A stretch of DNA of 64,000 bases from contig NZ_WBIS01000001.1 of NCBI RefSeq assembly GCF_009749465.1, forward strand, positions 992,001-1,056,000, written 5' to 3'. Of this stretch, positions 1 through 64,000 are shown in pieces. The position numbers and the translations under genes are program-made. How positions within the stretch are numbered: the stretch's first letter is position 1; every line of letters begins with the position of its first letter. This DNA comes from Agromyces terreus. GTDB taxonomy: Bacteria; Actinomycetota; Actinomycetes; Actinomycetales; Microbacteriaceae. The notes under the pieces were generated by a model. It was not told the DNA's origin. It did no database searches and saw nothing but the letters and a program-made list of their open reading frames with translations.

Positions 1-58
1 AGTGCACGAACAGCACTCCCTGCGCGGGGCGCACGACCCGCGACAACATCTCTGCCAT
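1..58 (-). CDS. 5' end of an unidentified gene, cut by the window edge
   Basis: An ATG at 58 reads leftwards for 19 codons (MAEMLSRVVRPAQGVLFVH) before the window ends. A purine-rich GAGACGGAG stretch lies directly upstream of the ATG as a possible ribosome binding site. It is divergent from the PadR-type regulator at 293, an arrangement in which PadR proteins often control the opposite gene. Nineteen residues are too few to assign a family. Confidence 0.4.
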   Translation of the reverse strand, partial: MAEMLSRVVRPAQGVLFVH

Positions 59-130
59 CTCCGTCTCCGTTCTCGAGGTGCGTCTTCCCCTACGACCTCG
101 GAACCGCGGATGGCGGTGTGTTCGATTATC

Positions 131-144
131 GACGGCGAGCCGTC
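131..144. promoter_or_regulatory. Inverted repeat between divergent genes, possible PadR operator
   Basis: GACGGC-GA-GCCGTC is a perfect 6-bp inverted repeat with a 2-nt spacer, midway between the divergent starts at 58 and 293. It is flanked by two copies of GATTAT (124-129 and 151-156). A direct repeat CGGCTGATC lies nearer the regulator (166-174 and 198-206, 32 bp apart). Position suggests a regulator site; it does not match a PadR consensus I can name. Confidence 0.3.
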
Positions 145-292
145 ACCCGCGATTATGCCCCGGATCGGCTGATCTCACAAGGTTCGCCGCACCGGAGCGG
201 CTGATCGGCAGGGCGGCGCGGAAACCGTATGCTCGGTGAAGAGTTCCGATCCGTCGCGGCCCGGTCGCGACATCCGTTCCCGAGGAGTCGAC

Positions 293-964
293 GTGGCCGT
301 TCGCGATGCCCTGCTCGTGCTGCTGTCGATGGGCCCGGCATACGGCTTCGCCCTGCACGGCGGCCTGACCGAGCGCACCGGCGGGCGAAGGAGCGTGAAC
401 GTCGGGCAGACGTACGCCACGCTCGACCGCCTCACCAAGCAGGGCCTCGTCGAGCCCGACGGAACCACCGACGACGGACTGCCCCTGCACCGCCTCACCC
501 CGGCCGGACGGGCCGCATCCTCGGCCTGGCTCCACGGCGCGGATGCCTCGGGCGCCGACCCGTGGGACGAGACCGTCGACCGGGTGCTGATCGCCGCCTC
601 CCTGCCCGGGTTCGACGCGGCATCCGTCATCGACGCGGAACTGGCCCGATGGCGGGAACGGCGGGGCGACGCTGCGCACCGCGCCGAACCCGACGGCCGG
701 GCCGCTCGCGAGGTCGACGGCGACGTCGGGTCGGGGCATCCGCTCGTCGCGCTCGCCGCCGCCGCGGAGGCAGCACGCGCGTCGGCGGCCGTCGACTGGC
801 TGGAATCGGCTCGCGAGCGCACGATCGGTTCGGCGCGCGACGGCCGACCGGCGCTGGCGTTCGCGCCTCGTGCCGAGCGCCCGCGGCGCGGACGACGACC
901 CGGCCCGGCCTCCTCCGGTGCGGCGCCGGGCGAGCCCGCGCTTCAGGGCGCGACCGCTCCGTAG
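293..964 (+). CDS. PadR family transcriptional regulator
   Basis: A 223-residue DNA-binding regulator. The N-terminal winged helix is recognisable: ALLVLLSMGPAYGFALHG, then the recognition region VNVGQTYATLDRLTKQGLV and the wing ending PLHRLTPAGR. PadR proteins usually repress a neighbouring transporter or efflux gene in response to a ligand bound by the C-terminal region. I chose GTG at 293 because GAGGAG lies at 282-287 with good spacing; GTG at 236 in the same frame would add 19 unconserved residues. The C-terminal part is Arg/Ala-rich and its end overlaps the convergent polymerase gene by 22 bp. The divergent truncated gene at 1-58 is the likeliest target (inference). Confidence 0.85.
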   Translation: MAVRDALLVLLSMGPAYGFALHGGLTERTGGRRSVNVGQTYATLDRLTKQGLVEPDGTTDDGLPLHRLTPAGRAASSAWLHGADASGADPWDETVDRVLIAASLPGFDAASVIDAELARWRERRGDAAHRAEPDGRAAREVDGDVGSGHPLVALAAAAEAARASAAVDWLESARERTIGSARDGRPALAFAPRAERPRRGRRPGPASSGAAPGEPALQGATAP

Positions 965-2751
965 CTGTCGACCACGACCAGGTCGAGCGGGAACCCGACC
1001 GGGAACCCGCCGAACAGCAGCCGGCCAGCGGTGACGGCCGAATCGCGCACCGCCTGCGCGACCTCGTCGGCGAGCGGCTTCGGCGTGTGCACGATGATCT
1101 CGTCGTGCAGGAAGTAGACGAGATGCGGCGCCGCTTCGAAGACCGGCCCGGATGCCGGCGCCGACCGGATCTCGTCGGACCGACGCACACCCATCTCGTG
1201 CAGCTCGGAGCGGAGCGCGGCCATCCAGCACAGTGCCCACTCCGCGGCGCTGCCCTGCACGACGAAGTTGCGCGTGAAGCGTCCCCACTCGCGCGCGGAG
1301 GAGCGAGCCCGGCGCTCGTCGGCGCTCGTCGCATCGGGCTGGCTGGCCCTGGACTGGATCGCCCGCCACTCGGCCGGCGGGCGCGGCGACGAACGGCCGA
1401 GCAGGGTCGTGACTGGCAGGCCGCGTTCACCGTCGCGGGCGGCGGAGTCGACGAGGTGCATCGCCTTCGGGAAGGCGCGGGCCAGCCGCGGCACGAGCCG
1501 CCCGCTGTCGCCCGTGGTCGCGCCGTACATCGCCCCCAGGATCGCGATCTTCGCCTCGTCGCGCGTGGCGACCACCCCCGCGTCGACGAGCCCGCGGTAG
1601 AGGTCGCGATCGTGCCCGGCGCGTTCCATGGCCTCGTCGTGGGACATGCCCGTGAGCACTCGCGGCTCGAGCTGGGCGGCATCGGCGACCACGAGGGTCC
1701 AGCCGGGGTCCGCGACGACCGCGCTGCGCACGAGCTTCGGCAGTTGGAGGGCCCCGCCGCCCGAGGTCGCCCAACGGCCGGTCGCCGTGCCCCCTGGCAC
1801 GTACTCGGGGCGGAAGCGGTCGTCGGACACCCACTCGTCGAGCCACGCCCACCCGTTGGCGCTCAGCAGTCGTGCGAGCTTCTTGTAGGCGATGAGCGGC
1901 TCGATGGCGGGATGGTCGTGCTCGCGGAGCTCCCAGCGCGAGGTGGACGAGGTCGGCACGCCCGCCCCGCGAAGCGCGCGCAGCACGTCGACCTGCGAAT
2001 CGAGGTTGAGCGTCGGCGCCCCGAGCTCGGTGCGGACGACCGCGGCGATCTCCTCCATGCGCACGGGCTTGCGGCCGGGCGCCGGGCGGCCGCCGAGCTC
2101 GGCATCGAGCACGGATTCGTGCACCCGCCGGCTCCACGGCAGGCCGGCCGCACGCAGCTCGGCGCCGATGAGGGCTCCGGCGGACTCGGCGGCGACCAGC
2201 AGGCGCAGGGCCGCCGGCGCGCTGCCGGTCTCGACCAGCGCGAGCTGCCGGTGGTATTCGTCGACGACGGATGCCGCGGACGGGCGCCCGCCCGCGGCAT
2301 CCGCTCGCTCGACCGCACGCTCGGCACCCTCGAGCGCCGCGGGTGCGATGGGCGCGTCGAAGCCCTCGAGGTCGAACAGCGTCTCGTGCTGCGGCGCGTG
2401 GGGCACGAACGGCTGCCCGGCGACCTCGACCATCGTGGGACCCGGCGGCAGCCAGGCCGGCGCCGGGTGGGTGCCGCGTGCGCGGACGTCGGCGGTGAAC
2501 GTGGAGTGGTCGAGGATCGCACCGCAGAGCCGCAGGTCGTGGCACCTCGCGAGCCGCACGCCGCTCGCGAGGAGCGCGGGATACCACTGGCGCACGTCGG
2601 CCCAGACCCACCGCGGCGCGTGCTCGAGCTCGAGGCGGCGGAACGTCGCTGCGGAGGCCTCGGGCTCGACCTCGGCGACGGGCGACCCCGGAAGATCGGG
2701 GTCGAGGAACTGCACGCGACCGCCGTCGCCGATGCCGACGGCGATCTGCAT
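943..2751 (-). CDS. PolA-type DNA polymerase (3'-5' exonuclease-like/polymerase protein)
   Basis: A 602-residue family A polymerase, much shorter than full-length Pol I (about 900) because it has no 5' nuclease domain. The C-terminal half holds the polymerase: motif A as DAAQLEPRVL (normally DYSQIELR), a motif B region KIAILGAMYG with the conserved Lys and Tyr-Gly, and motif C LHDEIIVHTP with the HDE triad. The first 200 residues correspond to the exonuclease-like region and look divergent. Actinobacteria often carry such a second PolA homologue beside the main polA; its role is not well defined. ATG at 2751 is the first start giving the conserved MQIAVGIG opening; longer in-frame extensions run into the divergent gene. 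Cytoplasmic. Confidence 0.85.
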   Translation of the reverse strand: MQIAVGIGDGGRVQFLDPDLPGSPVAEVEPEASAATFRRLELEHAPRWVWADVRQWYPALLASGVRLARCHDLRLCGAILDHSTFTADVRARGTHPAPAWLPPGPTMVEVAGQPFVPHAPQHETLFDLEGFDAPIAPAALEGAERAVERADAAGGRPSAASVVDEYHRQLALVETGSAPAALRLLVAAESAGALIGAELRAAGLPWSRRVHESVLDAELGGRPAPGRKPVRMEEIAAVVRTELGAPTLNLDSQVDVLRALRGAGVPTSSTSRWELREHDHPAIEPLIAYKKLARLLSANGWAWLDEWVSDDRFRPEYVPGGTATGRWATSGGGALQLPKLVRSAVVADPGWTLVVADAAQLEPRVLTGMSHDEAMERAGHDRDLYRGLVDAGVVATRDEAKIAILGAMYGATTGDSGRLVPRLARAFPKAMHLVDSAARDGERGLPVTTLLGRSSPRPPAEWRAIQSRASQPDATSADERRARSSAREWGRFTRNFVVQGSAAEWALCWMAALRSELHEMGVRRSDEIRSAPASGPVFEAAPHLVYFLHDEIIVHTPKPLADEVAQAVRDSAVTAGRLLFGGFPVGFPLDLVVVDSYGAVAP

Positions 2752-2842
2752 GCACCCATTCTCCTGCCGAGCACCGACACGGGGCGACGGATGTCGGTGG
2801 GGATCGGCAGTATCGGCACATGCAGAACCAGCAGGAGCACCC

Positions 2843-3604
2843 GTGGTCGCCGTGAGATTCCACTGCGGACACGGCGCCGACCCCGCCGATCCCACCGCGC
2901 TCGCCCTGCGGCGACCCTGCCCCCTCTGCATGCTCATCGCCGAGACGCACCGTTCGCGCGGCGAACTGCTGCGCAAGGTCGCTCCCCCGCAGCGCGCCGC
3001 GCTCGCCGCCGAGACCCGCCTCGGCGCCGAGTACCAGTGGCTCTGCCCCCGCGGACACGACCGGTTCGCCGCGAAGGTGAGCGAGATGCTCACCGGCACC
3101 GGGTGCGCCAAGTGCCGCGCGAATGCGGCCGCACCCGCGGCCCTCCGCGAAGCCGGCCTCGCCTTCATGAAACCGGGGCTCCGCACCCGCACCTCGATGA
3201 CCGAGCAGCGACTCCGGGCGATGCTCGGCGAACGCATCCGCCTGCACCATCGCGTGAACGCGGTGCACATCGCCCGCACCTTCTTCGGGCGCAGCGAGGT
3301 GTGGCCCGACATCCTCGTTCCGCAGCTGCGCATCGCGATCGAGTACGACGACCCGGGCCGCTCACGGCGCGCGCACCTCGGGCTCAAGGAGGCATCCGAC
3401 CTCGAGAAGGACGAAGCACTGGCCGAGGTCGGCTGGGAGGTGATCCGCATCCGGGCCGGCGGCCTCGAGTCGCTCGGCGCGAACAGCATCGTCTGCCGGG
3501 CGCTGACGCCGGCGGTCGTCGACGCGGTCGTCGACCGCATGCGGCAACTCCGGGGCGGCGCCGCCGTCGATGCGATCGCCGTCGCCGCCTCGGCCGCATC
3601 CTGA
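2843..3604 (+). CDS. Zinc-ribbon protein with a C-terminal VSR/DUF559-like nuclease fold
   Basis: A 253-residue protein. The N-terminal 95 residues hold two Cys/His clusters, HCGHG...CPLC and CPRGH...CAKC, typical of treble-clef zinc ribbons. The C-terminal part looks like a PD-(D/E)XK endonuclease of the very-short-patch-repair/DUF559 type: WPDILVPQLRIAIEYDD supplies the Asp and Glu, followed by DLEKDEALAEVGWEVIRIR with a Lys and the usual GW.VIRIR strand. GTG at 2843 has GGAG at 2833-2836. It is divergent from the PolA-type polymerase with a 91-bp gap, which could mean a shared DNA-repair role, but that is inference. No methylase or other restriction gene adjoins. Confidence 0.7.
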   Translation: MVAVRFHCGHGADPADPTALALRRPCPLCMLIAETHRSRGELLRKVAPPQRAALAAETRLGAEYQWLCPRGHDRFAAKVSEMLTGTGCAKCRANAAAPAALREAGLAFMKPGLRTRTSMTEQRLRAMLGERIRLHHRVNAVHIARTFFGRSEVWPDILVPQLRIAIEYDDPGRSRRAHLGLKEASDLEKDEALAEVGWEVIRIRAGGLESLGANSIVCRALTPAVVDAVVDRMRQLRGGAAVDAIAVAASAAS

Positions 3605-3709
3605 GGGCACCGGGTCCGCGGCCGGTCGGCGGAGGCAGAACACGGATGCGTCGAAGGGCATCGGATGGATGAGAGACTGGACGGGTTCGTCAACGACCCT
3701 GGGGAGACC

Positions 3710-4282
3710 ATGACAAACCCGACTCCGGATCTGAGCGGTGACTGGGACATCGATCCCGATCATTCGCGCATCGGCTTCTCGGCGAAGCACGCGATGGTGG
3801 CAACGGTTCGCGGCGCGTTCACCGACGTGACCGGCACGCTGCACGCCGACCTCGATGACCCCGACGCCTCGTTCGCCGAAATCGTCTGCCGCGTCGACAG
3901 CGTCGACACTCGCAATGCGCAGCGCGACGAACACCTGCGGAGCGGCGACTTCTTCAATGTCGAGGAGTGGCCCGAGATCGTCTTCCGCAGTTCCCGCATC
4001 GAGGAGATCGGCGACAACGCTCTCGTCGTGTCCGGCGACCTGACGATCCGGGACGTGACGAAGGCCATCACCATCCCGATCGAATTCGTCGGCGCGCACA
4101 CCGACGCGACCGGTGCGCTCCGTGCCGGGTTCCAGGGAACACGTCGCATCGATCGCCGTGAGTTCGGCCTCGAGTGGAACGTGCCGCTCGACACCGGCGG
4201 CGTGCTGGTGTCCGAGAAGATCACGCTCGAGTTCGAGCTGTCGGCCGTCAAACGCGAGGCAGACGCGCAACCGACGGCCTGA
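3710..4282 (+). CDS. YceI family lipid-binding-like protein
   Basis: A 190-residue YceI domain protein. It opens with the family hallmark GDWDIDPDHSRIGFSAKHAMVATVRGAF and retains LRSGDFFNVEEWPEIVFRSS and LTIRDVTKAITIPIEF, strands of the lipocalin-like barrel that binds polyisoprenoid or other amphiphilic molecules. There is no signal peptide, so it should be cytosolic. ATG at 3710 has GGGGAGA at 3701-3707; the longer in-frame start at 3665 lacks this. It is followed by a hairpin terminator and a convergent gene. Function in actinobacteria is unproven (stress or isoprenoid handling). Confidence 0.9.
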   Translation: MTNPTPDLSGDWDIDPDHSRIGFSAKHAMVATVRGAFTDVTGTLHADLDDPDASFAEIVCRVDSVDTRNAQRDEHLRSGDFFNVEEWPEIVFRSSRIEEIGDNALVVSGDLTIRDVTKAITIPIEFVGAHTDATGALRAGFQGTRRIDRREFGLEWNVPLDTGGVLVSEKITLEFELSAVKREADAQPTA

Positions 4283-4288
4283 GCCCGC

Positions 4289-4314
4289 TGCACGCGACGA
4301 GTCCGTCGCGTGCA
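4289..4314. terminator. Bidirectional hairpin terminator
   Basis: TGCACGCGACG and CGTCGCGTGCA form a perfect 11-bp stem with loop AGTC, directly after the YceI stop and before the end of the convergent gene at 4367. There is no U-tract, as is common in high-GC genomes. Confidence 0.65.
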
Positions 4315-4366
4315 CGGAGGTCGACCTCGGCGCGATCGTCGCCGCCCTCGAGACGAACGTGAGCCG

Positions 4367-4558
4367 TCAGCGCCCGACCGAGTCGCGATCCGACGGACGC
4401 ACCAGCGCCCGCAGGACGAAGAACACGACGGCGGCGACGATCAGCACGATGACCGCCTTGACGAGGAACCACACCACGCTGAAGACGACGTCGACGAGCA
4501 CCCACGCGATGACGACGGCGGCGATGACGCCGAGCACGGTCCATACGGTTCTGCTCAT
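4367..4558 (-). CDS. Small two-helix membrane protein
   Basis: A 63-residue protein made almost entirely of two hydrophobic helices (about residues 5-24 and 26-52), ending in a short charged tail RPSDRDSVGR. The start MSRTVWTVLGVIAAVV is convincing as a membrane-inserted N-terminus. Such small actinobacterial membrane proteins are usually annotated hypothetical. It lies 94 bp downstream of the CDF transporter on the same strand and could be its last operon member. No function can be assigned. Confidence 0.65.
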   Translation of the reverse strand: MSRTVWTVLGVIAAVVIAWVLVDVVFSVVWFLVKAVIVLIVAAVVFFVLRALVRPSDRDSVGR

Positions 4559-4652
4559 GGTGCAGGCTCCTCGAATTCGTTCAGGCAGGTCGACGGTCGC
4601 GACGCGGGACCGTCGCCGTGGTCGGAGGTCCGATTCTACGCGGCGACCGTGC

Positions 4653-5627
4653 TCAGGCCCGGCCGCGGTGCCCGGTCGCCTCCTCCGGCAACGAGGAGAC
4701 GACGACGATCGAGACATCCTGCATCTTCCAGTCCAGCTCTGAGACGGTGCGGCGCGCACGGTCGAGGTCTTCGACGGCGACGCGGCGCCCGGTCGGCACC
4801 ACGAAGGCCTCGACGTGGAACACCTGGCCCATGTCGCGCATGCGCACCGCCGACCGGTCGACCCACGGCTCGTGGTCCAGTTCCGCGACGATGCGACCGA
4901 TGAGCGGATGCGGCGCGGCATCGTCGTACCGACGCGCCCGCTGATCGATGAGGTCGAGCACGGCCGCCCGCGCGTTGCGGTAGCCGTCCCAGACGATGCC
5001 GACGGAGATGAAGAGGGCCGCTGCGCCGTCGAGCCACCACCAGCCGATGCCGATGCCGAGCACGCCGACGATGGAGGCCACCGTCGTGGTCCAGTCGGCC
5101 TTCGACATGTCGGCGTCGGCGTAGAGCACCTTGTTGTGCAGGACCGGCGCGAGTCTCGCCTTCGCCCGCCCGTAGATGAAGGGTCCGATGACGATGATCG
5201 ACATGACGGCGATCATGAGCCAGCCCAGCCAGACCGTGCGGCCGAACAGCTGCACCGTGCCGATCGCCGGATGCTCGGCGGAGATCAGCCCCATGACCGA
5301 TTCGACGGCGAGCGTGCCGCCGACCGTGAGCAGGGCGACGCCGGCGACGAGGTGTCCGACGCCCATCGTGCGATGCAGCCCGAACGGGAAGGCCCGCGTC
5401 GGCGGACGCCGGATGAACAGGAGCGCGACGAGGAAGGAGATCTGCGGGATGAGGGAGAGCATGTCCTCGATCCACGCGGTCTTCATGGCCTGCGACCCGC
5501 CGAGGACGAACGCGATCAGGGCGATGGTCACGGCCGTGTAGCCGATGGTGAACCACTCCCAACGGATCGCGCTGCGAAGCGCCCGCTGCTGCTCGGTCGG
5601 GAGGTCGGTGCGTCCGAGCGACTTCAC
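4653..5627 (-). CDS. Cation diffusion facilitator (CDF) metal/proton antiporter
   Basis: A 324-residue CDF-type transporter that would export a divalent metal such as Zn, Mn or Fe in exchange for protons. Hydrophobic segments cover roughly residues 20-215, with HNKVLYADADMSKADWTTTVAS marking the conserved metal-site helix (family pattern HxxxD, here DADMSKAD), then a cytoplasmic C-terminal ferredoxin-like domain (VFHVEAFVVPTGRRVAVEDL). The GTG start at 5627 has GAGGAGG upstream and overlaps the stop of the solute-binding lipoprotein gene by 4 bp (GTGA), so the two are translationally coupled. The metal cannot be deduced. Confidence 0.85.
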   Translation of the reverse strand: MKSLGRTDLPTEQQRALRSAIRWEWFTIGYTAVTIALIAFVLGGSQAMKTAWIEDMLSLIPQISFLVALLFIRRPPTRAFPFGLHRTMGVGHLVAGVALLTVGGTLAVESVMGLISAEHPAIGTVQLFGRTVWLGWLMIAVMSIIVIGPFIYGRAKARLAPVLHNKVLYADADMSKADWTTTVASIVGVLGIGIGWWWLDGAAALFISVGIVWDGYRNARAAVLDLIDQRARRYDDAAPHPLIGRIVAELDHEPWVDRSAVRMRDMGQVFHVEAFVVPTGRRVAVEDLDRARRTVSELDWKMQDVSIVVVSSLPEEATGHRGRA

Positions 5628-6148
5628 GGGCCGACCTCCTCGTCGAGGTAGGTCTCGAGGGCGGACTGGAACGCGTTCTCGCCGAGCGGCAGGAGGAGCA
5701 CGGTCTTGCGACCTTCGAGCCCCGGCAGATCGGTGTACGGCCTCGTGACGGAGGCCCGATCGGACCACGGGGTCTGGTCGGTCATCTCGCCGACCGCGAG
5801 ATCGAGGTCGCCCTGCTCCAGGTCTTCGACGAGGGCCTCCTCGCTGCCGACGGTCCAGATGACGCGGGCGCCCTGCTCCGCCGCGAACTCCTCGACCAGA
5901 TCGGCCAGCGCGCCGCTGACCCGGTCGCCGTCGACGACGAGCGCCGTGCCCGCCGGCGAGGCGCCGGCGCGGAGCTCGCCGGTGCGCACGACGCGCTGCA
6001 GCGTGCCGTCGGGGTCGGTCGGAATCGAGATTCCGCACCCCGTGAGGGCGAGGATGCAGCCGATGACGAGCGCGGTGGGCGCGAGAGGTCGCGTGTGCCG
6101 ACCGGCCGGGGATCGACCCGACGGGTGCCGTTGCGCAGTGCGTCTCAC
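5624..6148 (-). CDS. Family 3-type solute-binding lipoprotein, short
   Basis: From GTG at 6148 this encodes 174 residues with a lipoprotein signal: a basic N-terminus, hydrophobic APTALVIGCILALTGC and lipobox Cys at about residue 38. The mature part resembles a fragment of a family 3 periplasmic-type binding protein (LQRVVRTGELRAG, GLVEEFAAEQGARVIW-like region, LEQGDLDLAVGEMTDQTPW) but is shorter than the usual 220-250 residues. Start choice is uncertain: ATG at 6316 in the same frame has a very good GAGGAGGG at 6323-6330 next to the cinA stop, but would put 56 Arg-rich residues before the signal peptide. It is coupled to the CDF transporter and probably senses or delivers a ligand for it (inference). 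Confidence 0.65.
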   Translation of the reverse strand: MRRTAQRHPSGRSPAGRHTRPLAPTALVIGCILALTGCGISIPTDPDGTLQRVVRTGELRAGASPAGTALVVDGDRVSGALADLVEEFAAEQGARVIWTVGSEEALVEDLEQGDLDLAVGEMTDQTPWSDRASVTRPYTDLPGLEGRKTVLLLPLGENAFQSALETYLDEEVGP

Positions 6149-6319
6149 CGGTGCCCGCCCGTCTGTCGGTTCATGCTCGCTCCCCCGCCGACGGAGGATT
6201 CGCACCGTCTCGCGCCCAGCATCGGCCCGGGCGTCGGCGGTGCGCCAGACCTTGACAACCGGGACGCGCGGCGTCTCGAGCGACGGCATGCGACGGATGA
6301 CGCCGCGTCGCGGCATCCG

Positions 6320-6802
6320 TCACCCTCCTCGGAGTGCTCGTTCGAGCGCTTCGAGCGCGGCGACGACGGTCGCGGCGACCACCTCGGCGGGGTCGCCGGG
6401 CAGGTGCAGCTCGACGACCTCGATGCCCCGCCGATCGGTGCCGGAGGCCAGGAAGACGGTGCCGGCCGGCCGACCCTCTTCGGGCCCAGGTCCGCCGGCC
6501 CCCGTGACGGCCGCCACGGCCTGCGCCCCGGTGAGCGAGAGCGCGCCGAGGGCCATCTGACGCGCGGCGGCCGCCGTGACGACGGGGCCGGGTTGGACGC
6601 CGAGCACGCGCTGCTTCGTCTCGGGACGGTAGGCGACGATGCCGCCGGCGAACCACTCGCTCGCGTCGGCGGCACGGCCGAGCGCCCCGGCGATGGCCCC
6701 GCTTGTGAGCGACTCCGCGACGACGACGCGCATGCCGGCGACGACCGCCGCCCGCGCACACGCCGCTGCGCGCGCTTCGATCGTTCGGTCGTCTCGAGGC
6801 AT
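6320..6802 (-). CDS. CinA family protein (stand-alone C-terminal domain, PncC-type)
   Basis: A 160-residue protein equal to the C-terminal domain of CinA, the nicotinamide mononucleotide deamidase (PncC) domain. Diagnostic segments are VVVAESLTSGAIAGALG, the substrate-pocket region FAGGIVAYRPETKQRVLGV and AVTGAGGPGP. It would recycle NMN produced by NAD-dependent DNA ligase to nicotinate mononucleotide in the cytoplasm. ATG at 6802 has GGGGGA upstream; an earlier in-frame ATG would add 12 residues. It sits 109 bp after a LexA-box gene on the same strand, so it may be DNA-damage inducible, which suits a link to ligase activity (inference). Confidence 0.85.
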   Translation of the reverse strand: MPRDDRTIEARAAACARAAVVAGMRVVVAESLTSGAIAGALGRAADASEWFAGGIVAYRPETKQRVLGVQPGPVVTAAAARQMALGALSLTGAQAVAAVTGAGGPGPEEGRPAGTVFLASGTDRRGIEVVELHLPGDPAEVVAATVVAALEALERALRGG

Positions 6803-6911
6803 GGGTTCCCCCGTTCGGTTCCTCTCATCTTGCATGGCTGCGAGGTCATTCTGCCGCCAGGTCGGAGCCGGAGTCGACCGACGCGCGGCGACGGCTTCGC
6901 GCTGGGCGGCG

Positions 6912-7190
6912 CTACGCGAACACGTGCTCGGCGACCCAGCCGTTGGGCGCGAGGCGCAGGTCGAACACGAGGAGGTCGTGGTTCTCGGCACGCCCCGTTG
7001 CGCGCCAGCCCGGTGCGAGCGTCACCTCGGCCGGCGGGTGCGAGATGCCGCTGGGCCACTCGGGCTCGACGCCGAGCTTCGTGGGCGTGTCGATCACGCG
7101 GTATCGGATGCCGCGGTACACGAGCCTGGTCGGCGCTCCGGCTGCGTCGAGCCACACGGCGACCGGCTCGTCATCGGCTGCGACGTACAT
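6912..7190 (-). CDS. DUF6504-like small protein under an SOS box
   Basis: A 92-residue protein with the layout of DUF6504: an N-terminal strand region APTRLVYRGIRYRVIDT, then a Trp-containing middle GWRATGRAENHDLLVFDLRL and a final NGWVAEHVFA. DUF6504 proteins are commonly encoded beside the actinobacterial ImuB/DnaE2 mutagenesis genes, but neither is present here. ATG at 7190 has GGAGGG at 7196-7201 (reverse strand), and a perfect LexA-type palindrome begins at once upstream. Family assignment rests on a short protein and is moderate; the regulation is clear from sequence. CinA follows on the same strand. Confidence 0.65.
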   Translation of the reverse strand: MYVAADDEPVAVWLDAAGAPTRLVYRGIRYRVIDTPTKLGVEPEWPSGISHPPAEVTLAPGWRATGRAENHDLLVFDLRLAPNGWVAEHVFA

Positions 7191-7200
7191 CGCGACCCTC

Positions 7201-7222
7201 CATTCGAACATGTGTTCGAATG
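7201..7222 (-). promoter_or_regulatory. LexA-binding SOS box
   Basis: CATTCGAACA-TG-TGTTCGAATG has 10-bp perfect arms around 2 nt and contains the actinobacterial/Gram-positive-type SOS core TCGAAC-N4-GTTCGA. It lies directly upstream of, and overlapping, the ribosome binding site of the 92-residue gene starting at 7190, so LexA would block that gene and perhaps cinA behind it. Confidence 0.85.
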
Positions 7223-7277
7223 ATACCCCCGACGGAGCAGGCTCGCCACACCGAGCCTCGGGGGCGGTCGATCGCGG

Positions 7278-7301
7278 GACTCGCCCGTTCGTCGGGCAGT
7301 C
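7278..7301 (-). terminator. Hairpin terminator after the lipoprotein gene
   Basis: GACT-C-GCCCG pairs with CGGGC-AGTC around TTCGT, a stem with one bulge just past the stop at 7316 in the direction of transcription. A second stem, AGGCTCG/CGAGCCT with a 6-nt loop, follows at 7239-7258. Together they probably end the pca transcript or the lipoprotein message before the SOS-controlled gene. Confidence 0.45.
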
Positions 7302-7315
7302 GAGGCACTCGCGCC

Positions 7316-7984
7316 TCAGGGCAGGCGTGCGAGCACCGCGTCGGCCGACCCGGACGAGGTCGCCACCGAGAGCGTGCCGTTCGCCAGACGGAACTGGTCG
7401 TCGCCGCTGTAGTCCTCGGTGAGGCCGGTGACCTCGGCGACGGCCGCGGCCATGTCCGTCACCGCGAAGAGTTCGACCCCGGCGGGGTTCGGCACCGGTT
7501 CCTCGCTCCAACCGGGCTCGAGATCGAACGAGAGGTGCGCGTCGGCGGCGATCGGCGCGGCCGTGCGCACGATCGTCGCGAGCACGTCGGCCGGGAGCGG
7601 CACCCGGATCCGCTCGCCCTCCTCCCATTCCGCCTGCGCTGCGGCATCGCCGGCGTCGAACACCTCCTGGCCGAGCGCGGCCGTCGGGTCGATGGAGACG
7701 CCGAGGCGCAGATTGCAGGCGCCCTCGCAGTTGTCGCTCGCGGTCGAGACCGTGGTCTTCCACTCAGCGGGCACGGCTTCATCGAGCGCCGCCTGCAATT
7801 CGGCATGGTGGGAGCGCACGTCATCGAAGCTGGGGCCGAACGGGTCGTCGAACGGTGACCGATTGTCGGCGAGCGGGATGAAGAAGCACCCCGAGAGCAG
7901 GACGGCGGTCGCGGCGGCGGCCGCTGCGGCGGCCACGATCGTGAAGACCGGCCGACGGCGGTGCGGTGCGGAGGAGGCGGTCAT
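7316..7984 (-). CDS. Hypothetical lipoprotein
   Basis: A 222-residue secreted lipoprotein. The signal peptide has a RRR region, an Ala-rich hydrophobic core and the lipobox LLSGC with Cys at residue 33, so it should be anchored outside the membrane. The mature domain contains two Cys in NCEGACNLRLGV, which may form a disulfide, and no family motif I recognise. GAGGCGGTC-type purines near the ATG are weak. It lies 35 bp behind pcaF on the same strand, so read-through is possible, but nothing ties it to aromatic metabolism. Confidence 0.65.
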   Translation of the reverse strand: MTASSAPHRRRPVFTIVAAAAAAAATAVLLSGCFFIPLADNRSPFDDPFGPSFDDVRSHHAELQAALDEAVPAEWKTTVSTASDNCEGACNLRLGVSIDPTAALGQEVFDAGDAAAQAEWEEGERIRVPLPADVLATIVRTAAPIAADAHLSFDLEPGWSEEPVPNPAGVELFAVTDMAAAVAEVTGLTEDYSGDDQFRLANGTLSVATSSGSADAVLARLP

Positions 7985-8019
7985 GGGTCCAGACGGTCGG
8001 CGGGCAGGCTGCACCGAGC

Positions 8020-9249
8020 CTATGCCCGCTCGAACACGGCCGCGAGCGCCTGGCCGCCGCCGATGCACATGGTCTCGAGGGCGAGGGTGCCGTCGAGGTC
8101 GGGCAGTTCGTGGGCGAGGGTCGCGAGCATGCGGATGCCGGTCGCGCCGATCGGGTGCCCGATCGAGATGCCGCTCCCCCGCGGGTTGAGGCGCGCGTCT
8201 TCGGCGTCGAGCCCCCAGTCGGCGAGGCACGCGAGCACCTGCACGGCAAACGCCTCGTTCAACTCGATCACGTCGAGATCGTCGAATCGGATGCCGGCGC
8301 GAGCGAGGGCGAGGTTCGCAGCGGGGACGGGGGCGACGCCGAAGCGCAGCGGGTCGTTGCCGGCGACGGCCCAGGAGATCAGGCGCAGCGCCGGACGCAG
8401 TCCCAGTTCAGCGGCACGCTCGGGCGTGGTGACGATGCACGCGGCTGCGGCATCGTTCTGTCCGCTCGCGTTTCCCGCGGTGACGGTCGCGTCGGGGTCG
8501 CCGCGACCGAGGATGGGGCGCAGGGCGCCGAGGGCGTCGAGCGTGGAGTCCGCGCGGGGATGCTCGTCACGGTCGACGGTCACCGAGCCGCGGCGGCCGG
8601 GCACCTCGACCGGCACGAGTTCCGCGTCGAACGCGCCGGCCTGCTGCGCGGCCACCGCCCGTTCGTGGGAGCGCAGCGCGAGGGCGTCCTGCGCGTCGCG
8701 CGAGATGCCGTACTCGGCGCGCAGCAGTTCGGCCGAGCCGACGTTGCCCTCCGGCGTCGGGAAGCGGCGCCCGCCGACGGTCTCCCGTCCGCGCGAGAGG
8801 GCGTCGTGCAGCATGAGGCCGGCACCCGCGAAGCCGCGGCGGCCCTCGACGCTGTAGAGCGGCGCGTTCGACATCGACTCCGCGCCGAGGGCGACGACCA
8901 CGTCGGCGACGCCGGTCTGCACCTCCATCGCGGCGTTCATCACGGCCTGGAGGCCCGATCCGCAGCGCCGGTCGAGCTGGTAGCCGGTCGTCGTCACGGG
9001 GAATCCGGCGTTCAGGGCGGCTACGCGTCCGAAGGCGGGCGCCTCCATGGTCGGGTACCCCTGCGCGGCGATCACGCCGTCGACGGCGGCCGGGTCGAGG
9101 CCGGTGCGCTCGAGCAGGGCGCCGAGCACGGTCTCGGCGAGCGTCAGCGCCGAGACGCTCGCGAGCGCGCCGCCCATGCGCCCGACGGGCGTGCGCAAGG
9201 GCGAGCAGATCACGACCTCGCGCAGTGCCGTCGCAGGTCGTGCGGTCAC
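8020..9249 (-). CDS. pcaF: 3-oxoadipyl-CoA thiolase
   Basis: A 409-residue thiolase catalysing the last step of the beta-ketoadipate pathway: 3-oxoadipyl-CoA plus CoA to succinyl-CoA and acetyl-CoA. The nucleophilic Cys lies in [13 protein letters not shown], the catalytic His in [19 protein letters not shown] and the second Cys in [16 protein letters not shown]. Family proteins use these three residues for Claisen cleavage. The GTG start overlaps the pcaJ stop by 4 bp. Thiolase alone could serve fatty acid oxidation, but placement behind pcaIJ makes PcaF the clear choice. Confidence 0.93.
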
Positions 9250-9887
9250 AGGTCGGGCCCGAGGGTGAACGGCGCGCCCGTGGCATCCGTGACCTGGTCG
9301 ATGCTGACGTCGGGTGCGAGTTCGATGAGCACGAGTCCGTCGTCGGTGACGTCGAACACGGCCAGGTCGGTGATGATGCGGTCGATGCACGCCCGCCCGG
9401 TCAGCGGGAGGGTGCACTGCGGCACGATCTTCGCCGACCCGTCTTTCGCGACGTGCTCCATGACCACGATCACGCGTTCGGCACCGTTCACGAGGTCCAT
9501 CGCCCCGCCCATGCCCTTGACCATCTTGCCCGGCACCGCCCAGTTCGCGATGTCGCCGCCGGCGCTGACCTGCATGGCGCCGAGCACCGCGGTCGTGATG
9601 CGGCCCCCGCGGATCATCCCGAAACTCGCCGCCGAGTCGAAGTACGCCGCCCCGGGCAGCACGGTCACGGTCTCCTTGCCGGCGTTGATGAGCTTCGGGT
9701 CGGCCTCGCCCTCCCACGGGTACGGGCCGACGCCGAGGATGCCGTTCTCGGAGTGCAGCACGACCTCGACGTCGTCGGGCAGGAAGTTCGGGATCAACGT
9801 CGGCAGGCCGATGCCGAGGTTCACGTACGAGCCGTCCTCGAGCTCACGGGCGGCGCGGGCCGCCATCTCGTCACGCGTGAGCGGCAT
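9246..9887 (-). CDS. pcaJ: 3-oxoadipate CoA-transferase subunit B
   Basis: A 213-residue beta subunit of a family I CoA transferase. It has the [13 protein letters not shown] opening and the catalytic glutamate in [11 protein letters not shown], which forms the glutamyl-CoA thioester in this family. With PcaI it transfers CoA from succinyl-CoA to 3-oxoadipate. Its ATG shares one base with the pcaI stop (TGATG), fitting stoichiometric translation of the two subunits. The family also includes acetoacetate:succinyl-CoA transferases; the pca context decides. Confidence 0.92.
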
Positions 9888-10702
9888 CAGCGGGCCCCCT
9901 CGTTCTCATTACGACCGGTGGCGGATGCCGCGGGCCGGGCCCTCACCGTCGTCTTCTCGATCGGCAGATCCGCCGACTGCTCCCGGCTGAGCACCACGAC
10001 CCGGTCGACGTAGATGCCCGGCAGGTGGATGTCATCGGGGCCGAGCACGCCCGGCTCGACGAGCTCGTCGACCTCGGCGATCGTAACCTTGCCCGCCATG
10101 CCCGCGAGCGGGTTGAAGTTGCGGGTCGACTTCTCGAACCGCAGGTTGCCGTGCCGGTCCCCGACGGCGGCGCGCACCAACCCGAAGTCCGTGCGGATCG
10201 CATGCTCGAGCACGTACTCGCGGTTCTTCCCGAACGTGCCGAACGGGCGCAACTCCTTCGGCTCGCTCGCCAACGCCACCGACCCGTCGGGCGCGTACCG
10301 CAACGGCATCCCGCCGTCGGAGACCACCGTGCCGGCACCCGCGGCCGTGAAGAACGCCGGAATGCCGACTCCGCCCGCGCGCAGCCGTTCGGCGAGCGTG
10401 CCCTGCGGGGTGAGCTCGACCTCGATCTCCCCGCCGAGGTACTGGCGGCCGAACTCCCGGTTCTCGCCGATGTAGCTCGCGATGACGCGGCGGATGCGGC
10501 CGCGTTCGAGCAGCTCGGCGAGGCCCCATCCGTCGACGCCGCAGTTGTTCGACACCACCTCGAGATCGGTCGCGCCCTGCTCGGTGAGCGCGCGGATCGT
10601 CCAGATCGGCACGCCCGACAGGCCGAACCCGCCCACCGCGAGCGACGCCCCGTCGAAGATGTCCGCGACCGCCTCGGCGGCGCTGCTGACGGTCTTATCC
10701 AT
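9887..10702 (-). CDS. pcaI: 3-oxoadipate CoA-transferase subunit A
   Basis: A 271-residue alpha subunit of the same CoA transferase. The CoA-binding signature of the family is visible in [20 protein letters not shown], followed by [20 protein letters not shown] and [17 protein letters not shown] charged C-terminal tail ([16 protein letters not shown]) is longer than usual. It overlaps the end of pcaL by 8 bp and abuts pcaJ, so the transferase is made from one polycistronic message with the rest of the pathway. Confidence 0.92.
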
Positions 10703-11966
10703 GATTCGTGCGGTCCTCTCGGTGCGGGTCGTGCGGTGCGGGGCGGGTCTCGGCGTCGGCGTCGGCGTCGGCCCCGTCGACCCCGTCGAGCGACGCGAAC
10801 TCGTCGCGCATCGCAGCGAGGGCGGCGTTGGCCGCGGGCAGCCCCGCGTAGAGCGAGGTGTGCAGGAGCACCTCGGCGATGCGCTCGCGGCTCAGGCCGT
10901 TGCCGAGGGCGGCGCGCACGTGCATGCGCAGCTCCCCCTCGTGGCCGCCGGTGACGAGGCTCGCGAGGGTGGCGATCGACCGCTCCTGCCGGGTGAGCTG
11001 GGGGCGGTCCCAGATCTCGGCCCACGCGTAGCGGGTGATGAAGTCCTGGAACGCGGCGGTCTCGGCCGTGATGCCCGCGTTCGCGCGGTCGACGTGGGCG
11101 TCGCCGAGCACGCTGCGGCGAACGGCCATGCCGCGGCCGTGCACGACGGATGCCGCGGCCCGCAGCTCGGCACCGTCGAGGTGCTCGGCGATGAGCTCGG
11201 CTGCGGCGGCGGGCTCTTCGAGCACGGCGAGGTGCGCGGCGCCGTCGAGCGAGACGTGGCGGCCGCCCGGCACGTCGTCGGCGAGATCCTGCATAGCGGC
11301 GGGCGTCGTGACCGCGTCGTGCTCGCCGCTGATCGCCAGCGTCGGCACGGTGAGCGCGCCCAGCGACGCCGTGCGGTCGAAGCCGCCGAGGGCCTCGGTG
11401 CAGCGTGCGTACGACTCGTCGTCGATGTCGACGAGGGTGCCGAGGCTGCGGGCACCGGGCCCGCCGGCGTCGCGCTCGAGGAATCCGGGCGCGAACCAGC
11501 GCAACGCACTGCCGGTGACGAGCGAGGCGGTTCCGCTCGCCCGCACCGCGGCGGCGCGTTCGGCCCAGCTCTCGGCCGTGCCGATGCGCGAGCCGCTGCA
11601 GCTCATGACGAGGCTGCGCACGCGGTCGGGGTGTGCGGCGGCGAGCTCGAGCGCGACGGTGCCGCCGAGCGAGACGCCCGCGATGTGGAACGCGCCGCCG
11701 CCCGCCTCATCGACGACCGCGAGCACCGCGTCGGCGAGGTCGGCGATCGTGAACGGCTCGGACGCCGCGGGGCTGGCGCCGTGCCCGGGCAGGTCGATGC
11801 GCAGGATGCGCAGGCCCGACGTTCGCGGGTCGGTGCGCAGCTCGCCGACGACGCCGTCCCACAGCGCCGACGTGGTGCCGAGGGAGGGCAGGAGCACGAG
11901 CAGCGGCTGGGCTGCGGCCGATGCGGTGCCCGGGGCGAAGGATCCGCGCAGGCGAGGAACGGTCAT
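10695..11966 (-). CDS. pcaL: PcaL: 3-oxoadipate enol-lactonase fused to 4-carboxymuconolactone decarboxylase
   Basis: A 423-residue two-domain enzyme. Residues 1 to about 265 are an alpha/beta hydrolase (PcaD) with the nucleophile elbow GVSLGG, a catalytic Asp near SGEHDAVT and the His in DGAAHLAVLEEP. Residues about 275-400 are a carboxymuconolactone decarboxylase (PcaC) with FITRYAWAEIWDRPQLTRQERSIATLAS and the conserved GGHEGELRMHVRAALGNGLSREEI-type helix (here SRERIAEVLLH). It decarboxylates gamma-carboxymuconolactone and hydrolyses the enol-lactone to 3-oxoadipate. The fusion is characteristic of actinobacteria such as Rhodococcus and Streptomyces. It overlaps pcaB by 4 bp; a charged tail follows the second domain. 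Confidence 0.93.
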   Translation of the reverse strand: MTVPRLRGSFAPGTASAAAQPLLVLLPSLGTTSALWDGVVGELRTDPRTSGLRILRIDLPGHGASPAASEPFTIADLADAVLAVVDEAGGGAFHIAGVSLGGTVALELAAAHPDRVRSLVMSCSGSRIGTAESWAERAAAVRASGTASLVTGSALRWFAPGFLERDAGGPGARSLGTLVDIDDESYARCTEALGGFDRTASLGALTVPTLAISGEHDAVTTPAAMQDLADDVPGGRHVSLDGAAHLAVLEEPAAAAELIAEHLDGAELRAAASVVHGRGMAVRRSVLGDAHVDRANAGITAETAAFQDFITRYAWAEIWDRPQLTRQERSIATLASLVTGGHEGELRMHVRAALGNGLSRERIAEVLLHTSLYAGLPAANAALAAMRDEFASLDGVDGADADADAETRPAPHDPHREDRTNHG

Positions 11967-13144
11967 GGGCGGGTGCCCCCTTCGGAGACGGCGGTGAATC
12001 GGGCGACGGCCCGGTCGATGATGCGATCGGATGTCGCGACGAGCAGGTCGCGGTGGCTCGGAGCGTTCGCGGCGTCGGCCGAGGCGAGGATCTGCGCCGC
12101 CCGGTCGCGATCGAACTCGAGGCCGTCGGCGAGTCGGGCGGCCGCGGCGGACGCGGAACGGGCCAGGCGCAGGAGTCGCCGCTGCGACGCCCACTCGGCG
12201 TGCCACCGGCCGGCCGAGCGCTCGTCGCCCGCGATCGCGGCGGATGCGACGACCTGCAGCAGCGCGGGCGATTCGACGGCCGCCGCGGTGATCGCGACCG
12301 CGTCGACGGGGTTGCGCTTGTGCGGCATCGCCGACGAGCCGCCGCCGCCCGCGAGGCGGACCTCGCCGAGTTCCTCGCGGGAGAGTAGGGTCACGTCGCC
12401 GGCGAGACGGCCGAGCACCGCCACGACCGACGCCGCGGCCGAGGCGACGGCGAGCACCGGCGTGCGCTCGACGTGCCACGAACGACCGGGATCGGTGAGC
12501 CCGAGGCGCACGGCGAGCCCCGCACGCACGTCGTCGGCCGCGCCGGGGCGGCCGGCTGCGACATCCGCCGCCGTTCCGGTGCCGACCGCGCCGCCGAACT
12601 GCACGGGGAAGGAGAGGGCGTCGACGGACTCGATCGCCGAGGAGACGCCGTCGAGCCAGCCCGCGGCGAGCACGCCGAGGGTGCTCGCCTCACCGTGGCG
12701 GGCGATCGTGCGGCCGATGCGCGGGCTCTGCCGCTCGGCGTCGGCGAGCGAGGCGAGGCGCGCGCCGGCCGCGATCAGTGATGCGCGGGTCGCTCGCAGC
12801 GCATCTCGGGCGACGAGCATGAGGGCCGTGTCGAGCACGTCCTGACTGGTCGCGCCCAGATGCAGCCGATCGGCAGGGAGCCCCGCGGCCTCGAGCTGCG
12901 CGCGCAGCGCCGGCACGAGCGCGACCACCGGCACGGCGTCGCGCGACACGCCCGCGGCGAGCGCCGCACGATCGAGCGCCGCGTCGTCGAGGGCGTCGGC
13001 CTGGCCGTCGAGGAACTCGTCGAGCTCGCTCCCCCAGACGCGGAGCAATGCACGTTCGACGTCGACCATTGCTTCGAGCACGGCGTCGTCGTCGGTGCCC
13101 GCCGTTTCCGTTGCTCCAGGATCGAGCAGTCCCCAGTCCGTCAT
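11963..13144 (-). CDS. pcaB: 3-carboxy-cis,cis-muconate cycloisomerase
   Basis: A 393-residue member of the fumarase/aspartase superfamily. The signature loop is intact as GGGGSSAMPHKRNPVDAV, and the second conserved region HLGATSQDVLDTALML is present. It converts 3-carboxy-cis,cis-muconate to gamma-carboxymuconolactone. ATG at 13144 lies 13 bp after the pcaG stop. At 393 residues it is somewhat shorter than typical PcaB proteins (about 450), as often seen in this group; the C-terminal domain appears trimmed, not broken. Confidence 0.92.
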   Translation of the reverse strand: MTDWGLLDPGATETAGTDDDAVLEAMVDVERALLRVWGSELDEFLDGQADALDDAALDRAALAAGVSRDAVPVVALVPALRAQLEAAGLPADRLHLGATSQDVLDTALMLVARDALRATRASLIAAGARLASLADAERQSPRIGRTIARHGEASTLGVLAAGWLDGVSSAIESVDALSFPVQFGGAVGTGTAADVAAGRPGAADDVRAGLAVRLGLTDPGRSWHVERTPVLAVASAAASVVAVLGRLAGDVTLLSREELGEVRLAGGGGSSAMPHKRNPVDAVAITAAAVESPALLQVVASAAIAGDERSAGRWHAEWASQRRLLRLARSASAAAARLADGLEFDRDRAAQILASADAANAPSHRDLLVATSDRIIDRAVARFTAVSEGGTRP

Positions 13145-13157
13145 CGACACGACTCCA

Positions 13158-13730
13158 TCACTGTTCGGTTCCGAAGTCGAGGAACACGGTCTCGCCCTCG
13201 CCCTGCAGACGGATGTCGAAGCGGTACGACGCCGGCCCGTCGGGCTCGGCCATGAGCGTTCCGCGACGGGCGGGATCGATGCGATCGAGGAGCGGGTCCG
13301 CGTCGTTCGCCGCGCCTTCGTCGCCGAAGTAGGCCCGTGTGAAGAGATGCTGCAGCACGCCGCGCGCGAAGATCGCCACGAGCAGGTAGGGCGCCGATCC
13401 GACGCGCATCGCTCCGGGCTTGATCGTCGTGAACGAGAATCGGCCGTCGCGGTCGACCGCGGCGCGGCCGAAGCCGGCGAAGCCGTGCTGATCGCGCTCG
13501 AACGCGCCGCGTTCGGCAGACGCCCGGCCCGCGGCATCCGCGCCCCAGATCTCGATGATCGCGTCGGGCACCGGGTCGCCGGCCCCGTCGTACACCGTGC
13601 CGTGCAGACGGATCGCGTCGGGCTGCCACGGCGCACGCACGTCGGATCCGCCGTCATAGGGCAGGGCGTACCCGAAGAACGGGCCGACCGTCTGCGACGG
13701 CGTCGGGCCGAGGGGTCGCTGCTCACGCAT
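13158..13730 (-). CDS. pcaG: Protocatechuate 3,4-dioxygenase alpha subunit
   Basis: A 190-residue intradiol dioxygenase alpha chain. It begins with the typical PTPSQTVGPFFGYALPY and carries the intradiol core IRLHGTVYDGAGDPVPDAIIEIWGAD and FSFTTIKPG. As in other alpha subunits the iron ligands are absent; SAPYLLVAIFARGVLQHLFTRAYF replaces the His-x-His segment. It pairs with PcaH to form the iron-containing alpha-beta unit that cleaves protocatechuate between its hydroxyls. The start overlaps the pcaH stop by 8 bp. Confidence 0.93.
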   Translation of the reverse strand: MREQRPLGPTPSQTVGPFFGYALPYDGGSDVRAPWQPDAIRLHGTVYDGAGDPVPDAIIEIWGADAAGRASAERGAFERDQHGFAGFGRAAVDRDGRFSFTTIKPGAMRVGSAPYLLVAIFARGVLQHLFTRAYFGDEGAANDADPLLDRIDPARRGTLMAEPDGPASYRFDIRLQGEGETVFLDFGTEQ

Positions 13731-14520
13731 GGTCGGCGTCCTCCGGTTCCATCCAGGTCGATCTCGGGCCGGTGAGCACGACGTCCCATCGGTAGCCGAT
13801 CGCCCACTCGGGCTCGCTCACGTCATGGTCGTAGGCGGCGACGAGTCGTTCGCGTGCCGCCGGATCGACGATGGACTGGTAGATCGGGTCGAGCGCGAAG
13901 AGCGGGTCGCCCGGGAAGTACATCTGCGTGATCAGTCGCTGCGTGAACGCCGATCCGAAGAACGAGAAGTGGATGTGCGCGGGGCGCCAGGCGTTGCGAT
14001 GGTTCTTCCACGGGTAGGCGCCCGGCTTGATCGTGGTCAGCCGGTACGAGCCGTCGTCGCCGGTGATGATGCGGCCGACGCCCGTGAAGTTCGGGTCGAG
14101 GGGCGCCGGGTGCTGGTCGCGCTTGTGCACGTAGCGGCCGGACGCGTTCGCCTGCCAGATCTCCACGAGCTGATTGCGCACCGGCCGGCCGTCGCCGTCG
14201 AGCACGCGGCCCGTGATGATGATGCGCTCGCCGAGCGGCTCGCCGCTGTGCTGGACGGTGAGGTCGGCCTCCTCCGGCGAGACGTCCGTGTGCCCGAAGG
14301 CCGGGGAGACGAGTTCGATCTCCTCGGGGTCGGCGCGCACGAGCTCATGCGTCGGATGCCGCAGCAGCGTCGATCGATACGGCGCGAAGTCGCGGCGCGG
14401 GTGTGCGGCGAGTGCACGGCCGGCGGATGCCGCGGCATCGCGTTCGAGCGCATGGCGGTCGGCGATCTCGTCGCTGATCGTGCCCTGCGACAGGTCTGGT
14501 CGGGAAGGTGTTCTCAGCAT
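13723..14520 (-). CDS. pcaH: Protocatechuate 3,4-dioxygenase beta subunit
   Basis: A 265-residue catalytic subunit. The four ferric iron ligands of intradiol dioxygenases are visible: Tyr in ASGRYVHKRDQH, Tyr in KPGAYPWKNH, and both His in WRPAHIHFSFFG. An N-terminal dioxygenase-N region (RRDFAPYRSTLLRHPTHELV) precedes them. It oxidises protocatechuate to 3-carboxy-cis,cis-muconate with O2. ATG at 14520 is 2 bp after the pobA stop, so the ring hydroxylase and ring cleavage enzymes are co-transcribed. Confidence 0.94.
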   Translation of the reverse strand: MLRTPSRPDLSQGTISDEIADRHALERDAAASAGRALAAHPRRDFAPYRSTLLRHPTHELVRADPEEIELVSPAFGHTDVSPEEADLTVQHSGEPLGERIIITGRVLDGDGRPVRNQLVEIWQANASGRYVHKRDQHPAPLDPNFTGVGRIITGDDGSYRLTTIKPGAYPWKNHRNAWRPAHIHFSFFGSAFTQRLITQMYFPGDPLFALDPIYQSIVDPAARERLVAAYDHDVSEPEWAIGYRWDVVLTGPRSTWMEPEDADHA

Positions 14521-14522
14521 GG

Positions 14523-15704
14523 TCACTCCGTCGTGAAGGGAAGGCCGGCGTACTGCTCGGCGAGGCTCTGACGCGCGGCGCGCGATCCGGTGACGTACTC
14601 GAGGCGGCCGACCTGGCTGCGGTAGGCGAACTCGCGAGCCGAGGCATCCGGTGCATCGTGCACGTGCAGGAGGTCGGTCATCCACTCGGAGAACTGCTGC
14701 ACCTTCCACTGGCGGGCCAGCGCTGCGGCGCTGTACCCGCTGAGACCGGACTCGTCGCCGTGCTGGAGGCCGGCGATGATCGCACGGCCCAACAGCACGA
14801 CGTCGGCGATGGCCGAGTTCAGCCCCTTCGCCCCGGTCGGCGGCACGATGTGCCCCGCGTCGCCGACGAGGAAGAGCCGTCCGTGCGACATCGTCGAGGC
14901 GACGAAGGAGCGCATCGGGGTGATCGACTTCTCGAGCACCTCGCCCTCCTGGAGGGTCCACCCGTCGACCCCGAGCCTGGTCTGGAGCGCGTCCCAGATG
15001 CGGGCGTCCGACCAGTCGTCGATCGACTCGTCGTGGCGAACCTGTACGTAGAGCCGCGACACCTCGGGCGAGCGCATCGAGTGCATCGCGAACCCGTCGG
15101 GGTGCAGCGCGTAGATGAGGTCATCGGTCGACGGCGGCACGTCGGCGAGGATGCCGAGCCACCCGAACGGGAACGAGCGCTCGAAGGCGCGGATGCCGGG
15201 AATCGCCGGGCGGCAGACCCCATGGAACCCGTCGGCGCCCACCACCACGTCGCCCGCGATCGTGGTCGTCGCCCCGCCATCCGTGAAGCTCACCGTGGGG
15301 TCGGATCCCTCGAGTCCGGTCGGCGTGACGTCGGAGACCTCGAAGCGGATGTCGCTGCCGAGCCGCTCGTGCTCGGCGAGCAGGTGGCGCACCAGCGCCT
15401 GCTGCCCGTAGATCGAGACGGTGCGCCCGACGAGCTCGACGAAGTCGAGGTGATGCCGCGCGCCCTCGAACTGGAGGTGGATGCCGTGGTGGGTCAGCCC
15501 GTGCTCCCGCAGATCGGCGTCGAGGCCGAGCTCGGCGAGCACGTCGACCGAGCTCTGTTCCAGCACCCCCGCACGGATGCGACCGAGCACGTACTCACGC
15601 GAGCGGGCCTCGAGGATCGTGAATCCGATGCCGGCACGGTGCAGGATGTGCCCGAGCAGGAGACCGGCGGGACCGGCTCCGATGATGACCGCCTGGGTTC
15701 GCAA
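14523..15704 (-). CDS. pobA: 4-hydroxybenzoate 3-monooxygenase
   Basis: A 393-residue flavoprotein hydroxylase that turns 4-hydroxybenzoate into protocatechuate using NAD(P)H and O2. FAD-binding motifs are IIGAGPAGLLLGHIL at the N-terminus, the DG motif VVGADGFHGVCR and the GD motif LFLVGDAGHIVPPTGAKGLN. The REYVLGRIRAGVLEQ segment matches PobA proteins. The start is probably TTG at 15704, with AGGA 7-10 nt upstream; no ATG or GTG in frame precedes the FAD motif. It heads the pca operon behind an IclR regulator. Confidence 0.94.
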   Translation of the reverse strand: MRTQAVIIGAGPAGLLLGHILHRAGIGFTILEARSREYVLGRIRAGVLEQSSVDVLAELGLDADLREHGLTHHGIHLQFEGARHHLDFVELVGRTVSIYGQQALVRHLLAEHERLGSDIRFEVSDVTPTGLEGSDPTVSFTDGGATTTIAGDVVVGADGFHGVCRPAIPGIRAFERSFPFGWLGILADVPPSTDDLIYALHPDGFAMHSMRSPEVSRLYVQVRHDESIDDWSDARIWDALQTRLGVDGWTLQEGEVLEKSITPMRSFVASTMSHGRLFLVGDAGHIVPPTGAKGLNSAIADVVLLGRAIIAGLQHGDESGLSGYSAAALARQWKVQQFSEWMTDLLHVHDAPDASAREFAYRSQVGRLEYVTGSRAARQSLAEQYAGLPFTTE

Positions 15705-15776
15705 CGTCGCGTCCTATCGAGTGGATGGAAGGGTGGCACCATCGTGCGCTGCGGCGCGTTCGCCGCGCATCCCGGA

Positions 15777-15791
15777 TTCCATGGGATGGAA
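15777..15791. promoter_or_regulatory. Inverted repeat upstream of pobA, candidate IclR operator
   Basis: TTCCAT-GGG-ATGGAA is a perfect 6-bp inverted repeat in the 120-bp gap between the IclR gene and pobA. A further half-site, GGATGGAAG, recurs at 15723-15731. TTCCA/TGGAA arms are typical of IclR-family sites, so this is a good place for the adjacent regulator to act on the pobA-pca operon. Confidence 0.5.
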
Positions 15792-15824
15792 GCGGCTCGA
15801 CGTTCGCCGATGAGCGCCGACGGC

Positions 15825-16577
15825 TTACGGCCGGTAGCCGAGCGCCGCGGAGATGCCCCGGCCGGCGATGCGCACGCCGAGCGCGAACTGCGGCTCATCG
15901 CGTCGTTCGACGTGCGCGATGATCGAGACCGCGGCGACGACGTCGCCCGTGGCGTCGCGCACCGGGGCCGCGACCGAGAACGCGCCCTTGGTCAACGCCT
16001 CGACCGACATGGCGACGCCCGACGCGCGGATGCGGACCATTCGCTCGCGCAGTGCCGTCTCATCCACGATCGTTCCGGGGAGGAACCGGCGCGGGGCCGC
16101 GGCGATGACGTCTTCGAAGACGCCGGGCGGAGCGAACGCGAGCAGCGCCTGACCGACCCCGGTCGCGTGCAACGGCAGGCGTGAGCCGATGTCGGTGATC
16201 GACGGCACGGCGTTCACTCCCGACATCCGCTCGAGGTAGACGGCGCCGAGCCCCTCGCGAACGGCGAGGTGCACGTGCTCTCCCGTCGATTCGAAGAGGT
16301 CCTCGAGGTACGGTTTGGCGGCGATGCGGAGCCGTCGCGATGACGGTTGGCGAACGGCCAGCCGCCAGAGCTTGATGCCGACCCGATACCGCCCGTCGGA
16401 CGAACGGGTGATGCCGCCCCATTCGACCCACTCCCCGAGCAGACGGTGGGCCGTGGACAACGGCAGGCGGGCGCGCTCGGCGATCTCGCTCAGCGTCAGC
16501 TCGTCGCCGCGCTCGAACGCATCGGCGATCGCGAACAGCTTCTCGGCGACCCGGCGGTCGTCGTCACCCCTGGGCAT
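15825..16577 (-). CDS. IclR family regulator of the pob/pca genes
   Basis: A 250-residue IclR protein. The N-terminal winged helix reads AIADAFERGDELTLSEIAERARLPLSTAHRLLGEW, followed by the effector domain with GEHVHLAVREGLGAVYLERM, LPLHATGVGQALLAF and the conserved GVAMSVEALTKGAFSVAAPV. IclR relatives PcaR, PcaU and PobR activate protocatechuate or 4-hydroxybenzoate genes, and this gene lies just upstream of pobA on the same strand. ATG at 16577 starts directly before the conserved region; an in-frame GTG at 16652 would add 25 residues and neither has a good ribosome binding site. Confidence 0.85.
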   Translation of the reverse strand: MPRGDDDRRVAEKLFAIADAFERGDELTLSEIAERARLPLSTAHRLLGEWVEWGGITRSSDGRYRVGIKLWRLAVRQPSSRRLRIAAKPYLEDLFESTGEHVHLAVREGLGAVYLERMSGVNAVPSITDIGSRLPLHATGVGQALLAFAPPGVFEDVIAAAPRRFLPGTIVDETALRERMVRIRASGVAMSVEALTKGAFSVAAPVRDATGDVVAAVSIIAHVERRDEPQFALGVRIAGRGISAALGYRP

Positions 16578-16781
16578 GCCCGCCGCCCGGGCCGCGCGGG
16601 TCGCGCGGGTCGCCCGCTCCGACGAGCGCGGTCCGTTGCACGGCGGCGGCACGTCGTGCGCGGGGACGATCGGACACGGCTTCGTGCTTTCGGAAGAGAT
16701 GGGAGTGGGGCCGGATGGGCTCCGAGCCTACCAAGTGCGGTTCGAGCGGCCCGCGGGACCTCCGTGCGCGGCGGCCGCCGG

Positions 16782-17777
16782 TCACGCCGCCGTCTCATCG
16801 AGCGGAACCCGCCGTCGTGCGCGCGTCCGCTCCCGAGCAGGCGGGATCGCAGGACTGGACGGCATCGGTCCGACGGCTGCCGTGAGGGTGCCGACGCCCT
16901 CGACGGTCATCGACACCACGTCGCCCTCGGCGAGCGGCGACGGCGCGAGTTCCCCTGCGCGCCCCCACAGCTCGGCGAGGCATCCGCCGTTGCCGACCGT
17001 GCCGGAGCCGAGCACGTCGCCCGCGACGACCCGCGAGTCGCGGGAGGCGTACGCGACGAGTTCGGGGAACGGCCACCCCATGTTCGAGACGAGGTCTTCG
17101 CCGATCAGTTCGTCGTTGACGCGCACCTCGGCGTGCACGGCGAGGAAGCCGTCGTCGTCCAGAAACCGGTCGAGCTCGTCGGCCGTGACGATCCACGGGC
17201 CGAGGCTCGTGCCGAAGTCCTTGCCCTTGGCCGGCCCGAGGCGCACCTGCATCTCGCGGCCCTGGAGGTCGCGTGCCGACCAGTCGTTCATGACCGTGTA
17301 GCCGAAGATGTGGCGGGCGGCCTGCTCGGGCGTGAGGTTCGCGCCGTCCGATCCCTCGACGCCGCCGATGATCGCGGCGAGCTCGAGTTCGAAGTCGAGC
17401 CGTGCGGTCGCGGGCGGCGCGACGGGTTCGTCCGGCCCGAGGATCGTGTGCGGGTTGGTGAAGTAGAACGTGGGCGCCTCGTACCACTCGTCGGGCACGT
17501 GGCTCGCGCCGTCGATGCTCGCCGAGACGCCTTCGACATGCTCCTCGAACGCGACGAAGTCACGCACGGATGCCGGCGCGAGCGGCGCGACCAGCCGCAC
17601 GTCGGCGAGCGGTCGGCCCGCGGCATCCGCGGCTCGCTCGAACAGCGCACGCGCGGCGTCGAGTCCCTGCGCGAGCACGTCGGCGACACGGGCGCCGTCG
17701 GCGAAGGGCACGACGCGGTCGTCGATCACGAAGCCGTCGACGAGGTCGGCACCGTCGATCCAGCGTGCGATCCTCAT
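16782..17777 (-). CDS. Fumarylacetoacetate hydrolase (FAH) family protein
   Basis: A 331-residue FAH-fold enzyme. The metal-binding core shows FEEHVEGV, EWYEAPTFYFTNPHTILGP, then ELELAAIIGG and the conserved FGYTVMNDWSARDLQ and KGKDFGTSLGPWIV segments. FAH-family enzymes hydrolyse C-C bonds of 1,3-diketo acids or hydrate/decarboxylate dienoic products of ring cleavage. It is last in a six-gene minus-strand operon with an extradiol dioxygenase and overlaps the amidohydrolase gene by 4 bp. A role late in a meta-cleavage pathway is likely; exact substrate unknown. The C-terminal 25 residues are Arg-rich and probably unstructured. Confidence 0.82.
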   Translation of the reverse strand: MRIARWIDGADLVDGFVIDDRVVPFADGARVADVLAQGLDAARALFERAADAAGRPLADVRLVAPLAPASVRDFVAFEEHVEGVSASIDGASHVPDEWYEAPTFYFTNPHTILGPDEPVAPPATARLDFELELAAIIGGVEGSDGANLTPEQAARHIFGYTVMNDWSARDLQGREMQVRLGPAKGKDFGTSLGPWIVTADELDRFLDDDGFLAVHAEVRVNDELIGEDLVSNMGWPFPELVAYASRDSRVVAGDVLGSGTVGNGGCLAELWGRAGELAPSPLAEGDVVSMTVEGVGTLTAAVGPMPSSPAIPPARERTRARRRVPLDETAA

Positions 17778-18838
17778 GAGCGCACCCCCTGCTCGACGAG
17801 TCGGCCGAGCAGCGCGTCGGCGTTGCCCGAGAGCACGGCGGTCTCGGCATCCGCTCCGAGGGCGGCCGCGCGAACGAAGGCGACCGGGTCGTCGAGGCCC
17901 ATGTCGAACGGGTAGTCGCTGCCGAGCACGACCTGCGAGGCTCCGGCGACCTCGACGAGGCGGCGGAGCGCGCCCCCGTCGTGCACGACCGTGTCGAACC
18001 AGATGCGCTGGAGGTAGCTCGACGGCAGGTGCTCGCAGACACGCGCGTCGGGTCGCACACGCCAGGCGTGGTCGCTGCGACCGATCGCGGTCGGCAGGTA
18101 TCCGCCGCCGTGCGCGGCGACGAGCTTGAGCGTCGGATGCCGGTCGAGCACCCCCGAGAAGATCAGGTGCGACAGGGCGACGGCGTTCTCGGCGGGCTGG
18201 CCGACCGTGTTGGCGAGGTAGAAGCGGTCGAGTCGCTCGTCGAAACTGCACCCGAACGGATGCAGGAACACGACCGCGCCGAGTTCGGCGACGCGCGACC
18301 ACATGGGCTCGAGCCGCGGGTCGGAGAGTTCGACGTCGCCGGCGAACGAGGAGATCTCGATGCCTGCGAGGCCGCGCCCGAGGATCGCGTCGTCGACGCA
18401 TTCGAGAATGCGCTCGGGGTGCTGCAACGGCACCACGCCGAGGCCGATGAGCCGTTCGGGCGCCTGGGCGACGTGCTCGGCGATGAGCCGGTTCGCCTCC
18501 TGCGCGACCCAGACGGCCAACCCCTCGGGGGCCCACGGGTAGAAGTGGTTCGGCGAGGCCGACACCCACTGGCGGTCCACGCCCTGCCGGTCCATCTCGG
18601 CGAGACGCACGTCGACGTCGGTGAGCCTCGGGATGCGGGCGCCCACCATGGGCCCCGAGACGGCCTGGCTGGCGGCGCCGTTGCGGCGCAGCTCGAGCTC
18701 GGCGGCCTCGCGCACGCCCTCGGGCGCACGGCGTTCGACATCGGCGTGCAGGCCCGGCATGAGCAGGTGCGCGTGCACGTCGGTGACCGGCGCGGTGCGC
18801 GTGGCGGTTGCGGCGCCGGTGTCCGCGTCGGCGCTCAC
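17774..18838 (-). CDS. Amidohydrolase of the ACMSD/resorcylate decarboxylase type
   Basis: A 354-residue metal-dependent TIM-barrel protein. The metal ligands of the ACMSD branch are all visible: HxH in VTDVHAHLLMPG, His in VVFLHPFGCSF, His in KLVAAHGGGYLP and Asp in VVLGSDYPFDMG. Members include aminocarboxymuconate-semialdehyde, gamma-resorcylate and 5-carboxyvanillate decarboxylases, so non-oxidative decarboxylation of a carboxylated aromatic or ring-cleavage product is plausible. The GTG start overlaps the FAD monooxygenase stop by 4 bp. The N-terminal 17 residues are low complexity. Confidence 0.82.
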   Translation of the reverse strand: MSADADTGAATATRTAPVTDVHAHLLMPGLHADVERRAPEGVREAAELELRRNGAASQAVSGPMVGARIPRLTDVDVRLAEMDRQGVDRQWVSASPNHFYPWAPEGLAVWVAQEANRLIAEHVAQAPERLIGLGVVPLQHPERILECVDDAILGRGLAGIEISSFAGDVELSDPRLEPMWSRVAELGAVVFLHPFGCSFDERLDRFYLANTVGQPAENAVALSHLIFSGVLDRHPTLKLVAAHGGGYLPTAIGRSDHAWRVRPDARVCEHLPSSYLQRIWFDTVVHDGGALRRLVEVAGASQVVLGSDYPFDMGLDDPVAFVRAAALGADAETAVLSGNADALLGRLVEQGVRS

Positions 18839-19968
18839 GCCGGCACCGCCATCTGCTGGGAGATGCCGAAGATGAGCCCGCCGGCGTCGGCGTCGCGATC
18901 GCCGTCGATCTGCCACTGGCCGAGCTGCACGGATGCCTCGACGACCGCCTTCGCGCGGGGAACGCGGCGCTCGTGGAACTCGTTCCAGAGCGTGTCGTCG
19001 ACCGCGTCGCGCGAGGTGAGCAGCTCGGTGAGCACGAGGGCGTCCTCGAGGCCCTGGGCTGCGCCCTGCGCGATGGTGGGCGGGCAGGAGTGCGCGGCGT
19101 CGCCGATGACCACGACGCGCCCGCGGTTCCACTCCCCCTCGACGAGGTGCTTCGTGAACCACGTGTAGTTGGCCGTCGCGCCGGCTTCGATGTCGGCGCG
19201 GATCGAGTTCCAGGGGCCGTCGTAGGCGCGGGACTCCTCGAGCATGATGCGGCGCGCGTCGTCGTCGCTCACGTCGAAGCGGTCCTGGGCGCGCTCGACG
19301 AGGATCGCGTACATGGTGTCGTCGCCGGTGGGCGTGTATCCGGCGATGTACACGGGCCCGCCGTAGTAGAGCTCGCTGCATACGACCTCGGCCGGACGCG
19401 AGACGAACGCGCGCCAGATGCCCATGCCGGTGGGTTCGGGCTTCGCCTCGATGCCGACGAGGTCGCGCACCGCGGAGTGCAGTCCGTCGGCGCCGATGAG
19501 CAGGTCGTAGCGTCCGGCCGACTGCCCGTCGACGAGCACCTCGACGCCGTCGTCGAACTGCTGGAGGCCCGTGATGCGCGACCCGTAGTGCACGTCGGCG
19601 CCGGCGTCGCGCGCGTGCTCGAGGAGGATCCGGGCGAGGTCGGCGCGCGGCATCCCCATGGCGGCCGGGTAGTCGGGCCCGCCGGTCTTGACGTCGGGCA
19701 GTTCGGCGACGATCGGGGCGCCGGGGCCGGGGGCGCGCAGGTTCAGGCCCTCGAACGGGAATCCTGCGGCGCGGATGTCGCTCCACGCGCCGAGCGCGTC
19801 GAACACGCGCAGGGCGTTGCCCTGCAAGGAGATGCCGGATCCGTTCGTGCTCGGCTCGGGCTTGGCCTCGAAGACGTCGACGTGCACGCCGGCCTTGGCG
19901 AGCTGGATGGCGGCGGCGAGGCCGGTGACGCCGGCTCCGGCGATGGCGACCTTCTGGACTGCGCTCAT
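18835..19968 (-). CDS. FAD-dependent aromatic monooxygenase
   Basis: A 377-residue class A flavoprotein hydroxylase. It has the dinucleotide fold VAIAGAGVTGLAAAIQLAKAG with the Glu of FEAKP, the DG motif LLIGADGLHSAVR and the GD motif VVVIGDAAHSCPPTIAQGAAQG. The latter two resemble salicylate and 6-hydroxynicotinate hydroxylases, which oxidise or decarboxylatively hydroxylate a phenolic acid. In this operon it would generate the catechol for the extradiol dioxygenase (inference). It lies 64 bp downstream of the cyclase-family gene. Confidence 0.85.
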   Translation of the reverse strand: MSAVQKVAIAGAGVTGLAAAIQLAKAGVHVDVFEAKPEPSTNGSGISLQGNALRVFDALGAWSDIRAAGFPFEGLNLRAPGPGAPIVAELPDVKTGGPDYPAAMGMPRADLARILLEHARDAGADVHYGSRITGLQQFDDGVEVLVDGQSAGRYDLLIGADGLHSAVRDLVGIEAKPEPTGMGIWRAFVSRPAEVVCSELYYGGPVYIAGYTPTGDDTMYAILVERAQDRFDVSDDDARRIMLEESRAYDGPWNSIRADIEAGATANYTWFTKHLVEGEWNRGRVVVIGDAAHSCPPTIAQGAAQGLEDALVLTELLTSRDAVDDTLWNEFHERRVPRAKAVVEASVQLGQWQIDGDRDADAGGLIFGISQQMAVPA

Positions 19969-20032
19969 GTGAAGAACCTCACTGTTCTCTGCGGGATGGG
20001 GACTGCTGCGGGTGGGTGGGGGTTCGGTCGGG

Positions 20033-21028
20033 TCAGAGGATGGCGACGGGGTTGATCGGCGAGCCGACCGCGCCCGTGATCGGCAGCGGCGGCGCCGAGA
20101 GCAGGAACGAGTACCGGCCCGACTCGGCGCAGGCGTCGGCGAGCTCGTCGAGGTTCCACATCTCGCCGATCGTGAGGCCGATGTTCGGGATCGCGACCTG
20201 GTGCAGCGGCTGGAACGCGGGCGCATCGAACTCGTTCGGGCGTACCTCGAAGCCCCACGTGTCGGTCGCGATCGCGGCGATCTCGGTGCGGTGCAGCCAG
20301 CCGGCGGTCGTGAGCGACAGGCCGGGGGCCGCGCCGCCCGCGTACTCGCCCCAGCCCTCGCGGCGCGTGCGGGCGTACTGCCCGGTGCGCACGAGCAGGA
20401 TGTCGCCGCGCTCCACCGCGCTCGTCGCGCCCTGTGCGGCGATGGTCGCCTCGAGGTCGTCGACCGTGATCGCGTACCCGTCGTCGAGTTCGCCGGTGTC
20501 GGGCCGCAGGTGCCGGCCGACGTCGAGCAGCACGCCGCGCGACACGATCGCGGATGCCGCGTGCTCGATGCCCGTGACGAGGTCGCCCTCGCTCGTGACG
20601 ACGTCGCCCGCGCGGCGCCCGTTCCAGGCGAACCCGTGGTCGAAGATATGACCGAGGCCGTCCCACTGGGTCGAGCACTGCAACGGCATCGCGATCACGT
20701 CATCGGCGCCGCCGAGCCCGTGCGGGAACCCCTGGCCGCGTTCGGCGTCGGTTCCCGTGTCGAGCATGGTGTGCACCGGATTCGTGCGTCGGCGCCACCC
20801 CTTCTGCGGCCCGTCCATGTCGAACGGCTGCGCGAGCGAGATCACGCGGCCCGTGGTCGCGGTCGCCGCGGCGGCGGCGCGCTTGGCGTCGTCGATGAAG
20901 TTGAGCGTGCCGATCGCGTCGTCGGCGCCCCATCGGCCCCAGTTGCGGTAGGCCTCGGCACGTGCCGCGATCTCGGCCTCGGGGTCGGTGCGGTCGAGGT
21001 CGGCAGGCAGTTCGCTGGGGGCGCTCAT
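20033..21028 (-). CDS. Cyclase family (kynurenine formamidase-like) hydrolase
   Basis: A 331-residue protein of the cyclase/kynurenine formamidase fold. The metal-binding region is recognisable as QCSTQWDGLGHIFDHGFAWNG (family pattern H/QxDxxxH) and GDILLVRTGQYARTRREGWGEY later. Family members hydrolyse amides, esters or cyclic products with zinc or manganese. The ATG overlaps the preceding FAH gene stop by 4 bp. In related actinobacterial aromatic clusters this family co-occurs with extradiol dioxygenases; its step here is not known. Confidence 0.8.
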   Translation of the reverse strand: MSAPSELPADLDRTDPEAEIAARAEAYRNWGRWGADDAIGTLNFIDDAKRAAAAATATTGRVISLAQPFDMDGPQKGWRRRTNPVHTMLDTGTDAERGQGFPHGLGGADDVIAMPLQCSTQWDGLGHIFDHGFAWNGRRAGDVVTSEGDLVTGIEHAASAIVSRGVLLDVGRHLRPDTGELDDGYAITVDDLEATIAAQGATSAVERGDILLVRTGQYARTRREGWGEYAGGAAPGLSLTTAGWLHRTEIAAIATDTWGFEVRPNEFDAPAFQPLHQVAIPNIGLTIGEMWNLDELADACAESGRYSFLLSAPPLPITGAVGSPINPVAIL

Positions 21029-22059
21029 GCCCGGGCCTCCTCGGTTGCGGCGGCATCCGCTCCGGATGCCGCATCGGTCTCGGCTGCGCTGCCGACGCGC
21101 TCGGCGACGCAGCGCACGACCTGCGTGCCGAGGCTCGTGATCGAGCCGGTCATGACGTCGCCGTCCTGCAGGAACCGTCGCCAGTGCTGGCCGTTGCCGG
21201 CCGGGCTGCCCGTGAGCAGCAGATCGCCGGGCAGCAGCGGCATGGTCTGCGACGCCGCCGAGACGAGCGCGGGGATGTCGAAGAGCAGGTCGCTCGTCGA
21301 GGCATCCTGCATCACCTGGCCGTTCAGCTCGAGCCGAACCTGCGCATCGGCGCCGTCGACGAAGGCTGCGGGAACGAGGAAGGGACCGGTGGGCTTGAAG
21401 CCGGGCGCGTTCTTCGCGCGGTACCAGTCGGTGCCGATCTCCTTCATGTCCTTGCGGAACACGAGGTCGCGGGTCGTGATGTCGTTCGCGATCGTGTAGC
21501 CGGCGACGTGCTCGAGCGCCTGTTCGCGGGACACGCGGAATGCCGGCAGGCCGATGACGACCGCGAGCTCGAGCTCCCAGTCGTGCACCTCGCTGTAGGC
21601 GGGCAGTTCGAGCGGCACGTCGTCGCCGACCACGCACGCCGGCAGGCCGATGAAGAAGTACGGCTCGCCGTTGGCCGCCCGGTCGTCCATCATCTTGGCG
21701 GCGAGGTCGCGCGACTCCTCGAGCGAGCGGTCGGTGTTGTTCGTCAGGCCCGCCGCGACGAGCTCGATCACATGCTGACGGTAGTTGGCGCCGGTCTGCA
21801 GCAGTTGGCGGGGCTCGACCGGGGCGGTGAGGGTGACGTCGGCGAGCGGCATCCATTGGCCGTCGTCGTCTGCCGCGACCAGGCCGAGGCGCTCCCAGTC
21901 GGGTGCGGCGAGGAAGGCGTTCAGGTCGGATGCCCCGAGCTCGGCCGCCCCGATCGGGCGCAGCCGGTCGCCGACGACGATCGCGAGGCGCACGGAGTCG
22001 CCGTCACGGTAGCGCGCGAGCGCGAAGGGGATCTCGGGGGGAAGCGACGTCGTCGTCAT
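21025..22059 (-). CDS. Fumarylacetoacetate hydrolase family protein, second copy
   Basis: A 344-residue FAH-type protein, only distantly like the one at 16782. It carries QTGANYRQHVIEL, the metal-site Glu pair in EVHDWELELAVVIG, and IANDITTRDLVFRKDMKEIGTDW with the family Lys. ATG at 22059 has AGGAG 6 nt upstream. Two FAH enzymes in one operon usually split the work, one hydrolysing the ring-fission product and one acting on a hydroxymuconic intermediate. The C-terminal 25 residues are Ala/Glu-rich. Confidence 0.85.
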   Translation of the reverse strand: MTTTSLPPEIPFALARYRDGDSVRLAIVVGDRLRPIGAAELGASDLNAFLAAPDWERLGLVAADDDGQWMPLADVTLTAPVEPRQLLQTGANYRQHVIELVAAGLTNNTDRSLEESRDLAAKMMDDRAANGEPYFFIGLPACVVGDDVPLELPAYSEVHDWELELAVVIGLPAFRVSREQALEHVAGYTIANDITTRDLVFRKDMKEIGTDWYRAKNAPGFKPTGPFLVPAAFVDGADAQVRLELNGQVMQDASTSDLLFDIPALVSAASQTMPLLPGDLLLTGSPAGNGQHWRRFLQDGDVMTGSITSLGTQVVRCVAERVGSAAETDAASGADAAATEEARA

Positions 22060-22125
22060 GCAGTGCTCCTGGTGCAGATGGTGGTGCAGTGGGTCGTTCG
22101 GTGGTGGTGCGGGTGCGCGCCGTGC

Positions 22126-22168
22126 GGGAGCGCCCTTCGGCCGGAGGATCGCTCCCCCGGCCGAAGGG
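22126..22168 (-). repeat. Interleaved inverted repeats, possible structured RNA between operon genes
   Basis: Two perfect inverted repeats interlock in the 113-bp gap between the dioxygenase and FAH genes: GGGAGCG (22126-22132) with CGCTCCC (22150-22156), and CCCTTCGGCCGG (22133-22144) with CCGGCCGAAGGG (22157-22168). The four arms alternate, so the transcript could form either stem or an H-type pseudoknot. It begins 5 bp past the dioxygenase stop and could be a processing, stabilising or attenuating element. Confidence 0.5.
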
Positions 22169-22172
22169 TCGA

Positions 22173-23192
22173 TCAGCCGCGGCCTTCGACCGCGTAGGGG
22201 TTGAGCAGCGCCTCGCGGATCTCGTCGGGCACGCCCTCCTCGGTCGCCGAGGGGCCGTCGGCGGGCGGGAACGACTCCGTCATCGACATCGGCATGGCGC
22301 CGTTGCGGTAGAAGTTGTTCGAGCCCTGCGAGGGCTTCCACGTCTGCGCGTCCCAGTCGGGCACGTAGTTGCGGTAGCCGCCGGTGTTCAGCTCGATGCG
22401 CAGGGTCGACGGCTCGCGGTAGTAGAGGAAGTTCTGCTCGCCGATGCCGTGGATCGAGGGGCCGTACTCGATCGGGATGCCGTTCTCCATGAGGGTGTCG
22501 GCGGCGATGAGCAGCTCTTCGCGGGTGTCCACCCAGAACGCGTAGTGGTTCACGCGGCCGGCACGGGTCGAGCCGTCGAGCACGACGCCGAGGTCGTGCG
22601 ACTTCTCGTTGGTGGTGAGCACCGAGAACACCGAGATCGGCGCCTCGTCGAGCACGGTGCGCGCCATGAAGCGGAAGCCGAGCACGTCGACGTACCACTT
22701 GACGAACGCGTCGACGTCGCTCGTGGCGACGGTGACGTGGTCGAGCTGGCGCGGGGCGCCGGCGACCTTCGACCGACGCGACGGGCGGTCGGGGTAGATC
22801 GAGGCGTTGGGTCCCTCGGTGTCGCGGTGGCGGGTGACGTCCCAGTGCAGGGTCATCGTGTGGCCGAACGGGCCGGTGAAGCGGTACGCGCGGCCGATCT
22901 TGTGGGCGTCGATCCATTCGCCCTGGATGCCGGCGGCCTCGACGCGCTTGGCGGCCTCCTCGAGCGCTTCGGCGCTCGAGGTGCGCCAGGCCATCGTCTC
23001 GAGCGAGGGCTCGTCGCCCGGCACGATCACGACCGAGTAGGCGTAGTAGTCACCCCAGCAGCGCAGGTAGACGGTTCCATCGACGCGGTCGACGACGGTG
23101 AGGCCGACCTGCTCTTCGTAGAACTTCACCGAGGCCTCGACATCGGGCGACGTGACCGCGACGTAGGAGAGGTGGGAGAGGAGCTTGATCAT
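22173..23192 (-). CDS. Type I extradiol ring-cleavage dioxygenase (VOC fold)
   Basis: A 339-residue two-domain vicinal-oxygen-chelate protein. The iron ligands of type I extradiol dioxygenases are in place in the second domain: His152 in QLDHVTVATSDV, His216 in RVNHYAFWV and Glu267 in STLRIELNTGG; the substrate-side VFSVLTTNEKSHDLGVVL segment is also typical. It opens a catechol ring next to one hydroxyl. ATG at 23192 has AAAGGA 6-7 nt upstream. It is the first gene of the six-gene operon and fixes it as a meta-cleavage pathway; the substrate cannot be read from sequence. Confidence 0.9.
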   Translation of the reverse strand: MIKLLSHLSYVAVTSPDVEASVKFYEEQVGLTVVDRVDGTVYLRCWGDYYAYSVVIVPGDEPSLETMAWRTSSAEALEEAAKRVEAAGIQGEWIDAHKIGRAYRFTGPFGHTMTLHWDVTRHRDTEGPNASIYPDRPSRRSKVAGAPRQLDHVTVATSDVDAFVKWYVDVLGFRFMARTVLDEAPISVFSVLTTNEKSHDLGVVLDGSTRAGRVNHYAFWVDTREELLIAADTLMENGIPIEYGPSIHGIGEQNFLYYREPSTLRIELNTGGYRNYVPDWDAQTWKPSQGSNNFYRNGAMPMSMTESFPPADGPSATEEGVPDEIREALLNPYAVEGRG

Positions 23193-23277
23193 CTTCGATC
23201 CTTTCGAGTTCGGGCGACGTCGCCCGCATCTACGATCTCCCACGGTTGAACATCAGGGAAGCTGAACCTGTCGATCC

Positions 23278-23302
23278 CCGATATCGACGTGGGTGATATC
23301 GG
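23278..23302. promoter_or_regulatory. Inverted repeat upstream of the extradiol operon
   Basis: CCGATATC and GATATCGG form perfect 8-bp arms around 9 nt in the 115-bp gap between the MFS stop and the dioxygenase start. Part of it, TGGGTGAT (23290-23297), recurs upstream of the MFS gene at 24654-24661. This suggests one regulator acting on both; no dedicated regulator gene sits inside this block. Confidence 0.4.
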
Positions 23303-23307
23303 CGCGG

Positions 23308-24543
23308 TCAGGCGACGACGACCGCCGCGCGCGGACGGAGCGCGATCGCGACGCCGGCGCCGACGATCGCGGCGAGGACGCCGACGACCCCGACGACCGC
23401 GGGCAGCCCGCCGAGTCCGGCCGTCAGCGCCGCGACGAGGATCGGCGTGAGGAACTGGCCCAGGTAGAACGCGGCCGTCCACCACCCGGTCACCCGGCCG
23501 CGATCGGCGAACTCCGCGGTCGAGACCACCCAGGTCACGAGCGACGGCAGCAGCAGGCCCGAGCCGAACGACGCGATGACCGCGCCGGGCACGATGCCGG
23601 CCATACCGGGAACCGCCCAGATCACGAGCATGCCGACCGCCTGCATCCCGAAGGCCAGCGGAATGAGCACCCGGTGCCGCAGCCTCCGCGAGATGGCCGC
23701 GAACGTGAGCCCGCCGATGGCCGTCGCGAGTGAGGCCGCCGCCGCGACGCCGCCGATCGCCGCCGTATCGGTTGCGTCGACGCCGGTGCCGACCACGAGG
23801 TAGCTCACCTCGAGCACGAGCAGGTAGAACGTGAACCCGCCGAACGCGGTCACCAGCAGCGGCACTGCGATGCGGCCCCACGGCACCTTCACCTTCACGG
23901 GGTCGGATGCCGCGGGCTCGGCCTCGCCTGCGTCGGCGGGCGTCGGCTCCCACAGCGAGATCACCATGAACGCGGCGATCACGAGGCTGACCGCGTACAC
24001 CCAGAACGGGGTGTGCCATCCGCCCACGCCGAGGGCGCCGCCCAGCACGATGAACGCGGTGGCCGCGAGCGTGGTGACCACGGTCTGCAGGCCGAGGTAG
24101 CGGTTGCGGCGGCGCTCCTCGTGGAAGTAGTCGACGATGAGCGTCGTGCAGACGGTCATGATCGCCGCCTCGCAGATGCCCACCAGCACGCGGCTGACGA
24201 GGATCGCGGGCAGCGCCTCGAGCCAGGCCGGCGCCGTGCCGACGATCGCGTACGCGATCATCGCCGCGACGAGCAGCGGCTTGCGCCCGAGCCGGTCGAC
24301 GATCTGGCCGGCGAACGGCGCGAACAGCGCGATCATCAGCGCGGGGATCGCGACGATCATCGGCACGAGCACCTCGGAGCCGGGCGTGGCGCCGAAGTGC
24401 TCCGAGAGCTGCGGCAGGATCGGCGTGATGAGCACCGAGCCCAGCACGGGCATGCAGCTGCCCGCGAGGAGGAGGACGGCCTGCCAGACGCCGGCTCGGC
24501 GGCGTGCGGTGACCGGAGGGGATGCGATCGAAGTGTCGCCCAT
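23308..24543 (-). CDS. MFS transporter, likely for an aromatic compound
   Basis: A 411-residue major facilitator with about 12 hydrophobic helices. The MFS signature between helices 2 and 3 reads GQIVDRLGRKPLLV, and a basic loop (HEERRRNRYLG, then VKVKVPWGRI) separates the two halves. ATG at 24543 has GGAGAG 7 nt upstream and is preferred to the in-frame ATG at 24558. It is upstream of and co-directional with the extradiol dioxygenase operon, with a shared TGGGTGAT element, so uptake of that pathway's substrate is the simplest role; efflux is possible. Confidence 0.85.
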   Translation of the reverse strand: MGDTSIASPPVTARRRAGVWQAVLLLAGSCMPVLGSVLITPILPQLSEHFGATPGSEVLVPMIVAIPALMIALFAPFAGQIVDRLGRKPLLVAAMIAYAIVGTAPAWLEALPAILVSRVLVGICEAAIMTVCTTLIVDYFHEERRRNRYLGLQTVVTTLAATAFIVLGGALGVGGWHTPFWVYAVSLVIAAFMVISLWEPTPADAGEAEPAASDPVKVKVPWGRIAVPLLVTAFGGFTFYLLVLEVSYLVVGTGVDATDTAAIGGVAAAASLATAIGGLTFAAISRRLRHRVLIPLAFGMQAVGMLVIWAVPGMAGIVPGAVIASFGSGLLLPSLVTWVVSTAEFADRGRVTGWWTAAFYLGQFLTPILVAALTAGLGGLPAVVGVVGVLAAIVGAGVAIALRPRAAVVVA

Positions 24544-24697
24544 GACGTGTCTCTCCATCGAGTGTCGTCGGGCGCGGCCACGGGTCGGGCCGCGCGCGCA
24601 GGGGGGTGCGCGAGATCAGTGAACACTCCGCCCGACCCTCCGGAAAGCGGATATGGGTGATGGACGGCATCGACGCGATGAATACCCGCCCGACGGG

Positions 24698-25747
24698 CTA
24701 CTGGTTCGAGAACGCGGCGTCGAACGAGGCCGTCGGCTTCGGCCAGAGGAGCGAGCGGATGTATCCGACCGCCTCCTTCGCGCCGTGCAGCCGGTCCATG
24801 CCGGCGTCCTCCCACTCGACCGAGATGGGGCCCGTGTAGCCGATCGCGTCGAGCGCGCGGAACGAGTCCTCCCAGGGCACGTCGCCGTGCCCCGTCGAGA
24901 CGAAGTCCCAACCCCTGCGCGGGTCGCCCCACGGCAGGTGCGACCCCATCACCCCGGCCCGGCCGTTCCGCGGACGCATCCGCGTGTCCTTGCAGTCCAC
25001 GTGGTAGATGCGGTCCTGGAAGTCGACGATGAACCCGACCGGGTCGATGTTCTGCCACATCATGTGCGACGGGTCCCAGTTGAAGCCGAACGCCTCTCGG
25101 TGCCCGATCGCCTCGAGCGCGCGCACCGAACTCCAGTAGTCGTAGGCGATCTCGCCGGGGTGCACCTCGTGCGCGAACCGCACGCCCTCGCCGTCGAACA
25201 CGTCGAGGATCGGATTCCACCGGGTCGCGAAGTCCTCGAAACCGCCCTCGATGACGGATGCCGGCACCGGCGGGAACATCGCCACGTACGGCCAGATCGA
25301 CGAACCCGTGAAGCCCACGACCGTGTCGACCCCGAGCTTTCGCGCCACCCGCGCCGACCGGCGCATGTCCTCGGCCGCCCGCTGCCGGACGCCCTCGGCG
25401 TCGCCGTCGCCCCACACGTACGAGCGCACGATCGCCTCGTGCCGGAAATCGATCGGCGCATCGCACACCGCCTGACCCGCGAGGTGGTTCGAGATCGCGT
25501 ACACCTCGAGCCCGTGCCGCTTCAGGATCTCGCGCCGTTCCTCGAGGTACCCGGGTTCCTCGTCGGCGAGCTTCAGGTCGAGGTGGTCGCCCGAGCACGC
25601 GATCTCCAGCCCGTCGTACCCCCACGAAGCGGCCAGCCGAGCCACCTCCTCGAACGGGAGATCGGCCCACTGCCCCGTGAAGAGCGTGACCGGATGCGTC
25701 GACGTGCGCGGCGCGATATCCGGGGCATCCGTCGATTCGGGGCTCAT
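24698..25747 (-). CDS. Sugar phosphate isomerase/epimerase-like TIM barrel (possible keto-sugar isomerase or hydratase)
   Basis: A 349-residue AP-endonuclease-2-type barrel. Likely metal ligands are Glu in FAHEVHPGEIAYDY, Asp and His in FNWDPSHMMWQNID, and Glu in GPISVEWEDAGMD. Relatives isomerise or epimerise free sugars, inositols and keto-sugars. The ATG overlaps the Gfo/Idh gene stop by 4 bp, and it ends a five-gene run that begins with the GMC oxidase. Acting on the 3-keto or enone sugar released by C-deglycosylation is an inference from position. Confidence 0.82.
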   Translation of the reverse strand: MSPESTDAPDIAPRTSTHPVTLFTGQWADLPFEEVARLAASWGYDGLEIACSGDHLDLKLADEEPGYLEERREILKRHGLEVYAISNHLAGQAVCDAPIDFRHEAIVRSYVWGDGDAEGVRQRAAEDMRRSARVARKLGVDTVVGFTGSSIWPYVAMFPPVPASVIEGGFEDFATRWNPILDVFDGEGVRFAHEVHPGEIAYDYWSSVRALEAIGHREAFGFNWDPSHMMWQNIDPVGFIVDFQDRIYHVDCKDTRMRPRNGRAGVMGSHLPWGDPRRGWDFVSTGHGDVPWEDSFRALDAIGYTGPISVEWEDAGMDRLHGAKEAVGYIRSLLWPKPTASFDAAFSNQ

Positions 25748-26862
25748 GCATTCACCCCCACGCCATCAATGCCGACCCAGGCCGCTGACGCCGCGGAATC
25801 GAGCACCGCGTCGGTCACGCGCACCATGCGAGCGCCGTCGGCGAACGCCGGCATCCGCTCGCGGAGATCACCTCCGATGGCGGCGTGAACGTCGCGCACG
25901 AACGCGTTGAACGCGTCCTGATACCCCATCGGATGGCCGCCGGGCACGAGCGAAAGCTCCTGGGCCGCCCCCGACGCCCCTGCGAACCCGCGACGGGCCA
26001 ACGTCACCGAGCCTCGACGCCCGATGCGGAGCGCCTCTGGTTCTTGCTGCACGAACGACATCGCCGTCGCGGTGCCCATCACCTCGATGCGCAGATCGTT
26101 ATCGTGCCCCGCCGCGGTCTGCGAGACCAGCAGCGTGCCGATCGCGCCGCGGTCGAACCGGACCGCGACCGCCGCGACATCCTCGGTCGTCACCGCCGCT
26201 CCCCCACGCACCGGGTGCACGATCGAGGTCGTCGCGTGCAGCGAGGCGATGCGCTCCCCCGTGACGAATTCGAGCAGATCGACGAGGTGCGAACCGATGT
26301 CGGCGAATGCCCGCGAGCCGCCGCCCGCCGCACCGACACGCCAGTCGTCATCGCCCTCCTCGAGCAGCCAGTCCTGCAGGTACGCGCCCTGCACGGTGAT
26401 GAGACGCCCCAGTTCGCCGCCGGCGACGCGCGCACGCAACTCCTGCACCATCGGGTGATAGCGGTACACGAACGGCACGGCAGCCACGAGACCGGAACGC
26501 GCGGCCAGTTCGACCAGCTCCGCGGCATCCGTCGTCGACGTGGCCAACGGCTTCTCGCAGACGACATGCTTGCCGGCCCGCAGGACGCGCGTGGCCAGGT
26601 CGACATGCGTCGAGTTCGGAGTGCACACGTGCACGACATCGATGCCGGGATCCGCGAGCAGTTCGTCGACGCTGTCCGCGGCGTGCGCGATGCCGAGCTC
26701 GGCTGCAGCCCGTCGAGCCCGATCAGGATTCGACGAGGCGATCGCGACGATCTCGGAACCCGCGGCGCGAGCGGCCCGGCTGTGCACGGTCGCCATGAAC
26801 CCGCCGCCGACGATGCCAGTGCGCACGCACCCACCGCTCGCCGCAGCGAGCTCACTCGCCAC
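25744..26862 (-). CDS. Gfo/Idh/MocA family oxidoreductase
   Basis: A 372-residue NAD(P)-dependent sugar oxidoreductase. The Rossmann motif is GIVGGGFMATVHSRAA, the active-site Lys lies in CEKPLATS, and the C-terminal alpha/beta domain has GSRAFADIGSHLVDLLEFV with the catalytic Asp and His. It would reduce or oxidise a keto-sugar at C3 or C2. GTG at 26862 has GAGG 8 nt upstream and overlaps the previous gene by 11 bp; GTG at 26826 is an alternative start closer to the Rossmann motif. Its place between two epimerase-like genes suits reduction of 3-keto-glucose to glucose (inference). Confidence 0.87.
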   Translation of the reverse strand: MASELAAASGGCVRTGIVGGGFMATVHSRAARAAGSEIVAIASSNPDRARRAAAELGIAHAADSVDELLADPGIDVVHVCTPNSTHVDLATRVLRAGKHVVCEKPLATSTTDAAELVELAARSGLVAAVPFVYRYHPMVQELRARVAGGELGRLITVQGAYLQDWLLEEGDDDWRVGAAGGGSRAFADIGSHLVDLLEFVTGERIASLHATTSIVHPVRGGAAVTTEDVAAVAVRFDRGAIGTLLVSQTAAGHDNDLRIEVMGTATAMSFVQQEPEALRIGRRGSVTLARRGFAGASGAAQELSLVPGGHPMGYQDAFNAFVRDVHAAIGGDLRERMPAFADGARMVRVTDAVLDSAASAAWVGIDGVGVNA

Positions 26863-27742
26863 GGAGTTCGCCCTCGATCCGGTGGAGCAGCGCGTGCTGG
26901 CGACGAACCTGCTCGATGCTCCGATACGGCAGCCGATCGCCTTCGAATTCGCTCGAGAGATATCCACTCCACTCCTGCTCGACCAGGGTCGCCATGATCT
27001 CGCGCCACGGGATCTGGGCGTCTTCGAGGTCGTCGCCGATCTCGAAGAACTTCGTCTGGATGAAGGCGGTATACGGCAGCACCGCGACGAGGTCGGACAT
27101 CGGCACGGCGAGCGGCTTGCGCCATCCGTCCTCCTGCGCCTCCTCGCTGAGACCGTCGTGCTTGGCGGTCGTGATGGCTCGCTGGAAGATGCCCGTGTCG
27201 ATCATCAGCCGGAAGTGGTCGCTGCCGGTCCTGCGGATGAACTCCAGATACTCGTCGACCACAGGGTGCTTGATCGGCGTCGGGGCGTGGATCTCGGGAC
27301 AGATGACGATGTCGAGCTCGCTCGCGAGCTCGAGGTTGCGCTCGATCACCTCCTCCCAGATGGGGTGCGGCACGAGGTCCATCGAGACCACGCCGATCTT
27401 GGGGCGCAGGGTCGTGAAGCCGAGCGTGTACGCGAGCCGGAGATCGCGCGCGAGCATCGTGGCGCCCTCAGCCGCCGTCAGATCGCGATCGCGCCACATG
27501 CGCGAGTCGATCCACGAACCGTAGTTGGTCGGTTCGAGCCGGTAGCGGTCGAGCAGACGCCGCCACTCGTCGATCCATGCCGGCGTCGGCTCGGGATATC
27601 CGGGGATATTCCCCTCGCCGAGGATCTCGATGCCGGTGGCGCCCAGATCGGAGATCTCGGCCATGGCGTCTTCGAGGGTGAGGACCGTGTTCATGTCTCC
27701 GGTGTAGCTGTACAGGGAGACGCCGTATTTCAGCTTGCTCAT
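26852..27742 (-). CDS. C-glycoside deglycosidase alpha subunit-like TIM barrel
   Basis: A 296-residue sugar phosphate isomerase/epimerase-fold protein. Candidate metal ligands are Glu and His in VICPEIHAPTPIKHP, Asp in FRLMIDTGIFQR and the Glu in YLSSEFEGDR. It is encoded directly after, and 4 bp overlapping, a C-glycoside deglycosidase beta-subunit gene, the pairing known for CarB/CarC of Microbacterium and DgpB/DgpC-type complexes, which cleave the C-C bond of a 3-oxo C-glucoside. On fold alone it could be an ordinary isomerase; the neighbour makes the deglycosidase alpha subunit much more likely. Confidence 0.78.
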   Translation of the reverse strand: MSKLKYGVSLYSYTGDMNTVLTLEDAMAEISDLGATGIEILGEGNIPGYPEPTPAWIDEWRRLLDRYRLEPTNYGSWIDSRMWRDRDLTAAEGATMLARDLRLAYTLGFTTLRPKIGVVSMDLVPHPIWEEVIERNLELASELDIVICPEIHAPTPIKHPVVDEYLEFIRRTGSDHFRLMIDTGIFQRAITTAKHDGLSEEAQEDGWRKPLAVPMSDLVAVLPYTAFIQTKFFEIGDDLEDAQIPWREIMATLVEQEWSGYLSSEFEGDRLPYRSIEQVRRQHALLHRIEGELRGE

Positions 27743-28143
27743 GCGAGGATCGTGACCTTCCGCTCGGAGTGGAACACCGACGGCTGGAATTCCGCCGGAA
27801 TGTAGGGGGCGTGGATCGCGATGTCCACCGCGAGATCGTGCACGCCGGCGGGGAGCCCACCGGGATGGGGCACCGTGATCGTCGCGAGCTCGTCGAGCTG
27901 CCAGCGGACCTCGGTCACCGAGGAACGCAGCTCTTGGATCGAGTAGTCGCGGCCTTGCAACGACCAGCGCGGGACCTCGCGGGTCCACGAGAGGTCGCCG
28001 ACGGCGACATCGACGCCGTCGATGAGGCTGCCCCATACACCGCGGTAGTTGGGCATGCGCAGCAGGAATTGAAACCCGATCACCTCCCCGTCGACGGTGA
28101 CGTTGTGCACGCCGTGGTTCTGGATGAGTTCACGCTCGAGCAT
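27739..28143 (-). CDS. C-glycoside deglycosidase beta subunit (DUF6379 family)
   Basis: A 134-residue protein matching the small beta subunit of bacterial C-glycoside deglycosidases. Landmarks are the opening IQNHGVHNVTVDGEVIGFQFLLRMPNYRG and the C-terminal HDLAVDIAIHAPYIP. The subunit forms a beta-sandwich that packs on the TIM-barrel partner and completes its active site in the characterised complexes. It overlaps the GMC oxidase gene by 14 bp and the barrel gene by 4 bp, so the three are made together. This small, specific family is the strongest single marker for C-glycoside use in this region. Confidence 0.82.
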   Translation of the reverse strand: MLERELIQNHGVHNVTVDGEVIGFQFLLRMPNYRGVWGSLIDGVDVAVGDLSWTREVPRWSLQGRDYSIQELRSSVTEVRWQLDELATITVPHPGGLPAGVHDLAVDIAIHAPYIPAEFQPSVFHSERKVTILA

Positions 28144-29728
28144 CGGTGTTCCTCGCTTGGTTGGGGGTGGGTTCGATCGCGCGCAGTGCCAGAGCGGCTG
28201 CGAGATCGCGTGCTCCGCCGATCGCCAGCGCGACTCCGGTCAGGGTGGGATTGCAGGCCGTCGCGGTCGGGATGACACCGTTGCCGGCGACGTAGAGTCC
28301 GGGCACGCCCCAGACCTCGGAGTTCGGACCGCACACCGAGGTGCCATCGTCGACCTGGCCCATGCGGACCGAGCCCTGATAGTGAAGCGACGCGCCTGCC
28401 GGAAACTCGAACGGTGCATCGCCGAGCGGCTCGCCGACGGCGTTCGCCGCGGCGACGATCGCCTGCTTGGCGCGGTTGATCGTCGCGTGATCACGTTCGG
28501 TCAGTGTGTAGTGGATCCGCATGGCAGGCATGCCGTAGTCGTCGATCGCGGTGTCGGAGAAGGCCACCCGGTCGGATGCCTGGATGTCCTTGGCGCAGAA
28601 CCATCCCAGCCCCACGATGGAACCGGGCACGGCGTCGCCCTCCATCGGCACCGGCGAGGCGTCGAGCTGCATGACCTGTCCGTGGAATGACTCGGCGTCG
28701 GTGAAGGGGACCCAACTGACACCGCTCTGCGCTGTGATGGACGTGTCGTGCACGGATGCGTCGGGCGCGCTCGGTGCGTCATGCAGCCGGGCCGCGTAGA
28801 CGATCTGCGGCTGGTCGTTCAGGTAGCGTCCGAGCGCGTTCGGACGGATGCCCGAGGCGTGCAGCACCTGCGGGGTGCGCAGACTGTCGGCGGCGACGAC
28901 GACGAAGCGGGCCCGCACCTCGAACACCTCGCCGGTGCGCAGGTCGCGCACCTCGACGCCAGCTGCGCCGCGGTCGTCTGTCAGCACTCGGGTCACGAGC
29001 GACTCGTCGTGGAGCGCGAAGTTCGGGTTCGCCCGGCTCTCGTCGCCGAAGACGACGTCGGAGCCAGACCAGTGCAGCGAGCCGTGCTCGTCGCGGCGGA
29101 CCGCGAGCGGCATCGGCTGCACGCGCCGATCGGCGGCGCGGCCGGCGTCGAGCGCGCGACCGAGATTCACGCGCACGCGGTCGGCGAGCGGCGCATCGGC
29201 GAGCAGCGTGGAACTCACAGCGAGCAGTCGCTCCGCGTCGTCGAGCAGGTCGTCGAGGTCGCCGAGGAACGCGATGCGCTCGCTCTCACCCGGGCGCGGG
29301 CAGGCGCCCGTCCAGTGCGCCGCCATGCCGCCGACGTTGCTCGACATCGCGCCGGCCGGAAGCCCGTCCTGGCCCGGTTGCCGCCAGCCGTCCTTCAGGA
29401 GGAACGTTCCCGGGCGGGTGAGCCGTTCGGCGTCGTTCGCGTAGCCGTCCATGGTGTCGGCCGGTGTGGAGGCGTCAAGCGGTCGCGGTCCTTCCGAGCG
29501 TCGCTGAGCCTCGGCGCGCACGGCCGGATCGACGATGTTCTTCACGTGATTGCCGGGCGGATCGCTCACGGTGGGCCCGACCTCGAACAGCGCGATCGTC
29601 GTCTCAGGCGCACGCTCCGAGAGAACACGGGCGTACGCGGCCCCGGCGGGACCGCTCCCGACGATCACGACGTCGACCGCCGAAGGGTACCGCCGGCCGG
29701 TGGCGCCGGTGGGATCAGGTGCGGACAT
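28130..29728 (-). CDS. GMC/pyranose-oxidase family sugar 3-oxidase (CarA-like)
   Basis: A 532-residue FAD oxidoreductase. The FAD-binding motif is VVIVGSGPAGAAYARVL; the flavin-contact region SSNVGGMAAHWTGACPRP and the C-terminal GMC segment GNGVIPTATACNPTLTGVALA, with its conserved Asn, follow, plus His in ASLHYQGSVRMG. In Microbacterium the homologous CarA oxidises the C3 hydroxyl of the sugar of aromatic C-glucosides, activating them for C-C cleavage. ATG at 29728 has GGAGG 5 nt upstream; the in-frame ATG at 29749 is less likely. It is the first gene of the operon, followed by the beta and alpha deglycosidase subunits. Confidence 0.85.
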   Translation of the reverse strand: MSAPDPTGATGRRYPSAVDVVIVGSGPAGAAYARVLSERAPETTIALFEVGPTVSDPPGNHVKNIVDPAVRAEAQRRSEGPRPLDASTPADTMDGYANDAERLTRPGTFLLKDGWRQPGQDGLPAGAMSSNVGGMAAHWTGACPRPGESERIAFLGDLDDLLDDAERLLAVSSTLLADAPLADRVRVNLGRALDAGRAADRRVQPMPLAVRRDEHGSLHWSGSDVVFGDESRANPNFALHDESLVTRVLTDDRGAAGVEVRDLRTGEVFEVRARFVVVAADSLRTPQVLHASGIRPNALGRYLNDQPQIVYAARLHDAPSAPDASVHDTSITAQSGVSWVPFTDAESFHGQVMQLDASPVPMEGDAVPGSIVGLGWFCAKDIQASDRVAFSDTAIDDYGMPAMRIHYTLTERDHATINRAKQAIVAAANAVGEPLGDAPFEFPAGASLHYQGSVRMGQVDDGTSVCGPNSEVWGVPGLYVAGNGVIPTATACNPTLTGVALAIGGARDLAAALALRAIEPTPNQARNTDARA

Positions 29729-29750
29729 CGAACCTCCAAGTGAATCCACA

Positions 29751-29801
29751 TCGATCGGGAGAGACCGATCGAGGAGACCTTACGTGCGAAGCGCACATAA
29801 G
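29751..29801 (-). promoter_or_regulatory. Two adjacent inverted repeats upstream of the C-glycoside operon
   Basis: TCGATCGG/CCGATCGA (29751-29758 and 29765-29772) is a perfect 8-bp repeat with spacer GAGAGA. CTTACGTGCG/CGCACATAAG (29779-29788 and 29792-29801) is a 10-bp repeat with one mismatch around AAG. Both lie within 75 bp of the GMC oxidase start in a divergent control region and are candidate repressor sites, perhaps for the ROK protein at 31502. Confidence 0.45.
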
Positions 29802-29915
29802 TGCAAGTCCAGCCAACACTCCACCAGCCCGGATCACGGTCCGGACAACCATTGACTCAAATCGACTTGGGAGAGCAGAACTATCCTGCGCTCGACCCAT
29901 TTGTTCCGAGCCGAC

Positions 29916-29944
29916 TTGACTTTAGTGCGTTCGGCACTCAACAT
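29916..29944 (+). promoter_or_regulatory. Candidate promoter of the GPH transporter with an embedded inverted repeat
   Basis: TTGACT (29916-29921) and CAACAT (29939-29944) are spaced 17 bp, a reasonable -35/-10 pair 40 bp before the transporter start. The spacer holds AGTGC-GTTCG-GCACT (29924-29938), an inverted repeat well placed for repression. The -10 match is weak. Confidence 0.4.
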
Positions 29945-29985
29945 GGCGGGACCACCATGTTCCCAACCTGGAGACGCCCTCAACG

Positions 29986-31452
29986 ATGAGCAACCAGCAA
30001 CCAACCCTCGCCAAGACGGCGGCCATCCGTTCTGTGACGCCGCTGAGCGGCCGACCGCTCGGCTCACCCGACGACCCACGAGCCGTGCGCCCGCGTGAGA
30101 AGGCGGCGTTCACCCTCGGCGACATCGCCTCGAATCTCACCTGGACCACGATTTCGAGCTACCTGCTGTTCTTCTACACCGACGTCGCACTCATCAGCGC
30201 GGCGATCGCCGGCACCGTCATGCTCGTCGCGCGACTGCTAGACGCGGTGTTCGATCCGATCGTCGGCGTGCTCCTCGATCGCACCAACACGCGATGGGGC
30301 CGAGCGCGCCCGTATCTGCTCTTCGGCGCCCCGGTGTTGGCGGCGCTGACCATGCTCACGTTCCTGACGCCGGGCGGCGGCGACGACACCTGGACGATCG
30401 TCTACGCGGCCGTCACCTTCCTGCTCGTCGGTCTGGCCTATTCGGCGGTCAATGTGCCCTACGGTGCGCTCATGGCCATGACGACGCGCGACTCGGGTAT
30501 GCGCATGAAGCTCGCGGGATGGCGGGGTTTCGGTATCGGGATCGGGATCATCATCGTCTCGACGGCGTTCCAGCCGCTCGTCGCGGCCATCGGTGGAGCA
30601 CCCGATTCGAAGTTCGGCTTCGGCGTCACCGCGGCGCTGTTCGCCTTCGTCGGCCTCGTGCTGTTCTTGCTCGTCTTCCTCTGGGTGAAGGAACGTGTTC
30701 CGCTGACGCCGGCCCGGCTCGAGCGGGGGAGCCTCGGAGCCTCCGTGCGTGCGCTGTTCCGGAACGGTCCGTGGCTGGCGGTCGTCTCGTTCTCCACCCT
30801 CGCGTTCGCCCGACTCGGCGTGATCACAGGCGGCACGATCTACTACGCGATCTACGTACTGCACAATCCGGCCGCGATCTCGATCGTCCTCCTCGCGTTC
30901 TCGCTCTCGGCCGTGCTCGGCTCGCTCGTGACCGCTCCGATCCTGCGCGTGCTCGGCCAGCGACGCGGCATCCTGCTCGGCCTCGTCGCCTCAGTGCCGC
31001 TGACCCTCGCGCTGATCTTCCTCCAGGACAACCTCATCGCGTTCACGATCGTGTTCTTCGTCGCCAACGTCGTCGGCGGCTTCGGTTTCGTCGCGGCACC
31101 GGCGCTCACGGCAGACACGGTCGAATGGCACGAGTTCCGCAGCACCCGACGCGACGAGGGACTGCTCTTCTCGGGATACAGCATGAGCACCAAGGTCGGC
31201 GCCGCCCTCGGATCCGCTTTCCTGGCGTGGGGCCTCGCGGCCATCGCGTACGACCCTGCGAACGTCACCGATACGACGAGCAACGGCATCATGTGGCTCT
31301 ACATCCTGCTTCCGGTCGGAATCACCCTGCTTCAGATCATCGCGATCAGCACCTACCGCCTCGAGAAGCGCCTGCCCGAAGTGCAGGCCGAGATGAACCG
31401 ACGACGTGCAGCCGCGGAGGGCACGGAGTCGGAACCTGGCAGCACCGACTGA
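29986..31452 (+). CDS. GPH-type glycoside/sugar:cation symporter (MFS)
   Basis: A 488-residue membrane transporter of the glycoside-pentoside-hexuronide group, with 12 hydrophobic segments. Family features are the N-terminal LGDIASNLTWTTISSYLLFFYTDV, the conserved DPIVGVLLDRTNTRWGRARPYLLF between helices 2 and 4, and TADTVEWHEFRSTRRDEGLLFS in the second half. These carriers import glycosides or oligosaccharides with H+ or Na+. It is divergent from the C-glycoside operon over a 257-bp control region, so it is probably the importer of the intact C-glycoside. The long charged N-terminus (about 35 residues) precedes the first helix. Confidence 0.87.
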   Translation: MSNQQPTLAKTAAIRSVTPLSGRPLGSPDDPRAVRPREKAAFTLGDIASNLTWTTISSYLLFFYTDVALISAAIAGTVMLVARLLDAVFDPIVGVLLDRTNTRWGRARPYLLFGAPVLAALTMLTFLTPGGGDDTWTIVYAAVTFLLVGLAYSAVNVPYGALMAMTTRDSGMRMKLAGWRGFGIGIGIIIVSTAFQPLVAAIGGAPDSKFGFGVTAALFAFVGLVLFLLVFLWVKERVPLTPARLERGSLGASVRALFRNGPWLAVVSFSTLAFARLGVITGGTIYYAIYVLHNPAAISIVLLAFSLSAVLGSLVTAPILRVLGQRRGILLGLVASVPLTLALIFLQDNLIAFTIVFFVANVVGGFGFVAAPALTADTVEWHEFRSTRRDEGLLFSGYSMSTKVGAALGSAFLAWGLAAIAYDPANVTDTTSNGIMWLYILLPVGITLLQIIAISTYRLEKRLPEVQAEMNRRRAAAEGTESEPGSTD

Positions 31453-31501
31453 TCGTGAGATCATGGCCGTCCACCGTGACCCGACCTCGGAGAAGAACCC
31501 G

Positions 31502-32860
31502 ATGAACTCGACTGCGACACCTCGAGCCGCCGCGGTTCCTGTTCCGGCGGCGGCGTCGGTGGACGGCCGCTCCACGTCATCGTCCGACGGCGACGCCTTT
31601 GTCGCGACCGCGCTCGACGGCGCGGCGCTGGCGGCCATGGTCGAGCTCGTGCGGAGCGGCGCCTCGTCGACCAGACCCGAACTCGTGTCGCGCAGCGGGC
31701 TCGGTCGCAAGATCGTGACCCAGCGCGTCGATCAGGCCATCGAACTCGGCCTGATCGTCGAGGGTGAACTGGCCCCGTCAGCGGGCGGGCGACAGGCCCG
31801 CACCCTCCGCTTCCGGGCGGAAGCCGGCCGCGTACTCGTCGCCCAGATCGGTGCGAGCGAGTTCTCGGCCGGTCTCGCCGACCTCGACGGCAACCTGACC
31901 GAGGTTTCGCATGAGGACTGGGACATCGCCGCCGGGCCGGAGTCGACCATGGCGCGAATCCACGACCATTTCGAAACGCTGTCGCGTCGCGCCCGACTCG
32001 ACCGCCCGTGGGCGATCGGCATCGGCCTTCCAGGTCCCGTCGACTTCTCGACCGCCAGACTGGTCGCTCCGCCGATCATGCCCGGCTGGGACGGCTTCAG
32101 CGCCCGAGGCTGGCTGCGCGAGCACTACGACGCACCGGTCTGGGTCGACAACGACGTGAATCTGATGGCCATCGGGGAATGGACCAAGAGCCCGCTCCGC
32201 GACGAGCGCGACCTGCTGTTCGTCAAGATCGGCACAGGCGTCGGCGCCGGCATGATCGTGCGCGGCAGACTGGTGCGCGGGCAAAGCGGTGCAGCGGGCG
32301 ACATCGGCCACACCCACGTCACCGACGACCCGACCAAGGTCTGCCGATGCGGCAAGGTCGGGTGCCTCGAAGCGGTCGCGAGCGGATGGTCGATGCTGCT
32401 CGAAGCGACGGCGCGCGCCGCAGAGAGCCCGCTGCTCTCGGCAGCCATGCAGCAACGCGGATCATTGGCTTTGGGCGATCTCGGCGAGGCAGCACGAGTG
32501 GGAGATCCGCTCGCGACCGAGCTCATCGGTACGAACGCGCATGCGGTCGCCGAGGTTGCAGCCAACCTCGTGAACTTCATGAACCCCGGAGTCCTCGTGA
32601 TCGGCGGAGGCGTGCTCCGGGCCGGCGTACAGGTCGTCGACGAGATCGAGTCCGTCGTCCGTGCCCGCGCGACCGATCTGGTCGCACGCGATCTCGCCGT
32701 GCGCGCGGCGACACTCGACCATCTCGAAGGTCTGCAGGGCGCGGCGCTCCTCGCGGTCGAGAACCTCTTCTCCCCCTCGACGCTGCCCCGGTGGATCGCT
32801 CAGGGCACCCCGGTGGGCCACGCGGTGATGCTCCAGAGGTACGGCCGGGCCTTCGCCTGA
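31502..32860 (+). CDS. ROK family transcriptional regulator
   Basis: A 452-residue ROK repressor. After a 40-residue disordered start, a winged helix is seen (SSTRPELVSRSGLGRKIVTQRVDQAIELGLI), then the sugar-kinase-like fold with GIGLPGPVDF, VDNDVNLMAIGEW and the zinc site His in AAGDIGHTHV with CRCGKVGCLEA. The zinc motif is complete, so ligand binding is likely intact. It follows the GPH symporter by 49 bp on the same strand; GGAGAAG lies upstream of ATG at 31502. It is the obvious candidate for controlling the C-glycoside genes. Confidence 0.87.
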   Translation: MNSTATPRAAAVPVPAAASVDGRSTSSSDGDAFVATALDGAALAAMVELVRSGASSTRPELVSRSGLGRKIVTQRVDQAIELGLIVEGELAPSAGGRQARTLRFRAEAGRVLVAQIGASEFSAGLADLDGNLTEVSHEDWDIAAGPESTMARIHDHFETLSRRARLDRPWAIGIGLPGPVDFSTARLVAPPIMPGWDGFSARGWLREHYDAPVWVDNDVNLMAIGEWTKSPLRDERDLLFVKIGTGVGAGMIVRGRLVRGQSGAAGDIGHTHVTDDPTKVCRCGKVGCLEAVASGWSMLLEATARAAESPLLSAAMQQRGSLALGDLGEAARVGDPLATELIGTNAHAVAEVAANLVNFMNPGVLVIGGGVLRAGVQVVDEIESVVRARATDLVARDLAVRAATLDHLEGLQGAALLAVENLFSPSTLPRWIAQGTPVGHAVMLQRYGRAFA

Positions 32861-32948
32861 ACGACGGCCACACGCGGCATCCGACATCAGCGCGTGCGAT
32901 ACTGCTGAGCACTGGCATCCGCCCAGTCGATGTGCACGAGGAGGTGCC

Positions 32949-33866
32949 GTGAGCGAAGGGCCGTCGATCTCGCGACTCGACCTGAACCTGCTGGTCGCGC
33001 TGGACGCCCTGCTCACCGAGCGGAGCGTCACGAAGGCGGCGCAGCGTCTTCGGCTCAGCCAGCCGGCGCTGAGCGCCTCGCTCGCCCGCCTGCGCACCCA
33101 CTTCGGCGATCCGATCCTCGCGCGCCGCGGCAACGCGTACGAACTCACCCCGCTCGCCCTCCGCCTCGCCGAGCACACGGCATCGGCGCTCGAATCGGCG
33201 CGACGCGTGTTCGAGAGCCAGGCCGAGTGGTCGCCCGCGACCGCGACCCGGGAGTTCCTCATCTACGGGTCGGACTACGCCTTCGCCACGGTCGGTCGCG
33301 CGGCCGCGGCGCTCGCGCACGAGCGGGCGCCGCACGTGCGGTTCCGCTTCATGCTGCACACGACCGCCATCATCGACGAGGCCGAGCAGCGGCTGCGATC
33401 GGTCGACGGGCTGCTCATCCCCCACGGCTTCACCCCCGGGCTCCACCACGAGGACCTCTGGCACGACCGCTGGGTGATCGTGGGCTCGAGCGAACGGCCG
33501 CAGCATCCGCTGACCATGCAGGATCTCGCCGACGCGCCGTGGGTCTTCACCTACCAGTCGCGCACGGCGTTCACCTCGGCCGGTCGCCAGCTCGAGGAGC
33601 TCGGCATCGACCCCCGCGTCGACATCGTCGCCGAGAGCTTCCTCGCCCTCCCCCACTTCATCATCGGCACCGACCGGCTCGGACTCGTGCAGGCCAGGCT
33701 CGCCGACACCGTGCGCTCGCTCGGCGGCCTGCAGGTGTTCGACCCGCCGTTCGAGGCGACCCCGCTCACGAACGCGCTGTGGTGGCATCCGGTGCACGAC
33801 CACGACCCCGAACACGCGTGGATGCGCGAGCTCTTCGCCGAGGCGGGGCGGTCGCTCGACGCGTGA
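32949..33866 (+). CDS. LysR family regulator
   Basis: A 305-residue LysR-type regulator. The N-terminal HTH reads LLTERSVTKAAQRLRLSQPALSASLARLRTHFGDPIL. The effector domain (from about residue 95) resembles the NodD/LinR branch, which often binds aromatic inducers. GTG at 32949 has GAGGAGG at 32938-32944. No gene diverges from it, unlike most LysR genes, so its target is unclear: the ROK/C-glycoside genes behind it or the FAD hydroxylase ahead. It is a distant relative of the LysR protein at 56560. Confidence 0.87.
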   Translation: MSEGPSISRLDLNLLVALDALLTERSVTKAAQRLRLSQPALSASLARLRTHFGDPILARRGNAYELTPLALRLAEHTASALESARRVFESQAEWSPATATREFLIYGSDYAFATVGRAAAALAHERAPHVRFRFMLHTTAIIDEAEQRLRSVDGLLIPHGFTPGLHHEDLWHDRWVIVGSSERPQHPLTMQDLADAPWVFTYQSRTAFTSAGRQLEELGIDPRVDIVAESFLALPHFIIGTDRLGLVQARLADTVRSLGGLQVFDPPFEATPLTNALWWHPVHDHDPEHAWMRELFAEAGRSLDA

Positions 33867-34104
33867 GATCGCACGCCCGGTCCGGTGGCGCTCTGCAGCA
33901 AGGTTCCCGAGCGTCGCACGTGACCGCGGCGACTGAGTTCCTCTCGGAGTAGACGAGACGGCGGCGTTGCCCCGCGCCGCAACCGACCGATCCGCGCCCC
34001 GGAACGGGCCGGGCGTCGATGCTGTCTTCCACTGTCCGACCGATCGCATGGAGAAGTTGGCATCGGCGATGCGAATGACGTGCATCAGCACACGCGATCA
34101 CGCA
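33867..34104. other. Non-coding stretch between the LysR gene and the FAD hydroxylase promoter
   Basis: About 240 bp without a supported gene. I see no tRNA-like fold, strong terminator or repeat. The reading frame running through it from 33967 lacks a ribosome binding site and is only an extension of the hydroxylase frame. The end of the stretch leads into the TetR operator. Confidence 0.4.
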
Positions 34105-34129
34105 CAAACTGTAACTGCCTTACAGTTTG
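34105..34129 (+). promoter_or_regulatory. TetR-type operator upstream of the FAD hydroxylase
   Basis: CAAACTGTAA-CTGCC-TTACAGTTTG has perfect 10-bp arms and a 5-nt spacer, 35 bp before the hydroxylase start. It is AT-rich against a GC-rich background, and the TetR gene lies directly after the hydroxylase. Such palindromes are typical TetR-family sites. Confidence 0.7.
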
Positions 34130-34164
34130 AAGAGCCCCATCGGCACGCACTCGAGGAGGAGAGC

Positions 34165-35385
34165 ATGTCCCAATCCGCACCCATCACGGTCGTCGGCGCC
34201 GGCCCAGCAGGCATGGCGGCGGCCCTCAGCCTGCTGAGAGCCGGCCACGACGTTCGACTGTACGAGCGGTACGCCCGAGCACGCCCCGCGGGAAACATCC
34301 TCAATCTCTGGCCGCCGCCCATCAAGGCTCTCGAGGCCATGGGCGTCGACGTTGCAGACCTCGGCGCCCCGTGCCACACCACGTTCCGATCCGAATCGGG
34401 ACGCATCCGAGCCGATGTGCGAATCCCGGACGACGTGATCGCGCGCTACGGCGGCGGCTTCATCGGTCTGCTCCGCCCCGACCTGTACACGCGGATGCTC
34501 GCAGCACTCCCCGACGGCGTGCTGCAGACCGGCCGCGAACTGGCATCGATCGATGACCACGGCGACGGCGTGACCCTGGCCTTCACCGACGGCGAGACGT
34601 TCGAGACGCCGGTGCTCATCGGCGCCGACGGCATCGACTCGGCCGTGCGACGGCACCTCTGGGGCGCGACCCCCAAGCGCCCGCATCATCTCCACATCAT
34701 CGGCGGCTTCACCTTCGATATCGACGGCATCCCCGAGCTCGAGCTCGGCGAGGTCGTGCTCACCCACAACCGCACCGTCCAGGGCACCTACTCGTCGATC
34801 CGGCGTGACGGCCGCACCGGCATCCAGTGGTGGCTGCTCGAAGCGTGGCCGGACGACCACGAGGCACCGGCCGACCTCCATGCACACGGCACCACGCTCG
34901 CCGCGGGGTTTCGCGGCCCCCTCTCAGCACTCGTCGCCCGCACACCCACCGAGCAGACGCAGCGTTGGCCGATCCGCGATATCGCCCCGCTCCCGAAATG
35001 GTCGAAGGGTCGCATCACGATCGCCGGCGACGCCGCGCACGCGACCTCCCCCTATGCGGCGTACGGCGCCGGCATGTCGATCTGCGACGGCTACTTCCTC
35101 GGCCAGACACTCGCGGGCGTCGACCTCGCCGACACGACCGCCGTCACTGCCGCGCTCGAAGCATACGAGCGACCTCGGATCCCGCACACCCGCTCGCAAG
35201 TGCAACAGGCGTACGTGCTGGGCAAGGTGTTCCACCATGCGCCGGCGTTCCTGCGGCCGATCCGAGACTTCGTGCTCGACCGGACACCGCTGCTCCAGAA
35301 GCAAGTCGGTGAGCGAAGCCCCGGCGAGATCGTGGCGCAGCTCGCCGAGATGGGCGACGGCATCTTGTCGCCGACCACGCGGTGA
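34165..35385 (+). CDS. FAD-dependent monooxygenase
   Basis: A 406-residue class A flavoprotein monooxygenase. Motifs are ITVVGAGPAGMAAALSLLRAG with ER at strand 2, the DG motif VLIGADGIDSAVR and the GD motif ITIAGDAAHATSPYAAYGAGM. ATG at 34165 has GAGGAGGAGAG upstream. A perfect palindrome precedes it and a TetR gene follows, so expression is probably induced by its own substrate. Relatives hydroxylate phenolic acids or oxidise antibiotics; sequence alone does not decide. It is only distantly like the monooxygenase at 18835. Confidence 0.85.
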   Translation: MSQSAPITVVGAGPAGMAAALSLLRAGHDVRLYERYARARPAGNILNLWPPPIKALEAMGVDVADLGAPCHTTFRSESGRIRADVRIPDDVIARYGGGFIGLLRPDLYTRMLAALPDGVLQTGRELASIDDHGDGVTLAFTDGETFETPVLIGADGIDSAVRRHLWGATPKRPHHLHIIGGFTFDIDGIPELELGEVVLTHNRTVQGTYSSIRRDGRTGIQWWLLEAWPDDHEAPADLHAHGTTLAAGFRGPLSALVARTPTEQTQRWPIRDIAPLPKWSKGRITIAGDAAHATSPYAAYGAGMSICDGYFLGQTLAGVDLADTTAVTAALEAYERPRIPHTRSQVQQAYVLGKVFHHAPAFLRPIRDFVLDRTPLLQKQVGERSPGEIVAQLAEMGDGILSPTTR

Positions 35386-35390
35386 CGCAC

Positions 35391-35428
35391 GCAGGATGTC
35401 CGCGTGCGACGCCCCGCGGACATCCTGC
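35391..35428 (+). terminator. Strong hairpin between the hydroxylase and TetR genes
   Basis: GCAGGATGTCCGCG and CGCGGACATCCTGC form a perfect 14-bp stem with a 10-nt loop, beginning 5 bp after the hydroxylase stop and ending 11 bp before the TetR start. It could terminate or attenuate transcription into the regulator gene; a second operator is the alternative. Confidence 0.55.
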
Positions 35429-35439
35429 ATCGTAGGCTC

Positions 35440-36039
35440 GTGAACGTGACCGATACCGTGCGCCCGCCTCGTCAGGCACGCAGCCGCGACGCCTGGGAGC
35501 GCGTGCTCGCCGTCGGCCTCGACCTGCTCCAGACCGATGGATACGAAGGACTCACCGTCGGCGAAGTCTGCCGCCGCGCAAAGGTATCCGCACCCTCCAT
35601 CTACGCCCGCGTCGACGGGCTGTCCGGACTCGTGCTGGCGGTCTACGAACGCGGAATGACGGCTGTCGCGGCGACCGAGGATCGCCGGCTCGCGGCGTCC
35701 GATGGCACGATCGAGGACGTCGTCGGTGCAATGGCCGCGGTATTCGCCGAACACCGGGCGCTGCTGAGGGCGGTGATCTCGCGTGCGGCCGCCGACCCCG
35801 CGCTCCTGACCCGAGGCGCGGTCCTCTCGCGGGCCGTGATCGACCGCTTTGCTGCCGCGCTCGACAGCGTCCAGCCCGAACAAGCGTTGACGCTCATGCG
35901 TGCGGTCTATACGGAGTGCTCGTTTCGCGCGATGTACGGGTCCACATTCTGGAGCGACGAGGACGAGACGGACGAGGCGTTCGTCGCCCGTCTCATCGCC
36001 TTCGCGCGCAGGCTTGCGGACGGCACAGCCGCCCCCTGA
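35440..36039 (+). CDS. TetR family repressor
   Basis: A 199-residue TetR protein. The HTH is GYEGLTVGEVCRRAKVSAPSIYARVDGLSGLVLAVYERG, followed by an all-helical ligand domain. GTG at 35440 avoids starting inside the hairpin at 35391-35428, where the longer frame begins; GTG at 35446 is also possible. It should bind the palindrome at 34105-34129 and release it when the hydroxylase substrate is present (inference). Confidence 0.85.
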   Translation: MNVTDTVRPPRQARSRDAWERVLAVGLDLLQTDGYEGLTVGEVCRRAKVSAPSIYARVDGLSGLVLAVYERGMTAVAATEDRRLAASDGTIEDVVGAMAAVFAEHRALLRAVISRAAADPALLTRGAVLSRAVIDRFAAALDSVQPEQALTLMRAVYTECSFRAMYGSTFWSDEDETDEAFVARLIAFARRLADGTAAP

Positions 36040-36074
36040 TACGAACGGCCACGCGAAACGAAGAACGCGCCGGA

Positions 36075-36905
36075 TCAGCGGGATGCCGACAGCGCGATGA
36101 GCTCGGCGCGCGACTGGGCGCCCGCTTTGCGCAGCAGGTTCGACACGTGGAACTTCACCGTGTTCTCGCTGATGCCGAGCTGACCGGCGATGTCGCGGTT
36201 GCGCGCGCCCGACGCGACGAGCTTCAGCACCTCCCGCTCGCGCAGCGACAGCGGCACCGCGTCGACCAGCGGCTCGGGCGCCGTCGGCGGGTCGAGCGGC
36301 AGCCGGATATCGAGGTTCGAGCCCCACCCGGGCGTCGAGGTCACCCGCATGTCGCCGTCGAGGGCCGCGACGTGCTCGACCATGGGGCGCAGCGAATCGT
36401 CGTGCCCCGTCAGCACCCCGTCGCCGTCGTCGCGGATGCCGATGAGCAGGTTGAGCCCGTCGCAGTCCCACTGGATGCGCACGCGCTTGGTCTCACCCTG
36501 GTCGACGAGCGCGAGCACCGCGCTGCGCACGATCGCACGCGCGGCGAAGGCGACCTCGCCCGGCAGCGCACGGCCCGTCGCCGGCGGTTCGACGAACTGC
36601 ACGTCGAGGTCGCTGAAGCGCACGAGCGGACGCAGATCGCTCTGCAGACGCGCGAACGCACCGACGACGGGTTCGAGCATCGCGCTGCGCTGCTCGTCGC
36701 TCGCCATGCGCAGCCCGACGAGGGCCGCGGCCGCCGCGTCGATCGCGACGGTGCGGGCACCGCGGTCGTCGAGACGGTCGGAGCGGAGGATCGCGAGGAT
36801 CGACTCGAGCGTCAACGCGTGCTGGTCGGCCTGCTCGGCCATGGCGCGGGCCTGCTCGGACAGCAGGCGGCGCGAGCTCGGCGACGGCAGTTCGGTCTCG
36901 GTCAC
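36075..36905 (-). CDS. LuxR-type regulator with a histidine-kinase-like ATPase domain
   Basis: A 276-residue protein with an unusual order. Residues about 120-205 look like an HATPase domain: helix GEVAFAARAIVRSAVLALV in the N-box position, IGIRDDGDGVL as the G1 box and STPGWGSNLDIRLPL as the G2 region. Residues about 210-276 are a LuxR/GerE HTH (LSLREREVLKLVASGARNRDIAGQLGISENTVKFHVSNLLRKAG). No receiver domain and no clear phosphoacceptor His is present. The GTG start at 36905 faces hxlB across about 100 bp, so it probably controls formaldehyde fixation. Confidence 0.8.
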   Translation of the reverse strand: MTETELPSPSSRRLLSEQARAMAEQADQHALTLESILAILRSDRLDDRGARTVAIDAAAAALVGLRMASDEQRSAMLEPVVGAFARLQSDLRPLVRFSDLDVQFVEPPATGRALPGEVAFAARAIVRSAVLALVDQGETKRVRIQWDCDGLNLLIGIRDDGDGVLTGHDDSLRPMVEHVAALDGDMRVTSTPGWGSNLDIRLPLDPPTAPEPLVDAVPLSLREREVLKLVASGARNRDIAGQLGISENTVKFHVSNLLRKAGAQSRAELIALSASR

Positions 36906-37006
36906 GTCGCAACCCTATCCTCGTCGGCCCACCCATGCTTTCGGGTAGGCGAATCCCGACCGATGGGCGGGCGCACCGCGGCTCGAAGTCTCGCAGCATG
37001 GGGCGT

Positions 37007-37636
37007 ATGGAAGCACTCGACACCGCCGTCACGCCCGCTCTCGCGCCCGCCGTAACGCCGGCCGCGACCGCGCCCGGGGTGACGTCGTCCCTCGCCGTGA
37101 TCGCGGCCGAGATCGCGTCGGCGCTCACCCGCATCGAGCGGGATGCCGCAACAGACCTCTCGGCGACCGCCGACCTCGTGCTCGAGGCTCGCCGCGTCTT
37201 CGTGCTCGGCGCCGGGCGCTCAGGACTCGCGCTGCGGATGACGGCCATGCGGCTCATGCATCTCGGACTCGAGGTGCATGTCGTGGGCGAGGTGACCGCT
37301 CCGGCGATCGGCGCCGGAGACCTGCTGCTGACGGCGAGCGGGTCGGGCACGACCGGCGGCATCGTGCGGGCCGCCGAGACGGCGATCTCCGCCGGCGCAC
37401 GCATCGCCGCCATCACGACCGCGCCCGCATCACCGCTCGCCGCCCTGGCCTCGGCAGTGATCGCCGTTCCCGCGGCCGGCAAGCTCGATCGCTCCGAAGC
37501 CGCGTCGGCGCAATACGCCGGCAGCCTCTTCGAGCAGACCGTCGTGCTCATCGGCGATGCGCTCTTCGATGCGCTCTGGCACCGCAGCGGGCAGAGCGCC
37601 GACGACCTCTGGCCCCGCCACGCCAACCTCGAATGA
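37007..37636 (+). CDS. hxlB: 6-phospho-3-hexuloisomerase
   Basis: A 209-residue SIS-domain isomerase. The sugar-phosphate pocket is seen in RRVFVLGAGRSGLALRMTAMRLMHLG and LLLTASGSGTTGGIVRAAETA, and the C-terminus has QYAGSLFEQTVVLIGDALFDAL, typical of PHI. It converts D-arabino-3-hexulose 6-phosphate to fructose 6-phosphate, the second step of ribulose monophosphate formaldehyde fixation. ATG at 37007 has GGGG just upstream; ATG at 36998 is also in frame. hxlA follows 47 bp later. Confidence 0.9.
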   Translation: MEALDTAVTPALAPAVTPAATAPGVTSSLAVIAAEIASALTRIERDAATDLSATADLVLEARRVFVLGAGRSGLALRMTAMRLMHLGLEVHVVGEVTAPAIGAGDLLLTASGSGTTGGIVRAAETAISAGARIAAITTAPASPLAALASAVIAVPAAGKLDRSEAASAQYAGSLFEQTVVLIGDALFDALWHRSGQSADDLWPRHANLE

Positions 37637-37683
37637 CCTATTCCGCATCCGCATCGATTCACCCCACGAAAGGAAACAACCGC

Positions 37684-38307
37684 ATGAAGCTCCAGTTCGC
37701 CATGGACACGCTGTCCACCGAATCCGCCCTCGCGCTCGCCGCGGCGGCCGCACCGCACGTCGACATCCTCGAGCTCGGGACCCCGCTCATCAAGAGCGAG
37801 GGACTCTCGGCGATCACGGCCGTCAAGCAGGCCCACCCCGACAAGATCGTGTTCGCCGACCTGAAGACGATGGATGCCGGCGAGCTCGAGGCCGAGATCG
37901 CCTTCGCCGCGGGCGCCGACCTCGTGACCGTGCTCGGCACCGCCGGGGACAGCACCATCGCGGGCGCCGTCAAGGCCGCCAAGAAGCACGGCAAGGGCAT
38001 CGTCGTCGACCTCATCGGCGTCGCCGACAAGCCCGCCCGCGCCAAGCAGGTCGTGGCCCTCGGCGCCGAGTTCGTCGAGATGCACGCGGGCCTCGACGAG
38101 CAGGCCGAAGACGGCTTCACGTTCGCGACGCTGCTGCGCGACGGCGAGGCATCCGGTGTCCCGTTCTCGGTGGCCGGCGGCGTGACCGCCGCCAGCATCG
38201 GGTCGGTGCGCGACTCGGGCGCTCGCATCGCGGTCGCCGGCAGCGCGATCTACAGCGCCGAGAACGTCGGCGAGGCCGCCGCGCAGCTCCGCGCCGCCAT
38301 CGGCTGA
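37684..38307 (+). CDS. hxlA: 3-hexulose-6-phosphate synthase
   Basis: A 207-residue member of the OMP decarboxylase fold. It opens LQFAMDTLSTESALALAAAAAPHVDILELGTPLIKSEG and has the catalytic DxKxxD region as FADLKTMDAGELEAEIAF, plus phosphate-binding FSVAGGVTAASI. It condenses formaldehyde with ribulose 5-phosphate. ATG at 37684 has AAAGGA upstream. With hxlB it forms a detoxification pair, likely needed because the neighbouring P450 system could release formaldehyde by O-demethylation (inference). A terminator follows. Confidence 0.93.
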   Translation: MKLQFAMDTLSTESALALAAAAAPHVDILELGTPLIKSEGLSAITAVKQAHPDKIVFADLKTMDAGELEAEIAFAAGADLVTVLGTAGDSTIAGAVKAAKKHGKGIVVDLIGVADKPARAKQVVALGAEFVEMHAGLDEQAEDGFTFATLLRDGEASGVPFSVAGGVTAASIGSVRDSGARIAVAGSAIYSAENVGEAAAQLRAAIG

Positions 38308-38320
38308 GACCCGCACACCG

Positions 38321-38352
38321 AACAGGCCGCGAGCGTTCGCTCGCGGCCTGTT
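38321..38352. terminator. Bidirectional terminator between hxlA and the SDR gene
   Basis: AACAGGCCGCGAGCG and CGCTCGCGGCCTGTT are perfect 15-bp arms separated by TT, so a slightly shorter stem with a 4-6-nt loop will form. It lies between two convergent genes and ends in TGTTCTG, giving some U-richness on both strands. Confidence 0.8.
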
Positions 38353-38368
38353 CTGCATTCCGCATGTC

Positions 38369-39139
38369 TCACGCGAGCGGGAGCGCCGAGCCCATCGCGC
38401 GAGCCGTGCCCAAACCCCCGCCGTGGCCGGTGAGCCCGCCGTCGACGGCGATCTCCGCCCCGGTGACGAACGACGCCGCCGGGGAGAGCAGATGGGCGAC
38501 GACCTCGGCCACCTCGCGCGGTCTGCCGGTGCGTCCGAGCGGCGTCGAGTCGTTGCTCGCCTCACGGAACGCGACCGGGGCGCTCGCCGTCATCGGCGTC
38601 TCGATGTATCCGGGGCTCACGAGATTGACCCGGATGCCGCGTGTCCCGAGTTCCATCGCCGCGGTCTTCGTGATGCCCCGCAGCGCCCATTTGCTCGCGC
38701 CGTAGGCGACGCCGTAATGGGCGGTCGAGCCGGCGGCGGAACCGATGTTCACGATGGAACCGCCTCGCCGCATCAGGGGCGCGAGCGCCTGGATCCCGAA
38801 TGCCGGCCCGGCCGCGTTGACGGCGAACGCCGCTTCGAAGTCCGTCGATTCGACATCGTGCAGTCGCGCGCGAGTGGTGATGCCGGCGGCGTTGACGAGC
38901 CCGTCGAGCGAGTGCCCTGATGCGCCGAGGTCTTCGGCCAGCGCCCGCCACGCGGAGGGATCGGCGACATCGAGCACGACACGCTCGATCTCGCCGACCG
39001 CCGTCACCTCCGCATCCTCCCAGCGCAGATCGCCCGCGATGACCGTGGCCCCCGCCTCGGCCAGCACCGACGCCGTCGCAGCACCGATTCCGGAGGCTGC
39101 CCCGGTGACGACGTAGCGTCGATTCCCGTGGTCCGTCAT
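38369..39139 (-). CDS. Short-chain dehydrogenase/reductase (SDR)
   Basis: A 256-residue classical SDR. It has the cofactor motif VTGAASGIGAATA, NAAG in LVNAAGITTRA, the catalytic Ser in IVNIGSAAGS and YGASK with the Tyr and Lys, then SPGYIETPMT. The acidic end of strand 2 (AGDLRWEDAE) favours NAD over NADP. ATG at 39139 has AGAGG 6 nt upstream. It follows the Liv-type binding-protein gene by 79 bp on the same strand and may oxidise an alcohol in the aromatic substrate; no specific substrate can be given. Confidence 0.88.
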   Translation of the reverse strand: MTDHGNRRYVVTGAASGIGAATASVLAEAGATVIAGDLRWEDAEVTAVGEIERVVLDVADPSAWRALAEDLGASGHSLDGLVNAAGITTRARLHDVESTDFEAAFAVNAAGPAFGIQALAPLMRRGGSIVNIGSAAGSTAHYGVAYGASKWALRGITKTAAMELGTRGIRVNLVSPGYIETPMTASAPVAFREASNDSTPLGRTGRPREVAEVVAHLLSPAASFVTGAEIAVDGGLTGHGGGLGTARAMGSALPLA

Positions 39140-39218
39140 GACGACCTCTTCCTTTCCGGATCCTGCACGGGAATGGGCCACGAGGCGACGCTCGCGGCCC
39201 ATTCACGGTGTGCGATCG

Positions 39219-40439
39219 TCAGTCGACGATGCCGAGGTCCCGGACATCCTGGATGTCGCCCTCATCGGTCCAGCTCGTGCCGTCGAAGCGGCTCAGCTGG
39301 TACTGGAAGACGACACGACCGTGCGCACTCGCGTCGAGCGTGATGCCGTCGCGGAGCATCGGGTTCTCGGTCGAATCGAACGAGTCCCAAGCTGTCAACA
39401 GGCCCTCGCTGTCGTACGACTCGGCCCGCGAGAGCGCATCGATCAGCGCCGCCCCGAGGCCGTAGCCCTCGAGGGCGAGCGCGTTCGACACATCCGCATC
39501 GTGACCTGAGGCCTCCATGTCGGCGGTGTACTGGGCGATGACCTCGTCGTCGGCGTACCGGGGGTCGGACGGGTCCTTGAAGAACTCGAACGAGTACGCG
39601 TCCTTGACCGCTTCGGGCCCCGCGAGGTTGATCACGGTGTGGAAGTCGGACACGGTCGACGACAGCAGGACCGTCGGCTTCCAGCCGATCTGCTGCATGT
39701 ACGCGAGCGTCGACCCGCCCGTGGGCGCACCGATGTTGAAGATCACGGTATCGACGCCGGCCGCCTGGAACTGGCTGATCTGGGCACTGAGGTCGGCCGT
39801 GCCGGGTGCGACCGCCGCCACCTGCGCGGGCACGATGCCCTGCTCGGCGAGCCCGGCGAGGTGGCTCTCGGTGAGGTCGTTGTTGAAGCCGATGTACCCG
39901 ACGACGGCGTCTGGCTTGTTCTCGGTCAGCCACTTGCCCTGCAGCTGTGCCTCCCACGAGACATCCGGCCAGAAGGCCCGCTGCATCGGGAACGCCTCGA
40001 CATCGCTGAGCGGCGAGTTGCCGGCCATCGAGACGCCCATCACGTTCTTCTGGCCGAGGTACTCGCGACCTGCGATCGAGATGCCGCCGAAGTTCACGAC
40101 GGCGATAGCGCCGTCCTGCTCGACGAACTTCCGTTCGTTCTCGACGAGACGAGACGGGTCGTAGGCGTCGTCCGCCGTGACGAGGGTGATCTCGTGACCG
40201 TCGACGCCGCCGGCCTCGTTGGCCGCTGCGATCGCGGCCTCGAGCCCGGAGAGTCCCGGCGCGACGGAGCCGAGCGGGCCGCTCTGGGGCCAACTCGCTC
40301 CGATCACGATCGGGGCGTCGTCGGCGACTGCGCTGTCGCCGGCGGCCGCGCGCGGGGTGCATCCGGCGAGGGCGAGCATCGCGACTGCGGCGACCGCGAT
40401 CGTGGCGACCCTGCCACGGATTCGTTTCTGCTGGTTCAT
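39219..40439 (-). CDS. Liv-type ABC transporter substrate-binding lipoprotein
   Basis: A 406-residue binding protein. The signal peptide ends at lipobox ALAGC (Cys27). The mature protein has the branched-chain amino acid-type fold: IVIGASWPQSGPLGSVAPGLSGLEAAIAAAN, then NERKFVEQDGAIAVV and YIGFNNDLTESHLAGLAEQG. In this family, operons linked to aromatic genes often bind aromatic acids such as coumarate or benzoate derivatives instead of amino acids. It overlaps the LivM-type gene by 4 bp and ends the transporter operon. Confidence 0.88.
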   Translation of the reverse strand: MNQQKRIRGRVATIAVAAVAMLALAGCTPRAAAGDSAVADDAPIVIGASWPQSGPLGSVAPGLSGLEAAIAAANEAGGVDGHEITLVTADDAYDPSRLVENERKFVEQDGAIAVVNFGGISIAGREYLGQKNVMGVSMAGNSPLSDVEAFPMQRAFWPDVSWEAQLQGKWLTENKPDAVVGYIGFNNDLTESHLAGLAEQGIVPAQVAAVAPGTADLSAQISQFQAAGVDTVIFNIGAPTGGSTLAYMQQIGWKPTVLLSSTVSDFHTVINLAGPEAVKDAYSFEFFKDPSDPRYADDEVIAQYTADMEASGHDADVSNALALEGYGLGAALIDALSRAESYDSEGLLTAWDSFDSTENPMLRDGITLDASAHGRVVFQYQLSRFDGTSWTDEGDIQDVRDLGIVD

Positions 40440-41572
40440 CGGGGTTCCTCTCGGTCGGGTGTGGTCTCTGGCATCGGGGATGCCGTGGGTGCGGTTCGCG
40501 GCGACCGCCGCGCTCGGCTCCGGCGTCGCATCCAGATCGCGAGACGGCGGATGCCGCCGGCGATGCCGTTCGGGGCGACGATCACGCAGACGCCGAGCAC
40601 GACGGCGAAGACGAGTTGCGCGAGATAGGCGGATGCCTCCCCCGGGATGACGGAGCTCGTGATCGACGGCAGATAGACGACGAGCGCCGCGCCCAGGATC
40701 GCGCCGACCCAGGAGCGACTGCCGCCCACGACCGAGGCGACGAGGATCGTGATCGAGAAGATCAGCGGGTACGACTCGGGCACGACGAGCCCGAGCACGA
40801 ACGCGAAGATCGCGCCGCCGAACGCCGCGATCATCGAACTGATGACGAAGAGCTGGAGCTTGACGAGGTGCGTGTCGACTCCGCTTGACACGGCGAGGAT
40901 GCGGCCGGCCCGGATCAGCGACAGCGCACGACCGGTTCGCCGGCCCACGAGTCGGTTCAGGAACGCGATCGTGGCGAGGAGCAGCGCGAGCACGACGAGG
41001 TAGAGCCACTGCGCATCCGTCAATGCCTCGGTCGGCGAAGGGAGCGCCGGCGCGCTCAGCGTGACGCCGGCCTGCCCCCCGGTGAAGTCCGAGAAGCGGT
41101 ACAGCAGCACCGGGAACAGCGCCGCGATGACGATCGTGAGCAGCCCGAGGTTGAAGCCGCCCATGCGCGTCGCGGGGAGGCCGATCACGAGCCCGACCAC
41201 GCCTCCCACCGCGATCGCCACGAGCAGGGCTGCCCACGCGGGCATCTCGATGAAGCGCATCGACATCATCGCGGCATAGCCGCCGATGCCGAAGATCGCG
41301 CCCTGGCCGAGGCTCACCTGCCCCGAGAACCCGGTGAGCAGGTTCAGGCTCGCGACGCCGATCGCCACGGCCGCGACCCGGCTGAGGTTGAACAGGTCGT
41401 AGTCGCTCACGACGAAGGGCACGACCGCTGCCAGGAGCGCGGCGACGACCCCGAGCCAGAACGAGACCCGTGCAGCGGCAGGTCGGACCGGGGGCCCACC
41501 GTTCGGAGCCGACGGCGGTCGAACGGCCTCGCGGTGGTCGGATCGGTTCGGAACGGCGATCTGGGCGCTCAT
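40436..41572 (-). CDS. Liv-type ABC transporter permease (LivM-like)
   Basis: A 378-residue inner-membrane permease with about ten hydrophobic helices. Conserved LivM features are LNLLTGFSGQVSLGQGAIFGIGGYAAM and GLVVPESYPLIFSITILVASVVGGSRSWVGAILGAAL. Charged tails of about 35 residues flank the membrane part on both ends. The ATG overlaps the LivH-type gene stop by 4 bp. It pairs with the LivH-like protein at 41569 to form the channel. Confidence 0.88.
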   Translation of the reverse strand: MSAQIAVPNRSDHREAVRPPSAPNGGPPVRPAAARVSFWLGVVAALLAAVVPFVVSDYDLFNLSRVAAVAIGVASLNLLTGFSGQVSLGQGAIFGIGGYAAMMSMRFIEMPAWAALLVAIAVGGVVGLVIGLPATRMGGFNLGLLTIVIAALFPVLLYRFSDFTGGQAGVTLSAPALPSPTEALTDAQWLYLVVLALLLATIAFLNRLVGRRTGRALSLIRAGRILAVSSGVDTHLVKLQLFVISSMIAAFGGAIFAFVLGLVVPESYPLIFSITILVASVVGGSRSWVGAILGAALVVYLPSITSSVIPGEASAYLAQLVFAVVLGVCVIVAPNGIAGGIRRLAIWMRRRSRARRSPRTAPTASPMPETTPDREEPR

Positions 41573-42450
41573 GCTCGCACCACGCTTTCTCGGCCGAAGA
41601 GCCCGGCAGGTTTGACGAGGATCACCGCGATGACGGCCGCGAACGCGAAGACCACGTTGAGATCGCCGCCGAGGCCGGGGATGTACCGTCCGCCGATCGC
41701 GGTCAGCAGGCCGATGAGCAGGCCGCCGACCACGACGCCGACCCGGCTGCTGATACCGCCGATGTTGGCCGCAGCGAGTGCCATCAGGAGCGGCACCGTC
41801 ATCATCGCGGGCGAGAGACCGGCGGTCGGAGCGGCGACGATGCCGGCCACGGCGCCGACGGCGCACGCGGCGGCCCATCCGGCCGAGAGCCAGAGGCCCG
41901 ACCGCAGGCCGAGGTAGGCGGCTGATCGCGGGTTCTGCGCGACGGCCCGCAGGCGCAGCCCGAATGTCGTCCTTGTGAAGACGACGGCCATGACGAGCAT
42001 CGTCGCGCCGACCAGCGCGACGCCGCCGAGCTGCTGGCTGGTGAGCCGCAGCCCACCGAAGTTCGCGACCCAGGTGCCGAACGGGCTCGGGAACGCGCGT
42101 GGATCCGTGCCCCACACCATGCTGACGATCGCGTTGAGGCCGAGCAGCAGCGTGACGCCGAGCGTCATCAGCGAGTCCTCCCGGTGCGGGGGCACGAATC
42201 TCACGACGCCGTGGTAGATGACGGCTCCGAGCACCGCGGAGGCGACGATCGCGATCGCGATCGCCGGCCAGATCGGGATGCCGGCCTGCGTGCACGCCCA
42301 GGCGATGTAGGCGGCGACGACGGCGAGTTCGCCCTGCGACAGATTCAGCATGCCGGTGCCTTGGAACACCACGCCGAGTGCGAGTGCGAGTGCGGCGTAG
42401 ACGACGCCGGTCATCAGTCCGTCGAGCACGATCTGGAGGAACTCGGTCAT
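41569..42450 (-). CDS. Liv-type ABC transporter permease (LivH-like)
   Basis: A 293-residue permease. LivH hallmarks are the opening LQIVLDGLMTGVVYAALALALGVVFQGTGMLNLSQGELA and RLRAVAQNPRSAAYLGLRSG, the cytoplasmic loop that contacts the ATPase. It overlaps the LivF-type ATPase gene by 4 bp and the LivM-type gene by 4 bp, so all components are made from one message. Confidence 0.88.
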   Translation of the reverse strand: MTEFLQIVLDGLMTGVVYAALALALGVVFQGTGMLNLSQGELAVVAAYIAWACTQAGIPIWPAIAIAIVASAVLGAVIYHGVVRFVPPHREDSLMTLGVTLLLGLNAIVSMVWGTDPRAFPSPFGTWVANFGGLRLTSQQLGGVALVGATMLVMAVVFTRTTFGLRLRAVAQNPRSAAYLGLRSGLWLSAGWAAACAVGAVAGIVAAPTAGLSPAMMTVPLLMALAAANIGGISSRVGVVVGGLLIGLLTAIGGRYIPGLGGDLNVVFAFAAVIAVILVKPAGLFGRESVVRA

Positions 42451-43214
42451 CGGGTCTCCTTCGTTCGGGCGTCGGCATGAGATAGGTCGAACTCGCTCGC
42501 ACCGAGGTAGTCGGCGTGCACGGCGTCGACGGTGGCGAGATCACCCGACGGCCCGTCGTGCACCACGCGACCCCTCGACAGCAGCACTGCGCGGTCGGCG
42601 ATCGTCAGGGAGAGCTTCGCGTTCTGCTCGGCGAGCAGCACGGTCAGCGCCCACTCGTCGCGGAGGCCCGTGAACCGGTCGAACAGGTCGCGAGCGGTCA
42701 GCGGCGCGAGACCGAGCGAGGGTTCGTCGACGAGCAGCAGGCGGGGGCGTCCGAGCAGCGCCCGGGCGACGGCGAGCATCTGCGCCTGTCCGCCCGACAG
42801 CGCACCGGCCTGCCGTCGCCGGAACTCCCGCAGCACGGGGAAGGTCTCGTACACGAGTTCCAGGTCGGCGTCGGTCTCGCGGCGCGAACGAGCACGCGTG
42901 CGACTGACGGCGCCCAGACGGAGGTTCTCCTCGACGGTGAAGTCGGCGAACGTGCCTCGCCCCTCGGGCACATGTCCGATGCCGAGATGTGCGATGGCCG
43001 CCGTGGAACGGCCCGACAGGTCCACCCCGTCGAACCGGCACGAACCGGAGGTGTCGACCGCACGGCAGATCGCCCGGAGGAGCGTCGACTTGCCGGCCCC
43101 GTTCGCCCCGAGCAGGGCGACGATGCTCCCTTCCTCGACGTTCAGGTCGACGCCGTGCAGCACCTCCACGCGTCCGTACCGGGCCCGGAGGTTCTGGATC
43201 TCGAGCAGGCTCAT
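42447..43214 (-). CDS. Liv-type ABC transporter ATPase (LivF-like)
   Basis: A 255-residue ABC ATPase. Walker A is LLGANGAGKSTLL, the signature is ALSGGQAQMLAVARAL, Walker B is LLLVDEPSLGLAP and the H-loop position carries LLAEQNAKLSL (Gln-Asn instead of His, as in LivF). VPEGRGTFADFTVEENL is diagnostic of LivF. It overlaps its neighbours by 4 bp each. Confidence 0.9.
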   Translation of the reverse strand: MSLLEIQNLRARYGRVEVLHGVDLNVEEGSIVALLGANGAGKSTLLRAICRAVDTSGSCRFDGVDLSGRSTAAIAHLGIGHVPEGRGTFADFTVEENLRLGAVSRTRARSRRETDADLELVYETFPVLREFRRRQAGALSGGQAQMLAVARALLGRPRLLLVDEPSLGLAPLTARDLFDRFTGLRDEWALTVLLAEQNAKLSLTIADRAVLLSRGRVVHDGPSGDLATVDAVHADYLGASEFDLSHADARTKETR

Positions 43215-44023
43215 GCGACGACCTCCGCATCCGCACCGAGGTATGCGGCGATCACGGCCGGATTCTCCCGGACCGCTCGGGGCTCGCCGACAGCGAGGAG
43301 CTTGCCCGCGTCGAGCACCGCGATCCAGGACGCGGTGCGCATGACGAGCGCGACATCATGTTCGACGAGCAGGCTCGTCATTCCCGTCGCCTGACCCTGC
43401 TCGCGCACGAGTTCGATGAGTTCGTCGGATTCCGTCCCGCTGAGACCGGCCGCGGGTTCGTCGAGCATGAGGATCCGCGGCTGTGCCGCCAGAGCCCTCG
43501 CGATCTCCACCCGACGCCGATCCGCGTGCGCGAGCGCGCCCGCAGGGCGGTCCGCGAGCGAGGCGAGGCCCACCGCGGTGAGGTGGTGCCAGGCGACATC
43601 GCGGGCTTCCCGTTCCTCACGGCGGGCCCGCGGCGTGCCGATCAGCACCCCGGTGAAGCCGGTCGTGGTCCATGCGTGGGTCCCGACGAGCACGTTGGCG
43701 AACACGTCTTCGTCATCGAGCAGGGTCGGCGTCTGGAAGGTCCTCGCGATCCCGGCGCTCGCGCGCTGATGAGCGCGCAGGTGCCTGATCGGCGACCCGG
43801 CCAGTTCGATCTCGCCCTCGTGCCGATAGATGCCGCTGATGCAGTTGAACAGCGTGGTCTTGCCGGCGCCGTTCGGTCCGATGACGGCGGTGACCCCACC
43901 CTGCGGCACGTCGAACGAGATGCCGTCGAGTGCGCGAACGCCCCGGAACGAGATGCCGACCTCGTTCAGGCGGACGATCGGAGCCGGAACGGCCTGCGTC
44001 TCGCGCGCTGCTGCCGCGCTCAT
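43211..44023 (-). CDS. Liv-type ABC transporter ATPase (LivG-like)
   Basis: A 270-residue ABC ATPase. Walker A is VIGPNGAGKTTLFNCISG, Walker B ILMLDEPAAGLS, H-loop LLVEHDVALVM; the signature region reads ALAHADRRRVEIARALA, a degenerate form (canonical LSxGQ lost) that is common in LivG. IARTFQTPTLLDDEDVFANVLVG is typical of the subunit. It overlaps the P450 stop by 4 bp, placing transporter and P450 in one operon. Confidence 0.88.
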   Translation of the reverse strand: MSAAAARETQAVPAPIVRLNEVGISFRGVRALDGISFDVPQGGVTAVIGPNGAGKTTLFNCISGIYRHEGEIELAGSPIRHLRAHQRASAGIARTFQTPTLLDDEDVFANVLVGTHAWTTTGFTGVLIGTPRARREEREARDVAWHHLTAVGLASLADRPAGALAHADRRRVEIARALAAQPRILMLDEPAAGLSGTESDELIELVREQGQATGMTSLLVEHDVALVMRTASWIAVLDAGKLLAVGEPRAVRENPAVIAAYLGADAEVVA

Positions 44024-45231
44024 GCGAGCCGCACCCGCATGGGCATGGTCTTCCAGGCGCGGAGCGTGTTGTTGAGGTGGCGAACGGGCTCGGCCGTGAG
44101 CTCGATCGATTCGACCCGTCGCGCGAGCGCGGTGACCAGCGAAACGGCTTCGAGCCTGGCTACGTGCTGCCCGACGCACTGGTGGATGCCCATGCCGAAT
44201 CCGACGTGGCCCGAGGGATCGCGCGAGAGGTCGAAACGCTGCGGATCGTTCCAATGCCTGGGGTCGGCGTTCGCGGAGCCCAGGAACATGAGGATCTTGC
44301 GGCGTTCGGGGATGCGCACCCCGCCGAGCTCGATCTCCCGGGTCGTCGTGCGGAAGAACGTCTGCACGGGGGCCTCGAGGCGGATCGCCTCGTCGAAGGC
44401 CACCCGGGCGAGCGCTGGCTCTTCGCGCAGCCTGGCCCACTGGTCGGGGTGCGTCGCGAACGCGTGCAGCACCGCGCCGATCGCGTGCACGGTGGTGTCG
44501 ACGCCGGCCGAGAGCAGAGAGCGCACCACGAGCGGTGCCTGCTCGACGGTGAGGTCGCCGCGGTCGGCGGCCGCCCAGATCGCGTCGCCGAATCCGCCCG
44601 GGCTGATGTGATCGCGCGCGCACTGCTCGTTCACCCAGGCGGAGTGTTCCGCGATGCGGGGCGCGCCGTGCTCGACGAGGAAGTTCTCGGGTCCGAAGGT
44701 GTTGAAGAGGTGGTCGCCGTACGGCAGCAGGTGCTCGCGCCCCGCTTCAGGGATGCCGACCGCGTCGGGGAACACGCGCAGCGGGAACGCCTCTGCGAAG
44801 GACGCGACGGCGTCGAACTCGGTGCCGCGCGAGAGCACCTCGTCGACGAGCGTCTCGGCGTCGGCCTGCCAGCGGGGCGCCATGGTGCGGAGCTCGCGCG
44901 GTCCGAGGATCTTTGCGAGCACCGAGCGCGGCGCATTGTGGTGCGGCGGGTCGGCTTCGAGCAGCAGGCTCGGCGGGCGCCACGGCGTCTCGGCCCGGAA
45001 GTCGGTGATTCCGACGCCCGCCGAAGACTCGAAGCCCTGCCAGTCGAGCAGCGCCGACCGGACGGTGTCGTAGCGTCCCATGGCGTAGACGCCGTACCGC
45101 TCGAGCAGCACGACCTCGCCGGCCTCGCGGAGCCGGTGCTGGAACGGCAGCGGATCGGCGAGCACGGCCTCGCTGAACGGATCCTCATCGGTGGTCGGGA
45201 TCAGGGTGGGTGCGGGGCTGATGATCGTCAT
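44020..45231 (-). CDS. Cytochrome P450, possibly a methoxybenzoate O-demethylase
   Basis: A 403-residue soluble P450. The heme loop FGMGIHQCVGQ fits FGxGxHxCxG, the I-helix acid-threonine pair is in LLSAGVDTTVHAIG and the K-helix ExxR is EAIR. The length and general sequence recall bacterial CYP199-type enzymes that demethylate 4-methoxybenzoate to 4-hydroxybenzoate plus formaldehyde. This fits pobA-pca and hxlAB in the same window, but substrate is inferred from context. It is preceded by its probable reductase (40-bp gap) and followed by an aromatic-acid-type importer. Confidence 0.85.
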   Translation of the reverse strand: MTIISPAPTLIPTTDEDPFSEAVLADPLPFQHRLREAGEVVLLERYGVYAMGRYDTVRSALLDWQGFESSAGVGITDFRAETPWRPPSLLLEADPPHHNAPRSVLAKILGPRELRTMAPRWQADAETLVDEVLSRGTEFDAVASFAEAFPLRVFPDAVGIPEAGREHLLPYGDHLFNTFGPENFLVEHGAPRIAEHSAWVNEQCARDHISPGGFGDAIWAAADRGDLTVEQAPLVVRSLLSAGVDTTVHAIGAVLHAFATHPDQWARLREEPALARVAFDEAIRLEAPVQTFFRTTTREIELGGVRIPERRKILMFLGSANADPRHWNDPQRFDLSRDPSGHVGFGMGIHQCVGQHVARLEAVSLVTALARRVESIELTAEPVRHLNNTLRAWKTMPMRVRLA

Positions 45232-45271
45232 CGATGGCTCTCTTCGTCGAGATGGGTGAATGCGGGGCGGC

Positions 45272-46258
45272 TCAGAGCGCGATCACCAAGCGGTCGCTCT
45301 TCGACCTGGACACGCAGGGGAAGAAACAGTTGCCTGCGGCGCGTTCGGCGTCGTCGAGGATCGCGTCACGGTGATCTGGGTCGCCGCCGACGACATCGGT
45401 CTCGCAGGTGCCGCAGACGCCGCGCGAGCAGGAGGTGAGCAGGTCGAAGCCGGCCTCGCGCAGCGCAGTGGCGACGGCGACGCCGGGTTCGACGGTGATG
45501 CTGCGACCGGTTCCGTCGACCTCCACCTCGAAAGCGGTGGTGCGTGCGGCGTCGCCGAGGTCGGATGCCTCGAACCGCTCGACCCTCGACCAGCCGGGCC
45601 GCCAGGCTGCGGTGGCCTCGACGACCGCGTCGATCAGCGACACCGGTCCGCAGGTGTAGACCTTGACGCCGGGGTCGAAGGCGCCGATCCAAGCCGCGAC
45701 GTCGAGACGCCCGTTCTCGGACGTGTGCACCCGTACGCGCTCGCCGTGCTCGTCGCGCAGGTCGTCGGCGAAGGGCATCGACGTCAGCGACCGCCCGAGG
45801 TACAGCAGCTCCCATTCGGCGCCCATCTCGGCGGCGGCCCGCAGCATCGGCAGCATCGGCGTGATGCCGATTCCGCCGGCGATGAAGCGGTACCGCGGCG
45901 AGGGCGCGAGGCGGAAGTTGTTGCGCGGCCCTCCGACGTCCACGGCATCGCCCGCCTTGAGCACGTCGTGCACGAAGCGCGATCCGCCGCGGCCGCCCGG
46001 CTCGCGAAGCACCGCGATCTCGTAGTGGTAGGCGTCACGCGGGTCGCCGAGCAGCGAGTACTGCCGCGTGGTGCCGTCGGCCAGCACGAGGTCGATGTGA
46101 GATCCGGGCGTCCAATCGGGAAGGCGCTCGCCGTCGGCTCGGCGCAGGGTGAGGTGCACCACGCGATCGGTGACCATGCGGGTGGCCTCGATGATCACGG
46201 CGCCGGCCGCATCATCGTTCACGACCCGACGGTCCATCGCATCTTCGCGAACGGTCAT
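45272..46258 (-). CDS. Ferredoxin reductase with FMN and plant-type [2Fe-2S] domains (VanB/phthalate reductase type)
   Basis: A 328-residue electron-transfer protein in the order flavin domain, NAD domain, ferredoxin domain. The flavin site is RQYSLLGD, the NAD site FIAGGIGITPMLPML and CGP, and the cluster ligands are in CSRGVCGTCE plus CFFPC. Such proteins usually supply Rieske oxygenases, but here the partner is a P450. ATG at 46258 has GAGGAGA upstream. Starts the P450-transporter operon. Confidence 0.88.
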   Translation of the reverse strand: MTVREDAMDRRVVNDDAAGAVIIEATRMVTDRVVHLTLRRADGERLPDWTPGSHIDLVLADGTTRQYSLLGDPRDAYHYEIAVLREPGGRGGSRFVHDVLKAGDAVDVGGPRNNFRLAPSPRYRFIAGGIGITPMLPMLRAAAEMGAEWELLYLGRSLTSMPFADDLRDEHGERVRVHTSENGRLDVAAWIGAFDPGVKVYTCGPVSLIDAVVEATAAWRPGWSRVERFEASDLGDAARTTAFEVEVDGTGRSITVEPGVAVATALREAGFDLLTSCSRGVCGTCETDVVGGDPDHRDAILDDAERAAGNCFFPCVSRSKSDRLVIAL

Positions 46259-46330
46259 CGCAGCGTCTCCTCGTCGTCTTCGACTGTGCTGCGATCACGC
46301 TAGGCGCGGCGACCCGGCCGTGGCCGCGTC

Positions 46331-46347
46331 TTCCATTTGAACGGGAA
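46331..46347. promoter_or_regulatory. Candidate IclR site upstream of the reductase-P450 operon
   Basis: TTCCATTTGAACGGGAA has TTCC/GGAA ends around a partly symmetric centre in the 99-bp gap between the IclR gene and the reductase gene. The TTCCAT half-site equals that of the perfect repeat upstream of pobA. The symmetry is limited, so this is tentative. Confidence 0.3.
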
Positions 46348-46357
46348 ACCGGATGCC

Positions 46358-47230
46358 TCAGCCGCGCGCGCGAGGGGTCGGTCGCGTCTTCGCCAGATAG
46401 GCCATCGACTCGTCGGACGAGTGCACGAGCGCGCGGTAGCGCCCGCCCGGGCTCGCTTCGGGGTCGGACTGTGGGAGCGACGCGCGTCGCAGGTCGACCG
46501 CAATCGCGTCGGCGGTGCGCCGAAGCCGTTCGCGCAGCGGCTCCCACGGTGCGTCGTCGTTCGGCACGACGACGCCGAGGGCGGCGACGACCTCGCCCGC
46601 GGCACCGGTGATCGGCACCGCGAGTCCCCGCGCGTCGGCATGGACGTAGCCGTTGCCGAGGGCGAATCCGGTGGTGCGCACCTCGTGCAGGGTTCGCCGA
46701 AGCGCCGCAGGGTCGACGATCGTCCGGTCGGTGAATCGCTCGAGCGGGCCGGCGAGGACCGCGTCCTGTACCGCCGTGTCCGCGAACGCCACCAGCACGA
46801 GCCCGACGGCGGAGGCGTGCGCGGGCAGCCGCCCGCCCACGACCGTCACGTTGACGACCGCGTCACGGCTCGACAGGCGTTCGAGGAACACCGCGTCGCC
46901 GCCGTTCAGCACCCCGAGCTGCACGTGCTGGCCGACCTCGGCATGCAGGTCGACGAGGTGCGGGAGCGCGAGCTCGCGCAGCCCGAGCACGCCCGGCGTG
47001 CGCGAGGCCAGCTCCCAGAGCCGCACTCCGAGTCGGAACGTGCGATCGGGCAGCCGCTCGACGAGTTCGTTGCGTTCGAGGTCGGCGAGCAGGGCGTGCG
47101 TGGTCGACATCGGGACCCCGCTTCGTCGGGCGACCTCCGACGCCGTGAGGTACGGATGATCGACGCTGAACGCATCCAAGAGCTGGAGCTGCCTGCTCAG
47201 GCTCGATCGCCCCTCCGACCCGCGCGCCAT
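46358..47230 (-). CDS. IclR family regulator
   Basis: A 290-residue IclR protein. The HTH is LLDAFSVDHPYLTASEVARRSGVPMSTTHALLADLERNELV; the effector domain holds GQHVQLGVLNGGDAVFLERL and TGFALGNGYVHADARGLAVPI. It starts 3 bp after the GH3 gene and is followed by the reductase-P450 operon. It therefore stands at the joint between sugar release and aglycone oxidation. It may sense the aromatic acid taken up by the Liv-type importer. Confidence 0.87.
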   Translation of the reverse strand: MARGSEGRSSLSRQLQLLDAFSVDHPYLTASEVARRSGVPMSTTHALLADLERNELVERLPDRTFRLGVRLWELASRTPGVLGLRELALPHLVDLHAEVGQHVQLGVLNGGDAVFLERLSSRDAVVNVTVVGGRLPAHASAVGLVLVAFADTAVQDAVLAGPLERFTDRTIVDPAALRRTLHEVRTTGFALGNGYVHADARGLAVPITGAAGEVVAALGVVVPNDDAPWEPLRERLRRTADAIAVDLRRASLPQSDPEASPGGRYRALVHSSDESMAYLAKTRPTPRARG

Positions 47231-47233
47231 GGG

Positions 47234-49486
47234 TCAGTCCGTCTGCGAACCCGCGACCCGGTCGAGCAGATCGAGCGTGAGCGCGTTGCCGGCGTCGACA
47301 GCGAGCCGATGGATCGGCAGCCCGCCGATCATGAGCACGGCCATCGGGTTGGTCAGCATGCCGGTCGTGCGCCCGCTCGGGTCGGCTTCGGTCACGGCAG
47401 CGATCAGGGCGGGGCCGACGGCTGGATGCTCCAGCCACTCGACCAGGGTCGAGTCGGCTGTCAGCGGCATCCGCAGGTCATCGCCGACGACGTCGATCTC
47501 GTGACGGAGCACGGCATCGCGCGAGGACCGCGCGGCGACGATCGTGTGGGCGCCGGAGTCGAGCGTCCAGCACGCAGCCGCCTCGTCCCAACGTTCGAGC
47601 GCGCGTCGCGGCACCTCGATGCGCACGCGCGTGGTCTGACCGGGTGCGACCGCCACGGCGGCGAACCCGACGAGGGCGCGCGGCGCGCGGCGCGCGGCGT
47701 GGTCGGGTGCCTCGACGTAGAGCTGCACGACCTCGCGGGCGGCGCGTTCGGAGACGTTGACGACCGTCACCTCGACGCTCCACCCGCTCGCGGACGGCGA
47801 GACCGCGAGATCCTCGAATCGTGTCTCGCCATACGACAGACCGTGGCCGAACGGGAACGCGACCTCGCCGCCGGTGCGATCGTGCCCGCGGTATCCGACG
47901 AAGATGCCCTCGCCGTACGCGCTGTGCCCGCCCTCGCCGGGGAAGCTCAGGAAGCTGGGGGTGTCGGCGAGCTCGCGCGGCCACGTCTCGGCCAGACGCC
48001 CGCCGGGGTCGGCGTCGCCGACGAGGATCGACGCCAGTCCGAGCGACACGCCCTGCCCGGCGAGCCCGGTCGAGACGATCGCGTCGACGCTCGTGCGCCA
48101 CGCCTCGGTGCGCACCGGCCCGCCCGAGATGACGACGACGACCGTGCTGCGCGCGGCCGCGGCGACCGCGGCGACGAGTTCGTTCTGGGCCTCGGGCAGG
48201 CCGAGATCGGCGCGGTCGTACCCCTCGCTCTCGGCCGACTCGGGCGAGCCGACGACGACGATCGCGACGTCCGCGGCCGCCGCGACGGAGACGGCCTGCT
48301 CGAGCAGCGCCGGATCCCGGGTGAGCCCGTCGTCCGCGTAGCCGGGCGCGTACTCGACGGTTCCGGCGTGCCTGGCGCCGACGGCGTCCACGATGGATCC
48401 GGCCGGCTGCTTCGGCTGCACGCCCGCGCTGCCGCCGCCCTGGAACCGCGGCGCGCTCGCGTACGCGCCGATGACCGCGACGCCTGCCGTCGGTGCGAGC
48501 GGCAGCACGCCGTGCTCGTTGCGAAGCAGCACCGTCGAGCGCTCGGCCGCCGTGATGGCGAGATCCGCGGCCGACGGAGCGGTCGTGCTCGACTCGCCGC
48601 GGTGGGTTCCGGATGCCGCGGCGCGGACGGCGAGGTCGGCGACGCGTCGTGCCGATCGGTGCACGACGTCGGCGTCGAGCGTTCCGGCGTCGACGGCCGC
48701 GACGACCTGCGCGTCGGACGCGCCCGAGGTCGACGGCATCTCGAGGTCGAGGCCTGCGCGCAGCGCGCGGACGCGGTCGTCGACGGCGCCCCAGTCCGAG
48801 ACCACGACGCCGTCGAAGCCCCATTCCTCGCGCAGGATGCCGGTGAGCAGGCGTTCGTCCTCGGAGACGTAGGTGCCGTTCACCCGGTTGTACGAGGCCA
48901 TGACGAGCCACGGCTTCGCCCGGGTCACGACCTCCTCGAACGCCCGGAGGTAGAGCTCGCGGAGCGCCCGCTCCGACACGTCGGCGCTCACGCGCATCCG
49001 ATCGGTCTCCTGGTTGTTCGCCACGAAGTGCTTGACGCACGCGCCGACGCCCTCGCCCTGGACGCCCTCGACGAAGCCGACCGCGAGTTCGCCGGTGAGC
49101 AGCGGATCTTCGCTGTAGTACTCGAAGTTGCGGCCGCCGAGCGGCGAGCGCTTGAGGTTCATGCCGGGGCTCAGCAACACGTCTGCACCGGCTGCAGACG
49201 CCTCGCGGGCGATCGCGCCGGCGACCTGGCCGACGAGCGCCGGATCCCAGGTCGCCGCGAGCGCCGACGAGGTCGGGAAGCAGGTCGCCGGCACCTTGCC
49301 CGAGAAGTCGGGCAGGTTCATGGCGAGGCCGTTGGACCCGTCGGTCATGAGCACCGAGGGGATGCCCCGCTCGGGCAGCGCCTTCGTCGAGGCCATGTCG
49401 GCGCCCGACAGCAGCGAGGCGGCCTCCGAGAGCGTGAGCTCCCCGGTCGGCTCAGCCGGCGCGGCGGACGACGGCAGGCCGTTCAC
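47234..49486 (-). CDS. Glycoside hydrolase family 3 beta-glucosidase-like enzyme
   Basis: A 750-residue GH3 enzyme. The N-terminal barrel carries the KHF motif at 152-154 and the nucleophile Asp231 in GVVVSDWGAV; GLAMNLPDFSGKVPATCFPTSSALAATWD and MNLKRSPLGGRNFEYYSEDPLL are typical. A second GH3 domain (GSPESAESEGYDRADLGLP) and a fibronectin-III-like domain (VTVVNVSERAAREVVQLYV) follow. There is no signal peptide, so it acts on imported glycosides, probably beta-glucosides. The GTG overlaps the rhamnosidase stop by 4 bp. Confidence 0.9.
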   Translation of the reverse strand: MNGLPSSAAPAEPTGELTLSEAASLLSGADMASTKALPERGIPSVLMTDGSNGLAMNLPDFSGKVPATCFPTSSALAATWDPALVGQVAGAIAREASAAGADVLLSPGMNLKRSPLGGRNFEYYSEDPLLTGELAVGFVEGVQGEGVGACVKHFVANNQETDRMRVSADVSERALRELYLRAFEEVVTRAKPWLVMASYNRVNGTYVSEDERLLTGILREEWGFDGVVVSDWGAVDDRVRALRAGLDLEMPSTSGASDAQVVAAVDAGTLDADVVHRSARRVADLAVRAAASGTHRGESSTTAPSAADLAITAAERSTVLLRNEHGVLPLAPTAGVAVIGAYASAPRFQGGGSAGVQPKQPAGSIVDAVGARHAGTVEYAPGYADDGLTRDPALLEQAVSVAAAADVAIVVVGSPESAESEGYDRADLGLPEAQNELVAAVAAAARSTVVVVISGGPVRTEAWRTSVDAIVSTGLAGQGVSLGLASILVGDADPGGRLAETWPRELADTPSFLSFPGEGGHSAYGEGIFVGYRGHDRTGGEVAFPFGHGLSYGETRFEDLAVSPSASGWSVEVTVVNVSERAAREVVQLYVEAPDHAARRAPRALVGFAAVAVAPGQTTRVRIEVPRRALERWDEAAACWTLDSGAHTIVAARSSRDAVLRHEIDVVGDDLRMPLTADSTLVEWLEHPAVGPALIAAVTEADPSGRTTGMLTNPMAVLMIGGLPIHRLAVDAGNALTLDLLDRVAGSQTD

Positions 49487-52125
49487 AGCACACCCGCTTC
49501 GATCATCTGGAGTCGCTCCTCGGGATTGTGGATGTTCCAGCGGCGCGGGCGAGCAGGGTCCTCAGCGGCGGAACGGTGCTCGAACGCGAACTCGTGGGTT
49601 CCCTCGCCGACGGTCGCGGCCGTTCCGAGCGCATCGGGCAGCACCACGTCGGCGGTGACTCCCGGGGGCACGACGACGCTCAGCGACATCCGCTCGCCGT
49701 CTCGTCGCCACGCGCTCGAAATGGTGCCGAACGCGCTGTCATGGCGTGCGGAGGCCCGCGTGAGCCCGCCGCCGGGACGCGGCGCGATGCGCACGCGCCG
49801 GTAGCCGGGCTCGATCGGCTCGAGTCCGCCGACGACGCGGTGCAGGAAGTCGGCGACCGCACCGAGCGCGTAGTGGTTGAACGAGGTCATCTCCCCCGGG
49901 TTCACGCTGCCGTCGGGCAGCAGGCTGTCCCAACGCTCCCAGACCGTCGTGGCCCCCATCGTCACGGCGTACAGCCACGACGGCGCCTCGGTCTGCATGA
50001 GCAGATGGTACGCGTCGTCGAGGTGCCCGGTCGCCGCGAGCGCATCGCAGACGATCGGGGTGCCGGTGAACCCGGTCTGGATCAGGTAGTCGCCCGCTGA
50101 GACGAGTTCGGCCAGCCGTGCTCCGGCGGCGGCGCGCTGCGAGTCGTCCTCGAGCAGGTCGAATGCGATCGCGATCGCCGTGGCCGTGACGGTGTCGCTC
50201 ACGATACGTCCCGAGGGCGCGACGTAGTGGCGCCGGAAGGCGGTGACGGCGGCGTCGTGGATCGTCGCGAACCGCGCTTCCGCGGCCCGTTCCCCGAGCA
50301 CCGCGGACGCCTCGCGCACGAGACGCGCGGAGTGCGCGAGGTACGCGGTGGCGACGAGGTACGGATCGGTCTTCGAGTCGCCGGGGCGCTCGGGCGGCGC
50401 CGCCGGGTCGAGCCAGTCGCCCAACTGGAACCCGCGGTTCCAGTGACCGGTGCCGTCGGTGAGCGCGAAGACCTGATCGACCCAGGCGCCCATGCTCTCG
50501 AACTGGTCGCGCAGCACGCCCACGTCGCCCGTTCGGCGGTACAGGGTCCACGGCACGATGACGGCCGCGTCGCCCCAGACCGCGGCCGGGTCGCTCGGGA
50601 ACCCGCAGTCGATCCACGGCACGAAGTTCGGCACGCTGCCGAACTCGGCCTGCTCGGCGGCGAGGTCGCGCAGCCAGCTGCCGAGCACGCCCGAGGCGTC
50701 GTAGAGGTAGGAAGCCGTCGGCGCGAAGACCTGGATGTCGCCCGTCCAGCCGAGGCGCTCGTCGCGCTGCGGGCAGTCGGTGGGCAGGTCGACGAAGTTG
50801 TCGCGCATGCTCCACACGACGTTCTCGTGGAATCGGTCGAGCAGCGGGTGGTCGGTCTCGAACCATCCGGTGCGGCGCATGTCGGAGTGCACGACGAGGG
50901 CCTCGACGTCGTCGACGGCGAGCTCTGGCAGGCCGCTGATCTCGACGTAGCGGAACCCGTGGATCGTGAACCGCGGGGTCCAGGTCACCCGCTCGCCGTC
51001 GGCGAAGGTGTACTCGTCGACCGAGGTCGCCGTGCGCAGCGGCCGGGTGGCGAGCGCGCCGTCCTCGAGCACCTCGGCGTGGCGGATGCGCACGGTGGTG
51101 CCGGCCTCCGCGGCCGCCGTGATGCGCACCTTGCCGGCGATGTTCTGGCCGACGTCGAGCAGCAGCGTGCCGTCGGCCGATCGGCTCACGAGCGAGGGCC
51201 GAAGGATCTCGACGACGCGCACCGGCGGCCCGCCGGCCGCTTCGAGCGTCGCGCCGAACTCTGCCCGCGGAATGCGGGTCGCGTCACGCCAGTCGGTGTC
51301 GTCGAAGCCCACCGTCGACCATCCGGTCGACTCGCGGCGCGCGTCGTGGCGCTCGCCCTCGTAGAGGCCGGTCGCGATGACCGCGCTCTCGGCGGTGCGC
51401 CACTCGAGCGGAACGACCCGCCTGCCCGATTCGTCGTGGATCTCGAGCTGCATCAGCACCGCGACATCCGTGCCGTATTCGTCCCACAGGCCCCCGTTGA
51501 ACCCGATGCGCCCGCGGTACCAGCCGTCGGCCAGGTGCACGCCGATCGTGTTGCGGCCGGCGACCATCTGCGGGGTCACGTCGAGCGTGCGATAGCGCAG
51601 CCGGTGCCGGTACGAGCTCCAGCCGGGCGCGAGCAGCTCGTCGGTGGGCGCCTGGCCGTTCACCTCGAGGTCGTACACGCCGTGCGCGGTCGCGTAGAGG
51701 CGAGCCGAGCGGATGTCGCCGGCGACCGTGAACTCGGCGCGGAGCAGGTGCGCGGGCCGGGGCCCGTCGTGCGGCGCAGCGGTCGAGGGCGAGACCCAGT
51801 CGACCTGCCAGTCGGCCGGATCGAGCAGCCCGGCCTCGACGCGGAGCGGCTCGCTCCACGGACCGAAATCGGGCTCGCCCTCGACGAGCGCACGCACCCG
51901 CACGCGCACCGCGTCGCGCGAGCGCAGCCGGGCGAACGGCCAGGGCCGGAACAGCACGTCGTCACTGTCGACGCGCACGAGCTCGGTGCGGCCGTCACGG
52001 TCGACGGCCTCCGCCTCGTAGGCGATCTGGGTACCGCCGGCGAGCCGCCAGCTGAGCCGTGGCGCAGCGGTGCCGACGCCGAGCGGATCTGCGAGGTGCT
52101 CGACGCGGAGGTCGAGGATGTTCAC
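49483..52125 (-). CDS. Alpha-L-rhamnosidase, GH78
   Basis: An 880-residue GH78 enzyme with N-terminal beta-sandwich domains (HGVYDLEVNGQ, LADGWYRGRIGFNG, LLDVGQNIAGKVRI) and the catalytic (alpha/alpha)6 barrel. The barrel opens with VDLPTDCPQRDERLGWTGDIQVFAPTA, which carries conserved acidic residues, and ends with MGATTVWERWDS and a beta-sheet domain. It hydrolyses terminal rhamnose from flavonoid or other plant glycosides inside the cell; there is no signal peptide. The GTG start overlaps the permease gene by 4 bp. Confidence 0.92.
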   Translation of the reverse strand: MNILDLRVEHLADPLGVGTAAPRLSWRLAGGTQIAYEAEAVDRDGRTELVRVDSDDVLFRPWPFARLRSRDAVRVRVRALVEGEPDFGPWSEPLRVEAGLLDPADWQVDWVSPSTAAPHDGPRPAHLLRAEFTVAGDIRSARLYATAHGVYDLEVNGQAPTDELLAPGWSSYRHRLRYRTLDVTPQMVAGRNTIGVHLADGWYRGRIGFNGGLWDEYGTDVAVLMQLEIHDESGRRVVPLEWRTAESAVIATGLYEGERHDARRESTGWSTVGFDDTDWRDATRIPRAEFGATLEAAGGPPVRVVEILRPSLVSRSADGTLLLDVGQNIAGKVRITAAAEAGTTVRIRHAEVLEDGALATRPLRTATSVDEYTFADGERVTWTPRFTIHGFRYVEISGLPELAVDDVEALVVHSDMRRTGWFETDHPLLDRFHENVVWSMRDNFVDLPTDCPQRDERLGWTGDIQVFAPTASYLYDASGVLGSWLRDLAAEQAEFGSVPNFVPWIDCGFPSDPAAVWGDAAVIVPWTLYRRTGDVGVLRDQFESMGAWVDQVFALTDGTGHWNRGFQLGDWLDPAAPPERPGDSKTDPYLVATAYLAHSARLVREASAVLGERAAEARFATIHDAAVTAFRRHYVAPSGRIVSDTVTATAIAIAFDLLEDDSQRAAAGARLAELVSAGDYLIQTGFTGTPIVCDALAATGHLDDAYHLLMQTEAPSWLYAVTMGATTVWERWDSLLPDGSVNPGEMTSFNHYALGAVADFLHRVVGGLEPIEPGYRRVRIAPRPGGGLTRASARHDSAFGTISSAWRRDGERMSLSVVVPPGVTADVVLPDALGTAATVGEGTHEFAFEHRSAAEDPARPRRWNIHNPEERLQMIEAGVL

Positions 52126-53033
52126 CCCTTCACCGCCCCGGCGGTCATGCCCTTCATGACCCGCTGGTTCAGGAACAGGTAGATGATGAGCGTGCCGAAC
52201 ACGTTGACGCAGACGGCCGCGAAGGTCGGGCCGTACTGCACCTGGCCGAACTGCCCGGTGAAGTTCAACAGGCCGACCTGGATGGTGCGCAGGTCGTCGC
52301 GGTTGGTGAACGTCAGCGCGATGAGCAGGTCGTTCCAGATGAAGAAGAACTGCACGAGCGCGACCGTGAAGATCGCATTCTTGACCATCGGGAACCCGAT
52401 GGACCAGAACTGGCGGTAGATGCTCGCGCCGTCGAGCGTCGCCGCCTCGAAGATCTCGCGCGGCACCGCGCGGAAGAACGTGGCCATCATGAACACGGTC
52501 AGCGGAAGGCCGATCGCGGTGTAGGTGATGATGAGCGGCCAGAGTGTGCCGGTCAGTCCCGTCTGGAAGTAGATCGTGAACAGCGGCAGCAGAATCATTT
52601 GCCCGGGCACCATGATGCCGGCCAGGAACAGCAGCAGCACGGTGCCGCGGCCCTTCCAGACCATGACCTCGAGCGCGAAGCCGGCCGCGACGCCGAAGAT
52701 GATCGTCAGCGCGAGCGCCGGCACGGTGGCGAGGATGCTGTTCTTGATGTAGATGCCGAGGTTGCCGGTCGTGAATGCCTCGACGTAGTTGTCGAGGTTC
52801 GTCCAGTCCTCGGGCAACGCCCAGGTCGGGTTGTTGAGGAACTCGTTCTGGGTCTTGAACGAGCCGGTGAGGAGCCAGAAGAGCGGGTAGACGACGGCCA
52901 CCAGCAGGAGGGTCACGACGACCCAGCCGGGAATGCGGCGTACCCAGCGCATCGGGCTGCGCCGTTGCGGTTCCGTCGGGCGGATCGAGGGGCGGGCGAC
53001 GGTCTCGAGTGCAGTGTGGGACACGGTGGTCAC
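52122..53033 (-). CDS. Carbohydrate ABC transporter permease (MalG-like)
   Basis: A 303-residue CUT1-type permease with six hydrophobic helices and the EAA loop REIFEAATLDGASIYRQFWSIGFPM contacting the ATPase. The GTG at 53033 overlaps the partner permease stop by 4 bp; a second GTG at 53024 is possible. No ATPase is encoded here, so a shared MsiK/MalK-type ATPase elsewhere would energise it, as in many actinobacterial CUT1 systems. Confidence 0.9.
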   Translation of the reverse strand: MTTVSHTALETVARPSIRPTEPQRRSPMRWVRRIPGWVVVTLLLVAVVYPLFWLLTGSFKTQNEFLNNPTWALPEDWTNLDNYVEAFTTGNLGIYIKNSILATVPALALTIIFGVAAGFALEVMVWKGRGTVLLLFLAGIMVPGQMILLPLFTIYFQTGLTGTLWPLIITYTAIGLPLTVFMMATFFRAVPREIFEAATLDGASIYRQFWSIGFPMVKNAIFTVALVQFFFIWNDLLIALTFTNRDDLRTIQVGLLNFTGQFGQVQYGPTFAAVCVNVFGTLIIYLFLNQRVMKGMTAGAVKG

Positions 53034-53950
53034 CCCTTCGTGAGGTCGCGGCGCGAGGAACGGAAGATGAAGAGCGTCACGAGCAGGCAGAGGATCGTCA
53101 GCATCAGCGCGATCGAGCTGCCGTAGCCGTACTCGCCGTACGTGAACGAGGTCTGGTACATGTACAGCGTGAGCGGGGTCGTGGTGTTGCCCGGTCCGCC
53201 GTTCGTGAGGGCGAGCACCGAGTCGAAGACCTTCAACGTGCCGTTGATGCTGAAGATGATCGACGAGAAGAGCACGGGCAGCGACAGCGGGATCACGATG
53301 TGCCGCACGAGCTTCCAACCCGATGCGCCGTCGAGGCGGGCGGATTCGAACATCTCCTCGGGGATGTCGACGAGGCCGGCGTACAGCAGCACCGCGTAGA
53401 AGCCCATCGAGCGCCAGATGTCCATGATGACGATCACCCAGAACGCCGTGGCGCCCGAGGCGAACCAGTCGATCGAGTCCGCGCCGAAGAAGTTGAGCAG
53501 TGAGTTGACCGGGCCGATCTGCGGGGCGATGGCGAACAGCGCCTGGAACAGCAGCGCGACGGCCACCGTGGGCAGCACGACGGGGAAGAAGACCAGGGTG
53601 CGGATCACGCCGGAGGCCTTCTTGAGCCAGAAGACGTAGAGCAGGCTGAGCCCGTATCCGACGAGCACCTGGCCGACGGTGAGCACGATCGCGTACTTGA
53701 GCGTGAAGAGCAGCGCATCGCCGACCTTCGGGTCGGTGAAGAGCTGGAGGATGTTGTCCCAGCCGACGAAGGTGAACCCGATGATCGGGTTGCCCTCGAA
53801 GACCGTGTAGCCGAGCGACCAGAAGATGGGCACCAGCATGACGAGGGTGTAGACCAGCATGGCCGGCCCGAGAAGGACGGTGACGGCGCGCCAATCACCA
53901 AGTACGCGATTCACAGCAGTGGGAGCTTTCGTTTCGGGTGGTGCGCGCAT
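53030..53950 (-). CDS. Carbohydrate ABC transporter permease (MalF-like)
   Basis: A 306-residue CUT1-type permease with six helices. The EAA loop reads EEMFESARLDGASGWKLVRHIVIPL, and NGTLKVFDSVLALTNGGPGNTT is the conserved periplasmic-side region. ATG at 53950 is chosen; in-frame GTG at 53974 would add 8 residues. Its gene follows the binding-protein gene by 36 bp. It works with the MalG-like protein at 52122 to import a glycoside. Confidence 0.9.
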   Translation of the reverse strand: MRAPPETKAPTAVNRVLGDWRAVTVLLGPAMLVYTLVMLVPIFWSLGYTVFEGNPIIGFTFVGWDNILQLFTDPKVGDALLFTLKYAIVLTVGQVLVGYGLSLLYVFWLKKASGVIRTLVFFPVVLPTVAVALLFQALFAIAPQIGPVNSLLNFFGADSIDWFASGATAFWVIVIMDIWRSMGFYAVLLYAGLVDIPEEMFESARLDGASGWKLVRHIVIPLSLPVLFSSIIFSINGTLKVFDSVLALTNGGPGNTTTPLTLYMYQTSFTYGEYGYGSSIALMLTILCLLVTLFIFRSSRRDLTKG

Positions 53951-53986
53951 CCCCGCATGCGGGGATGCGCGCACCGATGGTTCGGA

Positions 53987-55300
53987 CTAGTTGCCGATGT
54001 CGGCCTGCACGGCCTTCATGAAGTCCTCGGGGCTCATCGCACCCGTGACCAGCTGCGACGCGTTCGTCTGGCTGGTCGTCGCGGCCTTCGCGTTGAAGAG
54101 CGCCTCGAACCAGAGCACGCTCTGCGTGGTGGCGTCGATCTGCGTCTGCACCTCCTGCGTGAGGGGCGGCAGATCCTCGACGGGCGTGTTCACCTTGAAG
54201 CCGGTGATGACGCCCTGGTTCTGCAGCGAGCTCGAACCGAAGTTGTCGGCGAAGCAGCCGAGCCACGACGCGACGTCGTCCGAGTAGGTCGACTTCGACA
54301 GCGCGAGCGGCACGCCCACGTTGGCGGCGAGCTGGTCGGCCGAACCTGCGCCGCCCTCGACCGTCGGGAACGGGATGAAGCCGACGTTCTCGGCACCGAT
54401 CTGGTTCTGCGCCGGGTCGTTGAAGTTCGCGAGCGCCCAGCTGCCCATGTAGAACATGCCGGCCTGTCCGGTGAGGAACTGGTTCATCGCGGTCATGTAG
54501 TCGATCGACGTGACCGAGGGGCCGAAGTAGCCCTTGGCGCCGAGGTCGGCGACGGCTTCAGCGGCCTTCACGTACTCGGGATCGGTCAGCTTCGCCTCGC
54601 CGTCGGCCACCTTCTGGAGGGCGTCGGGCCCGAGGTCGCGGAAGATGTAGTTGCCGACGAGGCGCGTGAGCGGCCAGCCGTCCTGACCGTCGGCCGAGAA
54701 CGGGATGACCCCGGCCGCGTTGAGCTTCTCGGCTGCGGCGACGAGCTCGTCCCACGTGGTCGGAACTTCGATGCCGTTCTCGGCGAAGAGCTGCTTGTTG
54801 TACCAGATGCCCTCGACGTTGAACTCGGTGGGCAGCACGTACTGCTCGCCGTCGTACAGGGCGTCGATCGTCGACTGTGCGGCGGGGATGATCGCGTCGG
54901 ACTTGTCGAGGTCGGCCAGCGCCTGTTCGACGTCGACGAGCTTGCCGCCCGTGTTGAGGTCCTTCGCGACCTGCGGCGTGTTGCCGCTCGCGAAGAGCAC
55001 CGGCAGGGCGTCCTGGCCGGCGAGCAGCTGGAGCTGCTGGTCGTAGCTCGCCTGCGGCTGGGTGGTGATGTCGAGCGGCAGGGCCTCGTTCTCGGCGGAG
55101 CACTCACCCGTGGACAGCGCGGTGAGCGTGTCCTGGATGGAGGTGTTCTCGGCGAACGAGAGATAGCTGAACTTGTCGGGTGCCGTCGTGCCGCCCTCGC
55201 TGCTGCCGCCGGCCGAGCAGCCGGTGAGTGCGAACGCGGTGACGCCGATCGCGGCGATGAGCGGAACGAGCTTCGTCGCCCGCTGACGTGCTGTGGTCAC
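53987..55300 (-). CDS. Extracellular sugar-binding lipoprotein (CUT1 family)
   Basis: A 437-residue binding protein. The signal peptide ends at FALTGC (Cys28). The mature protein has family landmarks DLNTGGKLVDVEQAL, VEGIWYNKQLFAENGIEVPTTWDEL and GQAGMFYMGSWALANF. GTG at 55300 has AAGGAGG upstream. It is the first gene of the glycoside operon, facing the LacI gene over a 180-bp region with two matching operators. Oligosaccharides or flavonoid glycosides containing rhamnose are probable ligands given the GH78 and GH3 genes behind it. Confidence 0.9.
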   Translation of the reverse strand: MTTARQRATKLVPLIAAIGVTAFALTGCSAGGSSEGGTTAPDKFSYLSFAENTSIQDTLTALSTGECSAENEALPLDITTQPQASYDQQLQLLAGQDALPVLFASGNTPQVAKDLNTGGKLVDVEQALADLDKSDAIIPAAQSTIDALYDGEQYVLPTEFNVEGIWYNKQLFAENGIEVPTTWDELVAAAEKLNAAGVIPFSADGQDGWPLTRLVGNYIFRDLGPDALQKVADGEAKLTDPEYVKAAEAVADLGAKGYFGPSVTSIDYMTAMNQFLTGQAGMFYMGSWALANFNDPAQNQIGAENVGFIPFPTVEGGAGSADQLAANVGVPLALSKSTYSDDVASWLGCFADNFGSSSLQNQGVITGFKVNTPVEDLPPLTQEVQTQIDATTQSVLWFEALFNAKAATTSQTNASQLVTGAMSPEDFMKAVQADIGN

Positions 55301-55325
55301 AGTTCCTCCTTGAATGCGGCCTCGT

Positions 55326-55339
55326 TTGAAGCGCTACAA
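55326..55339 (-). promoter_or_regulatory. LacI-type operator upstream of the glycoside operon
   Basis: TTGAAGCGCTACAA has the LacI-family pattern with a central AGCGCT, 26 bp before the binding-protein start. It matches the second site at 55447-55460 in 13 of 14 positions, so both should bind the adjacent LacI protein. Confidence 0.7.
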
Positions 55340-55443
55340 CGAGAGCGTAGGTCGTCGCTCTTCCGACGGCGAGCCGAAACCGGCTTTCGCGCACAGCGTC
55401 AGGCGAATACCGCCTATTCGGCGGACGGATGCCGCGAGAGCGG

Positions 55444-55463
55444 AACTTGAAGCGCTCCAAGTT
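55444..55463 (+). promoter_or_regulatory. LacI-type operator upstream of the lacI-family gene
   Basis: AACTTGAAGCGCTCCAAGTT is a 20-bp palindrome with one mismatched pair, centred on AGCGCT, ending 17 bp before the regulator ATG. It suggests autoregulation and, with the site 120 bp away, possible looping. Confidence 0.72.
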
Positions 55464-55480
55464 GGGTTAGGCTTCAGCAC

Positions 55481-56518
55481 ATGTCAGACGCACTGCCGCG
55501 CGAGGAGCCCACTTCGGCGGGCATCAAAGACGTCGCCGCCCTCGCCGGGGTCTCGATCGCGACCGTCTCGAACGCGCTCAACCATCGCGAGCGCGTGGCG
55601 GCACCCACCCTCGACCGCATCGACCGAGCCATCGGCATGCTCGGCTACATCCCGAACGGCGCCGCACGCTCGCTCGCCGCCGGCCGCACCCGGTCGTTCG
55701 GGCTCATCCTCTCCGACCTCGGCAACTCGCTCTTCGTCGACATCGCACGCGGCGCCGAGCGCGCCGCCGACGAACGCGGGCTCAGCGTCGTGCTCGCCAA
55801 CAGCGACGGCAAGCTCGAGCGCGAAGACCGCTACGTGGAGCTCTTCGCCGAGACCCGCGTGCGCGGCGTGCTGCTCACCCTCAACGATGCTTCTCACTTC
55901 CGCGCGATCGTCGGGCGCCATGCGCACGGCCAGCCGCTCGTCATGCTGAACTTCCACGACGACAGCGGCCGCTACTGCACCGCGTCGATCGACAACGAGG
56001 CCGGCGGGCACCTCGCGACGACGCACCTGCTCGAGACCGGACGACGACGCATCGTGTTCGTCGGCGGCCCCGACACCCTCCAGCCCGTCGCCGACCGCCG
56101 CCGCGGGTTCCGCCGTGCGCTCGCCTCGGCCGGCCTTGACCCCATCGACGAGATCGCGCCGACCTGGGTCAATCGAGCCGACGGCTGGCAGGTCGGCCGG
56201 CGGCTCGCCGAACGCGTGCAGCGTGGCGAGATCGACGGCGTCGTCGCGGCATCCGACCTGCTCGCCGCCGGCATCGTTCAGGCGATGTCCGAGTTCGGCG
56301 CGATCTCGGTGCCCGACTCGGTCGGAGTGATCGGCTACGACAACAACCAGGCCGCCTGGGATGCGCCGATCCCGATCTCCACGATCAGCCAGCCGGGCGA
56401 CGAGCTGGGCTTCATCGGCGCCCAGCTGCTCATCGACGAGGTCGACGAGCCCGACCACGAGCACCGGGCGATCCGCCTCGCTCCCGAGCTCATCGTGCGC
56501 CGCAGCACCGAACGATAG
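55481..56518 (+). CDS. LacI family regulator of the glycoside operon
   Basis: A 345-residue LacI protein. The HTH reads IKDVAALAGVSIATVSNALNH, followed by the hinge helix region GAARSLAAGRTRSFGLILSDLGNSLF and a periplasmic-binding-protein-like effector domain to the end (VIGYDNNQAAWDAPIPISTISQPG). It lies divergent to the sugar ABC/GH78/GH3 operon and two near-identical operators lie between. A mono- or disaccharide released from the glycoside is the likely inducer. Confidence 0.92.
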   Translation: MSDALPREEPTSAGIKDVAALAGVSIATVSNALNHRERVAAPTLDRIDRAIGMLGYIPNGAARSLAAGRTRSFGLILSDLGNSLFVDIARGAERAADERGLSVVLANSDGKLEREDRYVELFAETRVRGVLLTLNDASHFRAIVGRHAHGQPLVMLNFHDDSGRYCTASIDNEAGGHLATTHLLETGRRRIVFVGGPDTLQPVADRRRGFRRALASAGLDPIDEIAPTWVNRADGWQVGRRLAERVQRGEIDGVVAASDLLAAGIVQAMSEFGAISVPDSVGVIGYDNNQAAWDAPIPISTISQPGDELGFIGAQLLIDEVDEPDHEHRAIRLAPELIVRRSTER

Positions 56519-56559
56519 CCTGACCCCGACCACCGATCCGACCGGAGGTACCGTCAACG

Positions 56560-57525
56560 ATGACGAACGAACCCGCAGTACCCGACGAGGCGCCGGCCGA
56601 GACCGGTCGCACGCCACTGCAGCTGAGCTCGGTCGATTTGAATCTGGTCGTGCCGCTGCAGACACTGCTCGAAGAGCGCAGTGTGAGCCGTGCCGCCGAA
56701 CGCCTGTTCATGAGCCAACCCGCCCTTTCGGCGGCGCTCTCCCGGCTCCGGCGACACTTCAACGACGAGTTGCTCGTGCGCTCGGGCAACCGGTACGACC
56801 TCAGCCCGCTCGGCGTCGAACTGCTCGAAGCCGTCACCGTCGCGAGCAGCTCCCTCAGCCGCGTGTTCGGCGCCCAGGCCGAGTTCCGCCCAGAGGAGAG
56901 CAGCCGCGAGTTCCGCCTGGTCTGCTCCGACTACGTCGCCGCGGTGTACGGCGCATCGCTGGCACGCGAGCTCTCGCGCACCGCACCGGGCGTCATGCTG
57001 CGCATGGAGCACGTGCAGGACGCGATCGTCGACAGCGCGCCCGACTCGTTGCGCGACATCGACGGGCTCATCCTCCCCCACGGCTACCTCGAACACGTGG
57101 AGTTCATCGACCTGTTCGCCGATCGCTGGCAGTGCCTCGTCGCGGCCGAGACCGCCGACGCGCCGCTCACGGTCGACGAGCTCGGGGCCCGGCCGTGGGC
57201 GACGACCTACAGCGGTCGCACCGCCATCGTCGCCGCCACCCGCGAGCTGCACGTGCTCGGCGTCTACCCGCAGACGCAGGTGACGACGCGCAGCTTCCTC
57301 ACGCTGCCCGACATGGTGGCCGGCACCGACCGGGTGGCCTTCGTGCCCGAATCGCTGGTCGACCGGTTCGAGCTGCGCGGCGACGTCGCGGCCGTCGAAT
57401 GCCCGATCCCGATTCCGGGCATCAAGCAGGCGTTCTGGTGGAGCCCGTCGCACGAATCAGATGCCGGCCATCGCTGGCTGCGCGGCAAGGTCGCCGAGGT
57501 CGCAGCAGGAATCAGCGGCGCGTGA
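56560..57525 (+). CDS. LysR family regulator
   Basis: A 321-residue LysR-type protein with a 20-residue extension before the HTH (TLLEERSVSRAAERLFMSQPALSAALSRLRRHFNDELL). The effector domain shows the same organisation as that of the LysR protein at 32949 (for example DGLILPHGYLEHVEFIDLFADRW against DGLLIPHGFTPGLHHEDLWHDRW), so the two are paralogues. It follows lacI by 41 bp on the same strand. Target unknown; aromatic inducers are common in this NodD/LinR-like branch. Confidence 0.88.
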   Translation: MTNEPAVPDEAPAETGRTPLQLSSVDLNLVVPLQTLLEERSVSRAAERLFMSQPALSAALSRLRRHFNDELLVRSGNRYDLSPLGVELLEAVTVASSSLSRVFGAQAEFRPEESSREFRLVCSDYVAAVYGASLARELSRTAPGVMLRMEHVQDAIVDSAPDSLRDIDGLILPHGYLEHVEFIDLFADRWQCLVAAETADAPLTVDELGARPWATTYSGRTAIVAATRELHVLGVYPQTQVTTRSFLTLPDMVAGTDRVAFVPESLVDRFELRGDVAAVECPIPIPGIKQAFWWSPSHESDAGHRWLRGKVAEVAAGISGA

Positions 57526-57619
57526 ACACGCCCGCATTCCCCCGACGCGGTTCCTGAACGCGAGACATCCCCCATCCCACCGGCGACGGATGCACGTCGC
57601 CCCCGATTGGAGTGCACCC

Positions 57620-59368
57620 GTGGGACGACACAGCACCCCGGCGCCCGCGCCGAGGATCCCGACCGAGCGGCAACGCCGAACTGCGAAACGCCCACGAGCA
57701 TCGAGGCTCAAGCTCGTGCTCGGGATCTCGGCGTCCATCACGGTCCTCGCCGTGGTCTTCGTGCTCGGGTTCGTCTGGATCGGGAGCGCAGTCGAAGCCG
57801 AGCCGCACGCGACCCGTGTCGCGTGCGATGAGAACCAGGTCGACCCGATCCGCGTGGTCGCCGACCCGTCCATCGCCGGAGCAGTCGAGTACACCGCCTC
57901 TCGGCTCCCGGTCGCGACGAACTCCGGCCGATGCCTGGTCGCCGAGGTGGTGGCGCAGAGCTCGTCCGACAGCGTCGCCTCGATCGCAAGCGGGCAGTTC
58001 GACGCGGATGTGTGGATCCCGGGATCCGGCGTGTGGCTCGAACGGCTCGCCGCGCTCACCGGATCCCTGGGGCAGAGCATGCCGGCCATCGAGGACCACG
58101 GGTCGCTCGCGGTGTCGCCGGTGGTCCTCGGCGTCCCGGAGGCGCACGCGGAGGCGATCGAAACCGACCCGATCACCTGGGCACGTGTGCGCGACCGAGA
58201 GCTTCCCGCGCTCCTGCCCGACCCGCAGTCCTCAGCGGCCAGCGTGGCGGCGCTCTATGCGGTGCGCAACGTCTCCTCCTCGGAGGACCCGCGGCAGTTC
58301 GCGGCGGCATTGATGACGCTGGGCAAGCAGATCCCCGCCTCCGCGGAGGCGGCGATCGGTTCCGCGATGACCGCCGACCTTCCGACGGCGGTCATCCTCA
58401 CCGAGGTCGAGATCGCCGAGCACAACATGGAGAATCCCGACGACCGGATGGTGGCTGAGTACCCCACCGACGGGTCGGTTCTGCTCGACTACCCGTTCGT
58501 GCTGCTGCCGTCCGATGACCCGGACGACGCGCGATCCAGCCTGATCGGAGAGTTCGAGGACGAGATCCGAGCGGCGAAGCAGCCGATGGATGTCGCGGGG
58601 CTCCGCCGCGTCGACGGGTCGGGTGTGCTGTCGATCGCCGGGATCAGCCCATCGCTCCCCGACGCCGAAGCCGCGTATGCGGCCGCCGAGCAGACGAAGG
58701 AGATCGGTGCCGCGCAGCTCGACATCCTGCGGCTGTGGGGCATCATGACGTTGCGTTCGCGGATGCTCGCGGTGATCGACGTGTCGGGCTCGATGGAGGA
58801 GCCGGCGGCGAACGGCCTCCGCCGGATCGACGTGTTCCAGCAGGCGGCGGGCGGGGCGATGAGCCAGTTCTCCGGTGAGGTCGAACTCGGCGTCTGGATC
58901 TTCTCGACCACCCGCAACGGCGACCTCGACTACGAGGAGCTGGCTCCGATAGCGCCACTGGCCGACGGCGCGCACACGGACCGAATCATGGGGATCATCG
59001 GCTCCTTGCACCAGCGGCTCGGCGGTGCGACGGGGTTCTACGACACGACGCTCGCCGCGGTCGAGCGGGTACGCGAGGGATACGACCCCGAGATGGTGAA
59101 CTCGGTGCTGCTGATCACCGACGGCAAGAACGAGGACGAGAACGGCATCGATCTGCCCACCCTGCTCGCGAAGCTGCACGAACAGGATGATCCGCTCGAG
59201 CCGGTCCCGGTGATCATGGTCGGTTTCGGTCCAGACACCGATCTCGCCGCGATGCAGCAGATCGCCGCCGCGACCGGCGGTGCGGCGTATTCCGCCGCCC
59301 AGCCCGAAGATCTCAGCGCGGTCCTCGTCGACGCGCTCTACCAGCGCGGATGCCGCCCCGACTGCTGA
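57620..59368 (+). CDS. Membrane-anchored protein with solute-binding-like and VWA domains
   Basis: A 582-residue protein. A basic N-terminus leads into one transmembrane helix at about 31-57, leaving the rest outside. The outer part begins with a binding-protein-like domain (DPIRVVADPSIAGAVEYTASRL, SGQFDADVWIPGSGVWLERLA) and ends with a VWA domain whose MIDAS is intact (MLAVIDVSGSMEE, then a Thr in GGATGFYDTT and Asp in LLITDGKNEDENG). GTG at 57620 has GGAG 7 nt upstream; ATG at 57590 is in frame but lacks one. The protein type is known in actinobacteria without a firm function. Its neighbours give no hint. Confidence 0.8.
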   Translation: MGRHSTPAPAPRIPTERQRRTAKRPRASRLKLVLGISASITVLAVVFVLGFVWIGSAVEAEPHATRVACDENQVDPIRVVADPSIAGAVEYTASRLPVATNSGRCLVAEVVAQSSSDSVASIASGQFDADVWIPGSGVWLERLAALTGSLGQSMPAIEDHGSLAVSPVVLGVPEAHAEAIETDPITWARVRDRELPALLPDPQSSAASVAALYAVRNVSSSEDPRQFAAALMTLGKQIPASAEAAIGSAMTADLPTAVILTEVEIAEHNMENPDDRMVAEYPTDGSVLLDYPFVLLPSDDPDDARSSLIGEFEDEIRAAKQPMDVAGLRRVDGSGVLSIAGISPSLPDAEAAYAAAEQTKEIGAAQLDILRLWGIMTLRSRMLAVIDVSGSMEEPAANGLRRIDVFQQAAGGAMSQFSGEVELGVWIFSTTRNGDLDYEELAPIAPLADGAHTDRIMGIIGSLHQRLGGATGFYDTTLAAVERVREGYDPEMVNSVLLITDGKNEDENGIDLPTLLAKLHEQDDPLEPVPVIMVGFGPDTDLAAMQQIAAATGGAAYSAAQPEDLSAVLVDALYQRGCRPDC

Positions 59369-59476
59369 TCGGCGGGCACCACGCCGGGCTGCCGTGATAG
59401 GCCCGTCTGGGAGGCTCTCGGAGCGATGAATGGTCAATACGTGGTCCACTTCGCAGATCGAGTTCTGCGTCAGACC

Positions 59477-60208
59477 CTACGCACACCCGTCGTAGATCCC
59501 GATGGGTGCGCGCACTGCCTCGATGACCGTGCGGCCTTCGTCTGCTTCGAAGTCGACGCCGTACCGCTGCTGGTACACCGTGCCGTCGGGCCAGGTCTCT
59601 TCGCGGGTGATGAAGTCCAGGTACGGGCCCGAGCATCCGGAGGGGTTCAGTTGGAGGGCGGGGTTGGCTTCCAAGTCGGCCCAGGCGGTTCCGGCGGGCA
59701 CGCGCTGCTCGGTGTTGAGGGTCACGTCGGCGGTCTGCGGTCCGGTGAAGACCACACCCCATGCGGGCTGGCCGAGGGTGCGTGGGTCGGACGCGGCGAA
59801 GTCCCACCGGTCGACGTATCGGCGTTCGTGGAGTTCGAACGCACCCCATCGGTGCGCGGTCGAAGGCGGGAAATGGTTCCCGCCGCTGTACATCTCGTCG
59901 ACGGGGGCAGACCCGAGGGCACCGGTGACGGTCGCGACGGCCGCGGCCGTATCGGCGAGGTAGTCCAGCTCGAACACGACCGCACCGGTCGCGTCTCGGA
60001 GCTCGAGCCCTTCCGGTCGCACGACGAATGTCGTCACGGAGTCGATCGGGTCGGCTTCCACGACAGTGTCCGGCTCGGACGTCGGGGTGGTCGACGGGTT
60101 CGCAGTCGGCGCCGCTGACGGTTCCACGGGGGCGGACGTCGTGCACCCGCTCAGGAGCGTCGCCGCGATGATCGCGAACCCGATGAGTGCTGTGCGTCTC
60201 TCGCGCAT
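59477..60208 (-). CDS. Hypothetical lipoprotein
   Basis: A 243-residue lipoprotein: MRERRTALIGFAIIAATLLSGC (Cys22), then a Ser/Thr/Pro/Ala-rich linker of about 25 residues and a folded domain with two Cys near the end (NPSGCSGPYLDF and IYDGCA) that may pair. ATG at 60208 has AAAGG about 10 nt upstream; ATG at 60226 is an alternative. No family is recognised. It is convergent with the VWA protein gene and downstream of the GH78 gene on the same strand. Confidence 0.65.
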   Translation of the reverse strand: MRERRTALIGFAIIAATLLSGCTTSAPVEPSAAPTANPSTTPTSEPDTVVEADPIDSVTTFVVRPEGLELRDATGAVVFELDYLADTAAAVATVTGALGSAPVDEMYSGGNHFPPSTAHRWGAFELHERRYVDRWDFAASDPRTLGQPAWGVVFTGPQTADVTLNTEQRVPAGTAWADLEANPALQLNPSGCSGPYLDFITREETWPDGTVYQQRYGVDFEADEGRTVIEAVRAPIGIYDGCA

Positions 60209-60339
60209 TCGAACCGTGCCTTTCATGGCGTAGGAGCCTCGGATGCATTCTGGCATCGCGTGCGTCTCAGGTCGGAGGCGCGGGATCGACGACACGTGGA
60301 GGGAGCACTCCGACCGCGAAAATCACAACGAGACGGTCC

Positions 60340-62991
60340 TCATTCGATACTCGCTGGCGCCGTTTCGGCCCGGGCGATTCGATACTCGAACGTGCCCGCG
60401 CCGACCGCGTGCACCTCTCCGTTCGGCAGACTGATGTCGGCGGTCGTATTCGGGGGCACGGCGACCGTCACGAGCAGCTCGCCGTCGACGAGCTCCCATG
60501 CGCTGCGCACCTCGCCCGAGGGGCTCGCGTACCGCGCGGAGGCGTGCGTGAGCGTGCCGCCGGGCACGGGCGCGATCGTGAAGTGCCGCTCGCCCGCCAC
60601 TCGGATGCCTGCGACGGTGTCGAAGAGCCACTGGCAGACCGCTCCCGGCGAGTAGTGGTTGTGGCTCTCGCTGCCCTCCCAGTGCTCCCAGACGGTGGTC
60701 GCGCCGGCCTCCACCTCGGCGAGCCAGCTCGGCGCCTGCGTGTTCTCGAGCATGCGGTACGCGACATCCGCCCGCCCGGCCTCGGTCAGCACGGGCAGGA
60801 CGAACGGGGTCGAGAGGAAGCCGGTGCCGATCGTGTACCCGCGGCTCTCGACGGCCTGTACGAGTCGAGCCTCGAGGCGCCCGCGCACCTCGCCGTCTCC
60901 CTCGCCCTCGACCAGCCCGAGCGCGAGCGGGCGCACGAGCTTCGCCTGCCGGTCGGTGTCGATCGTGCCCTCGGCGAGGAAGAGGTGCGCGTAGGCCTGC
61001 TTCGCCCCGTCGGCGTACTCGGTGAAGAGCGCAGCATCGGAGGTCTCGCCGAGCGCGGTCGCGACCTCGGCGAGGTGGGCCATCGTGTAGTGCAGGTAGG
61101 CGGTCGCCTCCTCGGGCCGCGTCGGCTGCGACCCGGCGGTCACGGGGTCGTGGAACTCGGCCGGTTCGAGCCACTCGCCGAGGTGCAGTCCCTTCTCGTA
61201 CACGTACCGGTTGTACGGATTGGCGCGGGCTGCCGCGCGGTTCTTGTGACCCGTGCGACCGATCATGTAGTTCGCGTACGCGCGCATCATCGGGTAGAAC
61301 TCGCGGATGAGCTGCTCGTCGCCGTAGCGCTTCCAGAATCGGTACGGCACGAGCACCGCGGCATCCGCCCATCCGACCGAACCGCCCGTCGCGTCGTACA
61401 TCATCGCGACGCCGTTGTACGGCACGACCGCGGCGACCTTGCCCGACTTCGCCTGGTTGTCGGCGAGGTCGCGCAGCCACTTGCGATAGAAGCTCGCGAC
61501 GTCCATCAGCGATGCGGCGGTGTCGAAGAACACCTGCGCATCACCGGTCCACCCGAGGCGCTCGCGCGTCGGGCAGTCGGTGGGCACGTCGAGAAAGTTG
61601 CCCTTCATGCTCCACCGGGTGTTCTCGAGGAACCGGTTCACGGCCGGGTTCGAGCACTCGAACCCGCCGGTCTGCTCCAGGTCGGAGTACACGGCGATCG
61701 CACGGAAGTCGGATGCCTCGAACACTATGTCAGTCTCGATGAGCGCGTAGCGGAACCCGAACACCGCGAACTCCGTCTGGTAGCGGTTCTCACCCTGCGC
61801 GCAGGTGAAGTCGACCTCCTGCTTGGGCGTCGGCTGCAACTCGCCGCGGATGAGCCGCTGCTTCTGCGACATGAGCAGCAGTTCGGCGGCCCGCCCGAAC
61901 TCGCCGATCGGCTTGTCGAGCTGAAAGTTCGCCTGCGTGAACTCGCCCGCATCGTCGAGGATCTCGCCCATGCGCAGCACGATGCGCTGCCCCTGCTCCG
62001 CGGTCACGGAAAAGCCGACGAATCCGGCGATGTTCTGCCCGAAGTCGAGCATGCGCGCACCGGACGGGGTCGTGATGAGCGTGGGCGTGAACACCTCCTG
62101 CTCACGCGGCTCGACGTTGTCGGAGGCCGTCGGCACGAGCCCGGGCTTCGCCACGCGGGCCCTGCCCGCGTAGGTCGGCGCGAGGTTCGCGTCGACGATC
62201 TCGCCGTCCTTGAGGTCGGCGAACCGCAGCGGGCCGTCGTTGCTCCACGCGAACGAGCCATCGGTACCCACGACCTCGCGCCGGCCGTCGGCGTAGGTGA
62301 TCTCGAGTTGAGCCAGCAGCTTCGTCTGGCGGCCGAACACGTTCGTCGGGCCGTAGGCGCCGACCGATCCGCGGTACCACCCGTCCGCGAGCCGGAACTC
62401 GAGCCGGTTCGCGCCCTGCTCCTCGGTCGCCAGCAGTTCGGTGACGTCGTACGTCTGATATTGCAGGCGCTTCCGGTAGTCGGTGCTGCCCGGCGCGAGC
62501 CGGAACTCCCCCACCCGCTGCCCGTTCAGGTGAGCGTCGTAGACACCGCAGGCCGTGGCGTAGAGGCGTGCTCGGGCCACCGGCCCGCGCGTGCGGAATC
62601 CCGTGCGGAAGCAGTCGACCGGATGCCGCGCGTGCTTCTTGAGCTTCACGTCGCCCGCGATCCAGGTCGCCGTCCAGTCCTGCGGGGCGAGCAGCCCGAG
62701 CTCGAACCACGTCGACGACGGCTCGCCCGCGGCATCCGTCTCGTCCCAGAGCGTGACCGACCACTCGACGCGGTCGCGGCTCGTGAGCTCGGCGCCCTCG
62801 TACGCGATGTGCGCCATGCGGTTCGAGTCGACCCTGCCGGAGTCCCACACCGTCTCGCCGTCGCGCGTCGCCTGCACACGGTAGGCGGTCTGCTCGAGGC
62901 CGCCCTCGCAGTTCCACGACAGGCGCGGGCGCAGGATGCCGAGCCCGAGCGGCCGGTCGAGGTACTCGGTGCGCAGTCTCACGGCCTTCAT
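60340..62991 (-). CDS. Alpha-L-rhamnosidase, GH78, second copy
   Basis: An 883-residue GH78 enzyme without signal peptide. It has the same domain order as the one at 49483: CGVYDAHLNGQ, LADGWYRGSVGAYG, MLDFGQNIAGFVGF, then the catalytic barrel with LDVPTDCPTRERLGWTGDAQVFFDTA (one residue shorter in this loop than its paralogue) and EAGATTVWEHWEGSESHNHYSPGAV. The sequences are clearly different, so it probably prefers another rhamnoside. It overlaps the GH43 gene by 4 bp, so the two are co-expressed. Confidence 0.92.
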   Translation of the reverse strand: MKAVRLRTEYLDRPLGLGILRPRLSWNCEGGLEQTAYRVQATRDGETVWDSGRVDSNRMAHIAYEGAELTSRDRVEWSVTLWDETDAAGEPSSTWFELGLLAPQDWTATWIAGDVKLKKHARHPVDCFRTGFRTRGPVARARLYATACGVYDAHLNGQRVGEFRLAPGSTDYRKRLQYQTYDVTELLATEEQGANRLEFRLADGWYRGSVGAYGPTNVFGRQTKLLAQLEITYADGRREVVGTDGSFAWSNDGPLRFADLKDGEIVDANLAPTYAGRARVAKPGLVPTASDNVEPREQEVFTPTLITTPSGARMLDFGQNIAGFVGFSVTAEQGQRIVLRMGEILDDAGEFTQANFQLDKPIGEFGRAAELLLMSQKQRLIRGELQPTPKQEVDFTCAQGENRYQTEFAVFGFRYALIETDIVFEASDFRAIAVYSDLEQTGGFECSNPAVNRFLENTRWSMKGNFLDVPTDCPTRERLGWTGDAQVFFDTAASLMDVASFYRKWLRDLADNQAKSGKVAAVVPYNGVAMMYDATGGSVGWADAAVLVPYRFWKRYGDEQLIREFYPMMRAYANYMIGRTGHKNRAAARANPYNRYVYEKGLHLGEWLEPAEFHDPVTAGSQPTRPEEATAYLHYTMAHLAEVATALGETSDAALFTEYADGAKQAYAHLFLAEGTIDTDRQAKLVRPLALGLVEGEGDGEVRGRLEARLVQAVESRGYTIGTGFLSTPFVLPVLTEAGRADVAYRMLENTQAPSWLAEVEAGATTVWEHWEGSESHNHYSPGAVCQWLFDTVAGIRVAGERHFTIAPVPGGTLTHASARYASPSGEVRSAWELVDGELLVTVAVPPNTTADISLPNGEVHAVGAGTFEYRIARAETAPASIE

Positions 62992-64000
62992 GCGTAGTCC
63001 TCCGGGCTCCACTCGTCGAGCCACTCGATGGTCGGGATGTCGCCGTCGAAGCGGATCGGCAGCCACACGTAGTCGGCGATCGCCGTGTTCTCGCCGCTGG
63101 CGAGCGACATGACGGCCGCGAGGTTCTCGGCGCCGGGCGGGCGAGGGGCGCCCTGCATGCGTGCGGCGATCGCGTCGAACACGTTCGGCAGGTCGTCGGG
63201 GAGCTCGGGCAGCCAGCGGTCGGCGAGCGCGATGTAGAGGTCCTGCTTGCCGGGGTGCTTGAAGACCGAGCTGATCTGCGACCGGTACGACGTGCGCGTC
63301 TCGTCGCCGGGGTGGGCGTCGCCGAGCACGGTCCACGGCCCGTGCATCCCGTCGGCGCTCGCGAACTCCGACGGGTTGGGGAAGTACCCGGTCGTGCTCG
63401 AGGTCACGAGGTAATGCCGGCCGTCGCGCGTGAAGTGCGCGGGGGCCTCGCGGTTGAACGGCGGCCCGGAGTGGTGGAAGTGCACGCTGTGCTGCCCCGA
63501 GACATCCGTGTAGTCGTCGGTGAGCTCGGCGACGACGACGTCGGTGTGCACCTTCTCGAAGACGTAGTACGCGGTGCCGTCGGCCGGGTCGACCGTGAGG
63601 TCGAAGTCGCCGGCGTCCATGCCGAGGGGGCGCAGGCCCGTGCGCACGATCTCGTAGGGGCCGAGCAGGTCGTCGGCGACGAGCACGGTGGAGGCCTGGG
63701 TCGCCTGCTCGTCTTCGCCCATGATCTTCAGCCAGCAGACGTACTTGCCCGTCGCTTCGTTGAAGAGGATGTGCGGGCGGTCCATCTTCTGCGCCGGATG
63801 CAGCGGCGACGCCGGGTCGTCGAGCACGGGCGGGATGATCAGCCCGCGGTCGTCCCAGTTCACGAGGTCGGTCGAGGTGTACGCGCGCACGCCCCAGTGC
63901 CAGTTGCCGCTGCCGGGGGTCGTGTGCTCCTTGTTCTCGCCGTACCAGACGAAGGTGCCGTCGGGCAGAGTGAAGATCGAGCCGCCGTGCGCCTGGATGC
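62988..64000 (-). CDS. Glycoside hydrolase family 43 enzyme, 5' end beyond the window
   Basis: At least 336 residues of a GH43-type five-bladed propeller; the frame is open to the edge. The near-N-terminal IQAHGGSIFTLPDGTFVWYG is the family start, missing perhaps 10-20 residues. Other landmarks are DRPHILFNEATGKYVCWLK, DAGDFDLTVDPADGTAYYVFE with probable catalytic Asp, and NREAPAHFTRDGRHYLVTS with the Glu. The pattern is closest to the exo-beta-1,3-galactanase/arabinofuranosidase side of GH43. It would trim side chains from plant polysaccharide or glycoside. Confidence 0.85.
   Translation of the reverse strand, partial: IQAHGGSIFTLPDGTFVWYGENKEHTTPGSGNWHWGVRAYTSTDLVNWDDRGLIIPPVLDDPASPLHPAQKMDRPHILFNEATGKYVCWLKIMGEDEQATQASTVLVADDLLGPYEIVRTGLRPLGMDAGDFDLTVDPADGTAYYVFEKVHTDVVVAELTDDYTDVSGQHSVHFHHSGPPFNREAPAHFTRDGRHYLVTSSTTGYFPNPSEFASADGMHGPWTVLGDAHPGDETRTSYRSQISSVFKHPGKQDLYIALADRWLPELPDDLPNVFDAIAARMQGAPRPPGAENLAAVMSLASGENTAIADYVWLPIRFDGDIPTIEWLDEWSPEDYA

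What the first reader, a model, noticed from the sequence alone, without database searches (positions are those of the whole stretch)
8020..64000. A 56-kb island that appears to take glycosylated plant phenolics from sugar removal to central metabolism
Side by side are GH78 x2, GH3, GH43, a C-glycoside deglycosidase set, a P450/reductase pair with an aromatic-acid-type importer, formaldehyde fixation (hxlBA), pobA and a complete pca set, and a second ring-cleavage module. Each part is known; the combination in one block would allow complete use of O- and C-glycosylated methoxyphenolics. Seen: the genes and order. Inferred: that they form one programme.
Basis: partly seen in the sequence, partly recalled or inferred. 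Interest (0 to 1): 0.8.

Follow-up and report, generated by a model that had tools for sequence, protein, structure and literature searches.

The report
Flavone-eating gene island in Agromyces
A soil bacterium carries, side by side, genes that should strip the sugars from plant flavonoids, take the flavonoid rings apart and feed the pieces to central metabolism; comparison with relatives shows that these pieces tend to travel together, and suggests an untested chemical route for the ring breakdown.

Summary
The genes are there, but the island should be redrawn and renamed. The block shared with its nearest relative (G025) is 8,021-59,376; the last 4.6 kb (second GH78, GH43) lie outside it. The genus is Agromyces. 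The "second ring-cleavage module" is the heart: FAH2-CYC-FMO8-AH2-FAH1 plus an extradiol dioxygenase (EDO). In content it resembles the known flavonoid A-ring pathways (fde, ifc). CYP199A (PbdA type) co-occurs with EDO in 7 of 7 Agromyces and 8 of 10 genomes of the order (own genome included in both); the C-glycoside oxidase does so in 9 of 10 Agromyces. The C-glycoside genes are an 8.2-kb block missing from G025; of 60 Agromyces only this genome has CarA and CYP199 orthologues together. In 92 related loci FAH2+AH2 (76) and a DHPON-hydrolase-like enzyme (14) never occur together, which suggests a two-step/one-step exchange. I propose flavone -> aryl-pyrone -> aroylacetoacetate -> aryl acid + acetoacetate; the acid feeds CYP199, PobA and Pca. 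No enzyme was assayed. Seven or more local regulators argue against a single regulon. New variant of a known kind.

The parts
8020..9177 (-). thiolase of the pca operon (pcaF position); could also split acetoacetyl-CoA
   Evidence: PF00108/PF02803; NF004853 acetyl-CoA C-acetyltransferase above cut-off, TIGR02430 pcaF far below
9246..10702 (-). pcaJ and pcaI, 3-oxoacid CoA-transferase subunits
   Evidence: PF01144; TIGR02428 and TIGR02429 above cut-off
10695..11966 (-). pcaDC fusion
   Evidence: NF051488 469 bits, cut-off 390
11963..14340 (-). pcaB, pcaG, pcaH
   Evidence: TIGR02426 best for pcaB but below cut-off; PF00775 x2
14523..15704 (-). pobA, 4-hydroxybenzoate 3-monooxygenase
   Evidence: NF006091 513 bits, cut-off 351; TIGR02360 below cut-off
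15825..16577 (-). IclR1 regulator
   Evidence: PF01614/PF09339
16782..17777 (-). FAH1, fumarylacetoacetate-hydrolase family; proposed aroylacetoacetate hydrolase
   Evidence: PF01557; best NCBIfam TIGR01266 fumarylacetoacetase, partial and below cut-off; best PDB match 6iym, a decarboxylase-type FAH protein
17774..18838 (-). AH2, ACMSD-like decarboxylase; proposed pyrone-carboxylate decarboxylase
   Evidence: PF04909; best PDB match ACMSD 4ign E 6.6e-49
18835..19968 (-). FMO8, group A flavin monooxygenase; proposed flavonoid 8-hydroxylase
   Evidence: PF01494; PRK06847 subfamily above cut-off; 35-37% to FMOs of the Burkholderia anthina, Paraburkholderia and K84 clusters
20033..21028 (-). CYC, PF04199 hydrolase family; proposed pyrone lactonase
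   Evidence: only PDB match 5ibz, uncharacterised
21025..22059 (-). FAH2, FAH family nearer the acylpyruvase/isomerase branch; proposed acylpyruvate hydrolase
   Evidence: best NCBIfam 2,4-didehydro-3-deoxy-rhamnonate hydrolase, below cut-off; best PDB match 3qdf
22173..23192 (-). EDO, extradiol dioxygenase of the catechol 2,3-dioxygenase kind
   Evidence: PF00903; TIGR03211 best but below cut-off; H152, H216, E267 invariant in 15 orthologues (their role as metal ligands is recalled)
23308..24543 (-). MFS transporter of the module
   Evidence: PF07690; linked to the module in relatives
24698..28143 (-). C-glycoside deglycosidase set: AP_endonuc_2 protein, GFO/IDH/MocA oxidoreductase, CGD alpha, CGD beta (PF19906)
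   Evidence: CGD alpha (26852-27742) 347 bits to 8qrz, 225 bits to 7bvs/7dre/7exb (EuCGD), 74 bits to 7dnm (AgCGD2)
28130..29728 (-). CarA-type FAD C-glycoside 3-oxidase
   Evidence: 692 bits to 7dve (MtCarA), 685 bits to 7qf8 (PsG3Ox)
30085..32860 (+). GPH sugar symporter and ROK protein
32949..33866 (+). LysR1, regulator that accompanies the ring module
   Evidence: near the module in most Agromyces islands read
34165..36039 (+). FMO2 (second flavin monooxygenase) and TetR
   Evidence: FMO2 35-38% to second FMOs of the Burkholderia and Deinococcus clusters
36075..36905 (-). LuxR-type regulator, travels with hxlBA
37007..38307 (+). hxlB and hxlA, formaldehyde fixation
   Evidence: TIGR03127 232.7 (cut-off 160), TIGR03128 242 (cut-off 200)
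38369..39139 (-). SDR dehydrogenase often linked to the ring module
39219..44023 (-). livKMHFG-type ABC importer
44020..45231 (-). CYP199A P450 (PbdA-like); proposed 4-methoxybenzoate O-demethylase
   Evidence: 628 bits to 9g9q (PbdA); carboxylate-binding Arg, Ser, Ser kept as R85, S88, S238 by my mapping
45272..46258 (-). reductase with C-terminal 2Fe-2S domain next to the P450
   Evidence: PF00111 and PF00175
46358..47230 (-). IclR2 regulator
47234..52125 (-). GH3 and GH78a (alpha-L-rhamnosidase family)
52122..55300 (-). sugar/glycoside ABC importer (two permeases, binding protein)
55481..57525 (+). LacI and LysR2 regulators of the glycosidase cassette
   Evidence: same cassette without the ring module in G011

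Best explanation
A catabolic island for glycosylated flavonoids, most likely flavones. Shown, as gene content and linkage only: glycoside import, rhamnosidase and GH3 glycosidase, C-glycoside oxidase and CGD, ring module, CYP199A with reductase, hxlBA, PobA and Pca. Inferred: FMO8 hydroxylates C8 of the A ring; EDO cuts C8-C8a, turning the C ring into a lactone (pyrone) with an acylpyruvate side chain; FAH2 removes pyruvate; AH2 decarboxylates the pyrone-carboxylate; CYC opens the 6-aryl-4-hydroxy-2-pyrone to 5-aryl-3,5-dioxopentanoate (aroylacetoacetate, the aryl analogue of fumarylacetoacetate); FAH1 splits this into acetoacetate and the B-ring benzoate. Carbon balance 15 = 7 + 4 + 1 + 3. 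4-Hydroxybenzoate goes to PobA and Pca; 4-methoxybenzoate is first demethylated by CYP199A, and the formaldehyde goes to HxlA/HxlB. In some relatives a DHPON-hydrolase-like enzyme replaces FAH2+AH2: one cut at C4a-C5 would give the same pyrone plus oxaloacetate.
For: Linkage across shuffled islands and across the order. FAH2+AH2 in 76, alpha/beta hydrolase in 14, both in 0, neither in 2 of 92 loci, with at least 7 exchanges on the FMO8 tree, 4 forced by starred branches. The model of that hydrolase (mean pLDDT 75) has DHPON hydrolase 2jbw as first PDB match (22% identity); rank 2 is an acylaminoacyl peptidase, ranks 7-15 polyketide-shortening hydrolases. AH2 is nearest ACMSD, a decarboxylase. 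CoA-transferase genes lie near the module without pcaB/G/H hits in the stretches read of G050, G021, G204, G255 and G228, as an acetoacetate product predicts. The published ifc intermediate X3, 2-hydroxy-5-(4-hydroxyphenyl)-4H-pyran-4-one, is the isoflavone counterpart of the proposed pyrone (PMC11069340, section 16). PbdA, the nearest solved P450, demethylates p-methoxybenzoate (PMC11530827, passages).
Against: No enzyme or growth test. No named FdeE/FdeC/IfcA/IfcB sequence was at hand, so orthology was not tested; FMO8 is only 35-37% to the nearest proteobacterial cluster FMOs compared, and EDO has only a partial 25% match to the Burkholderia VOC protein. The cupin IfcD that acts on X3 has no counterpart among the 50 window genes scanned. 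FAH1's best PDB match is a decarboxylase-type FAH protein, not fumarylacetoacetase. Module 2 occurs without CYP199, CarA or GH78a orthologues in G019, G035 and G076. The exchange trait is clustered on the tree (0 of 500 shuffles as low), so lineage explains part of the exclusion. L125 and L135 have neither solution.
Confidence: 0.6

Rival explanations
1. The ring module attacks another fused phenolic (hydroxycoumarin, chromone, xanthone or anthraquinone aglycone), and the B-ring link is fortuitous.
For: Group A FMO plus extradiol enzyme plus FAH hydrolase also occurs in other aromatic routes (general knowledge); C-glycoside oxidases also serve mangiferin and carminic acid (PMC10646112, PMC8563793, passages).
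Against: Linkage to CYP199 in 7 of 7 Agromyces and 8 of 10 order-wide genomes asks for a para-methoxybenzoate, which a coumarin, xanthone or anthraquinone would not be expected to give.
Confidence: 0.15
2. Isoflavones or flavanones, not flavones, are the main substrates.
For: IfcA is isoflavone-specific and FdeE belongs to naringenin degradation, with wide flavonoid scope (PMC11069340, PMC11303751, passages).
Against: An isoflavone carries the aryl group on C3, so the same cuts would not give a benzoate; a flavanone lacks the C2=C3 bond needed for a beta-diketone (inference from structure).
Confidence: 0.15
3. A catabolic hot spot: unrelated cassettes collected without a shared substrate.
For: Cassettes occur alone in relatives; most have their own regulator; G025 lacks the C-glycoside block.
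Against: The same cassettes are together in five further species, in four of them in another order, and in part in other families; a flanking gene (4,653-5,627) does not follow: found in 3 of 14 other island genomes, each time on another contig.
Confidence: 0.1

Closest known systems
fde (Herbaspirillum seropedicae) and ifc (Variovorax) flavonoid A-ring pathways
   Same: Group A FMO, extradiol-type dioxygenase, pyrone-type intermediate (published for ifc, proposed here), onward route to protocatechuate (proposed for fde)
   Different: Other phylum; FAH2+AH2 in the window where ifc has an alpha/beta hydrolase gene; no cupin found; linked to C-glycosidase, CYP199 and formaldehyde genes
CarABC / PurABC C-glycoside deglycosylation
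   Same: FAD 3-oxidase (692 bits to MtCarA 7dve) plus CGD alpha and beta genes
   Different: Here in an 8.2-kb block within the flavonoid island; substrate untested
PbdAB (CYP199A) p-methoxybenzoate demethylase, Rhodococcus jostii RHA1
   Same: P450 628 bits to PbdA, carboxylate-binding residues kept, adjacent reductase gene
   Different: Leu175 where PbdA has Ala174 (my mapping); linked to the ring module and hxlBA
Riboflavin/lumichrome catabolism (lum)
   Same: Extradiol cut to a pyrone, then pyruvate and acetoacetate; a putative FAH gene
   Different: Other starting rings and genes; compared from outline and passages only (PMC12746152)

Membership tests
fde/ifc flavonoid A-ring cluster | Group A flavin monooxygenase starting the pathway | tested here: met
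   Family met; 35-37% to B. anthina/Paraburkholderia/K84 cluster FMOs; orthology to named FdeE/IfcA not tested
fde/ifc flavonoid A-ring cluster | Dioxygenase FdeC/IfcB | tested here: inconclusive
   An extradiol enzyme is present, but it has only a partial 25% match to the B. anthina VOC protein, itself assigned to ifc/fde by gene content alone
fde/ifc flavonoid A-ring cluster | Cupin IfcD acting on the pyranone | tested here: not met
   No cupin among the 50 window genes from 7,316 to 63,998 scanned with Pfam
fde/ifc flavonoid A-ring cluster | 8-hydroxylase activity | not testable with these tools
   Needs an enzyme assay
CarABC/PurABC C-glycoside system | GMC-type C-glycoside 3-oxidase | tested here: met
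   7dve (MtCarA) 692 bits, 7qf8 (PsG3Ox) 685 bits
CarABC/PurABC C-glycoside system | CGD alpha and beta subunits | tested here: met
   Alpha: 8qrz 347 bits, EuCGD 225 bits, AgCGD2 74 bits; beta: PF19906 E 3.9e-35; activity not assayed
CYP199A/PbdAB | CYP199A P450 with carboxylate-binding Arg/Ser/Ser | tested here: met
CYP199A/PbdAB | Cognate flavin/FeS reductase | tested here: inconclusive
   Adjacent gene with PF00111 and PF00175; not compared with PbdB, pairing not assayed
RuMP formaldehyde fixation | HxlA and HxlB | tested here: met
   TIGR03128 and TIGR03127 above cut-off
beta-ketoadipate pathway | pcaHGB, pcaDC, pcaIJ, pcaF and pobA | tested here: met
   pcaB (TIGR02426), pcaF (TIGR02430) and pobA (TIGR02360) score below those equivalog cut-offs
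DHPON hydrolase family (relatives only, not in the window) | Fold and Ser-Asp-His triad of the alpha/beta hydrolase | tested here: met
   2jbw first, 22% identity; S235, D326, H361 invariant in 13 sequences (triad roles recalled)

The most novel reading that the evidence does not exclude
Actinobacteria have their own complete flavone pathway. The A ring goes first, through 6-aryl-4-hydroxy-2-pyrone and aroylacetoacetate, ending with a fumarylacetoacetase-like enzyme that releases the intact B ring as a benzoate plus acetoacetate. Two interchangeable solutions exist for the middle step: FAH2+AH2 (pyruvate + CO2) or one DHPON-hydrolase-like enzyme (oxaloacetate). CYP199A demethylases then serve 4'-methoxyflavones such as acacetin in nature.
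Probability: 0.45. Interest if true: 0.8.

Novelty: new variant of a known kind. Interest (0 to 1): 0.66.

Why it matters
Flavonoids are among the commonest plant phenolics, and in the papers read here the bacterial genes for A-ring cleavage come from Proteobacteria. The EDO search found 205 genome stretches encoding a relative, and the 80 kept are mostly Microbacteriaceae, so an actinobacterial route could be widespread. The FAH2+AH2 / single-hydrolase exchange makes the unknown middle of the pathway directly testable, and the linkage offers a natural substrate for CYP199A enzymes, which the papers seen here treat in the context of lignin.

Tried and rejected
One shared regulon: not assumed, because seven regulators by Pfam (IclR x2, LysR x2, TetR, LuxR, LacI) and perhaps ROK sit beside separate cassettes; no operator search was made. 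Membership in ifc: not claimed, since the cupin is missing. Riboflavin catabolism: different genes. Reading 8,020-64,000 as one unit: rejected by the G025 comparison. Tracing the island by a left-flank gene: it does not follow. The tRNA scan and the Rfam scan at gathering threshold were empty. Named FdeE/FdeC references could not be obtained; the one genome-contig scan went to EDO, which kept 80 of 205 stretches. Structure prediction of CYC or FAH1 was considered and left out.

Limits of the counts: presence depends on identity thresholds that I set (36-60% by gene, over 45% coverage) and on 21-kb or 60-kb stretches, so a gene farther away is missed. The 92 loci are 73 of the 80 named loci, 15 Agromyces stretches, the window, L060, L061 and L145; only loci with identical EDO DNA were removed (G082 = L095, G021 = L139), so several species of one genus remain. 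Fisher tests treat genomes as independent. The 7 of 7 and 8 of 10 counts include the window's genome and G021. In the order-wide set G228 and G296 share contig lengths with L143 and L140 (Demequina), so they are not new beside those. The tree is of the quick kind and warns that long branches L060 and L145 meet.

Claims that something is not in print rest on searches in a library of openly licensed papers only.
Full report
WHAT IS THERE. A codon-based gene call gave 59 genes in the window. Fifty of them, from 7,316 on, were scanned with Pfam; 25 different window proteins and two of a relative were scanned with NCBIfam.

WHERE IT IS. The window is contig 12, 992,001-1,056,000, of a 3.7-Mb genome.

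EXTENT. Nucleotide comparison with the nearest island, G025, gives homology from 8,021 to 59,376, with two gaps: 24,687-32,890 and 33,867-36,074. The first holds the whole C-glycoside set, the symporter and the ROK gene; in G025 its flanks lie 20 bp apart. GH78b and GH43 lie outside the shared block.

LINKAGE IN THE GENUS. In 60 Agromyces genomes, own genome included, EDO orthologues (68% or more) were in 18, the CarA-type oxidase (64% or more) in 10, CYP199 (75% or more) in 7, hxlA (78% or more) in 8, pobA (73% or more) in 19, GH78a (70% or more) in 8. All 7 CYP199 genomes have EDO; 9 of 10 CarA genomes do (the tenth is an 810-contig draft); 7 of 8 GH78a genomes are the CYP199 genomes; 14 of 19 pobA genomes have EDO; 5 of 8 hxlA genomes have CYP199. 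Only the window's genome has both CarA and CYP199. G025, G060, G066, G027 and G075 carry the cassettes within about 40 kb, G025 in the window's order and the other four shuffled (G066 without hxlBA), G021 in part. A second set (G068, G063, G010, G002, G009; G080 and G029 without the pca operon in the stretch) combines the module with two CarA-type sets. A left-flank gene does not follow the island.

LINKAGE BEYOND. In 248 genomes of the order CYP199 was in 10, EDO in 21, both in 8; two of the 8 are Agromyces. In 7 of the 8 both lie on one contig within 23 kb; in G204 they are on different contigs. G255, without an EDO orthologue, still has the alpha/beta hydrolase, FAH1, FMO8, CYC, LysR1, P450, reductase and GH78a within 20 kb; G211 shows none of the ring module in its stretch. 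EDO also lies near CarA/CGD genes on plasmids of Arthrobacter sp. StoSoilB13 and, directly adjacent, Deinococcus aetherius.

CASSETTES ALONE. GH3-GH78a-importer-LacI-LysR2 in G011 (L149); pca-pobA-IclR in G033 and G017, and its pcaDC-to-IclR part in G031, where the stretch is cut; hxlBA-LuxR in G062 and G005, and in G076 on another contig than its ring module. The island is thus a modular assembly.

THE RING MODULE. In 78 loci with FAH2 and AH2 the commonest order was EDO-FAH2-CYC-FMO8-AH2-FAH1: 52 with EDO on the same strand, 16 with it opposed. Of 92 non-duplicate loci with at least two of FMO8, CYC and FAH1, 76 had FAH2 and AH2, 14 had an alpha/beta hydrolase, none both, 2 neither. In one search four more loci (G121, G172, G204, G255) have the hydrolase without FAH2/AH2 hits; the G121 stretch is cut after CYC. 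The hydrolases of L060 and G021 are 47-70% identical to those in the Rhizobium K84, Burkholderia anthina and Deinococcus clusters. On an FMO8 tree of 93 rows (78 pair, 13 hydrolase, 2 unassigned) the trait changes at least 7 times, 4 forced by starred branches; shuffled labels need 12.4 on average, so it is clustered too (quick method). The structure model of the L141 hydrolase (mean pLDDT 75.2) is nearest DHPON hydrolase 2jbw; an acylaminoacyl peptidase is second, polyketide-shortening hydrolases rank 7-15.

PROPOSED CHEMISTRY (inference). 8-hydroxylation and C8-C8a cleavage make the C ring a pyrone lactone. With a 5-hydroxyl the side chain is an acylpyruvate. FAH2 plus AH2 would remove it as pyruvate and CO2; the hydrolase would remove it in one cut as oxaloacetate, as DHPON hydrolase frees a dihydroxypyridine from its acyl chain (recalled). 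Both leave the same 6-aryl-4-hydroxy-2-pyrone. CYC opens it and FAH1 splits the aroylacetoacetate. The published isoflavone intermediate X3 is a 2-hydroxy-5-aryl-4-pyranone, and loss of the ifc alpha/beta hydrolase gene did not affect degradation of daidzein, which has no 5-hydroxyl; the latter is consistent but weak. In ifc the cupin IfcD then acts on X3; here no cupin was found, so the endgame differs. CoA-transferase genes near the module without pcaB/G/H hits in the stretches read (G050, G021, G204, G255, G228) fit acetoacetate; six further loci with such genes were not checked for pcaB/G/H (one of them, L143, is G228).

P450. The nearest solved protein is PbdA (9g9q, 628 bits). Its carboxylate-binding Arg84, Ser87 and Ser237 are R85, S88 and S238 here; Ala174 is Leu175 (my mapping). 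PbdA acts on p-methoxybenzoate, veratrate and isovanillate (PMC11530827, passages); Leu might disfavour a 3-methoxy group (inference).

AGAINST. No assay, no expression data. Sequence orthology to FdeE/FdeC/IfcA/IfcB was not tested. EDO is not clearly of the same subfamily as the Burkholderia VOC protein, and Nonomuraea has a different VOC protein (23%) in that operon. FAH1 is not closest to fumarylacetoacetase among solved structures. The module occurs without CYP199, CarA or GH78a orthologues in G019, G035 and G076.

LITERATURE. PMC11069340: passages and sections 16 and 17. PMC12724307, PMC10646112, PMC8563793, PMC11303751, PMC11530827: passages. PMC12746152: outline and passages. All others: search listings only. 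Searches showed no description of such a cluster in Actinomycetota in their listings; the library is limited.

VERDICT. Real, conserved and functionally coherent; narrower in substrate, looser in architecture and differently bounded than first stated. New variant of a known kind, interest 0.66.

Noticed in passing
window:18835-23192: After G025, the window's EDO is closest to Microbacterium homologues (91% to M. aerolatum), and the window's and G025's FMO8 sit among Microbacterium rows on the tree, apart from the other Agromyces, while CYP199 is 85-94% to five of six other Agromyces orthologues; the ring module may have been exchanged on its own.
   Followed up: partly
window:34165-35385: FMO2 is 35-38% identical to second flavin monooxygenases inside the Burkholderia anthina and Deinococcus aetherius clusters; possibly another flavonoid hydroxylase.
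   Followed up: partly
L145:17119-24730: A Nonomuraea record has FAH2-CYC-FMO8-AH2-FAH1-SDR, but a different VOC protein (23%) in place of EDO.
   Followed up: partly
L125 and L135: Module loci with neither FAH2+AH2 nor the alpha/beta hydrolase; a third solution or genes elsewhere.
   Followed up: partly
L095, L105, L118, L130: EDO near a CarA-type oxidase without the rest of the ring module in the 21-kb locus.
   Followed up: no
window:47234-49486: The GH3 protein's best NCBIfam model is exo-alpha-(1->6)-L-arabinopyranosidase, below cut-off; it may not be a simple beta-glucosidase.
   Followed up: no
window:57716-59368: Protein with binding-protein and von Willebrand A domains at the right end of the block shared with G025; role unknown.
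   Followed up: no
L147:1-20000: Beyond the window's right end a GH3 relative, GFO/IDH-like stretches and a LacI-like gene follow, so GH78b/GH43 may belong to a separate saccharide locus.
   Followed up: no
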